64,000 nucleotides of DNA from Polytrichum commune. Lineage: Eukaryota > Streptophyta > Polytrichopsida > Polytrichales > Polytrichaceae. The stretch is from NCBI GenBank assembly GCA_950295325.1, contig OX485805.1, positions 57,810,758 to 57,874,757 of the forward strand, given 5' to 3'. Positions 1 through 64,000 of the stretch are shown in pieces. The translations under genes and the position numbers were made by a program. Numbering within the stretch: the first letter of the stretch is position 1; each line of letters starts with the position of its first letter. The notes below the pieces were generated by a model, which was given only the letters and a program-made list of their open reading frames with translations, made no database searches and was not told the origin of the DNA.

Positions 1-1104
1 GTGAGCATGATGAGGAGACCACCCATGTGAGTCAAGGTGGTTGGAGAGGACATGCTCTAGCTCTCAAGATGCCCAGTCTCTTTCGCCCAAATGGTACCTA
101 CTTTTACTTTGCTATCATAGATAAGCACTATGTGAAGATTTTACTGTAAATTAAATCAGTGTGATATGTATGTACTAGGGTGCAAGCCTGGTAAAGTGGG
201 CCAAAAAAGTGCTCCGGTAAAGTAAAACCATAGTTTTTTGGGTCAAATGCCTCAATGTAGTAGCAAAAAAATGTTTAATTTAAACATTTTTTCATGGTGA
301 CCTCTATCGTTGTGGCAAGAACTCAAATGTAGAATACCAAGATGAGATCTTCAAAACTTATCATTACAAGTAATGCTCAAAAGCAAATGGTTAGATCTGG
401 TTTTGGACATAAATTTCATGACCTCAACTATTTTGAACTTGATTTGTTTTTTCATATTCCTTGAATTCATTATACACTTGAAGTCATATTCAAATATTTT
501 TGTAGAAAATCACCAATCCAATGTAATTTTATTATAGTTTAACAAAATTTTGACAATTATTTTTTCAATATCACCACTTACACATCACTTGCATCCACTT
601 CTAAAGTATGTAGACTTTTTTTGAGATTGTTTTTGTCAACATAAGTTGTTTGGCTTTGTACATGAATATGTCTTTAAAATTTTTATCATCTTTTTTTTCA
701 CAAAATTCAAAGTTAATATACTGTCCTGAATCACTTTCACTCAAACTTGTGTAAGGATCAAGAGCTGTCCACCATGCTTGCACCCACTACTTGATTATTT
801 TGACATGGTAATGGGTGTATCAGTTTGAGTGTACGTCAAATGTTAGGTTGTCTAGTCATGTGTGCATAGTATGCACCAGTTGGGGTGCTCTTATTATTAC
901 GTCTTATCTTCACCCTGATCTAATATGCAGTTATAACCGACTTTGGGTTTTGTTTGTTGTCCATCAATCCAGCCCTCCATCTGATATAAACAATGCATCT
1001 TTTTTTGGCTACAATCATTTGCAACGATGAAGATGTTCAGTGTGTCTAAAAGTGTTATTCATAATTTGAGATCTAAATACCTGTGTCTGGTGGGCATTTG
1101 GCAG
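1..1104. other. AT-rich sequence before the first recognised exon; no gene seen
   Basis: No exon with recognisable protein similarity was found here. The stretch precedes the first supported exon of the TOUGH-like gene and begins inside or upstream of that gene. In this family the missing N-terminal DUF1604 and G-patch exons would be further 5', so this is most likely intron. The short open frames (for example 815-1030) have no family resemblance. Confidence 0.4.
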
Positions 1105-4100
1105 CTGGGAAGATGGGAAAAGGGTTTGGAATCGGGGCTTTGGAAGATATGGGCGAAGAAGATGAAGATGTGTATCATCAAGGTTACTTTTCAACTCAAC
1201 TAAAAATGTGTATCCATTATTTTAATTTGGAATTCTGAAAGTGACATTGCTTAGGCTTTAAGAGGGATAACTGAGGCGTGTCATTGCAAAATTTGCACCA
1301 AAGTTTGCTTACAGTTAACTGAGTTAGTGCCATATATGCCTATCATTTCAGCAAATTTTTGTCATTTATGTGCACAAGAAGCTCAGTGTTTATTAAAGTA
1401 TCTTGAATATTTCTGTGCAAGACACAACAATTGACGAATATGACCGTATTTTTAACACAAATTAACCATAAACCAAAAAGAAAAATTAGGAATTTCCAAT
1501 GCATTGGGTTTAATAATTCCCGTCTCAAGAGTTTGCTCTGAATAATAGAATGAGAGTCAAGATCCTGTCAAGTGCATATGTCTGGAGATCGCAAGTTTGT
1601 TTGAAGGTTCTATGCAATCTATCTGTCGCAGTAGCCTCCACGCCATTCATGGTAGAAGGTAGTGTGTGAAATATGACCTGTTCATGGCGGAATTTAATCT
1701 ACTTTCCATTCTTTGTTGAATTGTATTGGGCCCTTCACATGTAATTGGTAGATGATGATGATTTGATATGAACGGTATAGGCCCTGGATAATTTAGTTTG
1801 CAGCTGGTGGTATGAAATTGATTTGATACTGGAGGTTCATGCTTTGCACACAGAAATGGAGTTCGAAGTACAGGAATTGGATGATGAGGATAAACCAGAA
1901 GTAGATGTGAAAAAGCCTCAGAAGTGGCTGTTAGAAGATCCTATACACAAGGGTAGCGTCTTGCCAGGATTTCACCTTGCTAAAGATCCCTTGAAGAAGA
2001 AGCCATGGTATGCATATTGCACAAACCTTAGCTGCTTCTTTCAAGGCTCGTACAGTTTAGTTTTCTTAAATTTTTCTTTTTGCTTGTCTTTACAATTATG
2101 AGGATGCTGCACATTGATAGTGTCCAACTGGAGCCTCAGAAACTTATGTGGTGATATGTTAACGACAAAGCAGTCATTTCTTTTGGTTTCTGACTGAATC
2201 AGGTTTCCGCCCCCGGTTATTCCCAAGGACTTTGACTTTACACACAAATTTGAGGACCCTCTTCATTCAGAGTGGTTGCTCCAAAGACCTGCCCCTGTGG
2301 AGGTGCAGCCACCTTCTGACCCAGAAGCCTGCAAATACATAGAAGGACTAGCGTCATTTGTAGCCAAATGTGGGCCTCGCTTTGAGGAAATCTCAAAAGA
2401 GAAGCAAATCGGAAATCCACTGTTTGCATTCTTATTTGGTGGTCCAGGTCATGACTATTATATTCGTAGGCTGTGGGAAGAAGAGCAGAAACTTCTGAAG
2501 GATGGTAAGCAACAATTGCAAATGACCTCTCAACAACGTGAAAAGCCAGGAAGAAAATCAAAATTTTCGTCTCCATTGAATGCTGAGGAAAGGGGTAAAA
2601 TGCTGGGGGAAATCCCATTGCCAAAAGGTGCTGCATCTGTGGAAAGAGAGAATGTTCCTATTGCCACTATGGTTGGTGCAGATGATCGGGCACGCCTACA
2701 ATCTGCACTTTCAAGTACATTCACGTCTACCAGTAAGGTGCAATTTACTTTCTCCCTCTCCGAGGCTTGTGATTTTAGCATGGGACTTCAGCTGATGTAT
2801 TTCCCTAAGATCATTTGAGTGAATCTTACTTGCAAGGTCTAGATTATCTCTGTAGGAGTTGTTTGCTGAAGACAAGTATTATTTTAACACCTTACGTTAG
2901 CATAAAAATGTTTTGTACCATATCTTATATTATAGATTACAGACCTTCCCCCTTGTGGCTTGTGCCTGTGAAAGGAGACTTTTGATTAGTAGCTTGAGTT
3001 AAATTTTCTGTTACCTATGACCTTTGGTTCATTAGGGTCTAGTGGTATATCAAATGCTCTTGAAACCCCAATCAGTTGCGTATTTTGGATGGATAGCCTT
3101 GACGTCCATGTACGTCATATATAGGATAAGTGTGCTTCTTGTTGGATTTGAAGGGCTTCATCAATTCGATGGTTCACTGGCTGTAGGCAGTGACTACTTA
3201 TCTTTTTGATGCTGTTGTCATTGTCTGTTTCTACTATTGTGAAATGACAATAGTTTGTAGAAGAACTGATAGCTAGATTGTGTGATATTTTGGTGGGTCA
3301 TTGGCAGGCAGGGGGCACTGACGGGCCATTGCAACAGCCATTTAAGAATGACCCTGCAAAACAATTGCGTTTTGAGCAATTCATGAAGGACAAATCTGTT
3401 GGAGGTCTTCGAAAGCCAACAAGTGGGGGAAGTGGCTTGTCTGAAGTTCAACGCTCTCAAGAGATATTTGAGTTTGAGGCTGTTGCACGCCTGCAACAAG
3501 AGGGTCTTTCACTAGAGAAACCTTCCACTCCAATTGTCTCAAACAACCTTGTCCCAGATTTGGTTGCCATGATGGGAAGTCGCTTCACAACAGCAGGGGC
3601 TCAGAGCAAATCTTTAGTGGTAAGGAATTGGATTTCTGACTTTATGTGTTGTTATGTCTTGATTGGATGATTACTCAATGCACACCCTACCCAGCTCCAC
3701 CTTCCATGTGCACTCTGGTTGAATAGCTAAGAGTAAAGAAACCTGAGGTGAGGTCATCTCAATACATGTTTGAACTAGTGAATCAAAATCATCCATTGCG
3801 GATGCGACAATTGTTCTTCTCAAAATTGATTCAATCCTACAAAAATCAGGATAGTCTATATACAGGACTATCATAGGCTGTAGTGAGTCCTTGAGTGCAT
3901 GATAGTCTATATGCAGGATTATCATAGGGCTCTGTCTGATTTGGTTGCAAGTGTTGAATCTTTCGATTGACATACACACATGTCTGCCAGTTGCAGGAAA
4001 GTGCTCCAAGCAAAGAAATTGTTCTGCATGAGGAAGTTAAACAGTATCCAAGAAGAGAGGAACATTCCTGGAGGCCCTCGTCAATGCTTTGCAAGCGATT

Positions 4101-6098
4101 TGATCTCTTGGATCCGTATGCTGGGAAGGTGTGGTACAGTAAACTTCAGTCACAAGTGTTTCCCTCTAAAGTGGCATACTCTGCTATAAGGAGATGCTCA
4201 TTCCGAGTCTTGTTCCTTTTCTCTTCTCACTGAATGATCTTGAGAACGTACCTGGAGTCTAGAATGTCATATTTGCCTAACTTGTATTTTTGTGGCTTGA
4301 TTGGTTCGGCAGCCTCCTCCTTTACCAAAGCCTCGGAGTCGCACAGAATCATTTATTCTTCTTACAAATCCAGCAGCACAGGAGAGCAGACCGGAATTCC
4401 GCCCTCCTTCTCGTGAGACAACCACTCAGATTTCTAATGTAGTAGAACCTGCTGTTGTTGAGCGAGAGCAGAAGGTAAATGGAACACCTGTGTTTGTGGA
4501 AGAGGAGGCAAAGGTGGAACCAATACCTGAGCGACCAGTTGACCTATATAAGGTACTGTCTTTGTGCATTGTCTTCCATTTCATTTCACATATTTTAGTT
4601 CAGACTGTTACTTCGTCCTTAATCTCTGTTCATTCATTTTAAATTGAATTGAAACAAAAGGTCACCAGATACTTTCAGCCTAAGACTATTGTCTTGTAGA
4701 GTTTGTCAATCTGTATGCAGATCTTGTAACAAGTCTTTAAATTGCAGGAATATATTTCAATGCTTTTTCAAGTGGTAGTGTGAGATAGATGAAAGGACCA
4801 AACAATGCAGATGGACTATCATCAATCTAACATGCATTCCACTTCTTTTCCAGGCTATTTTTTCAGATGATTCAGATGATTCAGATGAAGAGGAGGATGC
4901 ATTGCTTTCACAAGCAGCAATTCAGACAGCGTCAGTGCCAGGGAGCTTGAACAAGAGTGCAGAAGCTGCGGATGCAGCCCTAAACAGATTGGTTGCTGGT
5001 GATTTCTTAGAATCACTTGGGAAAGAACTTGGGTTGAAAGTCCCAGACATACATCGCCCTTCTGTAGCTAAACCTATAGCTAAAGAGATGGATGATGGTA
5101 GTTTGGGAAGAGGCAGAAGGGAGCATGAGTTTAAAGGTACAACCTTCTGTCTACGTAAAATTGTTCTGTGACAGCTTATTGGTATCAATTTCTTCTGCCC
5201 CTTAGACAGGTGGTCTTTAGTTTAAACTTGCAAATATTTATTCTAGTCTTATATTCGTTCAAGTTACTAGAATTGTTAAGGGGATCTATCTGTTTTCAGA
5301 AGCTGAAAATGCACTTTCTTATAGGCATCATGAATGCTAACCCATTGCCCTCATATCATGTCGAACCCCAGGACGTGATGATAGGGAAGCAACAAATTTA
5401 TCTTTAAACCGAAGTAAATCCACCACGCATAATGAAACGACAATTGTTGGACATCAGACTGTGGGAATTGGTTCAGCTGCTGCTCATCTACCTAGCAAAG
5501 AAATACAGCAGTATCCATTACCAGAAGGTCATGCACATGCGGAAGCAAGTGTAGCATTGTTTGGAGTGAAGACAAGATACCTGAATATACCAGATAACAC
5601 AAGCAGGAGGGTTAGTGAAGACAAAGGTGCAAGGCTTCTGGCAGCTGATGATAAATTGGGTGACATTGCTGCTTCGGCAAGTGTACCACATTCGGATGAC
5701 ACAGATTCAGATCAGGATTCTGATAAAGGAAAAGAGCTAGCTAAGAAGATTCGCCGGGAAGAGAAGAGACTCAAACAAGAGAAGGAGAAGAGAAAGCACA
5801 AGCATCGCTCTAGTGAGAGGCACAAGGAAAGAAAGGTAAGGAATGGGCTTTGACTCTTCCATTACATTATAACCTTGAAATGAATGTCACTGTGTTTGCA
5901 GCATTGGAGGATATATCAGTCTTGGTCATGGAGATCATTTCCCATTTAAATTTTAAAAAAGTAGACTGTTATCTGAATGAGCTGCTACAGAGGCCTTTTC
6001 TCACCGTTGGACCAATTTGTCTACAGAAAGAAAAAAGCGAAGAGAAAGAGGGCCGTCACCACCGCAAGCATAAGAGACGGCGAAGTCCATCCCCTTAA
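1105..6098 (+). CDS. TGH: TOUGH (TGH)/GPATCH1-like G-patch and SWAP-domain RNA-processing protein, 5' partial
   Basis: Nine exons join in phase: 1105-1182, 1854-2007, 2203-2732, 3312-3619, 3997-4128, 4313-4552, 4854-5136, 5372-5835, 6027-6098 (stop TAA). All introns are GT-AG. Exon 1 encodes [20 protein letters not shown] and exon 3 starts PPPVIPKDF, both signatures of the TOUGH/GPATCH1 family. A SWAP/Surp module follows (about 2335-2480; [31 protein letters not shown]). Later exons carry [11 protein letters not shown]-like sequence, an acidic [12 protein letters not shown] run (about 4866-4905) and a Lys/Arg/Glu-rich tail ending RRRSPSP. Arabidopsis TGH is a nuclear protein linked to RNA processing and small-RNA biogenesis; a similar role here is inferred from family. 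The N-terminal DUF1604 and G-patch exons are missing because the gene starts outside the window. Confidence 0.9.
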
Positions 6099-6986
6099 AA
6101 ACTTCTTCCTCTTCGTAGTTGAACAGCTGACAAACTCCATACTGATACTTCTTTTTTTATTTGTAAAGCATCTTACATGTACAGCTGCCACTTTGTGAAA
6201 AGGAGATTCCGGGTTCCATGGAATGTTACAAAGTACAGAGCTTCATATTTTTTCCAGCCTCCCCACAAAACCTTCTTTGTGATATAGAGGGTTCCAGATT
6301 TCTCCTTTCTGTGGCCAGAGTCGATTTGATGTGATCAGCCAATGCTGTGTAGGCTAGTACTCAATTCAGTCTACACCAAGAGGTTCTCAGAATATGTGCT
6401 TTTTCACCAGTTCTCATATGTATTATGATTCTGGTGTTAAGCCATTCAAAGCTAAAGTACCGTATGTTGGGTAAAACAACAACTGCTTCAATTAAATTAT
6501 TGGAATTCTCCATAATGACAATTTGGGCCTCGAATTGCTTCAATAGATTATGACGTCTTCCTCATGAGATGCGAGGTGCACTTGAAATCTGGGAATCTTC
6601 AAGATCTGGGAACTGTTATTTTTGTAAAATATGCAAATCAAAATTCACTGTAAGTAGTTGTGGGAACTGTGTCATTGACCCCATTGGATTATGATGGCAG
6701 CACACACATTTCATGTGAATTTGGGAACAAGTGATGCGCGGGTGACTCATGCTCTCAACATCTCTCCCGAAGACAGTTGGCGAGAGGAGACTACTTCGTG
6801 GAGGATTCACATATGTCGACGATCTGACCTAATATCTCAGCGACCTATAATATCTAGCAATTGGACATTCTGAATAATCTCGACAGTGTAACACTCCTGT
6901 ATTATATGGTTACAGTATCTTTGAGCCCAAGATGTACAATCATTCTTTTCAACAAACTCACAGAGCACAGTTTTCTACAGATCAGC
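6099..6986. other. 3' flank of the TGH-like gene; no further gene seen
   Basis: The probable 3' UTR follows the stop at 6098 (T-rich tract about 6150-6165). Beyond it I see only short unconvincing open frames up to the MULE target duplication at 6987. Confidence 0.4.
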
Positions 6987-7317
6987 CATTATGTAGGCTG
7001 GACACTAAAGAACCCCTATCGAGCTCTGTGCACCTAAGAATCCGTGTCCCTTGGCCCACGTGTCAGTGCCCAAACCATAACTTTCTGGACTTGTCCACGC
7101 TGTTGCCCGCACTTTGCCTGATCGGATGGAACCTTGGATGGAGTTAGCTCCAAAATGACGTTAGTCATCCTTTGAGCCATGGACCCTTCTCTGAGCATTG
7201 GGAACGTTCCTTGCTCCCTTCCCATCGGTTCCCAACCACATTTGCTAATGTTTTATGTAAATGATATCTGTGGATGTGTTATGCACTTAAATATGTAGAA
7301 TGTGTTATGCATCGAAA

Positions 7318-7660
7318 TCTTAGCAATGTGTTGTGCGCCAATCCCAAATCTACAAATGTGTTATGCACTAAATCCAAATTTACAAATGTGTCATGCGTCA
7401 TATTCATATTTACCAATGTGTCATGCGTCATATTCAGATTTACCAATGCATCATGCGTCATATTCAGATTTACAAATGTGTCATATGTCATATTCAAATT
7501 TACAAATGTGTCATGCATCATAATCAGATTTACAAATGTGTCATGTGTCATATTCAGATTTACAAATGTGTCATTCGTCATATTCAGATTTACAAATATG
7601 TCATGCGTCATATTCAAATTTACAACAGTGTCATGCATTAGGGTGTCATTTTGAAAAATG
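7318..7660. repeat. Left subterminal minisatellite of the MULE, about 30-bp period
   Basis: Tandem units near TTTACAAATGTGTCATGCGT followed by CATATTCAGA repeat about every 30 bp. The mirror copy is at 13150-13720. Because the period is a multiple of three, several frames stay open through the array. These are not taken as genes. Confidence 0.85.
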
Positions 7661-7780
7661 TGTTCTGCGCTAGATCCATATTCACAAATGTGTTATGCAC
7701 TAAAGTGTCATTTTGAAAAATGTGTTATGCGCTAGATCCATATTTAAAAATATGTTATGCCCTAAATCCATATTTACAAA

Positions 7781-8128
7781 ATGTGTAATCCATATTTACA
7801 AAATCACGATAAGGATTGTTCAATAGCAATTAATGCGGTTGTCCAAGAATTAATGAGGTTTGCTTGGATTTATTTCCCGGATTTGGTAGGCTCTGAATGT
7901 ATATTTGAATCCTTCAATTTTGATATTATTGCTTTGTTGGATTCTGAATCGATTCAACATGAAGAAATCGCAACGAAGATCGAAGTGTTTGTTGGTAGAA
8001 TTGCACACAGAGCTGTGAGAAATATAATTTATACCAAGAAACACGAGGAGTTGACAACTATGTGGCATGAATCAAAGACAAGTAGTCAAACCAAGACCGA
8101 TGTTGAAGAATCATTGCAATTTCCTTAG
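7781..8128 (+). other. 115-codon open frame inside the MULE, unrecognised
   Basis: This open frame has ordinary amino-acid composition (for example CSIAINAVVQELMRFAWIYF, then FVGRIAHRAVRNIIY). It lies just inside the left minisatellite, on the strand opposite to the transposase. I do not recognise the family. It could be a captured host fragment, an accessory reading frame, or chance. No clear splice sites or promoter were identified. Confidence 0.2.
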
Positions 8129-8989
8129 AAAATCTCATTCAACTAGAATTCCTTAGAAAGAGAGTATGCAGGAAGTCTGTGACTTAGGAATACGATTTCT
8201 TCCCCCCCCTCTTATGGGCATCACTGCAAGGTTATCACAGATTTATTTCAGTCACTGAGACAGATCTTTATAGCCATCTCCTTGGAATATATCTTGCAAC
8301 TGAGATCCCTTACTTAGAAAGTGATTACATAGGAAATTTGTGACTAAGACTGCATTCATCAGCACATATTTTTTGCCCTTTCTCTCATCCCTGTCATTTC
8401 ATTGCAAGGTTTTTATAGATTTTCAATCATTGAGACTGATACCTTCTTCATTTCTTGAGAGGATATTATTTAGCTAAGGTCCGATTCAGTATATAGAGAG
8501 GCTTATTGCGTACCAAAAACTGGGGTGAGCTCATTTTAGAGAATTTTGGGTGTTGGACAATTATTAAGGCTAGGTGATGAAAGCTGGTTGCAAAAATCTT
8601 ACACATAGGTCAGGTTGTAAGGTTTAGGTTCATCCTGGCACAATGCAAGGTGCGATTGTGGTAGTCATTTTGAAGATCTGATGCAATTGGAAATTTCCAC
8701 TTGTGAGAGTTGCATGGTATAAGCTCTGATTGCTTAGGTGCATCAAACTAGTAAATTTGGCTTTGAGTATACTGACACATTTTGTATTAGGCTTCAATTT
8801 GTATGAATTGATCAGAGTAATACGAATAGTACAAAATATAATATTCCAAGACCACATATTGGACAAGAAAAAAATGGGGGGCATGTTAAAACATGTTTGT
8901 TGACTGCAAGAAATCACTAAGGTTTGAGCATTTACCATTTCAAAATGTATTTACATATTTGTCCAATTCAAATGAAAGCTAATATGTCA

Positions 8990-9170
8990 TATATAATGTC
9001 CAATGTGTCATAGATAATGTCCAATGTGTCATGCATAATGTCCAATGTGTAATGCATAATGGGCAATGTGTGATGCCAATGTGTGATGCCAATGTATTAT
9101 ACCAATGTGTGATGCCACTGTATCATACCAATGTATCATGCCAATGTATTATGCAAATTTGTTATGCATA
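8990..9170. repeat. Second short tandem repeat tract in the MULE
   Basis: Short units of the type AATGTCCAATGTGTCATGCAT, degenerating to ATGCCAATGTGT, repeat with a variable period of about 14-23 bp. They resemble the core of the terminal minisatellites (AATGTGTCATGC), which suggests a shared origin. Confidence 0.6.
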
Positions 9171-9513
9171 ATGTGGAATACATTATATCTCATACAAAAT
9201 GTATTATGCAAAACATTCAAAGTATCATCATTTATTAAATTGTAATATGTTTTGCAATGAATAAATACAATTTGATTCATATCCTACCAAACTCTACTCC
9301 CATCCGTAAGCATTATGCTTCTTGGATGATCCTCTAGAAGATCCTTCAAGAAAGCTTCTATGTTTTTTCAATGAACGGTCACCGTCACATGCAGGGAAGA
9401 ATTTTGTGTTATTTTTTTTCCGAAATGTCGCCACGACCTTTTGTAATTAAATCTTTTTATTTTCCTTTTATATGTTTTAAGTCTGCAACTAAATGTTCTT
9501 GTAGACTAGGGTG

Positions 9514-12500
9514 TTATATCGCAATTTTGGCAAGAGACTCATATAACAATATCACCGTTTTTGGAATTTTGTGACCTATTTTATTTTGTGTTTCATATGA
9601 GAGCTCGAGGATATGTACTGCATCTCCAAGAATTCTATTAGAGAATAAAACTTGCGACAACATATCAAGTGGATGTGCTTTGAAATTGAGGCAAACCGGA
9701 ATTTCTACTTGACCAACCTGATTAACATTATTACAAAAATTGATGTCATCTTTAATGTTCTTCTCTTCAGTTGTTTGCAGATTTGCAAAACACTGAGACC
9801 ATAAAAGTGTTCTTTGGGTTCCATGCACCATGCCGGCATGTCAGACAATGACCCCGTCTTCAATTTCAGGGTGCAACATTTTAAACACTTTCATAGTATG
9901 CTTACAAATCATTCTTTGGGCAGCAATTGGACAGTTGCACTGTGCCCACTCTTTATTGGGGGAGTAGATTGTCCATACCTTAGGACAAATATTGACAAAA
10001 CTGACATATGCAATGTCGTCATCAATGCATATCAGAACGTTAGAATCTAGTATGGCATCGGCTCGATTGATAGCTCAAGTGACGATGCCCTCTTGGTTGC
10101 GATTGCAAATAAATCCAAAGGCCTTACACTGAACGTCGTACTAATAATGGATGACCACCTCTCCAATAAGATGATAAATGAGCCAATCCATGCGGCGGCC
10201 ATTGAAATGTTTCCTTTCGCAGAGTTCAATATACTTTTCAAATTCGAGTGATATGACTCGATTGCAACATTTGTGTTGTGCCCAACATGTGCAATGTTGT
10301 GACTGCTGGTACACCACATGAAAATTTTATCTATCCAAACTTCATTAATGTATTTCAAGTATGTTGCTGCTTTTGGATGATCATGTTGTATATCACGGAG
10401 TTGTTCGTGTGATCACAATACCATTCATAATCAATGGGACAACCCTTTCCATATATGACAAGTCCAATTCGTTGTAAAACAACCGCTCTTTCAACCTTGT
10501 CGTTAATTGTTTTGACTGCAGTTTTTGCCTATGTTTTTCTCACATGCCATAAGTATAGAAAATTTTGGAAAGAAGGCCACACTTTCCTAAAGAAAATGGA
10601 TCAAACTCATAATTAATTTTTAAACATTTATGAACTGCAATGAATTAGGCATATGATGGTGTGAAAAACTAGGACGCTGAACTAATAACACATGCATATG
10701 AAAACCTTAGATGGATATTCATTATATCACCCCACAGTAGATGTTTAAGCAATATTGCAACAATTTTTATGTGATATTTAATGCACAATACATGTAACAT
10801 GACACATACTTAAAAACATGCAATGTATAGTATGGTATATATCACACTAAATACATAACACAATGTATGCATATCACATAATGCATAACATAGAGGCATA
10901 TATCTGAGAGTGTTGATTTCGGCTTGTGCATTGTCAACAATTATTGATGATGGACTTCATGTCTTGTGAAGGGTTTGAACATTGCAATGCAATGCATCAA
11001 ACACAAGTCTAAGATCATCTTCACAAGATCACAATACAACAAAAAATGCTACTGGTATCCCATTCCTCCAATCATTGAATACCATGACTGTATAAAGCGG
11101 ATACTGTACAACTAATAGACCAATAAAATGATGTTAGAAAATTGTTGAACAAATTTCATAATGCAAATTTTAGCATAGATTGTCATAAATTCTTAAGTAT
11201 AAATGTTGGAGATAGCAACATACCTTGGTTTGGTTGGTTCCCAATGTTGCGTCGATTGCAATTATACTGTTATGGCCAAATCTGACCATCATTTGTTGCT
11301 GCCATTCCGTCTGAATTCCAAGGCTGAATGGGATATCTTCTTGATTAGTGTTGTTAAGGTTTAGAAGAGAGTGTTCTTGATAAAACAACACAAAGTCAGG
11401 GTTTTCATGTACCCACATTCGTTCGCTGATTGGATCCGAATGGTGTTTTTTCTACAACTCTTCAGCTTTTTTCTTGTAGATATTCCGTACATCGGAAGGA
11501 AACAAAAAAATATCTCTTGTCACTCGTTCGTTACACTTTGCCAACTCCTTCACATTTTATTTGTGTTGACTCATGTTTTGAGCTGGAGATAACCCCAAGG
11601 CATGCATCTGCTCTATGCGAAGTTTCATGTCTTCAAAAATATTAGACCCTAATGCATGAGGAAAGCCATTCATTGTACTTCCATGACACGGCTGTCCATC
11701 TTTATTTGTATGCTCTATATGCTCATATATGAGTTGACATAATGAGCCATCAAGATAAGGCCTCTTCGCAACAAAACAACGAAGACATCCACGCTTAATG
11801 AACATACCTACCAGAGTTTTCCCAATCCTTTGTATCTTTTGGCCCGTCTTGCGGTTAATAGAGAAAACGTCATAGTCGGGGATAATCTTGCAACCTTGCT
11901 TGGCTTTATTTTCATATGGTTTATTTTTATATTTTTTTTGCGTAGATTTCAAGAGCGCTTGCATGTCTTGTGGAACGATCCATGTTTTATCCTCTGGCCC
12001 AAAGTTGCATCTATATCAAAATACAATAGAGGTTGTTAAGCATTCATAACTTGGTTGTTGATTTGTCACATAACATCCTAATTATTGATGTCTGCTATTA
12101 TCAAGCTTGAATCACTCAAATTAGAGACTCGATGTATAGATGGAGGCAACTATTATAATTTAAGGCCTTTAAACTTCATGATTTACGTCCAAGCATTAGA
12201 ATGAATAGGCGATGGTGCATTAATTTGAGAAATGGCCAATTGAGAGGATTGTAATGGATAACATTACCTGGTTGCAATGCTAGGACTGTTGGCTCTTGGA
12301 TTGCTGAGGGAATTTAGAAGATTTTTCTTGATAATTTCCTTGGTTAACTTGCACGGGCAAAGGTCATTATTTTGTTCACCAACTATGAAGTCAGGAAGCC
12401 TCTCCCAGGGTATGACTACATAGTTGATGATGTTGTAACAACCATTTCTAGACAAAATTTGTTGAGTCCATTGGAGGTCCTCAACGACGAATGGGCCTTG

Positions 12501-12680
12501 TGGTGGATATTGAGTCGATTCTTGTAATCCCATTATCGCATCTACTTGTACAACTTGAAAAACAATCGAATAAGCTTTGGGGTCTTTGTTGTATGTCTCA
12601 GTTGGATTTGAGGTCCATGAAGTTGACTCTCCTATAATTAAAATTGCAAGTGTTTTATACAAACTACAACTTGTTTCCAA
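9514..12680 (-). pseudogene. MULE transposase remnant (DDE core and SWIM zinc finger)
   Basis: The minus strand carries ordered transposase pieces. An N-terminal part (12264-12680) ends at a plausible donor and joins in phase across 12011 to a second piece (11557-12010) containing FVAKRPYLDG and FPHALGSNIFEDMKLRIEQM-like sequence. Next comes 11170-11418 with the MULE signature IQTEWQQQMMVRFGHNS and IAIDATLGTN (about 11233-11262), whose Asp is the first DDE residue. The piece at 10047-10358 reads NVAIESYHSNLK. A SWIM finger (CNC...CKH) lies at 9899-9938. Stops and frame changes between about 11420 and 11560, and again around 9830, break the frame, so this copy is probably inactive. The protein would normally act in the nucleus on the element ends. 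Confidence 0.75.
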
Positions 12681-13149
12681 CCATGTCTTCGTAATCTATG
12701 TTGCAACCACAAAACTCAGCAAATTAATATGTAATGTGTAGGTGGATATATACTATTAGATCAACAAGTTTGTGTTATTAAACCAACCACATTAACTGAC
12801 TGATTAGAGATTCATAAGACTGATTAGTGATGATCCAAGCGAAGAGGTACAAAGAACAATTGTAGATCTACACTATTATGAACAATAGATTGTAGTGAAT
12901 CATCCTAATTATGAGATGTAGCAAATCTCATAAGACCACATCATCTACTAGTTCATAATCGAATAGAGTGTGGAAAAAAAAACTCATACACAACCTCCAA
13001 ATCATGTGCATGTAATATGGGACAAATGTGTGTACTAAGCTATGAAATATTTGCATCACATGCTAAGAGAGAAAGATCACTTCATTACAATCATTATTTG
13101 TACGAAGTAGTTGTTAGCACTAATAAGACTGGATCTATTAATTTTGTTA

Positions 13150-13720
13150 CACAATACATTTGTAGATATGGTGCATAACATATTTGTAAATCTGGATCTG
13201 GTGCACAACACATTTGTAACTGTAGACCTAGTGTGTAACACATTTATAAATATGGATCTGGTGCATGGCATATTCGCAAATCTGGATATAGTGTATGACA
13301 CATTTGTAAATTTGAATATGATGCATGACACATTCGCAAATGTGGATCGGGTGCACAACACATTTGTAAATGTAGACCTAGTGCATATTACATTTATAAA
13401 TTTAGACCTGGTGCATGACACATTCGCAAATCTGGATGTAGTACATGACACATTTGTACAGTTGAATATGATGCATGACACATTTGCAAATATGGATCTA
13501 GTGCATGACACATTCATAAATATGAAGATGACACATGACACATTTGTAAATCTGAATACGACAAATGACACATTTGTAAATCTGAATATGACACATGACC
13601 TATTTGTTAATTTGGATCTCGTACATGACACATTGGTAAATATGAATATGACGCATAACACGTTTGTAAATTTGGATTTAGTGCATAACACATTTGTAGA
13701 TTTGGGATTGGCACACAACA
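13150..13720. repeat. Right subterminal minisatellite of the MULE, about 30-bp period
   Basis: Units such as GTGCATGACACATTTGTAAA followed by TCTGGATCTA repeat about every 30 bp for roughly 570 bp, in inverse orientation to the left array (7318-7660). Open frames of about 220 codons on both strands here are a consequence of the period. Confidence 0.85.
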
Positions 13721-14060
13721 CATTGCTGAGATTTCGATGCATAACACATTCTACATATCTAAGTGTTTAACACATCCACAAATGTCGTTTGTATAAAACA
13801 TTAGCAAATGTGGTTGAGAACCGATGGGAAGGAAGCACGGAACATTCTCAATGCTCGGAGGAGGGTCCATGGCTTGAAGGATGACTAACGTTGTTTTGGA
13901 GCTAACTCTGTCCAAGGTTCCATCTGGTCAGGCAAGGTGCAGGCAACAATGTGGGCAAGTCTAGAAAGTTATGGTTTGGGCATTGAGACGTGGGCCAGGG
14001 GACGCAGATTCTTAGGAGCACAAAGCTCGATAGGGGTTCTTTAGCGTCCGGCATTATTCA

Positions 14061-14785
14061 GAACCTCTGGGTACAAAACTGGAAACATCAGCAATGAAGG
14101 CTTACCCCATCGACACCTCCAACTTCAAGAGAACATACTACACAGTACACCTTTCATAAATGTAGGATCCTAATAATGAATGAGATGTTCAAGTTCATCC
14201 AGTCATTAGTAATGAATGAACTCTGTTGTTTTGTTATGAACATTCTAAAGAGGATGTTTTTAGAGAGGATGCTTAGCGAACCTTCCAGAAGAAATAGTTT
14301 GACACATAGTTACCATTTACTCATGAGATGGTCCCTTAGAGAGTATCTTGTGTGTAAGTAGTGTATCATGCGTAAGGATGAGTTGTAGGAACAACCTCCT
14401 CTTGTATACGGCAATGTGATAAGTAGTGTACCAGGCGTAGGAGTAATGATACGAAATATTCCGTAAGGTACTCAGTAAGTGTAATAGCTCAGTATAGTGA
14501 TAAAATTTCATTCATAAGCAAAGTTGTTTCCTCACGGTTACTTAGTGACATTTACTCCAATTTGCATCACCTAAATTTGTAAAATACTGCGCAGAGTGAT
14601 AATACCAACAGTAGAGACTCGACCAGCGAGAAGGGAAAATACCTCGACCCTGTAAGTTAGATTAACGTAGCCTTGGGAAGATTAACGACGAACTTAGCCA
14701 ACAAGAATGGAATCGATTGTTATGTACATACATAGTACTCGGTTATTGTGCTGATGCGTACCACTTGTCCAATCCGTGGCGCTAA
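14061..14785. other. Intergenic sequence between the MULE and the Em1 promoter
   Basis: I saw no gene here. The region leads into the promoter of the LEA gene that starts at 14978. Confidence 0.4.
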
Positions 14786-14792
14786 ACGTGGC
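14786..14792 (+). promoter_or_regulatory. ABRE-like element (ACGTGGC) upstream of the first Em-like gene
   Basis: ACGTGGC is the core abscisic-acid response element found in Em promoters. It lies about 190 bp upstream of the ATG at 14978, a typical distance. One short motif is weak evidence by itself; the downstream gene type makes it credible. Confidence 0.45.
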
Positions 14793-14977
14793 ATCCACAC
14801 ATTTCGATCTTAGAAGATCGGAGGAGATTGTTCGATCTTAAGTTGGCAATGTTGCTCCAGTGGCTGCGAAAAGCAGCGCTTCTGGACTATTGGGATCAGC
14901 GCTTCGGAGAACTTCGTTTTTTTGGGTCAAATTAGCAGATCGTAGCTTTGGTTTGCATCCTGCAGTTACAGTGTTTT

Positions 14978-16047
14978 ATGACGAAGACGAGACAACAAGA
15001 GGCGGAAGAGCTTGATGCGAGAGCCGCTGCTGGGGAGACAGTGGTGGAAGGCGGCACAGGCGGTAAGAGCTTGCAATCTCAGAAGAACCTCGCCGAAGGT
15101 AAGCAAGCCCATCCTAGCTTAATAAGTCTTAACAGTAAACAACTAGATAAGCATCTTGCATCAGACTTTGTTTTGAGGGGGTTCAAATGTGAGACGGGCT
15201 TTTCTTTCTTTTAAATAGGGGCACTAGAAGCAGAGGTAAAAACAACTCCCTAAGCACTATTTCAATGCAACACTTAGATGTTTGAGAAGGAAGGCGGCGG
15301 CCAAATTATAAGTTATAGGTTAGCCGCTGTGCAACATTTAGATGCTTGGAAACTATAACAGACATGCTTGAGGAATGGAAAAGAGCTAGTAGTGTACACA
15401 AATATAGGTGATCTACGTTCTTAAATTAAGAGGTATTCTCCTTTGCTCTAGTGCAACCATAAATTTACACTTTGATTTTGGATCTAGTGGAAGTTTAGTT
15501 GTTATTATTCCTGATCAGTACGTTAGTACATTCTAGATGTTTCTGAGAACATTGACTTCACAATTAAGTCTTCGACGCCAAGATGAGTGAATGCTTTTGC
15601 ACACTGTTCTTGTGACATATAAGATGAATACAGATACTGTCATATCATGTTGTATTGTGAGAGTGATCAATGATTGTGCACAATCTACAAGATTCAAAAT
15701 TGACATATGTGGCTGGGGAGTACTACTTAGTTTTGGAAAGTGCTAATTAGTTTTGTCATGACGTGCAGCCCTTGTATGTGTCCCTTTTGCTAAATGTTTT
15801 TGAGAGGCCTAGTGCCCATGAATCAAGTTTCGCACTGCTGCTAATTGTTTTTTGGTTTTTGTGCAATTTGATGGGTTTCATCAACCCAGGGAGAAGCAGA
15901 GGAGGTCAGACTCGGGCCCAGCAGCTGGGGCATGAGGGCTACGTGGAGATGGGGAAGAAGGGTGGATCTGCCGCGTCGGAGGAGTCCGGCGGTGATGCAG
16001 CTGCCATTGCTGGCCGCTCCATAGACGAGACTAAATTCACAAACTAG
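14978..16047 (+). CDS. Group 1 LEA (Em-like, LEA_5) protein, copy 1
   Basis: Two exons, 14978-15098 and 15890-16047 (stop TAG), with a GT-AG intron of 791 bp inserted within a Gly codon. Exon 1 encodes [19 protein letters not shown] and [11 protein letters not shown]. Exon 2 encodes [23 protein letters not shown] and a C-terminus IDETKFTN. These are hallmarks of plant Em proteins, with one copy of the 20-residue group 1 motif. The product is about 92 residues long, as usual, very hydrophilic and cytosolic. The family protects cells during desiccation and is normally induced by abscisic acid; an ABRE lies upstream. It is tail-to-tail with a second copy at 16954-17324. Confidence 0.93.
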
Positions 16048-16953
16048 GGCCTTCAGACTGATGCAAACTGCAGTTTCTGAGTAAAAAAATAAAATTGCTA
16101 GCCTACTTTGCAATTATCCCAGAAGAGTTTCAGAAGACTCGTTTTGTGAATATTATTATTAACTTGTACATAAAATTGCAAGCTTGAGCAGCAACTGATA
16201 ATATCTAATTTTCATTACTTCAAAATGTACTGTCGATTGTATCATGCTCTTTCCTTTGCCTCACACTGCTTTGATGTCAAGGTTCATTGATACACTAGCA
16301 GATTGTGAAAACCACAGCGAAAAGAGACCGCTGCAGTGATGAAGGATACTAAATTTTTACAAAAAGCTTAAGAATTTGTTGGACAAGAACTTGTTATACA
16401 TCTCCAGCAGACTCAAGTCTAAGTTATTTCAGTAGAGAGCAATATGAACAAAGAAACAAAAGAGTCCTGATGAAGAAGTATACCATCTAATGATCATGTC
16501 AATATGATTGTGCATTTTCACAAGTTCTAAGGAAGTGCACTTAGAAAATGAATATAAACGTTCACAACATCGTGACAACAAACATGTCTCGTTCGGAAGT
16601 TGTTGGGGCGCAAAATCATGTCCACTTCCAGTATTTGCAATATGAAGATATTCACTTGAAATGAAGGCATAACATGTGTGCTGTAGCAAGCGATATCAAT
16701 AGCTGATGGAGATGGTAGATACTCACTCGCACATATGAACAAAGAGTACGGTCTTAGTTCCATTCAACCACTCCAATCCCGAGATGGGATGAAACCTGAC
16801 GATCATTTGCAGACTGGAAATGAAATTCATATTCTTCCGAGTCAAGTAGAAGAAGCGTTGGACTTGTAATTGCAACATGCACACTGTACAAAGCCATGCC
16901 TTCAAACCAACCAATCCAAAACACCCATTATATAAACCGAACTTGGTAGAAGT
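16048..16953. other. Region between the two convergent Em-like genes
   Basis: The stretch holds the presumed 3' UTRs of both LEA genes. No other gene was recognised. Confidence 0.5.
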
Positions 16954-17324
16954 CTAGCTATTTGTGAAGAGCGAGTCGTCGATCTCACGACCAGCCTTTT
17001 GGGCTGCCTCACCACCAGATATTCCTGAAGCGGCAGACCCACCTTTCTTCCCCATCTCCGCATAGCCCTCGTGACCCAGCTGATAGGAGCGAGTCTGTCC
17101 TCCCTTGCTCCGCCCTGCGCCAAAAAGTGGTGTCAGAAAATAAAATTACACCCCAGATGCATAAAAAAAGATTTTCAGAAACATCATGAAGCATGAAAAT
17201 TGATTGAATACTTACCCTCTGCGAGGTTCTTCTGAGACTGCAGGCTGTGGCCTCCTGTGCCACCTTCCACCACCGTCTCACCCTTGGCGGTCCTGGAGTC
17301 GAAGTCCTCCTTTCCTGAAGACAT
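16954..17324 (-). CDS. Group 1 LEA (Em-like, LEA_5) protein, copy 2
   Basis: Minus strand, exon 1 17324-17216 and exon 2 17114-16954 (stop TAG), with a 101-bp GT-AG intron at the same codon position as in copy 1. Exon 1 reads MSSGKEDFDSRTAKGETVVE, then [17 protein letters not shown]. Exon 2 reads SKGGQTRSYQLGHEGYAEMG, KKGG and ends IDDSLFTNS. The product is about 89 residues. The N-terminus and C-terminus differ from copy 1 while the core motif is kept, so both copies look functional. An ACGTGT-type motif (complement of 17490-17496) lies about 170 bp upstream, a possible ABA element. The pair is an inverted gene duplication. Confidence 0.93.
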
Positions 17325-17899
17325 TATAGCTGAAGATTATACCAACCAAATGCAGCAGTACTATGCTCAAAGTGCAGAGTAATTCCAGAATAATTCCAGA
17401 ACCTAAGCTGTTGCAGAGGTTATGGAGTATGGCAGTGGGCTGCTTCTTATGCACTCTGTGACCCCCCAAGGCCGGGCTTGCAAATTAGAACACGTCGATC
17501 GCCATGCACAGTCTAGCTTCTCATATGGTAAGTTCCTGTCGCAGCAGTATGATGTAACAATGACAAATGGAATGCATGTCAGGCTCGAGACTTGTAGTAT
17601 GCATTGGTTAGATAATTGCACTTTAGAATGTGCCACAGCAGGGGCTCATGAAGCTAAGTTTAAACTTGTCATGACCTTCTCATTGCCATTTTGCGAAATG
17701 GCAGCAGCCAGATCAGAAATGATCCAACTTTCACAAATTTGTTAGAAGAGGAATCTCAGTACTTGAATTAGAAGAGGGATTAGTATTCTTTTAGTCACAT
17801 GTTTCTTTAGTATATGCATGTGATTCATAATTATGTAAAAATACTGCTGGATTGCGAGATCTCTTCATCATCTGCTTAAACTGTATATTTTGCTCACTA
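17325..17899. other. Upstream region of Em-like copy 2
   Basis: This is the presumed promoter of the minus-strand LEA gene. The plus-strand open frame 17422-17745 resembles no known protein and is not called. Confidence 0.35.
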
Positions 17900-18064
17900 C
17901 ACTAATATGTGCAATTAGGTTACCCCTGCGCACTTATCGATATCCCACACTATTTTAGATATTTATTACCCATAGTAACAAAATAAAGAAAGTGTTTATT
18001 TACTATGGTCGCTATATGGATGAATAAACAAAGTTCTAAGGTAACCTAATTGCACATATTAGTG
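17900..18064. mobile_element. Short palindromic MITE, 165 bp
   Basis: Terminal inverted repeats of about 25 bp, beginning CACTAATATGTGCAATTAGG at 17900 and inverted to end at 18064, flank about 115 bp of AT-rich sequence. A target duplication was not resolved, so the superfamily is not assigned. Confidence 0.65.
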
Positions 18065-18433
18065 GTTAGTACACTGAGAAATGAAACGGAGCTTCTAAGT
18101 TTTGTGAGATGTGTTCAATGTTTCAACATAGCCGAACTAGACAAATTATACATATTATTATCAGCTACTCTAAAACATTCTCTGAATACATATTTATAAT
18201 TTCATAACCCATAATTCAAATCGAGTTTTGTATTTAGAGCATTCAAAATCAAGTTACAATAAATCCAGCGCAATCCTTGAAAGCAAGTGAACCTATGATT
18301 CTAAAATTGATCTGCTCTTAGTTTCCACTACACAACTCCGCTACCTCGATCACTATGTAGGGAGCTGGGTGGTCATCAAAAGTACAGGTGTTGCAAACCA
18401 CAGTAAGAAAAATCGCCAAGTTGGGGGACCTTA

Positions 18434-18928
18434 GGGCCACTTCACACACGAGACTGCAAGCCCGTGACCATTACACTTCAAGCACTCTCATTGGTGGAAA
18501 CGGTGGGGCCGGTCCAAGTTCACTTCACACTCCGCTTGAGGGACCGACAGAGTAAGTGCATGCATGGATGTAAATCTCCAAGGATTCCGACATGGCATCA
18601 AATGGATCATGTTTCATGGTCACTTGGACAATTTTCAAAAACCACCTCTTGGAGGTAGGCCTAACACAAAGCGAGGAGACCATGGCACTCCGAACATTCA
18701 CAACCGTTATTTTACTCTACTTTATCATGTGTGAGGACCCACATGAATAGAAATTCTTTGAAATAGCATTTGGTTGAGGGCTTGGTCACACATGACTTCA
18801 CATTACACTTGCGGGTCCGTGACCACACTAAGTGATTATGGAAGTGTCCTGAGATGGCCTTTGGACACTTTCTTTTGGGCTCTCACAATTTCAGGGTCAC
18901 GGCTTTTGGTTCGTGTGTGAAGTGGCCC
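18434..18928. mobile_element. PIF/Harbinger (Tourist-like) MITE, 495 bp
   Basis: The termini GGGCCACTTCACACACGA (18434) and its inverse TCGTGTGTGAAGTGGCCC (to 18928) match over 18 bp and continue imperfectly. The element is flanked by TTA on both sides (18431-18433 and 18929-18931), the expected target duplication of PIF/Harbinger elements. Internal copies of the CACTTCACAC motif also occur. It carries no coding sequence. Confidence 0.75.
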
Positions 18929-18931
18929 TTA

Positions 18932-19451
18932 TATCTACAGCCGGGTTGTAACTTGATAAAACTTAACAGAGTGTTGATATGATTTCACCCAATGTTGATG
19001 AATTAAATAAGACAAGAAAGTAATCCCCACTGTAAGTATGGACATGGAGATAAAAAACCTATTTACCTTTGAAGGCCAACTCACCCTCTCACAACAGCGT
19101 CAAGACGACTACGCTCACCCTTTTGGAAAGCATTCAACGAACTGTTGTATCATTCAAAATTACAAGAATGACAACCAAACGTCTACAACTGTATACACAC
19201 AACTAACTAATTGGTGCTTTCCTAGGTGGTTAGGTATGGCAACTGAACTAGGCGGGAAATCGCAGAATTGCAGCTGATGCTCCTGCAGATGATGTGTATT
19301 GTCCACGTAGGTGAATAGTGATGAGTGGCATCTTAACTGGCATGTTCGAGTCCAACTCGGTTAATTGATTACTTTCCACAAAACTCTTTGGAGGGTTGGG
19401 AATGAAATCCTCCATTTGTGGCAGTCCTGTCGGTAATACACTGTAGTATAT
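18932..19451. other. Intergenic, no feature recognised
   Basis: I saw no gene or repeat that I could support in this stretch. Confidence 0.35.
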
Positions 19452-20332
19452 TTATCCACGGTGATCTGACCAGTATTTTGATAGTGGCTTGTCTTGCCTG
19501 GCACGGCTCAAGACAAATTCCGGTCGCATTGTCCCAACTACCACCACCTTTCTAGTAACCTGATCTGCTACCACATTCTCACCACCTGCCATATTCCAAA
19601 CAAAATCAATCACCATTATAACCTGGACAACTTCAGCAATACTAAACTAGGATATTGCAGTTTGATTTCTGTATAGAAACTATGGATGCACACCTTCAAC
19701 CGCCGGCATAGCTGCACGAAATGCGGCTGTTACTAACTGTAGCTGATATTAGACATATCTTTGAAATATTTGAGGAGTAATTCATTAATATTACCGTCTA
19801 TTTGTCGCAAATTCTCCTTCACTTTGCGCTCGCATTTGTTGCAACACAATGGCACCCAATTGCTCACACTCTGCGCAACAACAATCACCACATTTGTGTG
19901 AAGTCTAAGTTAAGATGGGGGTGAGCCCTCCAACTCATATAGGCAATCCACTGTTGATCAACAACAGACGAATAGAGTCTTCAAAACTTCCCAAAGTGGA
20001 AAGTAAATAGAGGAGATGAAAACCTACCTTCCATTTAGGCAAGTGTCATGAGCAGGATTGTGCCCGGGGCACCTGCATGCCATCATGGCCCTCGTGGCCG
20101 CCGTTCCACCCACCCGCATTTGGGTGAGCATGGACCTGAATCATCAAATACAGTTGCTAGAGGAGCGCCTTGAACATAATCTGGTGATCTGTGATGGTGA
20201 TCTGTGATGAGGAGGATCCCGCTCCTGGAAGGCCACATGACTCGGATTGTAATACGCGGCCCTCCCATCTCGAATCTCATGAGGTGGTCTGTACCCGTCC
20301 ACGGGCCGTTCATAGTAGTACCGGTACTCCAT
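19452..20332 (-). pseudogene. HMA-domain protein gene, damaged upstream duplicate
   Basis: This is a direct duplicate of the gene at 23737-24985. The ATG at 20332-20330 opens MEYRYYYERPVDGYRPPHE. A 13-bp insertion (a repeat of GATGGTGATCTGT near 20190) shifts the frame to a stop. A deletion relative to the intact copy removes the 3' part of exon 1 with the intron and fuses it to exon 2, and exon 2 has a further small deletion. Exon 3 (19795-19870; VPLCCNKCERKVKENLRQID) and exon 4 (19452-19585; VVADQVTRKVVVVGTMRPEF, end KYWSDHRG) remain open with correct splice sites. It may be a pseudogene or make a shortened protein from another start. Confidence 0.7.
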
Positions 20333-23300
20333 GTTGTGAAAGTTTACCAACAATTAATCTAACCAGAAGATTTCTCCAGAACCCGAATCGATTGCAGCAG
20401 AACAATCTGGATGCAAGCTGATGAATCTCCAATCCTTCCTCCACGTCAAGTTGAGCTTGTTCTCGAGCACTGGCCTTGGACTGCTGATCAGTTGAGATGC
20501 AATACCAAGTAAGCAGGCAGCTGTGATTTTTATGCACCCAACAAGGGTTCTGAACTTCATCTACTTACCTCCACCCTGGATATTGCAGAGTCGGTGGTAA
20601 ACAGCAGGGCCCTTGTGAAAAGTTGAATACGTTTCTGTTATTGGTATGTAAAAGAATGTCTGCACACAGATGCAGCCACCCAACCACTTGTTTTCATGGA
20701 CTCAGTTGCGCGTTCAACCTACAGTTGGATGTTCACATTGGAGAAACCCAGTTTTAAAATGGAGTTTGGTCGACCAAGGTGAAGGATTTTTGACCCTGGC
20801 ATGTGCATAATCTTGAGGAGCTTGGTTCAAGGTTGGTCCCTCTTCTTCTTTTCGTTAGAATTGTCCGTTTTCAACTCTGCTCCAATATGAAGGTTTTAAG
20901 GGTGAGTTTCCATGTAGGTTGCTGGTCCACTATATTCAAGTGGAAAAGTAGATTCCACCTCACGAAACCACCATCTTGGATTGGACCTGAAACCGATCGT
21001 TTGAACTCAATAAACGAGGGACCGACATGAAAACTAAACTCCTCTAGATTAGGCACATGCCAAGGCCAAAAAATCTTTTACCTTGGTCCACTGGTCTCCA
21101 TTTTGAAACCGATGTTTTTGAACTTGTGTGACCTCCACCTGACTGAGTGAGTGCAGACATATAAACCAATATCAATAAGTAATGGGATTGTAAACGTCCA
21201 CTTGAAAGAGTCCTTCCTACCTCCATCGCTATTGATAAAGCAGTAGTAGGTACGTCTGGTGTCTCAAATGCTCGGATTTTCAAATTGGCCACCCATCATC
21301 TACTGGGTTTGAGTTAGCTAGTAGCTCAGGTAGTAACTATGATACCTAAGCTAGACGTGTCTTCTAAGGAAATATTTCTCTCTACACATGCTTCTCGTAG
21401 GGTATGGAACAAACTAAAGTTAGATAGCACCGAGGCTGTCGGTAAGTGTGGGTGCACTTGCATTGAGGAGCGGAAATAGAAAAGAAATGCTGATGTTGGC
21501 ATGCAGAAACTGTGGCACAACGTTTTAGGCATGAATGGCATTTCTCACAATCTGCCATGCATTGGTATCCGTTGAATTACGGACCACATTACCAAAATTT
21601 GATTCATCTATAAGTTGGAGTGAGTATATGGAGCGTCTATTGCAACTTCCTTGTCACCGTCGTCAAAAGTAACACACAATCAGGTACTCATTGGTCCACC
21701 TACAAATTCTAACTTATCATGTACTAGGTATAGGTGTCTTGTTTGAAGTGCCGACAAAGCCAACATTGCTCTTTTGTTTTTCTTGTTTTTGAAGTCTATC
21801 TTGTCTTTCATGTTTTTCTCTCGAGCTCTCCTTAAGCTCAACCTCTTAGGGTAGTTGGAGGATTAAGAGACTTTCTCTCACTCATTTTGTTAGTTATTAG
21901 GGTAGAATGAGGTTCATAGACATCAATTGGATTACCAACATGAGCATTTTCAACACTACATACTCCAAGAGATTTTATGAGTTAAAAAAAAAGTGAAGTT
22001 GAACTTCTAGGGGTGTGGATGGTGACACTTGATTTAAGAATATTATTCCTAGTCTCCTTTGAGATTTGGAAGTGCAAACCTTTTCTAATTAAGACACAAA
22101 TTGTATCAATGAATTCTCCTCAAATTATCTCCTCTTTCCAAGCATGTTGCCTCTCTTTGTGAAATAAAAAATTATCAATACATTAGAAGTATTACTCAAG
22201 TGATTTAGAAAAAATCGGTATAAAGGAGACAATTGTGAGCCTTGGAATTTTTCCAACTGAGTGTAGGACGGAAGGGCTAATGAGCTTATAGAAAAGAGAA
22301 TGGATCCATAGATTACGGTTACAGTAAGTATTTCCCTATTCTTGCTCCTAGACTTGCTTGATCTTGCTTTAAAGGTTTCAATAGTCTCAACTTGATATGA
22401 ACATTATGGTACAAGAGCCGGCCCAACATTAAGGAGTACAAAGATTCTTGAGGATGCTAAGTATCCATAAATAGAACACAAAACTTTTACACTGTCCTGA
22501 GGGAGGAGCAGCTCGAACCAGGTCGAGGAGAACATCCCCGATTCCCACACCCACAAATTCACGCGGACAATAAACTTTTTGCAAAACGACAAACCTGCCT
22601 AACCTACTTGCACGTTTTGCAGTACTCAGCCATGGCCATTTTAGGGTTTGATGCTTTCAAGTCATTTCTCCACAAATTTTGAGACCATCATTCTCGTCAC
22701 TAATTCATTCCATTGTGCTCTTGACGATTAATCCCTTACATGTACTGGTATTCGTTTTCATATGTTGATCACTCTATTTGTATGCCAAGATCATGTTGCA
22801 GCTATCCAGAACAAATTTCTCAACTGCTCTCTAGTATGTGTGTATAATGTGGTCACCCGTCACTGTAGCTCTATACACAAATGCTTGGAGATTTTCTTCA
22901 AGAATTTGATATTGAGTAATGCAACAAAATTAAAATATTGCCAACAAGCATGCTCCGAAGAGAGGACTGCTCTTACGCTGTATAAACGGGCTTGGAAGCA
23001 ATTTCAAGCCTTGCGACAAACGGACTTGTGACGGTATTCCGCCCGACACTCCAACATGTGTGATCGTGTGGCTCAAGGAGGATGCAGCATGCTCATTGCT
23101 CGTTCTCCTAAAAATACTTTTGCAAAGACCATGTACTGTAGTTTCATGGAAGAAACAATTTCTGTACACAATGTTGGATTGCCCACCGCACCGGGGTGTG
23201 GAGAGTGGAGCGGGATGGATTAGAATGAATGAAGTGGAAATTGTAGAACTTGAGCATGACCTCCAGGTTCCTCACGTCCTATTGAACTCTGTCCCTTGGA

Positions 23301-23736
23301 TATTTCTCCGAAGGGTAAGAGAGTCTCCTCTATTGTCAAGGCTTATCACAATTTACTGAGTACAATGATTGTGAAAATGATTGATTTCTATGGAGAGTTA
23401 TATTAATTTTAAGGATTTGTCTCGTACAATAGGCTCTGGGAGAAACGGCCAGAGCTGCATCTGAAATTTGGGGTGGAACTCAATTATAATCCTCTCCAAC
23501 AGCCCATACTTATAACAACATCAAAATTGGACCTTGATCTCGACCTGAACACTGACCTCAACCCTGTACTGCCTGGATTCCAAAGTACTAACAGTGTGGC
23601 TGGAATCCTCTGGGGCCCAATGAATGGGGTGCTACAAAAAATATCTTGAGAATATTTGTAGAAGGGCGGCCAACTATCTACAGGGTTGAGATCCAATGCT
23701 TCATCGTGGCAGTCATGTCGGTAATAGTATGTGGTG
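20333..23736. other. Long intergenic stretch between HMA duplicates, no gene recognised
   Basis: The first 230 bp match the leader of the downstream HMA copy (compare 25000-25130) and belong to the duplicated unit. The rest has only short open frames of no recognisable family and no clear repeat structure. Confidence 0.4.
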
Positions 23737-24985
23737 TCAATATGCGTGGTGACCTGACCAGTAATTTGATAGCTTCTTTTCCTGCTGGGCACGGATCAAG
23801 ACATGTTCCGGTTTCATTGTCCCGACTACGACCACCTTTTTAGAAATCTGATCCGCTTCCACACTCTCAACACCTGCCATTTTCCAAACAAATTGAACTG
23901 TAGGATTATAATCTGGAACAAAGTTGAGCAATACTACTAAATTAGAATTCTACACCTTGATTTATGTATCCCGGAGAGCATGTAAGCACAATTTCAAGCC
24001 CCGGCATGGCTGTTCTGACGTGAGGCAGAAGAGAGAATATTACACACGCAGATGAAGAGTCACAAAATGCGCCTGCAGATCCTAAGTGTAGCTGATGTTA
24101 GACATATCTTTGAAATGTTTGAGTGATTCAATAATATTACCGTCTATTTGTCGCAAATTCTCCTTCACTTTGCGCTCGCAGTTGTCGCAACACAATGGCA
24201 CCCACAGGCTCACACTCTGCGCAACAACAATCACCGCAATTATTGTATGAAGTCTAAGTTAAGATGGGGTGAGCCCTCCAACTCATAAATGCAATCCACG
24301 GTTGATCAGCAACAAACGAATAAAGTCTTCTTCAGAGCTTCTCAAAGTGGAAAGTAAACAGAGGAGACGAAAACCTACCTTTCGTTCAGGCACGTGTTCA
24401 TGAGCAGGATTGTGTGCTGGCACCCGGGGGCGTCTTCCATCATGGCCCCCATGGCCGCCGTTCCACCCACCCGCATTTGGGTGAGCATGGACCTGAATCA
24501 TCAAATATCACAAACCCATCAAGACTCGACAACCGGCACTAGATTGCATGGAATCGATAAACTCGTCATGTCCATCACTTGTCACAATTTGCAAACTATC
24601 AACATCATGTCCTTCTCGAACATTTTCACCCACCAATCATCTCACCCAAGTCCAACATATGAATCTAGCAACGCTAACATGAAGTGTATCGAAATACCTC
24701 TTCTACGGGCGCAACACCTTGGCGACCATTGAAGGAACTGCCTCTTTCTTGGTCTCTCCGGTCTCTTCTGTAGCCATCGTGTACCGCCTCTGCTCCACGG
24801 CGGCCATCGTAGGTGGAAGTTGTTGCAGGAGCGCCTTGAGCATAATTTGGTGATCTGTGGTGAGGAGGATCCCGCTCTTGGAAGGCCACATGACTGGGAT
24901 CGTAATATGCGGCTCTCCCATCTCGAATCCCATGAGGTGCTCCGTACCCGTCCACGGGCCGTTCATAGTAGTACCGGTGCTCCAT
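23737..24985 (-). CDS. Heavy-metal-associated (HMA) domain protein
   Basis: Four minus-strand exons join in phase: 24985-24698, 24492-24379, 24216-24141, 23873-23737 (stop TGA), giving about 204 residues. Residues 1-134 are a low-complexity, Arg/Tyr/His/Gly-rich region (MEHRYYYERPVDGYGAPHG; GGWNGGHGGHDGRRPR). Residues 136-200 form an HMA fold: WVPLCCDNCERKVKENLRQI holds the CxxC metal site (C-D-N-C), followed by GVESVEADQISKKVVVVGTM and VLIRA. Plant HPP/HIPP proteins bind metals such as Cu or Cd in the cytosol or at membranes. This one ends SNYWSGHHAY, without a CaaX box, so it is not expected to be isoprenylated. The disordered domain being N-terminal is less usual. A damaged copy lies 4.65 kb downstream on the same strand. 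Confidence 0.85.
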
Positions 24986-25195
24986 CTTGTCACAGTTCAC
25001 TGACGATTAATGTAACCAGAAGATTTCTCCAGAACCCGAATCGATTGCAGCAGAACAATCTTGAAGCAAGCGGATGAATCTCCAACCCTCCCTCCACGTC
25101 AAGTTGAGCTTGCTCTGCAGCGCTGGCCTTGGACACTCTTGGATTGCTGATCAGTTGAGATGTACGAAGTGATTAAGAAGCCAGCCAAAATTACT

Positions 25196-25203
25196 TTATA
25201 TAA
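25196..25203 (-). promoter_or_regulatory. TATA box of the HMA gene
   Basis: TTATATAA lies about 210 bp upstream of the HMA ATG (24985). With a start site about 30 bp downstream it would give a leader of about 180 bp. The motif is self-complementary, so strand is assigned by the gene. Confidence 0.4.
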
Positions 25204-27442
25204 GCGGCCACAAGGGCGAGTCCGAAGCACATCACCGTTTGTGATGCTGCATGGACAAGCTGTCTGTAACTAGTACCGCATGTCTGCATACGGAGGAGGC
25301 CACCGACGGCGCTTTGTTGCACGGCTATGGCTGTTGGTGATCATTGGACATGTAGCTGGTACTCAGTCGTCGTAACAGAAGATAGCAATAAGCTCCGGGA
25401 AGGTCGACTGTCCTCCCGACCACCACCGCTATTTTGGGTAGACTGGCAGTAAGTACACACCGGGCCATGGCTACCGACTTTGTTGTGAAAGGCAGTATGT
25501 ATTGTCTGCACCGGGATCTTCTATCCAACTGCATCTAAGCTTACATACAGTGGAAAATGGTCGGCAGAAACTTGAAATCGTGGAAACTGGCACATAGCCA
25601 GTGCACACGTGAACTGTTTTCTGAGGAATTATTCCAAGGGAGTATAAACAAACTCCATTTTGTACATCTAGGACCTCACAAATCTTAGTGTTTTTGAATA
25701 TGAGAGTGGGCACATGTGCCCATGGCAGAGATCAAGTGACTCCCAGAACCCAAAAACAAACACCACAAGAAAAGGAATGAATTTCTCGTGCAGCTTCTTT
25801 TGGCGTCCGCCCTGCGTCCTGGCACTAAAACACTACAGAAGGACGTGTGCTACACTATTTATGGCATTTTGTGTCATGTCATCTATTTGCAAAGGGCCTA
25901 AACCAGATGCCTAGAGGTCTCAAGCCCACAAATTGCCAGTATGATTTCATTCTTCAACATAAGTGGCTCTTTCAAGTGGAATAATATCTACATTATGATA
26001 TTTCGGGTGGCACGTTGGGATACTTTACATGATAGTCTTGTGTTCTAGTATGCAAGGGGAAGATGTTCTTGAGCGTACTAATCGCAAATCTAATTTGTGT
26101 ACACTTTAGTCAACTTGTAGACATCGTGTAACATGGGCATGCGCCTCATACCTCTATTGAACATACTCATGCCAAGATATTCGTGAACAAACTTGAACAC
26201 CAAGCGTCATGAGGTGACACTTATGGTGAAGTTCTCAATTATCACTGTAACCTCCTAGCGTACGCCTCAAAGTCGAGTAATTGTCACTATTACACATGTG
26301 ACACTAAATACCACAAGCAATGTACTCTAAATGTCATAATGTAGATTTATTCACTCAAAGAAGTTACTTAATATGTTGATATTGGCAATTCGCAAGCGTG
26401 ACACTTTGAGACCTCTAGGGATCTAGTTTAAGCCCTTCGCAAATTATAGTGTACGTGACACTAAATGCCATAAACAATTTAGTCATAGTCATATTAATCA
26501 AGGAATGCTACAATTTCCTCCACACATGTTCAACATTATATTGAAATAGAAAAACATATCGACATCAACTGGTAGTTTGTAGCAGTCCTTTACATATAGT
26601 AGGCCTATAGTAGGTTGGGCAGAAAATAAACCAAACTGTTTGAGCCTAATCTTTTAGAGATTATTGGGTTAGGTGGCCTAATGAATGAAAAATAATCATC
26701 GAAATGCCTAAATGTTAGGAATTTTGGTGCGTCGGAAAGCTCAATGCAAAGTCATGAAGTGAATGGATTATAAGTCATTATACATGGATTTGTATGTAGG
26801 ATATGTTATTTGCCTAAGTGAATAAACATACATATTTGCCCAATTTTTTTGAAATTTTTTTACAAGCCACCTAAGCCCTTCTTTGAAAATTAATTAATTA
26901 TTGCACGAATGCCACCCAACCTGCTATCAACCTATGGTATAGCTACAAGCCATTAACCATCCTCTCAGGGCCATAAAGTATGGTTTTTCTAACATAATAT
27001 GTATTCAAATACTTAATGGATTAGAGTAGCACCCAACCCCTTTCATATATATTGCATTATGAACCATCTAAAATATGTCAAATGTAATATTTATAATTGC
27101 AGAACATAGGCTTGTTGCAACTTTGGACATTGTGGCAAAAGTGCATTCATTTCATGTCACATTTGCAAAAGTAGTGGCAGTGAATTCCTCGAGGGTTAAG
27201 ATTCATCATGGACGTTGATGACGAGAGCCACATGTGTGTTAGGGGTATTCTGGACACTATGGCACACATGTTTTGGGGATGCAAGATGGTTGAGAGAGCT
27301 TGGGACTAAGTCTATCGACATCATCCATAGTTTGGAAGTGAAGATTGACCAAAAGGGACCATGAAAAGAACTTGATTGGCATCACATGGTATTTTTGGGA
27401 CGAAGATCCCACTTTGCTTACCAAAGTTTCTAGAATTTAGTT
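25204..27442. other. Intergenic, no gene recognised
   Basis: AT-rich DNA with short open frames only. I found no family match, inverted repeat or target duplication. The stretch ends at the simple-repeat tail of the LINE. Confidence 0.4.
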
Positions 27443-29583
27443 AGATAGATAGATAGAAACTCCGGTCCCTATTTAAAGGGGCCGGCGTGAATGAAGTGTC
27501 CGTTCGTATTGTCAAATGACCCAATGCCTACCAGACAAGGGGAAATTTGGACAGTACTACTCTCCCCTTCCGGGGATGGACACTATAGTAACCGGAAAAC
27601 AACAATAAAGGTAACCCTCCTTAGTTGTTTAGCACGTAGTTGCTGCAGTGTTGTAGTATAAGTTGTAATTTGTTGTGTTTGGTGGTCGCCAAGTCATGTT
27701 TCCTTGGTTGGTTGAGGGAGGATGTTTAACTACATGTAGGCGGTCCGGGTTCGACTCCCGTTGAGTCCGTCTGAGCGTTTAGTGTGTTATACATGACTTG
27801 GTGCTGCTAGTGACTTTAAAGGTAGGAAAGATGTACCAACCAGCCGGCTCCTACCCGTCTTCCTGAGCTATTGGTGTTAATATTGTTTAATAAATAAAGG
27901 ACTATCTTGTGATCTTTTTCTTATCTTTGTTGTTTTATTTGTTTGTTTATTTATTTATTATTCTGTTGGTATTGCTTGGTTATTTTCAATACGTCTTTTA
28001 TATAGAAGGATTGAACTGGCATGTTGTATAGCAATGGTGTTTATTTCTTTGAATGTATGGTTTATAGAATTTTGAGGTAGTTTGAATGTTTGTTCTAGTT
28101 GTTTCATTGACGGGGTGTGTGTGGTTCCTCTAGCTCCAGCCGAGATGACTATAAGTGGGTCTACTTTCCAGCCTTGTTGGGTGATGTCATTAATTAGTGG
28201 TTGGTATTTTTGAATTTTATTGTCAATTGTATCTTGTGGGAATCTGTCATTTGTGTATGTGAATTCAATAAATTGTACCGTGAGGTTGTCTGTTGGGTGT
28301 GGTGGTGGGGTGCTTTAGTGTAGGAGTTCTTTGATACACAGGAGGTCGGGTTTAAATCGTGCGTTGCAGTGGCATCTTTGTTGTTCACATGTACATGGTA
28401 GGAGCCATGTGGGGACTGTATTATCTTGTGGGTTGTTGTCGAATGTCCCTGCATTCATGAGGATGTAGCATCTTGATTTTTGCGATGATAGGATTAGTTT
28501 TCTTAGTTCCCATACTGCTTTGTTATGCCTTTTGGTTCTTAGGGCATGTATATGGTGTTGATTGCATTTTAACAGTACATGTAGCCATGTATCTGCATCA
28601 GAGGAGTTACAGATTGGGCATGTAATAGATGGGAATCTTTCTATGCCAAAAAATAGTTGTTTTCTAGCATTGCCCATGTATTGTTCAGTTCGGAATTTTA
28701 GTATGCATGTCTTTTGTGAGTCTGATATAACAGGGTTAGACCAGAAATTATTAGATATTTCATTATCTATGTCAGGGTTCATTGTCCATTTGCTAATGTT
28801 AGGGAATTGTTCTGACATGGTTTTTAGGTTGTTAACTCGGTCATGTTTAGTTATCTATGTTTCGAGGCATCTGACAGGGCCTTTGTCTAGTCGTTTGTTT
28901 AGTCCCGACCAGGTGTCTTTTTGGAAGTAGTATGGTGTGGTATTTGCAAATTCGTATGATTTGGCAGCGAATTTGTATCTCTTTTTGGCGCCATGTTTTG
29001 CTAATTGGTCTGCTTGCTCATTTCCATCAATGTTCGTGTGTGCTTTTACTTTATATATCGTAGTAGGTTGTGTTCGGTTTTTTAGCATTTCTACCATAGA
29101 TGTTTATATAATTTTATCAGCATGATTGTTATGATGGGTATGGTGTTTTATTTGAGTGTTAAGTACATATAGACAGTTGAGGCAGTCTGTGAATCTATGT
29201 GCTGGTTCATTTGTGTATTTGGTAGTGATTAATCTGAGTGTTTTGTGTATGGCCATTAGTTCGGCCCTAAAGCTGGTTTGTAGGCCAGGTAGTCTTTTTG
29301 AGATACGTATTTCTGGTTTTGTTGGGTTGTAAATTCCATAGCCAGCTTTTTCTTTCTTCCAATGTCTGTCATTGGCTTGTATGGGTGGAACGAATGAGCC
29401 GTCTGTGTAGTAGCTGTATTGTGGTGGGAATTTTAATATCGTGTTTTTTTCGAAGTTTGGTAATGGTGGTGTGTTTGTGGTTGATGGGTTGATGTAGGGT
29501 GGGTAGGGTGATTTGTTCCATTTAGTGTTTTTATTTACTAGAATATTGCGGGGTGTGGGTGTAGCCTTTTGTATGTGGTATTA
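27443..29583 (-). mobile_element. LINE (non-LTR retrotransposon), 3' segment
   Basis: This is the 3' part of a minus-strand LINE whose 5' part continues at 57612-62634 on the other side of element A. It carries RNase H, a zinc finger, a C-terminal domain, a 3' UTR and a terminal simple repeat, (GATA)n on the plus strand at 27443-27457, which is a typical LINE tail. The plus strand of the 3' UTR also holds GGTTCGACTCC (about 27750), which matches the tRNA B box; its meaning is unclear. Confidence 0.85.
27958..29583 (-). pseudogene. LINE ORF2 C-terminal part: RNase H, zf-RVT finger and extra domain
   Basis: RNase HI has all four acidic residues: YYTDGS (about 29415), RAELMAI, FTDCLN and NEQADQLA (about 29020). 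An in-frame TAA near 29107 interrupts it. Next is a zf-RVT-type finger CPICNSSDADTWLHVLLKC (about 28600). After a frame change near 28320 comes a conserved-looking domain with VQFIEFTYTNDRFP, KYQPLINDITQQGWKVDPL and VISAGARGTTH, ending at the stop 27960-27958. I recall similar C-terminal extensions in some algal and plant LINEs but cannot name the fold. The two lesions mean this copy is dead. Confidence 0.75.
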
Positions 29584-29610
29584 ACACTATATTCGTTAAA
29601 TTGAGACTTT
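29584..29610 (+). repeat. Left terminal inverted repeat of element A
   Basis: 27 bp starting ACACTATATTCGTTAAATTG and ending GAGACTTT, matched exactly in inverse at 57585-57611 and directly at 62635-62661. Subterminal copies of GGTAGAGCACTC(C)AA follow at about 29738 and 29776 and resemble the motif near the right end. Confidence 0.85.
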
Positions 29611-31181
29611 CTCTAGTCTCAAATTAATATATGGATCAAACAACATGAAGATGCCTGAAACTATATTGTCAACAATCTCAAATATATTAAATGTTCTAAT
29701 ATCCCACACCTATGATGTGCGGACATAAGCACATATGGTAGAGCACTCAACACCAATTTCATCAACAAAAACACATTGGGTAGAGCACTCCAAACAAGTT
29801 TCACCCAAAAATATATATATAATGATTTCTATTATTAGCATGCTCCATAGAATATAGACATTGCAACATACAAAGTGCATGTAATAAATGCATATTTTTT
29901 CAATGGACAATTTAGTCCCAAACTTAATAAAAAAATGAACTTCACATTTGTATTGAAATATAATAAATGGATATTCATCCAACTCCAAAACAATATAGTA
30001 TTCGTAAGTTCTACCCAAACTCTGCCCCAATTTTGAAGAGCACACATATGAGTAATATATGTTCGTAGAATTACTGTTTACACTATAATCATGCTAACAC
30101 AATCCTACCAACTTCTCATTCAACGTGGGTTGCTTCTTCTGCGATCCGAGCAAGGTTGTCTTTTGCAAAAGTTATGTACTTTTGAGGGATGGACACTGAT
30201 CCACTATGATTTTTCCGTGGTTTCCATGCTATGAATATGGAATCTGTATCTACCCAAGATGGACCGTGCTCAGAATCCACCTTCCACCGAAAGTTAGGGT
30301 TTGTATCCCAGCCTGTATAATGCCGAATCACATCTTCATTCCTTGCCGTCGGTCGGTAGTACTCCACTTGTATTTGTCGAAAATGAGGGCTGGAAGTTAC
30401 AAAATTGGGTTTGGACAAAGCTCTTGCCACCCACACTGGCTTCACATATGTCTCGTCTCCAGGACGCAAAATGAGCATATATCCTTCATGACAATCCACT
30501 GCAATGCGGAAAGATGGTGGCGGACGACTACTAGCAGGCCCCACGTAATGGTCGTCCACATCAAACTCCTCTCGAACCTCTCCATTTCCCAAAAGACTAG
30601 CCTCTGAAGCTTGTACATCGACTCGTGTTTGTGGCCAAAATCCATGCCTCAAAGTATGAGGGCTATCTTGGTGGAGGTCTACCAAGGCGGCACGAACACG
30701 TGTCCAATAATGTATCCAACTCCCATAACGATGCCAACATGATCCGCCAACATCCGCTATCTTCAAACTCTCCCAATATTGTATGAAGCCTGATATACCT
30801 TTCAAAATATCCTCCAAATTCTTCATGGCTATTGGCTTACAAGGGCTAGGCTCCCCATCCGGTAACATGGTCTTCCCATCCGCATCCACGCGCCACACAA
30901 GAAGACCCTCCGGCGGGCTCCAGTCTTGTGTCGTGCACAACAACTTGTATTGCATGGCCGGGACACCATCGTCACGCATGTAGAACCGGAATTGTTGTGC
31001 CTTCGTATGCCCGATCAATCGGTGAGCTCCACTTCGAATATAAGGTTCTATAAATGCCTTGAAGTCTGGCACCTCCTCAATCATATGGGGGATGACGGGA
31101 ACGTTCTCCAAATCCATGTACGACTTCATCAATAATGGGATTGTAGGAAAATCCTCCTCCCGCAACTTCATGCTCCACCGC

Positions 31182-33026
31182 TGTGAGGCCAAACCCCCCA
31201 CCCTTAAGCGTCCGTAGTCCGAGTAGTGGGTTTGGGCTCACATTCCTCCGCGGTATTGGATTTGGACTTGGATGAGTCCATAGTGCAAGGTTCACCCTTC
31301 AAGTGGTCTTGGATTTAATTGGTGTCTCCATACCGTACATAAGCCTTTAAGTATTAAGAAATACTTATGTGACTTATGTCAATCTCTCCCTCGCACCTTT
31401 GGTCTTTGCTTTCTTTGTCTTGCCATCGCGAGAGTGCTCCACATTTTCCATTAAGTTGTGCACGTTGTTTATTTTTAAAGAGAGGATGCAAGTGTTAAAA
31501 AAAACACTATTCTCTATAGTCAATCTCAAATACATTTACTTGTGAAAGCCACACATAACACTAACTAGCATAATGTAACTAACTACTTGTCTATGAGCTA
31601 ATTAGGTAGGCTATCTACTAAGCTCCTTCATGAACCCATCTCTTTACTTTCTAATTACATAAACCTAGCTCCTTCATAAACCCAGCTCCTTCATAAACCC
31701 AGCTTCTTAGCTTCTAACTAAACAAACCCAGGTCCTTCATAAACCCAGCTCTTTACTTTCTAACTAAACAAACCCGGCTCCTTCATAAACCCAGCTCCTT
31801 CATGAACCCACAACTTTGTAGTTGTAATCCCCAACTACCTCACTAATTATTCAAGCCCTTAACTAATCTTCCTACCTAATTTCCCTAATTCTACTAACAA
31901 CCCCTTTCTAATCACACAATTCTTCTCTAATCCTAAAATCCTAAAATCCTAGAGAGGAGAGGGGGAGAGAGAATTTCCTAACTTCACTAAGACTAACTAA
32001 TCCACACAAGTATATTTTTGCACTCATCACAACATCAAGTGCTCAACTCTTAAACATGGAACTTGCAACCACGTGTATTCAAAACATGAACTTTAAGTAC
32101 CACAAATTGGAATCATGAATTAACTTTAAAATCCTTCACGTCAACACTAATTCTACCAAGAGGTCAAGCCCTCTTCAAGGCTAACAAGCCTTGGCTCTCA
32201 AACTAAAAACTAAGCACACACATGTGCTCCAATATGGCTTCCCACACCCACACTTATAACTCGTGGGGTGCCTTGGAGCACAAAGGAAAGAGAGGATGAG
32301 TGAGGGAAGAATGAGGGATTATATAGTAAGCTTGAGGGGGTGAGCACCCTCAAGGCTCACGATAAGCCCTTGAGATTTCCTCCTACTTAGTAGGCGCCAA
32401 TCCTATCTTCTAAGCCTTCCTCCCTCAAATGATCAACAAGGATCCTAATTCGAACATTTAACTAGCCTTGGTTTTCTACCTACCACACTTTACCAAACTT
32501 GGGATGCTTCAACCCAAACTTAGCCTCCTTCGCTTTCCGCCGCCATAACTTTCTCCCCTTACTTTCCCAAATCGTCGCTCACCACTTAATTCAAACCACG
32601 ATGCTTAACTCGTGATTTGATTGGTGCTTTGAGAATTTGCTTATCCTCCACCTTGCATTCTTCCTTGGGCCTTCCCCATTAAGTGGCCATGATGAGGTGG
32701 TCCACTTGTGCGCTCCATGTGATCCTCCATTCATCCCAATTCGAATGCACTTGCCTCTTGAGTCACTTTGGTTGTCTCCATCCATTTGTACTAGCCTACT
32801 CACTAACTACTCAATCCAAGTTCTCCTTACCTATCCTCATTCACTCAAATCCTTCCGAAGGTAAAAACACAATAACAACTCACATCCTAGCCTCTTACAA
32901 CATGGTACTTCTAAGACTAACATTTCACTCTTTTTATATTTTTGTGAAGTAACATGCTACTTCAAAGTGCATCAACTAACGTTTCAAGGGTCTAAAACTA
33001 AATGTGGGCACCCTTTTGGGCTCACA
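31182..33026 (-). repeat. 3' LTR of the Ty3-type element
   Basis: 1,845 bp, TGTGAG...CTCACA, same length and apparently the same sequence as the LTR at 40237-42081. It contains a short-unit tract around TTCATAAACCCAGCTC (about 31625-31810). The internal edge reads TAATTGG. Confidence 0.93.
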
Positions 33027-33087
33027 TAATTGGCGACCATCGGGGGATGAATCCAAACATCTCTTGCTCCAAGGGTAAGTTGCCTAG

Positions 33088-36000
33088 TCAAGCTCGGTAC
33101 TCCTTACATCTACTTCCCGATGTACGGGTAGGAAAGAGCTCACCATTCAACGTTTCCAATTGAATTGAATTATTAGGAAAGACCTCATAGACAAGGTAAG
33201 GTCCTAACCATACCGCATTGAATTTCGCCGGAAATTCAAGCTTTCGTGCGTCTTGAATCATGACCATCATTCCCGGTGTTAGGGCCCTTCTCTTATGTCG
33301 TTTGTCGAAAGTAATCTTTCTCCTTCTTTGGATTGCCTCAATATGTTGAGCCGCCATTCTCCTCCCTTCGTCAAGTGCTTCCAAATCGGTTAGTCGATTT
33401 CGTAAGGATTGACTTTCGGTAAGTCTCGTACTCACGGCCACCCTAAGTGACTCGACTTCATATTCGATTGGTAGTGTCGCTTCAAGACCATAGACTAAGG
33501 AAAATGGTGTAGCACGCGTAGTTACCTTATAGGTTGTACGGTATGCCCAAAGTGCCGCCGTTAGTTTCGTATCCCAATCCCGCTTCGAGTCTATAACCGT
33601 CTTGCGTAGTATACTCACCAAAATTCCGTTAACCCTTTCCGTTTGTCCATTGGTTTGTGGGTGGTAGGGAGTAGTCTTCCGGTGATCAATTTTAAATTTC
33701 TCTGTCATCTCTCGAATCAAGTCATTCAAAAAGTGAGTACCCCTATCGCTTACTAGGATCTTCGGCACCCCGAACCGCGAAATTATGTTTTCGTACATAA
33801 ATGTTGCCGCGTGTTCCGCCGTGTCGGTCTTCACCGCTTTGGCTTCCGCCCACTTGGTGAGGTACTCGGTTGCCACCACAATATATTTCATTCCTTTTTA
33901 AGATTGGGGATGGACCTCACCCACATAGTCGATGCCCCATTTTTCGAAAGGAATTAAGGGTAATGATACATGTAAAGGCATCTCCATTCTAAGGTCGTCT
34001 CGGGCATACCGTTGGCAAGCGTCGCATTTCCTTACATAGTCATGGGCGTCCTTAAATAGTGTAGGCCAAAAGTAGCCCGCTCTAAGTATTTTTTGCCCGG
34101 TGAGTTGACCCGAGAAGTGACCGCCGCAAGCGCTATCGTGGCAAGCGATTAAAATCGCTTCAACCTCCGTTTTTGACACGCATCGTCGTAAAATACCATC
34201 GGACCCCCTTCTAAACAACCTATGGCCCACTACAACAAATTGCCTACTATTTACCCTCACCTTCCTTCTCTCTTCTTTTGTCCACTCTTTGGGCAACTTG
34301 TGGGTTGTTAGAAATTCCACTATGCCCGCATACCACTCCGGTGTAGAAGTGACCACAAAGAGGCTATCATCTACTAACATATCATTTACCGGATTTTTTC
34401 CTATCTCCTCCGACAACCTAGACAAGTGGTCCGCTTGTAAATGCATACGACCCGGTTTATATTCCACCGTGTAGTCGAATTCTTCTAATAACAAAACCCA
34501 CCTAGCTAACCTACCACTTAACTCCGCCTTGTTAATTAGATACTTGATAGCCATGTGGTCAACAAAAAATACAACCGGGTTGCACATGAGGTAATGCCTA
34601 AACTTTTTAACGGAAAACACCATGGCTAGGCACTCCCTCTCCGTTGTAGAGTAGTTTCTTTCGGCGGGGGTCAATTGCTTACTCGCATAAGCTATAGGTT
34701 GATCCTTCTCTTTTTCTCCCGTTGCTTGACAAAGTGCACTCCCTATTGCCACATTACTAGCATCACAATAGACGTGAAAAGGTTTACCCCAATTGGGTGG
34801 TATCAACACCGGATAGGTGCTCAACCTATCCCGCAATTCCTCAAAGGCTTTTTGACAAGCATCCGTCCACTCGAATTTGACATCCTTTTTTAGCAAATGG
34901 GTAATGGGCACCGCTATCTTTGAAAAATTAGGAATAAGTTCCCGGTACCATCCCACATGTCCTAACAACTTAGAGATCCCCTTGGAATTGGTTGGAGTTG
35001 CCAAGTCGCTTATGGCCGCAATCTTATCCGGATCGGGTTCTCTACCTTTCTCACTAACAACATAACCCAACAACACTCCCTTATTCACTCCCAAAAATGT
35101 CTTATCCGGGTTCAATGCTAACCTCATCTTCCTACACCTAACCAATGCCTCCCTAACACAATGTAGGTGATCATCCACATTACTTTGTGTGCTAAAATCG
35201 TCCACAAAGACGGTCATGGATTTGAACAACAAGTCGGTGAAGATATACATTACTAATCGTTGGAAAGTAGCCGGGGCATTACATAACCCAAATGGCATCA
35301 CTACCCACACAAAAGTACCCCAAGGTGTAGTAAAAGCCGTTTTATGGATATCTTGGAGGGCTATGGAAATTTGATTATAACCCGCATACCCATCCATAAA
35401 GGTATATCGCGAATGACCTCCAACCTCCTCAAGCAACAAGGTGATAAAAGGTAAGGGGAAGTGATCCTTTTGTGTGCACGAATTCAATTTCCTATAGTCG
35501 ACACAAACCCTTAATTTCCCATTTTTTTTCTTTACTAAGACCATAGGAGAAACCCAATCCGTGATTTCCACCGGCTTGATAAACCCGGCCTTCAATAACC
35601 TTTCCAATTCCGCTTTCACCAACAATTGCAATTGAGGATTCATCCTCCTCTCCTTTTGTCTAATTGGCCTCGCCCCCGGAATTAAAGGAATCCGGTGCTC
35701 TACCATTTCCCTAGGAATTCCCTTAAGCTCATCGTAGGACCATGCAAAAGTATCACTAAACTCATCCACTAAATTGCTATACTCCCTAACCTTTTTCTCC
35801 CCCAATTTGGAGCCCATCTTCATTTGTCGGGTTTTTCCATTCTTTAATTTCACATCCACGTACCGCCAATCCGCTTCCGACACATGTGTTTGTTCCTCTT
35901 TGTTCCGATACCAATCGGAAGGCACATTGGGGTAATCTTTCACATCTTGACCTACAACTATTCCCGTAGACATGGTCTTGAAATGTAAAGGCTCCTCCAA

Positions 36001-39000
36001 TTTCGATGACTCAATAATCACATCCTCCTCTTGAGTCCCATCTACATGAATTAAACTAACCTCACCCTCTTCCACGTCATCTATCCAAGGTGTTAACCCA
36101 CCGCTAACCCACTCTTCCTCGGTGAGCACCTCACATGGCTCCAACAATGAGCCCTCTCCTAAACTAACACTAGGAAATTCACTCCCTAAGCCTACTTGGT
36201 GAAATGTAACCATTACATCAACCTCGGACTCGGGGTACTCCCTTAGCCATTGGGCATAATCCCCATTATCCCCATAATTGTAAAAATTAGGACCTAGACT
36301 TCCCGAGCCCGAATCTATAACAACCCTTTGACCTTCGGGATGGACGACTCCCACCAATGCCTTGCCAATCTCATTCTCGTTTAAGTCATCAATTTCCTTC
36401 TCCAATGGCAAATACATCTCCTTCTCCATCCATCCTTCTAATGAACCAATGGACACTATGACCCTATTACCCTCCGGACCATAAGTGATGGATGGTTTAG
36501 GTCCACCCCAATTGACCATAGCATTCGCCATCCGCAACCAAGGCCTACCTAGCAAAATGGGGAAGGTGTCCTTGTTGGAGTGCATTTTAATGACATGGAA
36601 GGTGACCAAGTACTCCTCACCTCCCGTAGTCATTCTACAATCCTTGATCATCCCCAAAGGCGTAGTCGAACTTTGATTTGCCATATTTATGACCAAAGGT
36701 GAAGGCCCCGTGAGTCCAAGTCCCAATTTTTTCATAGTATCCTCCGGTAGTATATTTAGACTACTCCCTCCGTCGACTAGCACATTAGGAACCACCTTAT
36801 CTACTATAACAACTTCTATTTCTATAGCTTTCACGTGTCTTCCACCTTGTGATTGGATCCTAGCGGCTATTTTAGCTTTCACCTTCCTCATCCTCTTGTG
36901 TACCGGCATTCCCTCCTTTAATGTTTTCCTTGCCGTGGGTGAAATTTCCAATAGTTGGCCGAAAGTAATATCCGCCTTGAGTGTACTAAGGTCCGCCCAC
37001 AAGTCGTACCCGGTAGATCTTTCCACCTTAGAATTACCCACTACGTCGAATTCGTCTACGGGAACCCCCGGTCCTTCCCATTCACCCACATCGCTGTTAT
37101 CCAAGTCATGTACCGCATTAGTCCTCTCCCTATCTTGTAAAATTATATTTTCCCTCTCCACATCCTTAGTAGCTCTTCTAGCTACCCTATCCAACTCGGA
37201 GAGATTAATCTCTTCATCCGAAGAGTAATTTCCTTGCTCTCCTATTCCTACCTCCAACGGGGCATCCCCTCTCCTAGCCCTAGTAGTTACCGCTAGTGCA
37301 GGTGCTTCTTCAACCACACCCTTACCCTTCACTAACTCATATGTAATAGCATTGGTGTGAGGAGGCCATTGACTTTGCTCCTCTCCAATTCTCGTTGGGA
37401 GAGGAAGCATGTCATCACATGTGGCCTCCAACACTCCATCCATGAACCTAACATCTTGGGAGTTAGATGGTCCCGGATCCGTTGGAGGCGCTTGTCTCCC
37501 GTTACTACCATTAGGTGGAACTCCTTGTCTATTTTGTATTGGAATGTAACCGGTTGTAGTTTGCAAGCCCGCCGGTGGATGAAAAGTTTGCCTAGCATTA
37601 CTATGGTCATAGTATAAGTTAGGTGGCCTAAGTTCATTGGCCGGTACTCCTTGTGGCCTAGCACCTCGCATATTATCCCTTGCTTGTTGTTGTGGATTAG
37701 CCACCGGGTAAGGGACATTAATTATTTTGTCCGGTTGTCGACACGTATCCGAGGGATGACTTCCTCCACAATTGCTACAATTAAACTCTTGACCTTCGGA
37801 CCAACATTGTCCTTGAGCGTGCCACCTTCCACAAAAGGGATGAAATTCCTTCTTCTCTAAATTTTGGCCACCTTGCCCTCTAGGTTGTGGTCCTCTATTG
37901 CTTCCATTTCCATAGTGAGGTGGCGCTTGACCTCGTTGATTTTGTTGAGGTGGGTTACCGTTTCCTCTTTGGTCACGGTTTTGTCCACTTCTACAAAATT
38001 GACGCGTGTGGCCCGGTTGGCCACATTGGACACACCATAATCCGGAAGAATGCCTACCCGACTCAACCGGGGGTGGAGGCCCCGGTTGTTGACTCCGGAT
38101 CATTAATGACATTTGATCCGTGAGGCTTTGCATTTGTTTTATCATAGCCTCTTGGAATCCTAGTTGGCTAGCACCTAGTCTTCTCTCAACCTCCTCCAAG
38201 TGTGGATCCGTTCTAGGGGCCGGTAGTGCCAAAAGAGGTGCCGGTTCCCTAACCGCTAAAGGTCGGGGACCGGTGTCCACAATGGCATATGGAATTTGGT
38301 TCTCATACTTAGCGGGTTCTACCGCTACCACCCTAGGGAGTATGGGAATGAATTGTGGGATCAATTCATCCTCCCTTCTCCATAGCCTTTCGTGATCTTT
38401 ATCCAAGTTTTCAATATCTCTAGCCGCACGCTTGGCATCCGCCAAGGTCAAGGGATTCCTTTCTAGAACACCCCTAATAGTTCCGGACTTAAAAAACCCT
38501 TGAATGAAAAATTGCTTTAGCGTGTCGTCGTTGAGCATGGTACCCACAAATCTAGTGCACACTAAATCAAACCTCCTAATGTAAGCCGAAATTTCTTCCT
38601 CCCTTCCTTGCTTCAATGACGACAATGCCCTTAATGCGGTACTTTGACCCACTTCCGGCCTAAATTCGTTAAGAAACTCCCTTTGTAATTGTTCCCATCC
38701 CCTAAAATGTCCCTCGGCATGATCCCGATACCATTCATAGGCTTCCCCCTCTAGAGTGGTAGGAAACCACACTAACCAATAACCCGGGTCGGTTATGAGG
38801 AAGCTAGCCAACCGTTCGATATACCGTTCCATGTGCCGAGAGGGGTCCTCATCCTTGGTCCCATAAAATTTAGGGAGATGAGATGGCATATCCATCGCCG
38901 CTAAATTTTGTGGAACCACAATTGGTAGGCCTCTTGGCCTAACCAATGGGTCTATTGGAGGTATAGGAGGTATGGGCGGAATTGGGGGTATGGGTGGTGG

Positions 39001-39327
39001 ATCCATCCCCCGTTCCTCGGCCATGGTGACCGGTGAACTATTCAACAATCCCCTATCAACTTCTACCGGGAATTCTTCTCTAAGTGTGTAATTTTCCGAA
39101 GAAGTTTCACCACTCAATTTGAAGGGAGTGATCTCCTCTTCAAGTTGAGCTCCAAGTTCTAAGGTGTCTAGAATTGACCTAGTCCTAGGTTCGACGTTCA
39201 AACAACTCTCTATTCTAACATTATCTTGTTCTAATCTATCACTGATTTTAGAGGACCGCCTCTTTCGAGTAGATTTCTCTAGTCCTACTATCAAACTTGG
39301 TTTTTGTGAGCGAATCCTACCTTGCAT
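33088..39327 (-). pseudogene. Gag-Pol polyprotein of the Ty3-type element, one nonsense codon
   Basis: One frame of 1,809 codons (39327-33898) is followed after a single TAA by 267 more codons in the same frame (33891-33088). Gag has a capsid-like region and the CCHC knuckle CVQCGQPGHTRQFC (about residue 434). The protease has VDGGSSLNILP (about residue 850). RT has MPFGLCNAPATFQR and FVDDF (about residues 1340-1375), and RNase H has VYCDASNVAIGSAL (about 1520). Integrase has the HHCC finger ACHDSACGGHF...CDACQ (about 1725-1775) and the core Asp in WGIDYVGEV. Past the stop come VSDRGTHF and NGQTERVNG, completing the D,D,E triad. The TAA between GEVHPQS and KGMKY is the only defect seen, so the copy is nearly intact. 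Confidence 0.93.
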
Positions 39328-40214
39328 TCCATAAGAATCGATCGACCCTCACTTGACCACACATAATCCTAGCAATTCCCCTCTTAATATTTTCACTTGT
39401 CTTGGTGTGGTTATAATTTTTTTAGGAGGTGAGGAAAAGAACCTGCAAGCCCACTTAGGTGAAAGAATCCCAATAGGGGATAGGCATGTTCATGTTAATT
39501 TTTTGGTTAAGTCGGAGCATCACCTCCGCACCTTCCCGCAAATTAACACTCACCACAATACCGATTGTGAGGGGGTGACCTTCCGAGTAGATTATGTTAA
39601 AAGTCGAGGCTTCACCCTTCAACTTCTCACACCATCCACAATTCGGGAATTACCCTCTACAACGGATAACAACAATCACGAGTACAAAAGGCATTCCTTA
39701 ATTAGTTAATGAGTTCACTTTGAAGAAATAAACATACCTTGAGCAATCGCATCCCCCTGTGAGTTAGCACTCCCCTCAATCGTGACTCAATGTAACAACA
39801 CCATAAACTTTGTGAAATATTAATTTAATCTAGAGCATGAAATGACAACTCCCAAAACTTTGAGACTCACCCCGAGGTGAGTGTCAAAGTTCAATGTCCT
39901 AAGGTGAATTTACCCTCTAATGTTTTAATGAGCTACTCGGTTATAGGTTCCTTTTAAGTTCTTAGCAAATCCCCAAAAAGGTTGAGGACGTACCTTCGCC
40001 GCGCTCCTTCCTCAAAAATGAATTTGCGTAATTGACAATGCAATTCATTCCAAGGAATAGTTGAAATACAATGAATTCAAATGTAACCCAAAGAGAGAAT
40101 ACTTACCGAGTTTCGGGTGCTCCTTCCCTTCTCTCAAGTTTGTGTCTCCAATTTTTCCTAGTTGCCTCCAAGTCTCCTAGTCGCCTCCAAGTCTTGTAAC
40201 TACATTCCGCTTCG

Positions 40215-40232
40215 CTCCCGGCAGACGCACCA
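40215..40232 (-). promoter_or_regulatory. Primer binding site of the LTR retrotransposon
   Basis: On the minus strand TGGTGCGTCTGCCGGGAG starts four bases after the 5' LTR. Its complement ends CCA like a mature tRNA 3' end and, from memory, matches plant tRNA-Gly(UCC). A tRNA database comparison would settle the species of tRNA. Confidence 0.8.
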
Positions 40233-40236
40233 ATTA

Positions 40237-42081
40237 TGTGAGGCCAAACCCCCCACCCTTAAGCGTCCGTAGTCCGAGTAGTGGGTTTGGGCTCACATTC
40301 CTCCGCGGTATTGGATTTGGACTTGGATGAGTCCATAGTGCAAGGTTCACCCTTCAAGTGGTCTTGGATTTAATTGGTGTCTCCATACCGTACATAAGCC
40401 TTTAAGTATTAAGAAATACTTATGTGACTTATGTCAATCTCTCCCTCGCACCTTTGGTCTTTGCTTTCTTTGTCTTGCCATCGCGAGAGTGCTCCACATT
40501 TTCCATTAAGTTGTGCACGTTGTTTATTTTTAAAGAGAGGATGCAAGTGTTAAAAAAAACACTATTCTCTATAGTCAATCTCAAATACATTTACTTGTGA
40601 AAGCCACACATAACACTAACTAGCATAATGTAACTAACTACTTGTCTATGAGCTAATTAGGTAGGCTATCTACTAAGCTCCTTCATGAACCCATCTCTTT
40701 ACTTTCTAATTACATAAACCTAGCTCCTTCATAAACCCAGCTCCTTCATAAACCCAGCTTCTTAGCTTCTAACTAAACAAACCCAGGTCCTTCATAAACC
40801 CAGCTCTTTACTTTCTAACTAAACAAACCCGGCTCCTTCATAAACCCAGCTCCTTCATGAACCCACAACTTTGTAGTTGTAATCCCCAACTACCTCACTA
40901 ATTATTCAAGCCCTTAACTAATCTTCCTACCTAATTTCCCTAATTCTACTAACAACCCCTTTCTAATCACACAATTCTTCTCTAATCCTAAAATCCTAAA
41001 ATCCTAGAGAGGAGAGGGGGAGAGAGAATTTCCTAACTTCACTAAGACTAACTAATCCACACAAGTATATTTTTGCACTCATCACAACATCAAGTGCTCA
41101 ACTCTTAAACATGGAACTTGCAACCACGTGTATTCAAAACATGAACTTTAAGTACCACAAATTGGAATCATGAATTAACTTTAAAATCCTTCACGTCAAC
41201 ACTAATTCTACCAAGAGGTCAAGCCCTCTTCAAGGCTAACAAGCCTTGGCTCTCAAACTAAAAACTAAGCACACACATGTGCTCCAATATGGCTTCCCAC
41301 ACCCACACTTATAACTCGTGGGGTGCCTTGGAGCACAAAGGAAAGAGAGGATGAGTGAGGGAAGAATGAGGGATTATATAGTAAGCTTGAGGGGGTGAGC
41401 ACCCTCAAGGCTCACGATAAGCCCTTGAGATTTCCTCCTACTTAGTAGGCGCCAATCCTATCTTCTAAGCCTTCCTCCCTCAAATGATCAACAAGGATCC
41501 TAATTCGAACATTTAACTAGCCTTGGTTTTCTACCTACCACACTTTACCAAACTTGGGATGCTTCAACCCAAACTTAGCCTCCTTCGCTTTCCGCCGCCA
41601 TAACTTTCTCCCCTTACTTTCCCAAATCGTCGCTCACCACTTAATTCAAACCACGATGCTTAACTCGTGATTTGATTGGTGCTTTGAGAATTTGCTTATC
41701 CTCCACCTTGCATTCTTCCTTGGGCCTTCCCCATTAAGTGGCCATGATGAGGTGGTCCACTTGTGCGCTCCATGTGATCCTCCATTCATCCCAATTCGAA
41801 TGCACTTGCCTCTTGAGTCACTTTGGTTGTCTCCATCCATTTGTACTAGCCTACTCACTAACTACTCAATCCAAGTTCTCCTTACCTATCCTCATTCACT
41901 CAAATCCTTCCGAAGGTAAAAACACAATAACAACTCACATCCTAGCCTCTTACAACATGGTACTTCTAAGACTAACATTTCACTCTTTTTATATTTTTGT
42001 GAAGTAACATGCTACTTCAAAGTGCATCAACTAACGTTTCAAGGGTCTAAAACTAAATGTGGGCACCCTTTTGGGCTCACA
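40237..42081 (-). repeat. 5' LTR of the Ty3-type element
   Basis: 1,845 bp matching the left LTR. It contains a minus-strand TATA-like motif (41374-41381, complement of TTATATAG) that could start the genomic RNA. It is flanked on its outer side by ACCGC and the coding sequence of the DUF7869 gene. Confidence 0.93.
41374..41381 (-). promoter_or_regulatory. TATA-like box in the 5' LTR
   Basis: CTATATAA on the minus strand lies in an otherwise pyrimidine-biased part of the LTR. The same motif occurs in the 3' LTR at 32319-32326. Role inferred from position. Confidence 0.4.
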
Positions 42082-44293
42082 ACCGCCCAAAAGATGCATC
42101 AATATCATCGTGCGTGTGGCCTACCAATAGGAAGGACACAAAAACCTCCTTGAAAATGCCTTTCGCAACCAACAACGACCAATATGCAAATACATATCTG
42201 TTTTTATTGTCCTTGGCACAATTGTCCAATTGGACACGCAAAGTTGGAGGCAACTTCTTGGCAATCACGGGTTCATTGGGTGGCTCGGGCAACGAATGCA
42301 AGCATACATCTTTTCCATCCAACACCGCTTCATATAAAGGTGTTGAACCCGTGTTCTCAAATAACAATCCTGAAGAATAGGCTGGTGGTTTCTCTAAATC
42401 ACGTAAAAGCCTTGCAAATGATCCTATCGTGTGGTTTGAATCCGCTGGATACAAATCAAGAGCATAATGAGCAAACTTGACATCACCGTGTCCATGTGCA
42501 ATCATTCTTGCAATGCCAACCCAACGTGATTAGCATCTATGTATGAATAAACCATTATGAAGGAATCCATGTTCTCCAGTACATCACGGAATAAAAAACC
42601 ACAACATTTAGGGTATGTCATGACATTGTTTCGAAGTTCACCTGTAACCGATACAGGCAACTTGAAAAACCCATCCGTGGCCTTGATTCGATTTGCAAAA
42701 CATGGGGAGGCTGTTTTGGCATGGTCCATTTTGTCATGGATGACCATAAGAACCTCCAAGGGCCTGGAGATGGACAAAGCTCTATTTGTGTAGTAATCAT
42801 TACGGTGTGCCTCTTGCATGTTTACGTGCTTGAAATAGTTCAATTGATGCGCTGCATATGACTCGGTACCCATCGTGTGTGCATCCCGGAGGCGCTTCAA
42901 CTTCTCGCAATTAGAGCACCTGGCAAATTTGTCCCCTCGTCTTTTTGTAATGTATTCGCTAAAGTTTTGTTTCTTGATTGCACTTAATTTTGACAATGAA
43001 ATTGGCTCCAACCCAATCTTCTCGCCAACTGCATTAACGTCCAACAATATGTCTTTCCATTTTGTGCCTGTGGGAAGAACTTTCTCCACAATCTTTTCAC
43101 CGGTTGTGAGTGTGCGTGTTTTGTGCGGCATTGCATCAACAAGGGGGACAATGATGGTTGCTAGAGTTGCCGTTGCTTGCCTTGTTGCTTCCCTAGGTTT
43201 CTTTAAACCCACGTTCCCATGGTGACGGGACCGGCGGCCTTCCTTGGCATAAGCAGCTTGTCTATAGAAGTCCGCCTTCGACACACCGTAAATGGTGTAC
43301 CATGCCTTACAACACACGTCTATGCTTTCAATGGTGATTACCTTGCGACCCGTCCCATTCACATGTATTGCCCTATGGACATCAAGTTTTTTTGTGGATC
43401 TTAGACGAAAATCTCCAAGCCACATTTCTTCACGGATGGCCTTCAATTTATCCCTTGGAAACAATTGGCAACAACAATGCACACAACAATCCTTTGTGGC
43501 AACTTCTCTTATGGACTCCTCCCCAAGCAGCCTTTGACGTTTACAATCAGTTGCAGATGGAGAAGGACGTGCCACAGTATCGTACTTTCTTTGACCCTTG
43601 CGTGGCCGCATGTTTGATTGCATTTCCTTTTCGAGTTGCATGTGTCGTTGCTCATGTTCACGCAAGCTAACTCCATCAGTCGTGACATTCCTCAATGGCC
43701 ACCTGCGGAGGGAGAACCTATGAGTGGGATCCACCTCAGAAGGAACGAGTGACTCCAATATGACAATCCCAACGTCCTCGGTGCCAAGCGGATTTTGATC
43801 AATGCAATCTTGTGGATGGGTGTTACGACAGATACCCTCCGCCACAACAACCCCATTGTCATTAAGAAGTAACACATCCAAATTCACCCATGAAGCTCTT
43901 GAAAGCACGGCACACTCTGGAATGGGACAGTCCGGTACGGAACGCGAAGGTATATCGAAATGCTCTTCATCTGAACTCTCATCCATAGTAGCCTCCCCGA
44001 CAATGTCTAGCTCTTCCTCAGATGCAGATGGCCAAGTGGCCATGTCTTCTCCAGACGAATACCCTCTTCCAGTATACCCATCCATTTTGCCTACACACAT
44101 GAACATGGAACCTTGTAAAGAATTGACAAAAGCTATAGGGTCCAATAGAAAAACACAGAAACCTTATCAATTTCGATATCCAGAAAATACTCAACAATTT
44201 GTTGTATGAATATTATATCGATGGGTTCCAAAAAGATGGAGCGCACAACAGTTTATTCAGGATCCGTCTATGCACATCCCCATTGTGTGCATG

Positions 44294-44951
44294 AGGGTGG
44301 GTTTGGGTCGAGCAACCCAAACCTCGTGATAGGATGGGCCTGCTAATCCAGGCCCAACCCGTGACAGGGGTGGGTTTGGGTCGCTCGACCCAAACCTCAC
44401 AATGGAGGTGGGTTTGGGTCGCTCAACCCAAACCTCACAATGGAGGTGTGTTTGGGTCGAGCGACCCAAACCTCGTGACAGGATGGGCCTGGTAATCCAG
44501 ACCCAGCCCTTGATAGGGGTGGGTTTGGGTTGCTCGACCCAAACCTCGTGACAGGATTAGCCTGCTAATCCAGGCCCAACCCCTGACAGGGGTGGGTTTG
44601 GGTCGCTCGCCCCAAACCTCACAATGGAGGTGTGTTTGGGTCGTGCGACCCAAACCTCATGACAGGATGGGCCTGGCAATCCAGGCCCAGCGCGTGATAG
44701 CGGTGGGTTTGGGTCGCTCGACCCAAACCTCATAATGGAGGTGGGTTTGGGTCGAGCGACCCAAACCTCGTGACAGGATGGGCCTGCTAATCCAGGCCCA
44801 ACCCGTGAGAGGGGGTGGGTTTGGGTCGAGCGACCCAAACCTCGTGACAGGATGGGCTTGCTAATCCAGGCCCAGCCCGTGATAGGGGTGGGTTTGGGTC
44901 GCTCGACCCAAACCTCACTATGGGGGTGGGTTTGGGTCGAGCAACCCAAAC
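44294..44951. repeat. Array of 12 palindromes plus a second hairpin unit upstream of the DUF7869 gene
   Basis: TTTGGGTCGCTCGACCCAAA and close variants occur 12 times in about 660 bp. They alternate with a second inverted motif, GGGCCTGCTAATCCAGGCCC, which has a 7-bp stem and a 6-base loop. The array lies between the divergent genes of element A and about 150 bp upstream of the DUF7869 ATG. It may be a regulatory or protein-binding region of the element. Confidence 0.9.
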
Positions 44952-45659
44952 ATTCCGCAAATTCCGCCTTAAATTGCGGTAATCTTCCATATTCAGCTAC
45001 GTGGATACTAATTGGAAGAATTCAGGCCGTGCATGGTTGTTGTAATTAGCTACTCATCAACGGATGCATACACGAACCTTGCACTCCACCACTACTTGAG
45101 AGAGCTTGCAACCATTTCAGAATGGAGAGATGAGAAAAAAGGAGCAAAGTTTGGGGGGTTTGGTACTTTATACTACCCGCCTCCGCCTTGGCCTTCCTCT
45201 TTGGATCCCTTTCCCGCCCGAACGTAAACCCTAAACCTAAGTTCAAACCTTCTGACAGAATTTCCCGCTTCTTGTTGGTAATAGAGCATCCATATTTAGC
45301 TTGCCTCTTCGTGGCGCCAACCATCAAATGACCTTGGACAACTAACCTCCTAATTCCGCTATTAAATAACTACACAAAATATGATGTGTGGATTTGATTA
45401 TATGTAGTGTTGTTACCACCAGTGTCCGAAAAGTTTTTGAAGTTATTGAGGTTAATTGCCTACCTCTTTAAAAGGGCATAGGCTATTTCCCTCATGGCAT
45501 AGGTTGCATCCTACAATATCAAATTTTTGTAAGTTGAAAACCTTTTGAGTTTTTAAGTTACCTGCCAATTGCCTTTAAAACTAATTTTTAGTAGGTTAAA
45601 ATCCTTCATATCTTTTAATGTTGTAGGCTTTAAATTCAAAATTTGAGTACTAAGTGGTA

Positions 45660-45735
45660 TCCTTGGCAGGAATTGAACCTGGCTAAGCCCTTCACCACGT
45701 TTGAAGGCCAAGGATTAACCAACTCCTTTTTAAAG
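45660..45735 (-). repeat. tRNA-like segment, probable SINE head
   Basis: On the minus strand a tRNA-like T arm, CCAGGTTCAATTCCTG, includes a near-consensus B box (GGTTCAATTCC). It is preceded by CCTTCA...TGAAGG, which can form an anticodon-like stem with a 7-base loop, and by GTTGGTTAATCC in the D-arm position. No full acceptor stem is evident, so it is more likely a tRNA-derived SINE head or decayed tRNA than a working gene. Confidence 0.35.
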
Positions 45736-46823
45736 AGTTGATTATAAGTTATGAAAGGTTGCTAAAATTCAAATGAGTTTAAGGGTGAAAGTCCTCACCA
45801 TCTTCTGATTCAACCTCTATGCGGTGATGGGGCTTGGGCTGTGGTATTTGTAAAGATCGACGGGGAGGGAGTCAGGGCTATTATTGATATCCGCCTATGT
45901 GCCACTCAAGAGCCCCGAGTATTAGCCTAAAGATATGTACTTAGGCCAACTAATTTCCCAATTTGAAGAAGGATGAATGGCTAAAATCCGCTCTTTTAAA
46001 AACTTTGTAGGCAAAATTTCCTACATGTTTTTTACCACATAGGTTGATATCCTATGTTTTAAAATTGTCCATAGGCTCTTTGTCCTACACTTTCAAAATT
46101 TTATAGGCTAAGTCACAAATTTTGTAGGCTGCATTTACAGTAGCCTTAGGCTCTTGGCGGACTATGGTTACCACCCTTACATGCTCAACATTAATTTTCA
46201 ATCCTATGACAGTTAGTGTTAGAAGTAAATGTGTTGCTACCTTCTACTCTCACGTATATTTCTTCTTTTCACATCCTTACTAACACTAAATTCAAACATG
46301 TCAATGCCACATATTACTATAGCTTATATTTAATGTTTATTACTTTCATATGGTTATTGATATATTGTGTATTCACTTGTATTTAGTGTATCAAACACTA
46401 AATATCATACTTATTGTAGTTGTGTTTTGTACCTATAGTTTTTATTGATTTGGCTTGCCAAAAAAAATGTAGTCAACTTTATTTGTTTTAACAAATGTTT
46501 GATGAAAAATCTAAACATATATAGTTGTATCTATTCAATGCAAGTTGAGCAGAACATGTCCTTAAATACATGTTGGTGTGTTCTAGTGTCACTACACTAA
46601 ATAAGATATTTAGAGATTTATACACTAAATATGAACGCATCTACGACGTAACATAACATACATAACAAACATAACATGAAATGTAACCAACGTTCATGTT
46701 CATGAATTAGACTATTGTGATATCTATATACATTTGTTTTTAGAACCACAAGCGACTTGGCCCCCTCATTTGACCTATGCGCCATTCATTTATGGCTTCG
46801 AGTGCAACAAGACACATTTATAT

Positions 46824-46864
46824 ACCCTAAACCCTAAACCCTACACCCTACACCCTACACCCTC
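46824..46864. repeat. Interstitial telomere-like repeats
   Basis: About two CCCTAAA units followed by about three CCCTACA units. CCCTAAA is the complement of the plant telomere repeat TTTAGGG. The tract is short and internal to element A, so it is not a chromosome end. Confidence 0.7.
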
Positions 46865-47623
46865 GTAGTTGTTCAGGGTTGCTTCCCACGGGTAGGTCAC
46901 TTAGTGCATTTTAAAAACGACGTGCGGCATAATATAGAGAGGATTGAAATCATTTGAAATAAAAATTATAAAGGAATTCCAAATAATGAAGGGGCCATTA
47001 AATGTAGACAATCCCATTATAAGTAAGTTAGATGGACATAAAATGTGGGCCATTATTTTTTTGTAAAATTAATATAGGGGCTGAAGATAAGGTTCCTAGA
47101 AGGTATGTTTAGTATAATGTTTGCTATGGTCTCCTATGTGTTTTCTTCATAACTTTGTTTGCAATGATATTATTGTTTGCACCCTTCTTTGTTTCCATGG
47201 TTTCCCTTAACAGGAAGTAGATTAGCTTTTATTACTTAAAAGGAATATAGAGTACAAAAAATTGCAGTGACTTGGACAATATAAGTAATGGAAGGGTGCA
47301 AACAAATGGGCCATTTTTGAAATTCAAGTAATTATAGGGAGGCTTTAATTCAACCCTTGAAGGTAAATAGCCCCAAAACAAAAAACCCTGAGCCGCACGT
47401 GGTGCACAAAAATGCCTTAGAGTGACCTACCCGTGTGGCTTCCATATAGAACACCATCTACTGTAATTTGTGCCTCATTTCCTAATAAGATATGTTGTTT
47501 AATATATGTGGAGGGATCATCCAACAACAAAGTGATTGCTTAAATGGCTTCATATAATGTTGAACTCCACATATTAGTATTTGATAGCTTCATATTTGTA
47601 TACATGGTGCTTCTCTCATTTAC

Positions 47624-47790
47624 TATCACTATATTCAATATTTGTAGACTTTATCTTGTCTCAACTAAATATATGAACAACAACAACATTGTCTAATGTT
47701 TGGGTCGTCCTACCTAAACCATCTTCATATGAGTTCTTAATTGGGTTCTTCAGCAAAAACACCCGCTTCAATATATTTGTATCTCATAAA
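47624..47790. repeat. Terminus-like segment inside element A
   Basis: CACTATATTC at 47629, then GACTTT, TCTCAA and AAATATATG, follow the order of the left end of element A (29585-29640). Slightly further, CCTACCTAAACCATC, ATATGAGTT and GGGTTCTT resemble the right subterminal region (57430-57490). It looks like a decayed element end or a nested relative. Confidence 0.5.
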
Positions 47791-48263
47791 TATGTAAACT
47801 TGTAAATAAGTATGTTAATGTTCCATCATGCTATAAATCAAACAACATCTTTGTTGCTTTTCGCAAACAACAATGATATTAAGTTGTCAACACTTAATAT
47901 TGCATAATTCCATATTATAATGAATGACACTACATAAACTTGTATAATTAGATTTAGTTCAATGGTATGTGTTAACGGATCCATCGTAGGCTATAGCATT
48001 GTCCTTTACCAACAACCTTCATAGATAATTACAATATATAACTCGAAACCATTCATTGTGTAAATGGTTACCATAGTTATATTATTCCATTATGTAATTG
48101 CCTACGAGGATTGCAATATAATTATTAAATACTCCTCTTAGTCTAGTATCTATCATTCTCGATTCATGCATATGTGTAGATTACTAAAATTACAAAACCA
48201 ATACAGTTTCATTATTTGATATTAGCAAATCCATCGGGGGACCATTAAATTAAAAACCTTAGG

Positions 48264-48271
48264 CTATAAAG
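48264..48271 (+). promoter_or_regulatory. TATA box of the ParB/MTase/FCP1-like gene
   Basis: CTATAAAG lies upstream of a CT-rich stretch (48470-48690) typical of plant leaders. The first recognised coding exon begins only at 50114, so a long leader with at least one intron ending in the CAG at 50111-50113 is inferred. Confidence 0.4.
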
Positions 48272-49329
48272 GTTTTTTAGTATCCTCAAGGATGGTATGG
48301 GATAGGTGGCTAAAGGATACCCACCTGCGAGGCCTATCGACCGTCGATGGGCCTGGGGCTCTCCAATGGCTCAGATTGTGTATTCGTTTGGGCCATGGAG
48401 CGCCCCGTGACACGTGGCGGCCATGAGCCGAACGGACACGAAAGGCGCCGGCCCGAATGGGTCCCGCCCTTGAGTGACCTTCCCCCTTTCACTCTCCCCT
48501 CCGCACTTTCTCCTTCTCTCTCCTCCGCTCCAAGCTCCTCCTCCTTTGTACGTTCCTCATACTTTCTGGAGGCGCCGCCTCCTCCCTTGCATTCTCTCTC
48601 TCCTTGTCGAACTCGCATTCCCTCTCTCCTTCCCTCTTCATCATTATCTCATTCTCTCTTTCACTCCTCCTCTTCTTTTGATCTATTTTGTTGTTCATTG
48701 AGTGCGCATTGACCGAGTTCTGAGTGTAGTATGAGTTTAGGGTTTGTTTTTGTATTAAAGTCTATACATTTTAGCCATTTCAGAACGTCTTTGTTGTTTT
48801 GGAGTGTGAGTGTTGTTTCAAAGTGGTTGTGTCAGTTCCTCCTGGTCTTAGAAACATTCATGTGTGAGTGTAGAGTGATTTCGGAATTAGAATGATTGTT
48901 CGAAAATCAGGATGCATGTGTGGCCTTCAGATAGCTTCTTTGTTCATGTTTGTAAACACTTGTTACATTCAGAGTGAATGTTTGTGAGGGATTGTTTAAT
49001 TCTGAGTGAATGTTTGTGAAAGCTTCTTCAATTCAGAGTGAATGTTTGTGAGGCGTTCTTAGTTTTCTGATATCCAATCCTTTCTAGAATCAGCTTCCAA
49101 GACTAGCTTGTTAGAACTGCTTCCAACAGCAGCTTGTTGTGTAGTTTGCAAAGCAAGGTGATTTCTTCAACTTCTTTATGTGTGTCAATTTCTTTAGAGT
49201 TTCGCAGCATCTACAATGCATAAGCATTGTATATGCTGCGTAAACACATTATAAAGGTCTCTGGAATCAAAAGTGTTTCGAGAGACGACCCAAACTTCAG
49301 TTTGAAACCCTAAAACACTAAACTCTGCA

Positions 49330-50090
49330 GCTGGTTTGGGTAGAGCGACCCAAACTCTCCAGCTGGTTTGGATCGTTCGACCCAAACTCTAAAGATGGTT
49401 TGGGTCGTTCGACCCAAACTAGCAGATGCTCTGGGTCGTGGGCGCCAATCCATCTGCAGAGTTTGGGTCGCTCGACCCAAACCATAAGCATTGTTTGGGT
49501 CTAGGGTTTAGCCAAACTCCGCACCAAATGTTTATTTATAATTAATTTAATCATCATCTTGGGTGAATATCTAACCCTATCGACCCAATCCATCTGCAGA
49601 GTTTGGGTCGCTCGACCCAAACTAGCACATGCTTTGGGTCGCTCGACCCAATCCATCTGCAGAGTTTGGGTCGTTCGACCCAAACAGCGCATGAAATGGT
49701 AATTCATAATTTAGGTAATCATCATCTTGGGTATGATCTAAGGCCATAGCCGATCATTCCATACCGCTACAAAGTTTGGGTCGAACGACCCAAACTTTGC
49801 GTAAATTTTTACTGCTTACGAACAATACTTACACTTATAAACAACAACTCAAACACCCAAGCAATAATGAAATGACCCACAACTAGAACAGTAGCTCGTG
49901 ATGATTGTTGTATCCATGAACTTAAAGATTGGTTTTCGTAGCCAAATAATATATTATTCATTAGCCATTGTAGGCACAGGTTTGGGTCGTTCGACCCAAA
50001 CCTGTGAAAAGTAACCCCATATATAAATGTTACTAAACCCAGACATAAGCCTATATGATTTGAAAGAGTTTGGGTCGCCCGACCAAAACT
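49330..50090. repeat. Palindrome cluster in the leader/intron before the fusion gene
   Basis: About ten copies of TTTGGGTCGNNCGACCCAAA lie here at irregular spacing. The two central bases vary (CT, TT, AA) and some arm mismatches occur, as at 49334 and 50069. The last copy starts 46 bp before the first coding exon and is followed by a CTAAC branch-like site and TTGCAG. Confidence 0.88.
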
Positions 50091-50113
50091 AACATATGTA
50101 TTTCTACTTGCAG

Positions 50114-53100
50114 ATGCCCCCCAAGAAAAGACCTGGAGAACGATGGTTCAAGCCGGCACCAGACGCGATCTGGCAGGAGCACGAAACTCCTAAAAACCAA
50201 TCCTACGTAGCAAAAGAAGACCTTGTAATTGCATGGTCCTTTCTTGTAGTAAAGGCAGCTCAATTCAAAATCCTCCTTGTTTTGAAGGTTGGCACGGAGG
50301 AGCAACACACATGGGATGCTTTGACGGGATGGGAGGTGGCATCAGTTCATGCTCTAGGAGAGCACGTTGACGTCATCCTGGAAAACTCTTCTCTGGAAAA
50401 TGTGCACATGTTCATGCATGAGCAAGCCGAGCCATTCGATCCGGTATACGTGAAGGAATCCTGCGCTGAGCCAGACATTGTTAAACCGGATACAATCTTC
50501 ATAGATGCGATCATTTCAAACACGAAGGTTGCAACCAGGTTCACTAAACTTAAGCAGGCAATCAACGCAATAAACAAGACCCAGCAAAGCAAGTCAAAAT
50601 CTCAACAAGCTGTGAGGCGCAAGGCGACTGCTGAAGAGGGCGCAGGGTCGTCAAGACCTCAAACAGTGAGGAAGCCCCGACCGGTTCCAGCTGACTCGAG
50701 GAGAACAACACCTACGGCAACTCCTGCTGATAGTGAAACACCGACGCCATCACAAAGCCGGCAGACGACACCATCTAAGAGGCCGAGAGAGTCAGTATCT
50801 GCCATGACAGATGAGCTTGTTTCACCGGAGCTACGTATGCCCAAGCCCGGGGAAGGAGTGGAGCCATCGGAGATCCAGAAAATACTCAACAATTTCGACA
50901 CCAAGTGTTTATATTGTTTTTTCATGGGCAGAGAATTCAAGTTTGATGTCAACATCGCACAATGCCACCTAGCGCCACCAGAGAAGTGCGTTCGGGCAAA
51001 GGAAGATGCGTATGTTGATTGGTTAATCGCCCAGATGGTGAGCGACCAGTTTAAACATGATAGGCAGACTATTGTTGTCATGCCTCAGGGACACAAAAGA
51101 ATGCCTACACCGGATATGTGGCCTTCTATAGAGAAAGGCGATTTTTGGCTGATTGACGGTCAGCACAGTGTTGAAGCTTCAAAGAAACTTCAACTGATGA
51201 CGGAGTGGAATGATCCTAATGGTCTAAAGGAAAAATTGAAGGTATGGAAGGCATTGGTCGTGTGGTCGGACGACGAAACCCGGCTGAGCGATATCTCCCG
51301 CTATTTCAACATGAATAACAAGAAGCGGGCATATCAAGCTTCTTGGATTAGGAACATCATGGCATCGCGGGATGTGTGGGAGTTCTACGGCCGGCCTCCC
51401 AAGGAAAGGGAGAATGCAAAAGACAAGAATTCAAAGTGGGAGGTGAGCATTGTTTCTCAAACAGAGTTTGGGTCGCTCGACCCAAATTTTGTGTTTCTTC
51501 ATACAGTTTGGGTCGCTCGACCCAAACTTTGGGTTTCTTCATACAGTTTGGGTCGCTCGACCCAAACTTTGCGTTTCTTCATACAGTTTGGGTCGCTCGA
51601 CCCAAACCTTGTGTTTCTTCATACAGTTTGGGTCGCTCGACCCAAACCTTGTGTTTTAGTTTGTGTTTGTCTACGCAGTTTGTTGTTCATCATTTTTCTT
51701 CTTTGTTTGGAAACAACATATTGAGAATTAACACGCATTCTATGCTCTTGTGCAGCTTTTCAAATACCAAATGATAAACAAGTTCTCCTCAATTGACAAT
51801 TCAAGTCACAAGCAAAAGAAGTACAATGAGCTAAGAGGAGAGATCTACTTGATTACATCATCCGACATGGTTTGGCAGAAGTGGAAGACAGTGTTTGAGA
51901 AACACGAGACAGGGGATCTCATGGATCCTGACACATGCAACCTCTTCAACTCGTCCTCTCGATTCAAGGCGATGAAGCCTCTCATGAGAGAATTCTTTAG
52001 AAGTCTGCAGGGTCTTTCGGAGGCGGAAATGGGGAAGGCGGCAACGCACATCTTGCACAACAACCCGACCCCTAAGAGATTTTGGGTGTACCCCAAAATA
52101 GTCTTCACCAAGCCGAAATCCTTTGTTCCTTCATGCTACACAATGAAGGAATGGGCGGAGAATAGGAAGAAGAAAACAACGATCGTCCAGGAGCTGCAGA
52201 AGCTAATCCCGGAAAAGAACATTTTTGTCGATGACGAGGTGAACGAGGTGAACTGGAGAGCGTTCAAGGCTGAATACAACTTCACCAGTGCATCCATGGC
52301 AGCTCTGATCAGGGAGGCAGGAGAAGACTTCCTAAAGTCAAAACTGGTGAAGGGTGGGAAGAACCTAGCTCTTCCAGAACACTCGACGCGTGCCTTCTCA
52401 AACTTTATAAAGGAGAAGAAGATTGTAAGTTTTGAGGGGAATGCGCATTTCAACCTTGTCGCTTTTGACCCTATTAAAATCCAGGGATGGCCCGGCCTTG
52501 ATTCCAGGAAAGAAATACGAGTAAGAGCAGCGGACCGGTTCCCCTTTGGTATAGTAGACTTCCGGAGCATTCCTGGGAGTACGTTTGAGGGCACAATGGG
52601 TACACCCTTCTACGAGCCCTTCATGTCGAAGTTCGTGGAGTATGCAAGCCCTAAGCTTAGGGAGGTCGATATGTGGCTGTGGATAGTAGAGGATAGGAGA
52701 GCAGAGCAGGTGTATGAAATTGTGAGGAAATTGCAGCCTGAGTATGCGGTGTCTAAGTCTCACTACATTGCTGCACCGGTGGAGGGGGTGTACACGACAC
52801 TAAAGGACAAGAAAACCAAAGTCATGAATTTGTTGTGCTTGTACTTTGTGTTCAAAGCAACCTTGCTGAAGGTGGAGAACCACCCCATAACCCGGATGCA
52901 GAAACTATTCCAAGTTCCAGAAGGCCAGGGCGCAAGTAAGTCCCTCTACGACGAGGCAAAATATGCCATATACCATTCGGACGAGTTGCGGATGGAATTC
53001 TATCTCCGAATAATGAGGGCCTTGACGAGAAGAGGGGACTGTATATTCAACGTCTTCGGCGGCACCAAGCCCGTCTTCGCTGGCATGGTAAGCTCCTTAC

Positions 53101-56099
53101 CATAATTGTTTTCATAGTTTGGGTCGAGCGACCCAAACTAACACCGATGCTAGTTTGGGTCGCTCGACCCAAACTAACACTGATGCTAGTTTGGGTCGCT
53201 CGACCCAAACTATAACCTTTGCAATTGATATTAGGTCTTGTATGTACTTCCCCTTTTCGGTGGAATCACATGTTATGCCATATAATAACATCTGGTGGGA
53301 TTTCTGCAGATGCTGGGGCTGAACGTGTACAGCTATGTAGACCTTAATGACATCCAATTCTACAAGGCCCAAAAATCATTGGCGAAGAAGATGGATATAC
53401 TAGACTGGATCCCTAGGAGCTACGCCGAGGAGACTGTTGAAGGGGGTGAGAGCCCGCTGGATATGGCGAGGCGTGTCAACCCTGAAGAATTGGCCATAAA
53501 GGTTCCAGTTGCTGTACCAGAGCCTCTGGTCCAAGTGCATCCAGGCACATCCTCTCGGCGACCGCGTGACGAGGAGGGGGAGGATGAGGAGGTGGAAGAG
53601 GAGGAAGAAGAGGCTAAAGTGGAGGGCGAGGTCGAAGAAGGGGGAACAGGCTTCACTCAGGAATCTGAAGCCCCTCAACGAAAGAAGGCAATGCGGGTAG
53701 CAACTCCACAAAGTAAGTTGGTGCCCGTCCTGACGGTTGATGATGCCCGCGACATGTACTCCAGGGATGCGACTGCCGCGTTCAGGGAGAGGAGGAAACT
53801 AAAAGGCAAGAAACTCTATGGCGACTATGCCATCGAGGAGACAATTGCCATTAGCAGCGAAGACGAGGACGACATGGAGCTCGCGAAACGGCTCAGGTCG
53901 GACCCTCCCTCTCCAGGTGCCTTCGCAGGGATGGTGAAGGTGAAGCCGGAAGTCCTCACCGTGCAAGAAGCCAACGAGAAGATGTTAAGGGACGAAGAAC
54001 AACGCGTCCGCTTGCAAAAGGCCGCTGCTGAAGAACCCTCAGTGCGGAACGAAGTGGCAGAGCTAAGGGCTCTCTTATTGGAGCAAGAGCGACTACGGGC
54101 ATTGGCGCAACCTCCAACTAGTGCGGACTTGATCACGCAAGTGATTCGAGGCATGTGGGTGCAGGGTTCGGTGGTGGCTCCCCCGGGCTCATTTCCACAC
54201 TTGCCCCCCGGCTTCCCTCCCCAGAACATTCCTCCGCAGCCCGTGCCGCAATCCTCCTTCAGCTTTCAGCACATGGTTCCCCCCCACGTCCGTCCGTATC
54301 CGCCGGTTCAACAAGCGGATGACCCCAATATATGGCGCCTTCCCGGGTCTTCTAGACCTGTGACCCCCCCACCACTTCGGCCGCCCCTGGTGATCCCCCC
54401 GCCCCATCAGCAGGACGACCCCCACATGTTTGGGTCGTCCGACCCAAACCCGCCCCCCCCTTACAGTGCAACAAGGCCAATCTCATGATGCACGAGAGTT
54501 TGGGTCGGCCGACCCAAACCCCGTTACCGCTCAGTCTTCAATGGACCAGCATGGGTCTGAAAGAGACACACCCATGCCTGATGTTGAAGGTCCTCGAGGG
54601 CCTGGTGATACCTCTACTCCTATCCCAATCGATGAACCTATGCATGATGCACATGCGGAGGTTGGGTTAGGAGAAGGTCCTGACACTGAGCGCTTGCAGG
54701 AGAGGGGTGCTGACATCGTCGGAGAAGGCGGTGGCAAGAGAGAACGACAAGCGGAGGCGGTGGAGGCTTCCATGGCGTCCAGGCATGACCAGGGAGAGGT
54801 AATACACTGAGACCTCCTCAGTTTGGGTCGCTCGACCCAAACTCCTGGTCTATTGTCTTGTTGCCGTGGTCGTGTCCCCCCTAGCTAGGAGGAACTGCCC
54901 CCACCCCGTCCATCCGCTCTCGCATCCCTTCAGCCCCCCCCCCGACGATCACTAACGTCGCCCGTCCCACGATTTTACTCGAACTTGGAGGCGTGCACAC
55001 AATTTTGTAGATGTTGAATTAGGATAGTTTCAACGGATCGTTCAACGCGGCTTCGCACCCCTAGGCATTTTGTACATAGAGCATTGCAAACAATAAAATT
55101 ATTATTTTGTGCCCTTATGTTTGTTTTCGTGTTCAAATGTATATTTTTTCCTCTTGCCCCCTCTTGCATTTGTATGGCCGCCTATGCATAGTGGTTCTTG
55201 TATTTTTCACAAAAAATATTGTATTCACTTTAAGTGGACATAGCATGACATAGTCTTCCCCCGCCTTATGTCGCTCGTCTCCACAGGGATCGGAGCATAG
55301 CGTCGCGGCTCCCCGCCGGGCCTCTCCAAGAAGCGAGGAAGGTAGCGCGATGGTCCCCCCCATTTTACCCGTTCCACCTTTGCCGCCTAAGACCCGGTTC
55401 CTGGTGTTAGACCTCAACGGGGTCCTCGTCCAATGCGTTCATTGCCCAAGGACCCCCACGGTGGCCTTTTGCAAACCCGAGGACGCGAATTACGACGGGC
55501 CGCCCACGTTCATAAAGAGCAAGCTAGTTCACCTCTGCCCGTGGCTTCGGACCTTCCTCCAGATCGCCCAACAACGATGGTGGGTGGTCGTGTGGAGCTC
55601 CATGAAGGCCGAGAACACCAATGCAGTCGTGGAGTTCATCTTCAAGGGCATCGAGCCCCCCTGCATGGTCCTAGCACAGGAAGCCTGTAGAATATTGTAC
55701 ACACCGGACGGCAAAGTCGTCAAAAAACCAAACAACCCCGCTTCCCCCCAATACCTCAAGGTCTTGAAGCCCATTTTTTGGGACCAGCGTCCGTCATTGA
55801 TAGGTGTCCCCTACGACGTCCGTCCCACCCGGGAGAACACGCTCATGGTGGACGACAGTGCCGCAAAGAACATGTTGAACCCGACGGCCAACTTAATAGT
55901 TTGCCCTACGTGGACGGTCGAGAAGGTCCGGGACCGATTTTTGTTAGACCTTAGTAAATACCTCCAGGCGCTCAGGGGAAGCGGACTACCTGTAAACAAT
56001 TTTGTTAGGAATAATCCGATAGGCGAGAGATACTTGGATCCACGAGACTATTTGTACAGAGAGTTGTTCTCTCACGCGAAATTTAACAAGCTCATTTGA
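50114..56099 (+). CDS. Multi-domain protein of element A: ParB/DGQHR-like, DNA MTase-like and FCP1/NIF phosphatase-like
   Basis: Exons 50114-51442, 51756-53087, 53310-54798 and 55287-56099 (stop TGA) have GT-AG introns and matching phase 0. A one-base frame change in a C8 run near 54453-54460 in exon 3 must be bridged, so the long fusion is provisional; the exon 3 frame otherwise stops at 54488. Exon 1 starts MPPKKRPGERWF, has a basic Ser/Thr/Pro linker and WLIDGQHSVEASKKL (about 51147), like the ParB/DGQHR core. Exons 2-3 join as GDCIFNVFGGTKPVFAGMML then GLNVYSYVDLND, resembling motif I of N6/N4 DNA methyltransferases, but I see no DPPY motif. An acidic, then Pro-rich linker follows. Exon 4 has HAD motifs FLVLDLNGVLV (DxN not DxD), VVVWSSM, and TLMVDDSAAKN, ending in a plant FCP1-like tail. 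No function is proven. Confidence 0.6.
51466..51650. repeat. Five palindromes in a 40-bp tandem array within intron 1
   Basis: Starts at 51467, 51507, 51547, 51587 and 51627: TTTGGGTCGCTCGACCCAAA followed by about 20 bp ending CTTCATACAG. Each 40-bp unit begins GT and ends CAG. The array is inside the 313-bp intron 51443-51755 of the fusion gene, and frames stay open through it by chance. Confidence 0.93.
53117..53210. repeat. Three palindromes at 36-bp spacing within intron 2
   Basis: Copies begin at 53117, 53153 and 53189, in a 222-bp GT-AG intron (53088-53309). The central dinucleotide is AG in the first and CT in the others, meaning the two orientations of the same asymmetric core. Confidence 0.93.
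54428..54842. repeat. Three further palindromes, two of them inside coding sequence
   Basis: Copies at about 54428 and 54497 (centres TC and GC) are within exon 3, where they are read as FGSSDPNP and FGSADPNP. A third at 54821 lies just inside intron 3. The exonic copies are followed by sequences ending in TTACAG and GCTCAG. Confidence 0.85.
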
Positions 56100-56103
56100 G
56101 GCA

Positions 56104-56107
<4 letters not shown>

Positions 56108-56145
<38 letters not shown>
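56108..56145. repeat. (GT)n microsatellite
   Basis: About 19 GT units directly after the stop of the fusion gene and before the acceptor at 56254. Confidence 0.95.
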
Positions 56146-56148
<3 letters not shown>

Positions 56149-56254
56149 CGCCCGCCCACTTTGTGTAATATATGCTTCATATGTATCTTGATTTTCACGC
56201 GCTCTAGCAAACCCTCTTCCTTTGGGTTTTGTTTCGTTTCCTTTTTTGCGCCAG

Positions 56255-57064
56255 CGTTTGGAGCCCTCGATTGACATCGTCAGCGAGTCAGACTTGGGGA
56301 GCTTCTTCTACGAGACCGTTTACGACGCCGCGTCAACCATTGACTACTCCAAGGAGCCTATTGACGCCGGCGTCGTCGATAGCCCCCCACCCAAGCAAAT
56401 CTTACGGCGATCTCCGTCCCCGTCGCCGCTCAAGGGCATAAATCGCAAATGCGTCCGGACATCCCCCTCTCGGCCCGGCGGAAGTATTACACCTCAACGG
56501 CGGCTGCGGATGGACGCACGGCCAACGAAGAGTGAAACCCTTCCTATTCCTTTGCGGGACGCCTTGCCCCTCCTTGCCAACTCCGACGGGAACGCCCCCG
56601 GTGACAAGGTGAACCCCCCCCCCCCCTTCTCTAAAACATGGTTAACCGCGCATTACAATCATTTTGCACTTAAAAAATGATCGTGTGACACGTTTGGGTC
56701 TTCCTCCCTAAACTAACACATGTGGTCTTGCAATGACGCGTTGCAGGTTGCTCCCACCCGTAAACCTATGCGGTCTAGTGCGTCCATCGAGTTCGAGCGT
56801 ATGTACGCCATGACCAGAAATGCGAGACAATCCACTTCATCGTATTCGAATTCTTCGACGTATATTTCGGGCGGCCGACGGACTCCAAAATGTCTTATGG
56901 ATGGCGGTCACCCCAAGAATGGCTATAGTCGCGGGGCGGAGATTTTCAGGAATGTTGAAGCAATGCGAGCAAAAGAAGCCGCAGCAAAAGAAAAAGAGGC
57001 AAAAGAAAAAGAGGCAAAAGAAAAAAAAGCAAAAGAAAAAGAGGCAATCTCCGAGGCTAGATAG
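56255..57064 (+). CDS. Two conserved terminal exons of element A, protein of unknown function
   Basis: Exons 56255-56608 and 56747-57064 (stop TAG) are joined in phase 0 by a GT-AG intron. The first opens, after an acceptor CCAG, with RLEPSIDIVSESDLGSFFYE and continues with SPSPLKGINRKCVRTSPSRP; no ATG precedes it in frame. The second is Ser/Arg-rich, then (KEKEA)n, ending EAISEAR. The same two exons occur in the inverted copy at 63230-63969 with few amino-acid changes, so they look protein-coding. They might be spliced to the upstream gene (a phase-0 GTAAAC donor at 55992 would skip its stop) or belong to another transcript. I do not recognise a domain. Confidence 0.55.
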
Positions 57065-57584
57065 GCCATAGTAGGCGTAGGGTTTTGGGCCATAGGCAAC
57101 ATCATTTTGGGTCGCACTATCCAATGTATGTGTGGTGTTAGCATGCTATGCATTTTACATGCCATACTTTGTATGTTTTTTTTGCAATAATATAAGTGTC
57201 ACATGATTTCCCCTTCAATATGGTCCAAGGTTTGGATTGCCCTAACTAAACCATCACAAATATGAGTTTGGAATATTTTGTATGTTATATTATATTGGTT
57301 CACATAGTTCCCCTTCAATATGGTCTAAGGGTTTGGAGTGCCCTACCTAAAACATATTCATACAAGATCTCATATTTTGTGTGCGATAATATGAATGTTT
57401 TAAGATTTCCCCTTCAATTTGGCCTAAGGTTTGGATTGCGCATCCTAAACAATCCCAAATATGAGTTATTAATGGGGTTCTTGTTCTAAATACCCGACAC
57501 AAAGTGTTCGCATCTTACAACTTTCTCCAATATGTGTTCCATTTATCCTTGTTCTTATTTATGTGAATGTCTCAAAATGCCCAA
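57065..57584. repeat. Right subterminal region of element A
   Basis: No gene. The region has at least three repeats of GGTTTGGATTGCCCTA(A/C)CTAAAC (about 57235, 57330 and 57425), which look like decayed versions of the internal palindrome. TTTTGGGTCGCACTATCCAA occurs near 57105. The region is matched in inverse order at 62662-63170. Confidence 0.7.
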
Positions 57585-57611
57585 AAAGTCTCAATTTAAC
57601 GAATATAGTGT
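57585..57611 (-). repeat. Right terminal inverted repeat of element A
   Basis: The exact inverse of 29584-29610. Directly outside is TTATTGTG, LINE sequence. TTA here and TTA at 29581-29583 may be the target duplication. Confidence 0.85.
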
Positions 57612-60219
57612 TTATTGTGTTATTTGTAGATTTTCGATTACTGTTTTGATTGTGTCTATTTGGTCGGGTGTGCCAATATTGTGGTTTTGGTGGTGGATAC
57701 AAAAGATGTGTATTGCTAATGGTTTTATACAAGTTTTGTTTATGTTTTGGGGGGTTGTTGGTTCGTCATATGTGATGGTGTCTGCATTGAAATGGGCTAC
57801 TACATGTGTGTCCGGAAATGGTCCGATGTGTGGTGAGTAGTTTTGGTACCAATTAATGTCCGGTGTGACTAGTAGTATGATGTTGTTTTGATCGTTTTGG
57901 CTGCTAGTCTTGCCCAGTGTATTGCTTGTTGGGTTGTTTCTTCATTGTGTGGATGGGCATACCCCATTCCCTTCCATTTATATTGGAAGGCAGTGCCTAG
58001 TGATCCAAAGACTTTGTCTCTTGCAAATGGAGAGTAAAATTTAGTAATATGTGTAGAGCATGTTACTGGTGAGGAGAACTATGAATGTGTAATATTGAAT
58101 GTTTTAGTGATGGTATCAAGGAGATTTTCTGGGAGAGTGTGTTGTGATGCTTTTAGTGGGTCTTTTTTTGGTTTTTTAGAGTTATATCTTTGGTAGAGCC
58201 AGACTACTTCTGTTTCAAATGATTGTTGGGGAGGTACTAGGCCGTGTGTGCTGTATTTGTCTATGTTGTATTGTTGCCATAGCCATTTTAGTCTTGTGGT
58301 TGGGATAGTAATGAGGTGTCTTCCAGTGTCTTCATATATATTTGTTAATTCGTTTTGTGTATGTATCGTGCTTTCTGTAGAGACAATGTTTTTTTCTGGG
58401 TTACATTTTAAAACTGATATTTTAGTGTATGGTATTATCGTAGGTGGTGGTATAAATCTTGGATCTTTGGTTTGTATGGGGGCTAGGTGTGTTTGTACGA
58501 TATTTTTATAGTAATTGTGTTGTTGTCTTGAGTAGTATTCTTTTAGTAATTTGATGTTGTGTTCAATTACTCGAGGTTGGTTTAGTGGGAAGAGTTCGCA
58601 TTGTGGTAGCCATTTGTTATATGTGGTGTTGTTTTGGAGTGACCATTGGCATAGGTATGTGTTGAATTTTTTTGTTATTTTATACTTATCTTTGGTTTCG
58701 TTTTATTTGTGGTTGAATATAATGTAGATGGGAAATCTGAGAGGACTATTTTTTATGTTGGGGGGTGGATTGGGTTGCTGGGGTTGGTGTGGTAGCGGTA
58801 GGTGTAAGGGGTTTTCTTGCATTCTAGATGTTAGTTCTCAATTTTCTGATATATATTTTGCTTTCAGTGTACGAGCTTGTGGATGTCTGTTACATGGGTT
58901 TGTGCAGTTTTGGTTGCAACTTTGCTGGCAAAATAGTTGCTCTGCTATATGTAGTGCAGTTTTTTTCAAGTTTTGTCGGTGTTTTATAGTATATTTGAAA
59001 GTCTTTTGGGGACATTATGTTTGTGCCATTAGGGAGGGAGATGTGTTTTATTTTATGTATGTTGTGGGTTAGGAGTTTATGAAGTAGTTTCAGGGATAGC
59101 TCAGGGTCTAGTTGTGGTAGTTCGGCTGTGGCTTGTGTTCTCCATTCTTGTTCTAGTTCTGTTGTGTGGAGTTGGAAGTTTGCTTCTATGTTTTTGAGGT
59201 GAGCTCCTCCTTCTTTTTTCAATAGAAATAGTGTTCGTGTTGTAGGTGATCTCATACAATCTTGGTATTTGATTCTTTGTATGTCTTCTATCCCACCGTG
59301 TTTGGCTAGTATATGTTGTATGAGTCCTTTGTATATTATTCCTAATCTTCCGGGGTCGTTCAGTGCGTTTCTACGTTGTTCGCTAATACATCTTAGAAAG
59401 GCATTTTTTTAATGAGAATGCTTCTAGTCCAAATAGGTCATGTGGTAGTTGGGTTATTCCATTTGCTGTGCATTTGGGTAGTCCGCATATTATTTTTTGG
59501 ATTCCAATTATTTTTTTGTCTAATTTTTTGATAGTTGGTAATGAGTATGGGACTGCGTAGAAGCTATAGGCTATACCCGCTCTGATGACGGTGCCGACCA
59601 TGCTTATTTTTTGTTTGATTGTAGCTGGGCATTTTGTTAGTTCTTTGCATTGGTTTATTATTTTGGCCAACGTGATGTATGTTTGGGGCTTCCATTTTAG
59701 TGAGGATACTAGTTGTATACCTAAATAGACGTAGGGTTCGTTTTGGTGTGGGATAGGTAGTGGTTGGTTCCTATAGTTGATGTTTTGGGCCTGAATTTTG
59801 GTTTTAAATGTTTCCAGTTTTGTTTTTGATTTATTTGGGCATCATGTGATGGCACATTTTGGCACTCCTAAATCCATTCCGGCCCAGTCACAGTATTTGT
59901 CTAATTTGCTTAGTTGTGTTTGTATTGATTGAAGATTGTTTGTGATAGCGGCCAAATCGTGCTACCGAGCTGATTGTTAGTTTGGACGTACCAAATGTGT
60001 ATCCATTGTTTCCTCTTTGTAGCCATCTTAGTAGAGGTTCTAGGCATATTAGGAAGAGGTATGGGCTGAGTGTGTCGCCTTGTATTGTGTTTTTTGTATT
60101 GGTATAGGTTTTGTCTTTCCGAAGTGTTCACCGGTGAATATGGTATTGGACTTAGAGTAAATGTTTCCTATTAGGGTAACCGCATCTTCTGAATACTAGC
60201 CTAAGTCGTTTGTTATTCC

Positions 60220-61211
60220 CAGGGTTGTCTATCGCGACGTCATGACGGTGTCGTGCCGTCATGTCGTGTCGTGTCGTGACGGACCCCTCCGTCACGACAC
60301 AATAGGGTCCACGTAGGGTCAACATAGGGGGAACGGACTAGGGTGGGTAAAATACTTACCTTCTTGCCAAGGTGGCGTCCTATGTGGCAGAAAACGCCGA
60401 CGTGGTCGTGGATATGCCTAGCGCCAGGTAAATCATTTTGCCATTTTGTTTACCATTTTGTTAAAATCAAAGTAGTAAAAAACGACTAAGGAGGGTGTGG
60501 GGCGGACGGGGGTGGGGGGGGGGGGAACGGAGCGGACGGGGTAGGGAACGGAGCGGACGGGGTAGGGAACGGGGGCGGGAACGGAGCGGACGGGGGGGGG
60601 GGGGGGGGGAACGGAGCGGACGGAGTCGGGAACGGGGGCGGACGGGGGGAACGGGAGCGGACGGGGGGGAACGGGGGCGGACGGGGGGGGGGAACGGGGC
60701 GCGGACGGGGGGGAACGGGGCGGACGGGGTTGGGAACGGGGCGGACGGGGGGGGGGGAATTTTAAAAAAAAAAAATGGGGCGGACGGGGAAGGGGGAGGG
60801 GGGGGGGGGGGGGAAAAAAAAAAAAAAAAAAAAACTGGGGCGGACGGGGGAGCGGACGGAGGGGCGGACGGGGGGGAACGGGGCGCGGACGGGGGGGGAA
60901 CGGGGCGCGGACGGGGGGGGAACGGGGCGTACGGGGTTGGGAACGGAGCGGACGGGGTCGGGAACAGGGGCGGACGGGCTCTAGTAAATTTTTCCCCACT
61001 TTACCTTTATTTTGCTGACATGTCATCACACGTGGACATTGTAAATCCTACGTGTCTGAATTGGGTTAATGTAATTACACAAAAAAATCGGTAAAATTCA
61101 AGTCCGTCAGGATAAAGACAGCATCCGGCATAATGTCGTGACAGATACGTGTCGTGACGGCACGACATTATGCCGGGATTACCCTCCGTCACGACACAAT
61201 AGACAACCCTG
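60220..61211. mobile_element. Non-autonomous hAT-like element with G-rich core, 992 bp
   Basis: The ends CAGGGTTGTCTAT (60220) and the inverse ATAGACAACCCTG (to 61211) are typical of hAT. The 8-bp target duplication GTTATTCC is perfect (60212-60219, 61212-61219). Subterminal CGTCACGACAC/GTCGTGACGG inverted motifs lie at both sides. The core is a G-rich tract and there is no transposase. It sits in the LINE RT, whose frame continues on both sides. Confidence 0.9.
60500..60980. repeat. GGGGCGGACGGG-type G-rich minisatellite
   Basis: Irregular units of GGAACGGGGCGGACGGG, with G runs of up to about 13 and two A runs, fill the middle of the hAT-like element. The strong strand asymmetry (almost no C) allows G-quadruplex formation in principle. 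Long open frames on both strands here (about 198 codons) are low-complexity artefacts. Confidence 0.9.
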
Positions 61212-62634
61212 GTTATTCCTAACAGCCTTGCGTGGTCGAGGGACCCGAAGGCATTTTTTAATTCAATATATAATAGGTATATGTTTTGGTTTGTGAATCT
61301 TGCATCTTCTAGAGCTGCTATGAGGAGTTGGAGTTGTCTGGACGTGCTTCTTTCTGCTCTGAATCCTTCTTGGCTGTCATGTAGAATTTGGTGTTTTTCC
61401 CCATATGCTGATAGTATGAATGTTAGGGTACTTGTAAAGAATTTATATATCGTGTTTGCGAGTGCAATTGGTCTATGGTTTGATAGTTTTGAGGGATCTC
61501 ATTTTTTATATAAGAGTATGGTTAAACTTATTTTTCATGATGTTGGAATTTATTTTTGTTTATAATAGTGGGAGAAGAATAAGAAGAGTAGTTTGTGAAA
61601 GCTTTCGGGCATATTCTTTATAATTATATTAGGAATTTTATCGGGGCCTGGTGTTTTGTTGTTTGCTAGGTTTTTAAGGCAAATGTCGTATGTTTTTCTG
61701 TCGAAGTATTCATATATTGGGGTTTGTGGGTTTCCTCTCTTGTCAATGACTAATCCATCTAGGTCATGCCAGGGGTATTGTCTTACATCACATGTACAAT
61801 ATGGTGTGTGTTATGGTTGGTGATAACATGTTGGTACTATGGGTCTATTGCTAATGGATTGTTGTTTGTGGATTTCGTTGGCTATGTCTACAGGATTTGT
61901 AAGTATGTTGTTGTGTTCATCTGTAATGCAGTCGAGTGGGGGTGTTTCTTGGTTTTTGAAGGCTCTTTTGTTAATTTTCTTTGGACTTTTTTCATATAAT
62001 TGTCTGTATTTGGTAATGGTTTTTTTGATGCATTCTTGGGTGTATTTTGTGGTAAAATGTTTTTTCCATTTTGTTTGTAGTTTTTTTGGTAAAAAACCTC
62101 CTTGTTGAAATGTTCGGTTTGTGAGGTCTGGGAGGGGTGGTGCACTACACGTGGCTTGGATTTTTACAGAAATTTGGTGAATTAGGTGGTCTAGCTTAGT
62201 GCAGGATGTTTGCCATTGTGCCATTGTTATTTGGTTGTTGTTTAATGTGTTTGTGAGTTCGTTTATTTGGAGTGCGTTTTCTTCAAAAAAAATTGTTTTG
62301 AATATTTTGATATTTGTTTGTGGAATGGGGTTTAGTAGTCTTGGTGGTTTGTCTGTTGTTGGTAGCATACAACGGGCTAGTAGTGTATTTGGTGGTATAT
62401 GTAGTGTTACTGGAGAATGGTCCGAGTTTAGATTATGGTCATTATTTGTGGTTGATGAATATAGAGCATTATTGGGTGTTTTAATGTAATATCCATCTAT
62501 TAAACTAGTTTGGTTGTTGTCTTGACCTCTTTGTCTAGAGTATGAGCTATTTGTGGGAATATATGTGAGTTGGAGGTTGTTCGTAAATGTATGCCATTCT
62601 ATATCTTCAGCTTGTGGTGGTGTTATTACGTATA

Positions 62635-62661
62635 ACACTATATTCGTTAAATTGAGACTTT
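62635..62661 (+). repeat. Terminal repeat of element B
   Basis: Identical in 27 bp to 29584-29610. The bases just outside are CGTATA, part of the LINE frame. Confidence 0.85.
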
Positions 62662-63229
62662 TTGGGCATTTTGAGACATTCACAGAAATAAGAACAAGGA
62701 TAAATGGAACACATATTGGAGAAAGTTGTAAGATGCGAACACTTTGAAGCGGGTGTTTAGAACAAGAACCCCATTAATAACTCATATTTGGGATTGTTTA
62801 GAGCGGGCAATCCAAACCTTAGGCCAAGTTGAAGGGGAAATCTTAAAACATTCATATTATCGCACAAAAACTTGTATGAATATGGTTTAGGTAGGGCAAT
62901 CCAAACCATAGATCATATTGAAGGGGAAATATGTGAACCAATATAATATAACATACAAAATATTCCAAACTCATATTTGTGATGGTTTAGGTAGGGCAAT
63001 CCAAACCTTAGACCATATGGAAGGGGAAATCATGTGACACTTATATTATTGCAAAAAAAAACATACAAAGTCTGGCATGTAAAATACATAGCATGCTAAC
63101 ACCACATATCCATTGGATAGTGCGACCCAAAATGTTCTTGCCTATGGCCCAAAACCCTACGCCTACTATGGCCTATCTAGCCTCGGAGACTACCTCTTTT
63201 TTTTTTGCTTTTTTTTCTTTTGCCTCTTT

Positions 63230-63969
63230 TTATTTTGCCTCTTTTTCTTTTGCTGTGGCTTCTTTTGCTCGCATTGCTTCAACATTCCTGAAAATCTCCG
63301 CCCCGCGACTATAGCCATTCTTGGGGTGACCGCCATCAATAACACATTTTGGATTCCGTCGGCCGCCCGAATTATACGACGAAGAATTCAAATACGATGA
63401 AGTGGACTGTCTTGCATTTCTGGTCATGGAGTAGAAACGCTCCAACTCGACGGACGCACTAGCCCGCATAGGTCTACGGGTGGGAGCAACCTGCAACGCG
63501 TCAATGCAAGACCACATGTGTTAGTTTAGGGAGGAAGACCCAAACGTGTCACACGTTCATTTTTTTAGAGCAAAATGATTGTAATGCGCGGTTAACCATG
63601 TGTGGGGGGGTTCACCTTGTCACCGGGGGCGTTCCCGTCGGAGTTGGCGAGGAGGGGCAAGGCGTCCCGCAAAGGAATAGCAAGGGTTCCACTCTTCGTT
63701 GGCCGAGCGTCCATCCGCAGTCGCCGTTGAGGTGTAATACTGCCGCCGGGCCGAGAGGGGGACGTCCGGACGCATTTGCGATTTATGCCCTTGAGCGGCG
63801 ACGGGGACGAAGATCGCCGGAAGATTTGCTTGGGTGGGGGGCTATCGACGATGCCGGCGTCAAGAGGCTCCTTGGAGTAGTCGATGGTGGACGCGGCATC
63901 GTAGACGGTCTCGTAGAAGAAGCTCCCCAAGTTTGATTCGCTGATGATCTCAATCGAGGGCTCCAAACG
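63230..63969 (-). CDS. Element B copy of the two terminal exons, unknown function, partial
   Basis: Exon 63969-63616 is 354 bp, exactly as in element A, with RLEPSIEIISESNLGSFFYE at its start. Exon 63490-63230 is joined by a GT-AG intron and stops early (KEKEAK then TAA), shortening the Lys/Glu tail found in element A. Other changes between A and B are scattered and mostly conservative (for example V/I, D/N, K/R), which suggests past protein-level constraint. The upstream exons are beyond the window end. Confidence 0.55.
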
Positions 63970-64000
63970 CTGGCGCAAAAAAGGAAACAAAACAAAACCC

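Follow-up and report, generated by a model that had tools for sequence, protein, structure and literature searches.

In PMC12730594, the DNA transposons of the CACTA/EnSpm type are described as having CAC..GTG termini and target site duplications (TSDs) of 3 bp. The same source and PMC4079192 define a larger CMCT clade, including Chapaev, Transib, Plavaka and Lanisha, by two motifs, C(2)C and H(3-4)H, located between the second Asp and the last acidic residue, with duplications of 3-4 bp for Chapaev and 2-5 bp for the clade. As for mosses, the DNA transposons of P. patens are Mariner-like according to a portion of PMC7466625. Here, we analysed a stretch of 64,000 nucleotides of the Polytrichum commune genome (contig OX485805.1, positions 57,810,758 to 57,874,757), called the window in the following, whose transposon is best read as a cut-and-paste element without the CACTA/Chapaev signature.

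Structure and insertion site of the element

The copy in the window is a broken one; it belongs to a plant transposon of ~17,000 bases that has been active recently. This DNA transposon with inverted ends extends from 29583 to 57612 and sits within a LINE, as the earlier note had proposed. The paired termini are framed by a 4-bp TATT duplication (29579-29582 on the left, 57613-57616 on the right), with LINE sequence on both sides. The terminal inverted repeats (TIRs), which start with AACACTATATTCG, are perfect over 28 bp (29583-29610 on the forward strand, 57585-57612 on the reverse strand), and somewhat longer inverted arms (29580-29610 and 57585-57615) have 97% identity. The identical inverted ends reported earlier are thus present, but they are one base longer than the 27 bp given. 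The 28-kb span had been described as a single TIR element. It consists of about 17.1 kb of transposon and a 10.9-kb nested LTR retrotransposon, and because of the latter the 28-kb single unit was rejected. The nested retrotransposon (31182-42081, reverse strand; 10,900 bp), with gag, RT, RNase H and integrase, is foreign to the transposon and framed by a 5-bp duplication, ACCGC. Its insertion interrupts exon 2 of the DUF7869 gene.

In Pfam searches of the LINE, the left flank matched RNase H (29104-29580, E 5e-5, just below the curated cutoff) and the right flank matched RVT_1 (61010-61498, E 1.4e-6; 59891-60127, E 0.003; both below the curated cutoff), and the flanks, once joined, form a single open frame through the junction. 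The proposal of two LINE halves holds for these two domains; the endonuclease it also placed on the right gave no Pfam match in the single right-flank ORF tested (61814-62773). A second element, 93% identical and in the opposite orientation, begins at 62634 and struck the same LINE stretch.

Copies in the genome

Ends were sought genome-wide as lists of 40-48 scored candidates. Because only the best-scored candidates were listed, the numbers of copies and relatives given here are lower bounds. Among the matches listed, 33 of 40 left ends have a right end on the same strand within 120 kb in the same genome. Exact 4-bp duplications flank 27 of these 33 pairs, compared with 32 of 1056 cross-pairs (3%). 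The earlier note had made its proposal depend on such pairing of the termini around similar gene content elsewhere, and this is what was found. The TIR opens with AACAC in the 33 pairs, and with AATAC in two left ends. TIRs with TSDs of fixed length at many sites are the hallmarks of class II cut-and-paste TIR DNA transposons, and the element shows both. Over its full 117 bp, the left end is 100% identical at 25 of the 40 places among the matches listed, the window's included. There are many near-identical copies in the same genome, and the element has been recently active in this plant.

No strong target-site consensus was found around the insertions, the sites being just AT-rich. Similarly, when the 500-bp flanks of the 33 pairs were compared with those of the window, none but the window's own matched the stretches adjoining the element; two right flanks match elsewhere in the window, between 1 and 20000. 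The divergent two-gene layout recurs in at least one further subfamily, B, of which two copies (L085 and L086) were analysed.

The DUF7869 protein is a likely transposase

As had been noted, the termini enclose two divergent transcription units. The leftward one, the DUF7869 gene (30116-44085, reverse strand), is composed of exon 1 (44085-42642) and a split exon 2 (42507-42082 and 31176-30116, the 5-bp LTR duplication being counted once). The intron acceptor of the window copy reads CAA, not CAG. An intact copy codes for 976 residues (Pfam DUF7869, E 5.3e-44). At E <= 1 Pfam gave DUF7869 alone, and thus no MULE transposase of the kind that would define a VANDAL/MULE element.

The predicted structure of the protein shows an RNase H-like core whose structural neighbours are integrases and transposases. 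Together with its invariant acidic residues and a dN/dS of 0.17 between the two subfamilies, these features make it a likely transposase, rather than one of the cargo-like genes first described. It may be a DDD enzyme, with D430 or D433, D555 and D597 (P0001 numbering) as its putative acids. We found at least 116 relatives, scored from the best 7,996 candidates; the named ones are from Ceratodon and Physcomitrium. A search among solved structures found no sequence relatives, the one match listed having an E of 0.14, and the literature search retrieved no paper on DUF7869.

A predicted methyltransferase-like fold and a NIF domain in the second protein

The rightward gene (50114-56099, forward strand) has four exons, 50114-51442, 51756-53087, 53310-54798 and 55287-56099, and codes for 1658 residues in an intact copy; exon 3 of the window copy is out of frame. 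Exon 2 (51756-53087) encodes a helical part followed by an amino-methyltransferase fold (N6A / N4C / MT-A70) according to structure prediction. Active amino-methyltransferases have a [DNS]PP[WYFH] catalytic motif. Of 57 rows, 54 have DFR at the DPPW/Y position, one has DWR, another DLR, and one has no coverage there; the catalytic motif is present elsewhere in P0119 alone. On the basis of this motif, an ordinary methyltransferase was rejected. Among 69 relatives of exon 2, no name other than 'hypothetical protein' is given.

Exon 4 (55287-56099) encodes an FCP1/NIF-like phosphatase domain (PF03031, E 1.2e-13; 51.5 bits for a cutoff of 21.8), which reads DLNGV at the site of the usual DxDx[T/V] motif of these phosphatases. 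The earlier description as a ParB/MTase/FCP1-like protein is borne out for MTase by the predicted structure and for FCP1 by Pfam. Its ParB part comes down to the motif WLIDGQHS (DGQH), in a region modelled with pLDDT mostly <50; no ParB profile matched the protein in Pfam, even at E up to 10, or in NCBIfam. Above cutoff, Pfam gives DUF7869 and NIF only for the element genes, in agreement with the initial impression that their content matches no familiar transposon family. Among the papers listed by the literature search, none was relevant, by title and abstract, to moss transposons encoding a methyltransferase-like protein.

Palindrome arrays in non-coding regions

A 20-bp palindrome, TTTGGGTCG-NN-CGACCCAAA, is found mostly in introns and 5' regions of the element. 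It has 9,459 forward matches genome-wide, against 0 for the reversed control, and the window contains 34 palindromes at <=2 mismatches, against 0 expected. Five copies of the element harbour 18-33 perfect palindromes each. In the window, an array of 12 lies upstream of the DUF7869 gene (44302-44950), a lone palindrome with 2 mismatches between the genes (47699-47718), and the rightward gene is preceded by 10 with <=2 mismatches (49335-50088). Within the latter gene, there are five with a period of 40 in intron 1 (51467-51646), three in intron 2 (53118-53209), and two within exon 3 plus one in intron 3 (54429-54841). Degenerate palindromes with 3-5 mismatches are located near the right end (56693, 57106, 57231, 57332 and 57430; 56693-57449). 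Two more at the left end (29775 and 30000; 29775-30019), with 5 and 6 mismatches, are weak because they are near the level of shuffles. Between the two subfamilies, the palindrome arms are kept, and the two central bases and the spacers differ. The element thus carries an arrayed short motif in its own non-coding regions, as VANC-like systems do.

Proposed mechanism and alternative explanations

We consider it probable that the element is a two-gene cut-and-paste transposon, with a DUF7869 DDD transposase and, less surely, a second protein that would read the palindromes for VANC-like anti-silencing. The DUF7869 protein would bind the TIRs, excise the element and insert it at AT-rich sites, with a stagger of 4 bp. 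The second protein, whose fold lacks the catalytic DPPW/Y, might bind the palindromes of its own element without methylating them. Once bound, it might keep the promoters and introns of the element unsilenced, by analogy with VANC for VANDAL, perhaps with a contribution of its phosphatase-like tail. More tentatively, and with the chances somewhat against it, the element could represent an undescribed DNA transposon superfamily (DUF7869 transposase, 28-bp AACAC ends, 4-bp TSD) with sequence-specific counter-silencing, in which a repurposed, catalytically changed DNA methyltransferase reads thousands of palindromes and subfamilies prefer different central bases.

Alternatively, the palindromes might be sites of the transposase itself, for synapsis or self-regulation, and the second protein an auxiliary transposition factor. 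In En/Spm, TNPA binds subterminal motifs, and the degenerate palindromes near the right end, and weakly those at the left end, point the same way. Nevertheless, it is the end-proximal palindromes that are degenerate, whereas those with <=2 mismatches lie well inside the element, within introns and 5' regions, the first one 3.8 kb from the left end in an intact copy; we therefore hold this possibility to be rather doubtful. It is improbable that the second gene is a passenger derived from the host or from bacteria and plays no part in transposition. NIF/FCP1 and amino-methyltransferase are cellular folds, but the gene stands divergently beside the DUF7869 gene in 16 of the 16 pairs found, at 8.46-9.27 kb in 14 of them, and its exon 2 relatives bear no other name than hypothetical proteins.

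Plain CACTA was rejected, as AA precedes CAC in the TIR (AACAC) and the duplication has 4 bp; in none of the 33 pairs are the 3 bases adjoining the TIR the same on both sides. A divergent CMCT member, e.g. Lanisha, whose transposase would have lost or moved its zinc motifs, is unlikely. The ends AACAC...GTGTT extend Chapaev/EnSpm CAC...GTG by two bases outside, and the TSD length falls within the ranges quoted above for Chapaev and the clade. A CxxC motif is shared by 50 of 51 DUF7869 rows, though before the first acid. Lanisha is possibly from the same plant group, its authors reportedly working on the moss Ceratodon. However, from the second Asp up to residue 640, as placed by the inferred acids, C(2)C occurs in 0 of 51 rows and H(3-4)H in 8, and Pfam gives DUF7869 only. 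As for the inverted repeats being paired by accident or through an artefact of assembly, nothing was found in favour of this reading, and the 33 pairs, 27 of them with exact duplications, and the open LINE frame make it practically untenable.

If our proposal of a transposon with a palindrome-reading protein is true, a function would be assigned to DUF7869, a so far uncharacterized domain for which we found at least 116 relatives, and proteins now listed as 'DUF7869 domain-containing' or hypothetical would belong to a named lineage of plant DNA transposons. The element would also add a second, unrelated case to VANDAL/VANC, in which a plant transposon marks itself by a motif system. With constant motif arms, changing centre and spacers and a recognizable reader fold, the origin of such systems would therefore become testable.

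Comparison with known systems

CACTA/EnSpm and Chapaev elements are large and have subterminal repeats, a likeness to the moss element. According to PMC12730594 and PMC4079192, they also resemble it by CAC...GTG, just within its ends, and by a short TSD; the moss element differs by the AA before CAC, a 4-bp TSD (3 bp in EnSpm) and the lack of C(2)C beyond the second Asp. Lanisha (Repbase Reports 2020) is described in PMC12730594 as sharing the C(2)C and H(3-4)H motifs of the CMCT clade, which were not found here. Fungal DNA transposons carrying TET/JBP, as outlined in PMC12730594, likewise encode a DNA-modification-related protein thought to aid escape from silencing, but theirs is a dioxygenase, whereas the moss element has a methyltransferase-like fold without the catalytic motif, and another transposase. 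Exon 2 resembles MTA1, METTL3 and beta-class N6-adenine DNA methyltransferases in predicted fold and differs from them by DFR in place of DPPW/Y. MULE TSDs are about 9 bp. The candidate reader of the moss element has an amino-methyltransferase fold, its transposase is a DUF7869 protein and its TSD has 4 bp, which separates it from VANDAL/VANC. Nevertheless, as far as described in sections of PMC5735166 and PMC10398659, VANDAL21/Hiun (MULE) of Arabidopsis with VANC is also a multi-gene DNA transposon with tandem arrays of a short motif in introns and upstream of genes. The motif there is directional and of 9 bp, in contrast with the 20-bp palindrome of the moss element, but in both systems the number of motifs varies among copies and the motif differs among related families.

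Termini, target site duplications and insertion in a LINE

The inverted termini proposed in the earlier note consist of a perfect 28-bp repeat (29583-29610 and 57585-57612), with TATT as the four bases outside it on both sides. Searches of the host genome (408 Mb, 64 contigs) found the left end of the element in at least 40 places, plus one 27-base match, and the right end also in at least 40. Among the matches listed, 33 of 40 left ends are paired with a right end on the same strand no more than 120 kb away. End-to-end sizes are 16.6-19.2 kb in 22 of these pairs and 20-61 kb in the remainder; the window copy spans 28,028 bases by the same measure. Comparison of the flanks at both ends of all 33 pairs revealed exact 4-bp duplications in 27, while left and right flanks from different copies, used as a control, agree in 32 of 1056 cases.

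Among the six exceptions, one is off by a single base, another has two possible right ends, a third adjoins a further terminus, and one, at C3:13122045, fits none of these patterns. They also include two copies in opposite orientations on contig C4, whose duplications are swapped: CTTG/TAGT at G000:C4:4509973-4526609 (loci L067 and L068) and TAGT/CTTG at G000:C4:5122683-5139956 (L069 and L070). This is the mark of recombination between both copies, which thus probably generated an inversion of about 0.6 Mb. In a copy at G000:C5:2493488 (L041), a single base separates the left end from the terminus of a different element (TAGTGTT, A, AACACTA).

The borders deduced from the interrupted LINE agree with the earlier note. 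RNase H is found to the left (minus strand, E = 5e-5) and RVT_1 to the right (minus strand, E = 1.4e-6 and 0.003), all under the Pfam curated cutoffs, and joining the flanks yields a single open frame over the junction. The same LINE stretch also harbours, in the opposite orientation, a second element of this family that is 93% identical over 1.39 kb. Its right end, flanked by GTAT, occupies 62634-64000, and the element extends past the window edge. G-rich tandem repeats (GGGGCGGACGG) occupy positions 60517-60978, between two pieces of the LINE reverse transcriptase match. Elsewhere outside the element, tandem repeats of a related 30-bp unit (ATGTGTCATGC-like, in both orientations) are present at 7274-7786 and 13165-13705, about 5-6 kb apart.

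Gene content and conservation among copies

An LTR retrotransposon (31182-42081; gag, RT, RNase H and integrase domains; duplication ACCGC) interrupts the DUF7869 gene of the window copy. Without it the element measures about 17.1 kb, similar to other copies. Five copies compared pairwise share about 94-99.9% identity in collinear blocks; their tandem arrays vary in length, and shifted array units match at about 78-97%. The window DUF7869 gene also has CAA in place of CAG as intron acceptor, and exon 3 of the second gene is out of frame. Both genes are open in an intact copy (G000:C6:11767328-11784596), coding for 976 residues (one intron) and 1658 residues (four exons), with exon joins predicted from GT-AG sites and homology.

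We surveyed 48 DUF7869 and 47 second-gene places among the matches listed. The second gene lies within 25 kb of the DUF7869 gene at at least 16 of the 48, and all 16 pairs are divergent, with a median gap of 8.75 kb (8.46-9.27 kb in 14). One of them is the copy L085/L088 (G000:C6:40309125-40325851) of a second subfamily, B, with two perfect TIRs 16.7 kb apart and 4-bp flanks that do not match (GGTA and CAAT). A short, telomere-like ACCCTAC array is present between the two genes in the window (46824-46863).

Palindrome arrays

The window harbours 34 copies of the palindrome TTTGGGTCG-NN-CGACCCAAA at up to two mismatches, vs 0 expected from 100 shuffles, all confined to 44302-54841. Perfect palindromes number 18 to 33 in each of five elements. 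Of 36 palindromes in the intact copy (up to two mismatches), 34 are non-coding, none is in DUF7869 exons, and two are in exon 3 of the second gene; in the window, that exon contains two perfect palindromes (54429-54518), which encode FGSSDPNP and FGSADPNP in the intact copy. The protein sequences of three relatives, in which the same introns are read through, contain the peptides VWVxRPK and SLGRxTQT, as the palindrome would encode.

Exact 21-base matches number 9,459 forward and 9,477 reverse (reversed control, 0), as genome-wide totals irrespective of location inside or outside elements. The first 100 places listed form seven clusters at 7-kb linkage; three extend over 10.0-10.3 kb, close to the span in a single element (10.2-10.7 kb), and four are shorter. 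In subfamily B the arms are unchanged and the spacers differ, the central bases being mostly GT, AC and AT vs CT, AG and TT, with AG common to both. Constant arms with changing spacers argue for a putative bound site.

Proposed mechanism and relation to known systems

Based on its anatomy, the element would transpose through the DUF7869 protein, the TIRs and a 4-bp stagger. The second protein is the natural candidate reader of the palindromes, because methyltransferase folds bind DNA and its own catalysis seems to be lost. Alternatively, the likely DUF7869 transposase itself might read them.

We found no publication naming DUF7869 in the literature searched, and a search of the element's DUF7869 protein for the CMCT signature did not detect it. 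Of the names already in use, Lanisha, a superfamily proposed in 2020 and compared here by its published description, would most likely apply to the element. In PMC12730594, Lanisha is said to have CMCT motifs, in contrast with the element, which speaks against their identity. There is a real chance that the element represents a new superfamily. For the palindromes, the closest parallel is the VANDAL/VANC system as described in PMC5735166, in which arrays of a motif, located in introns and upstream of genes, are bound by a transposon-encoded protein and lose methylation.
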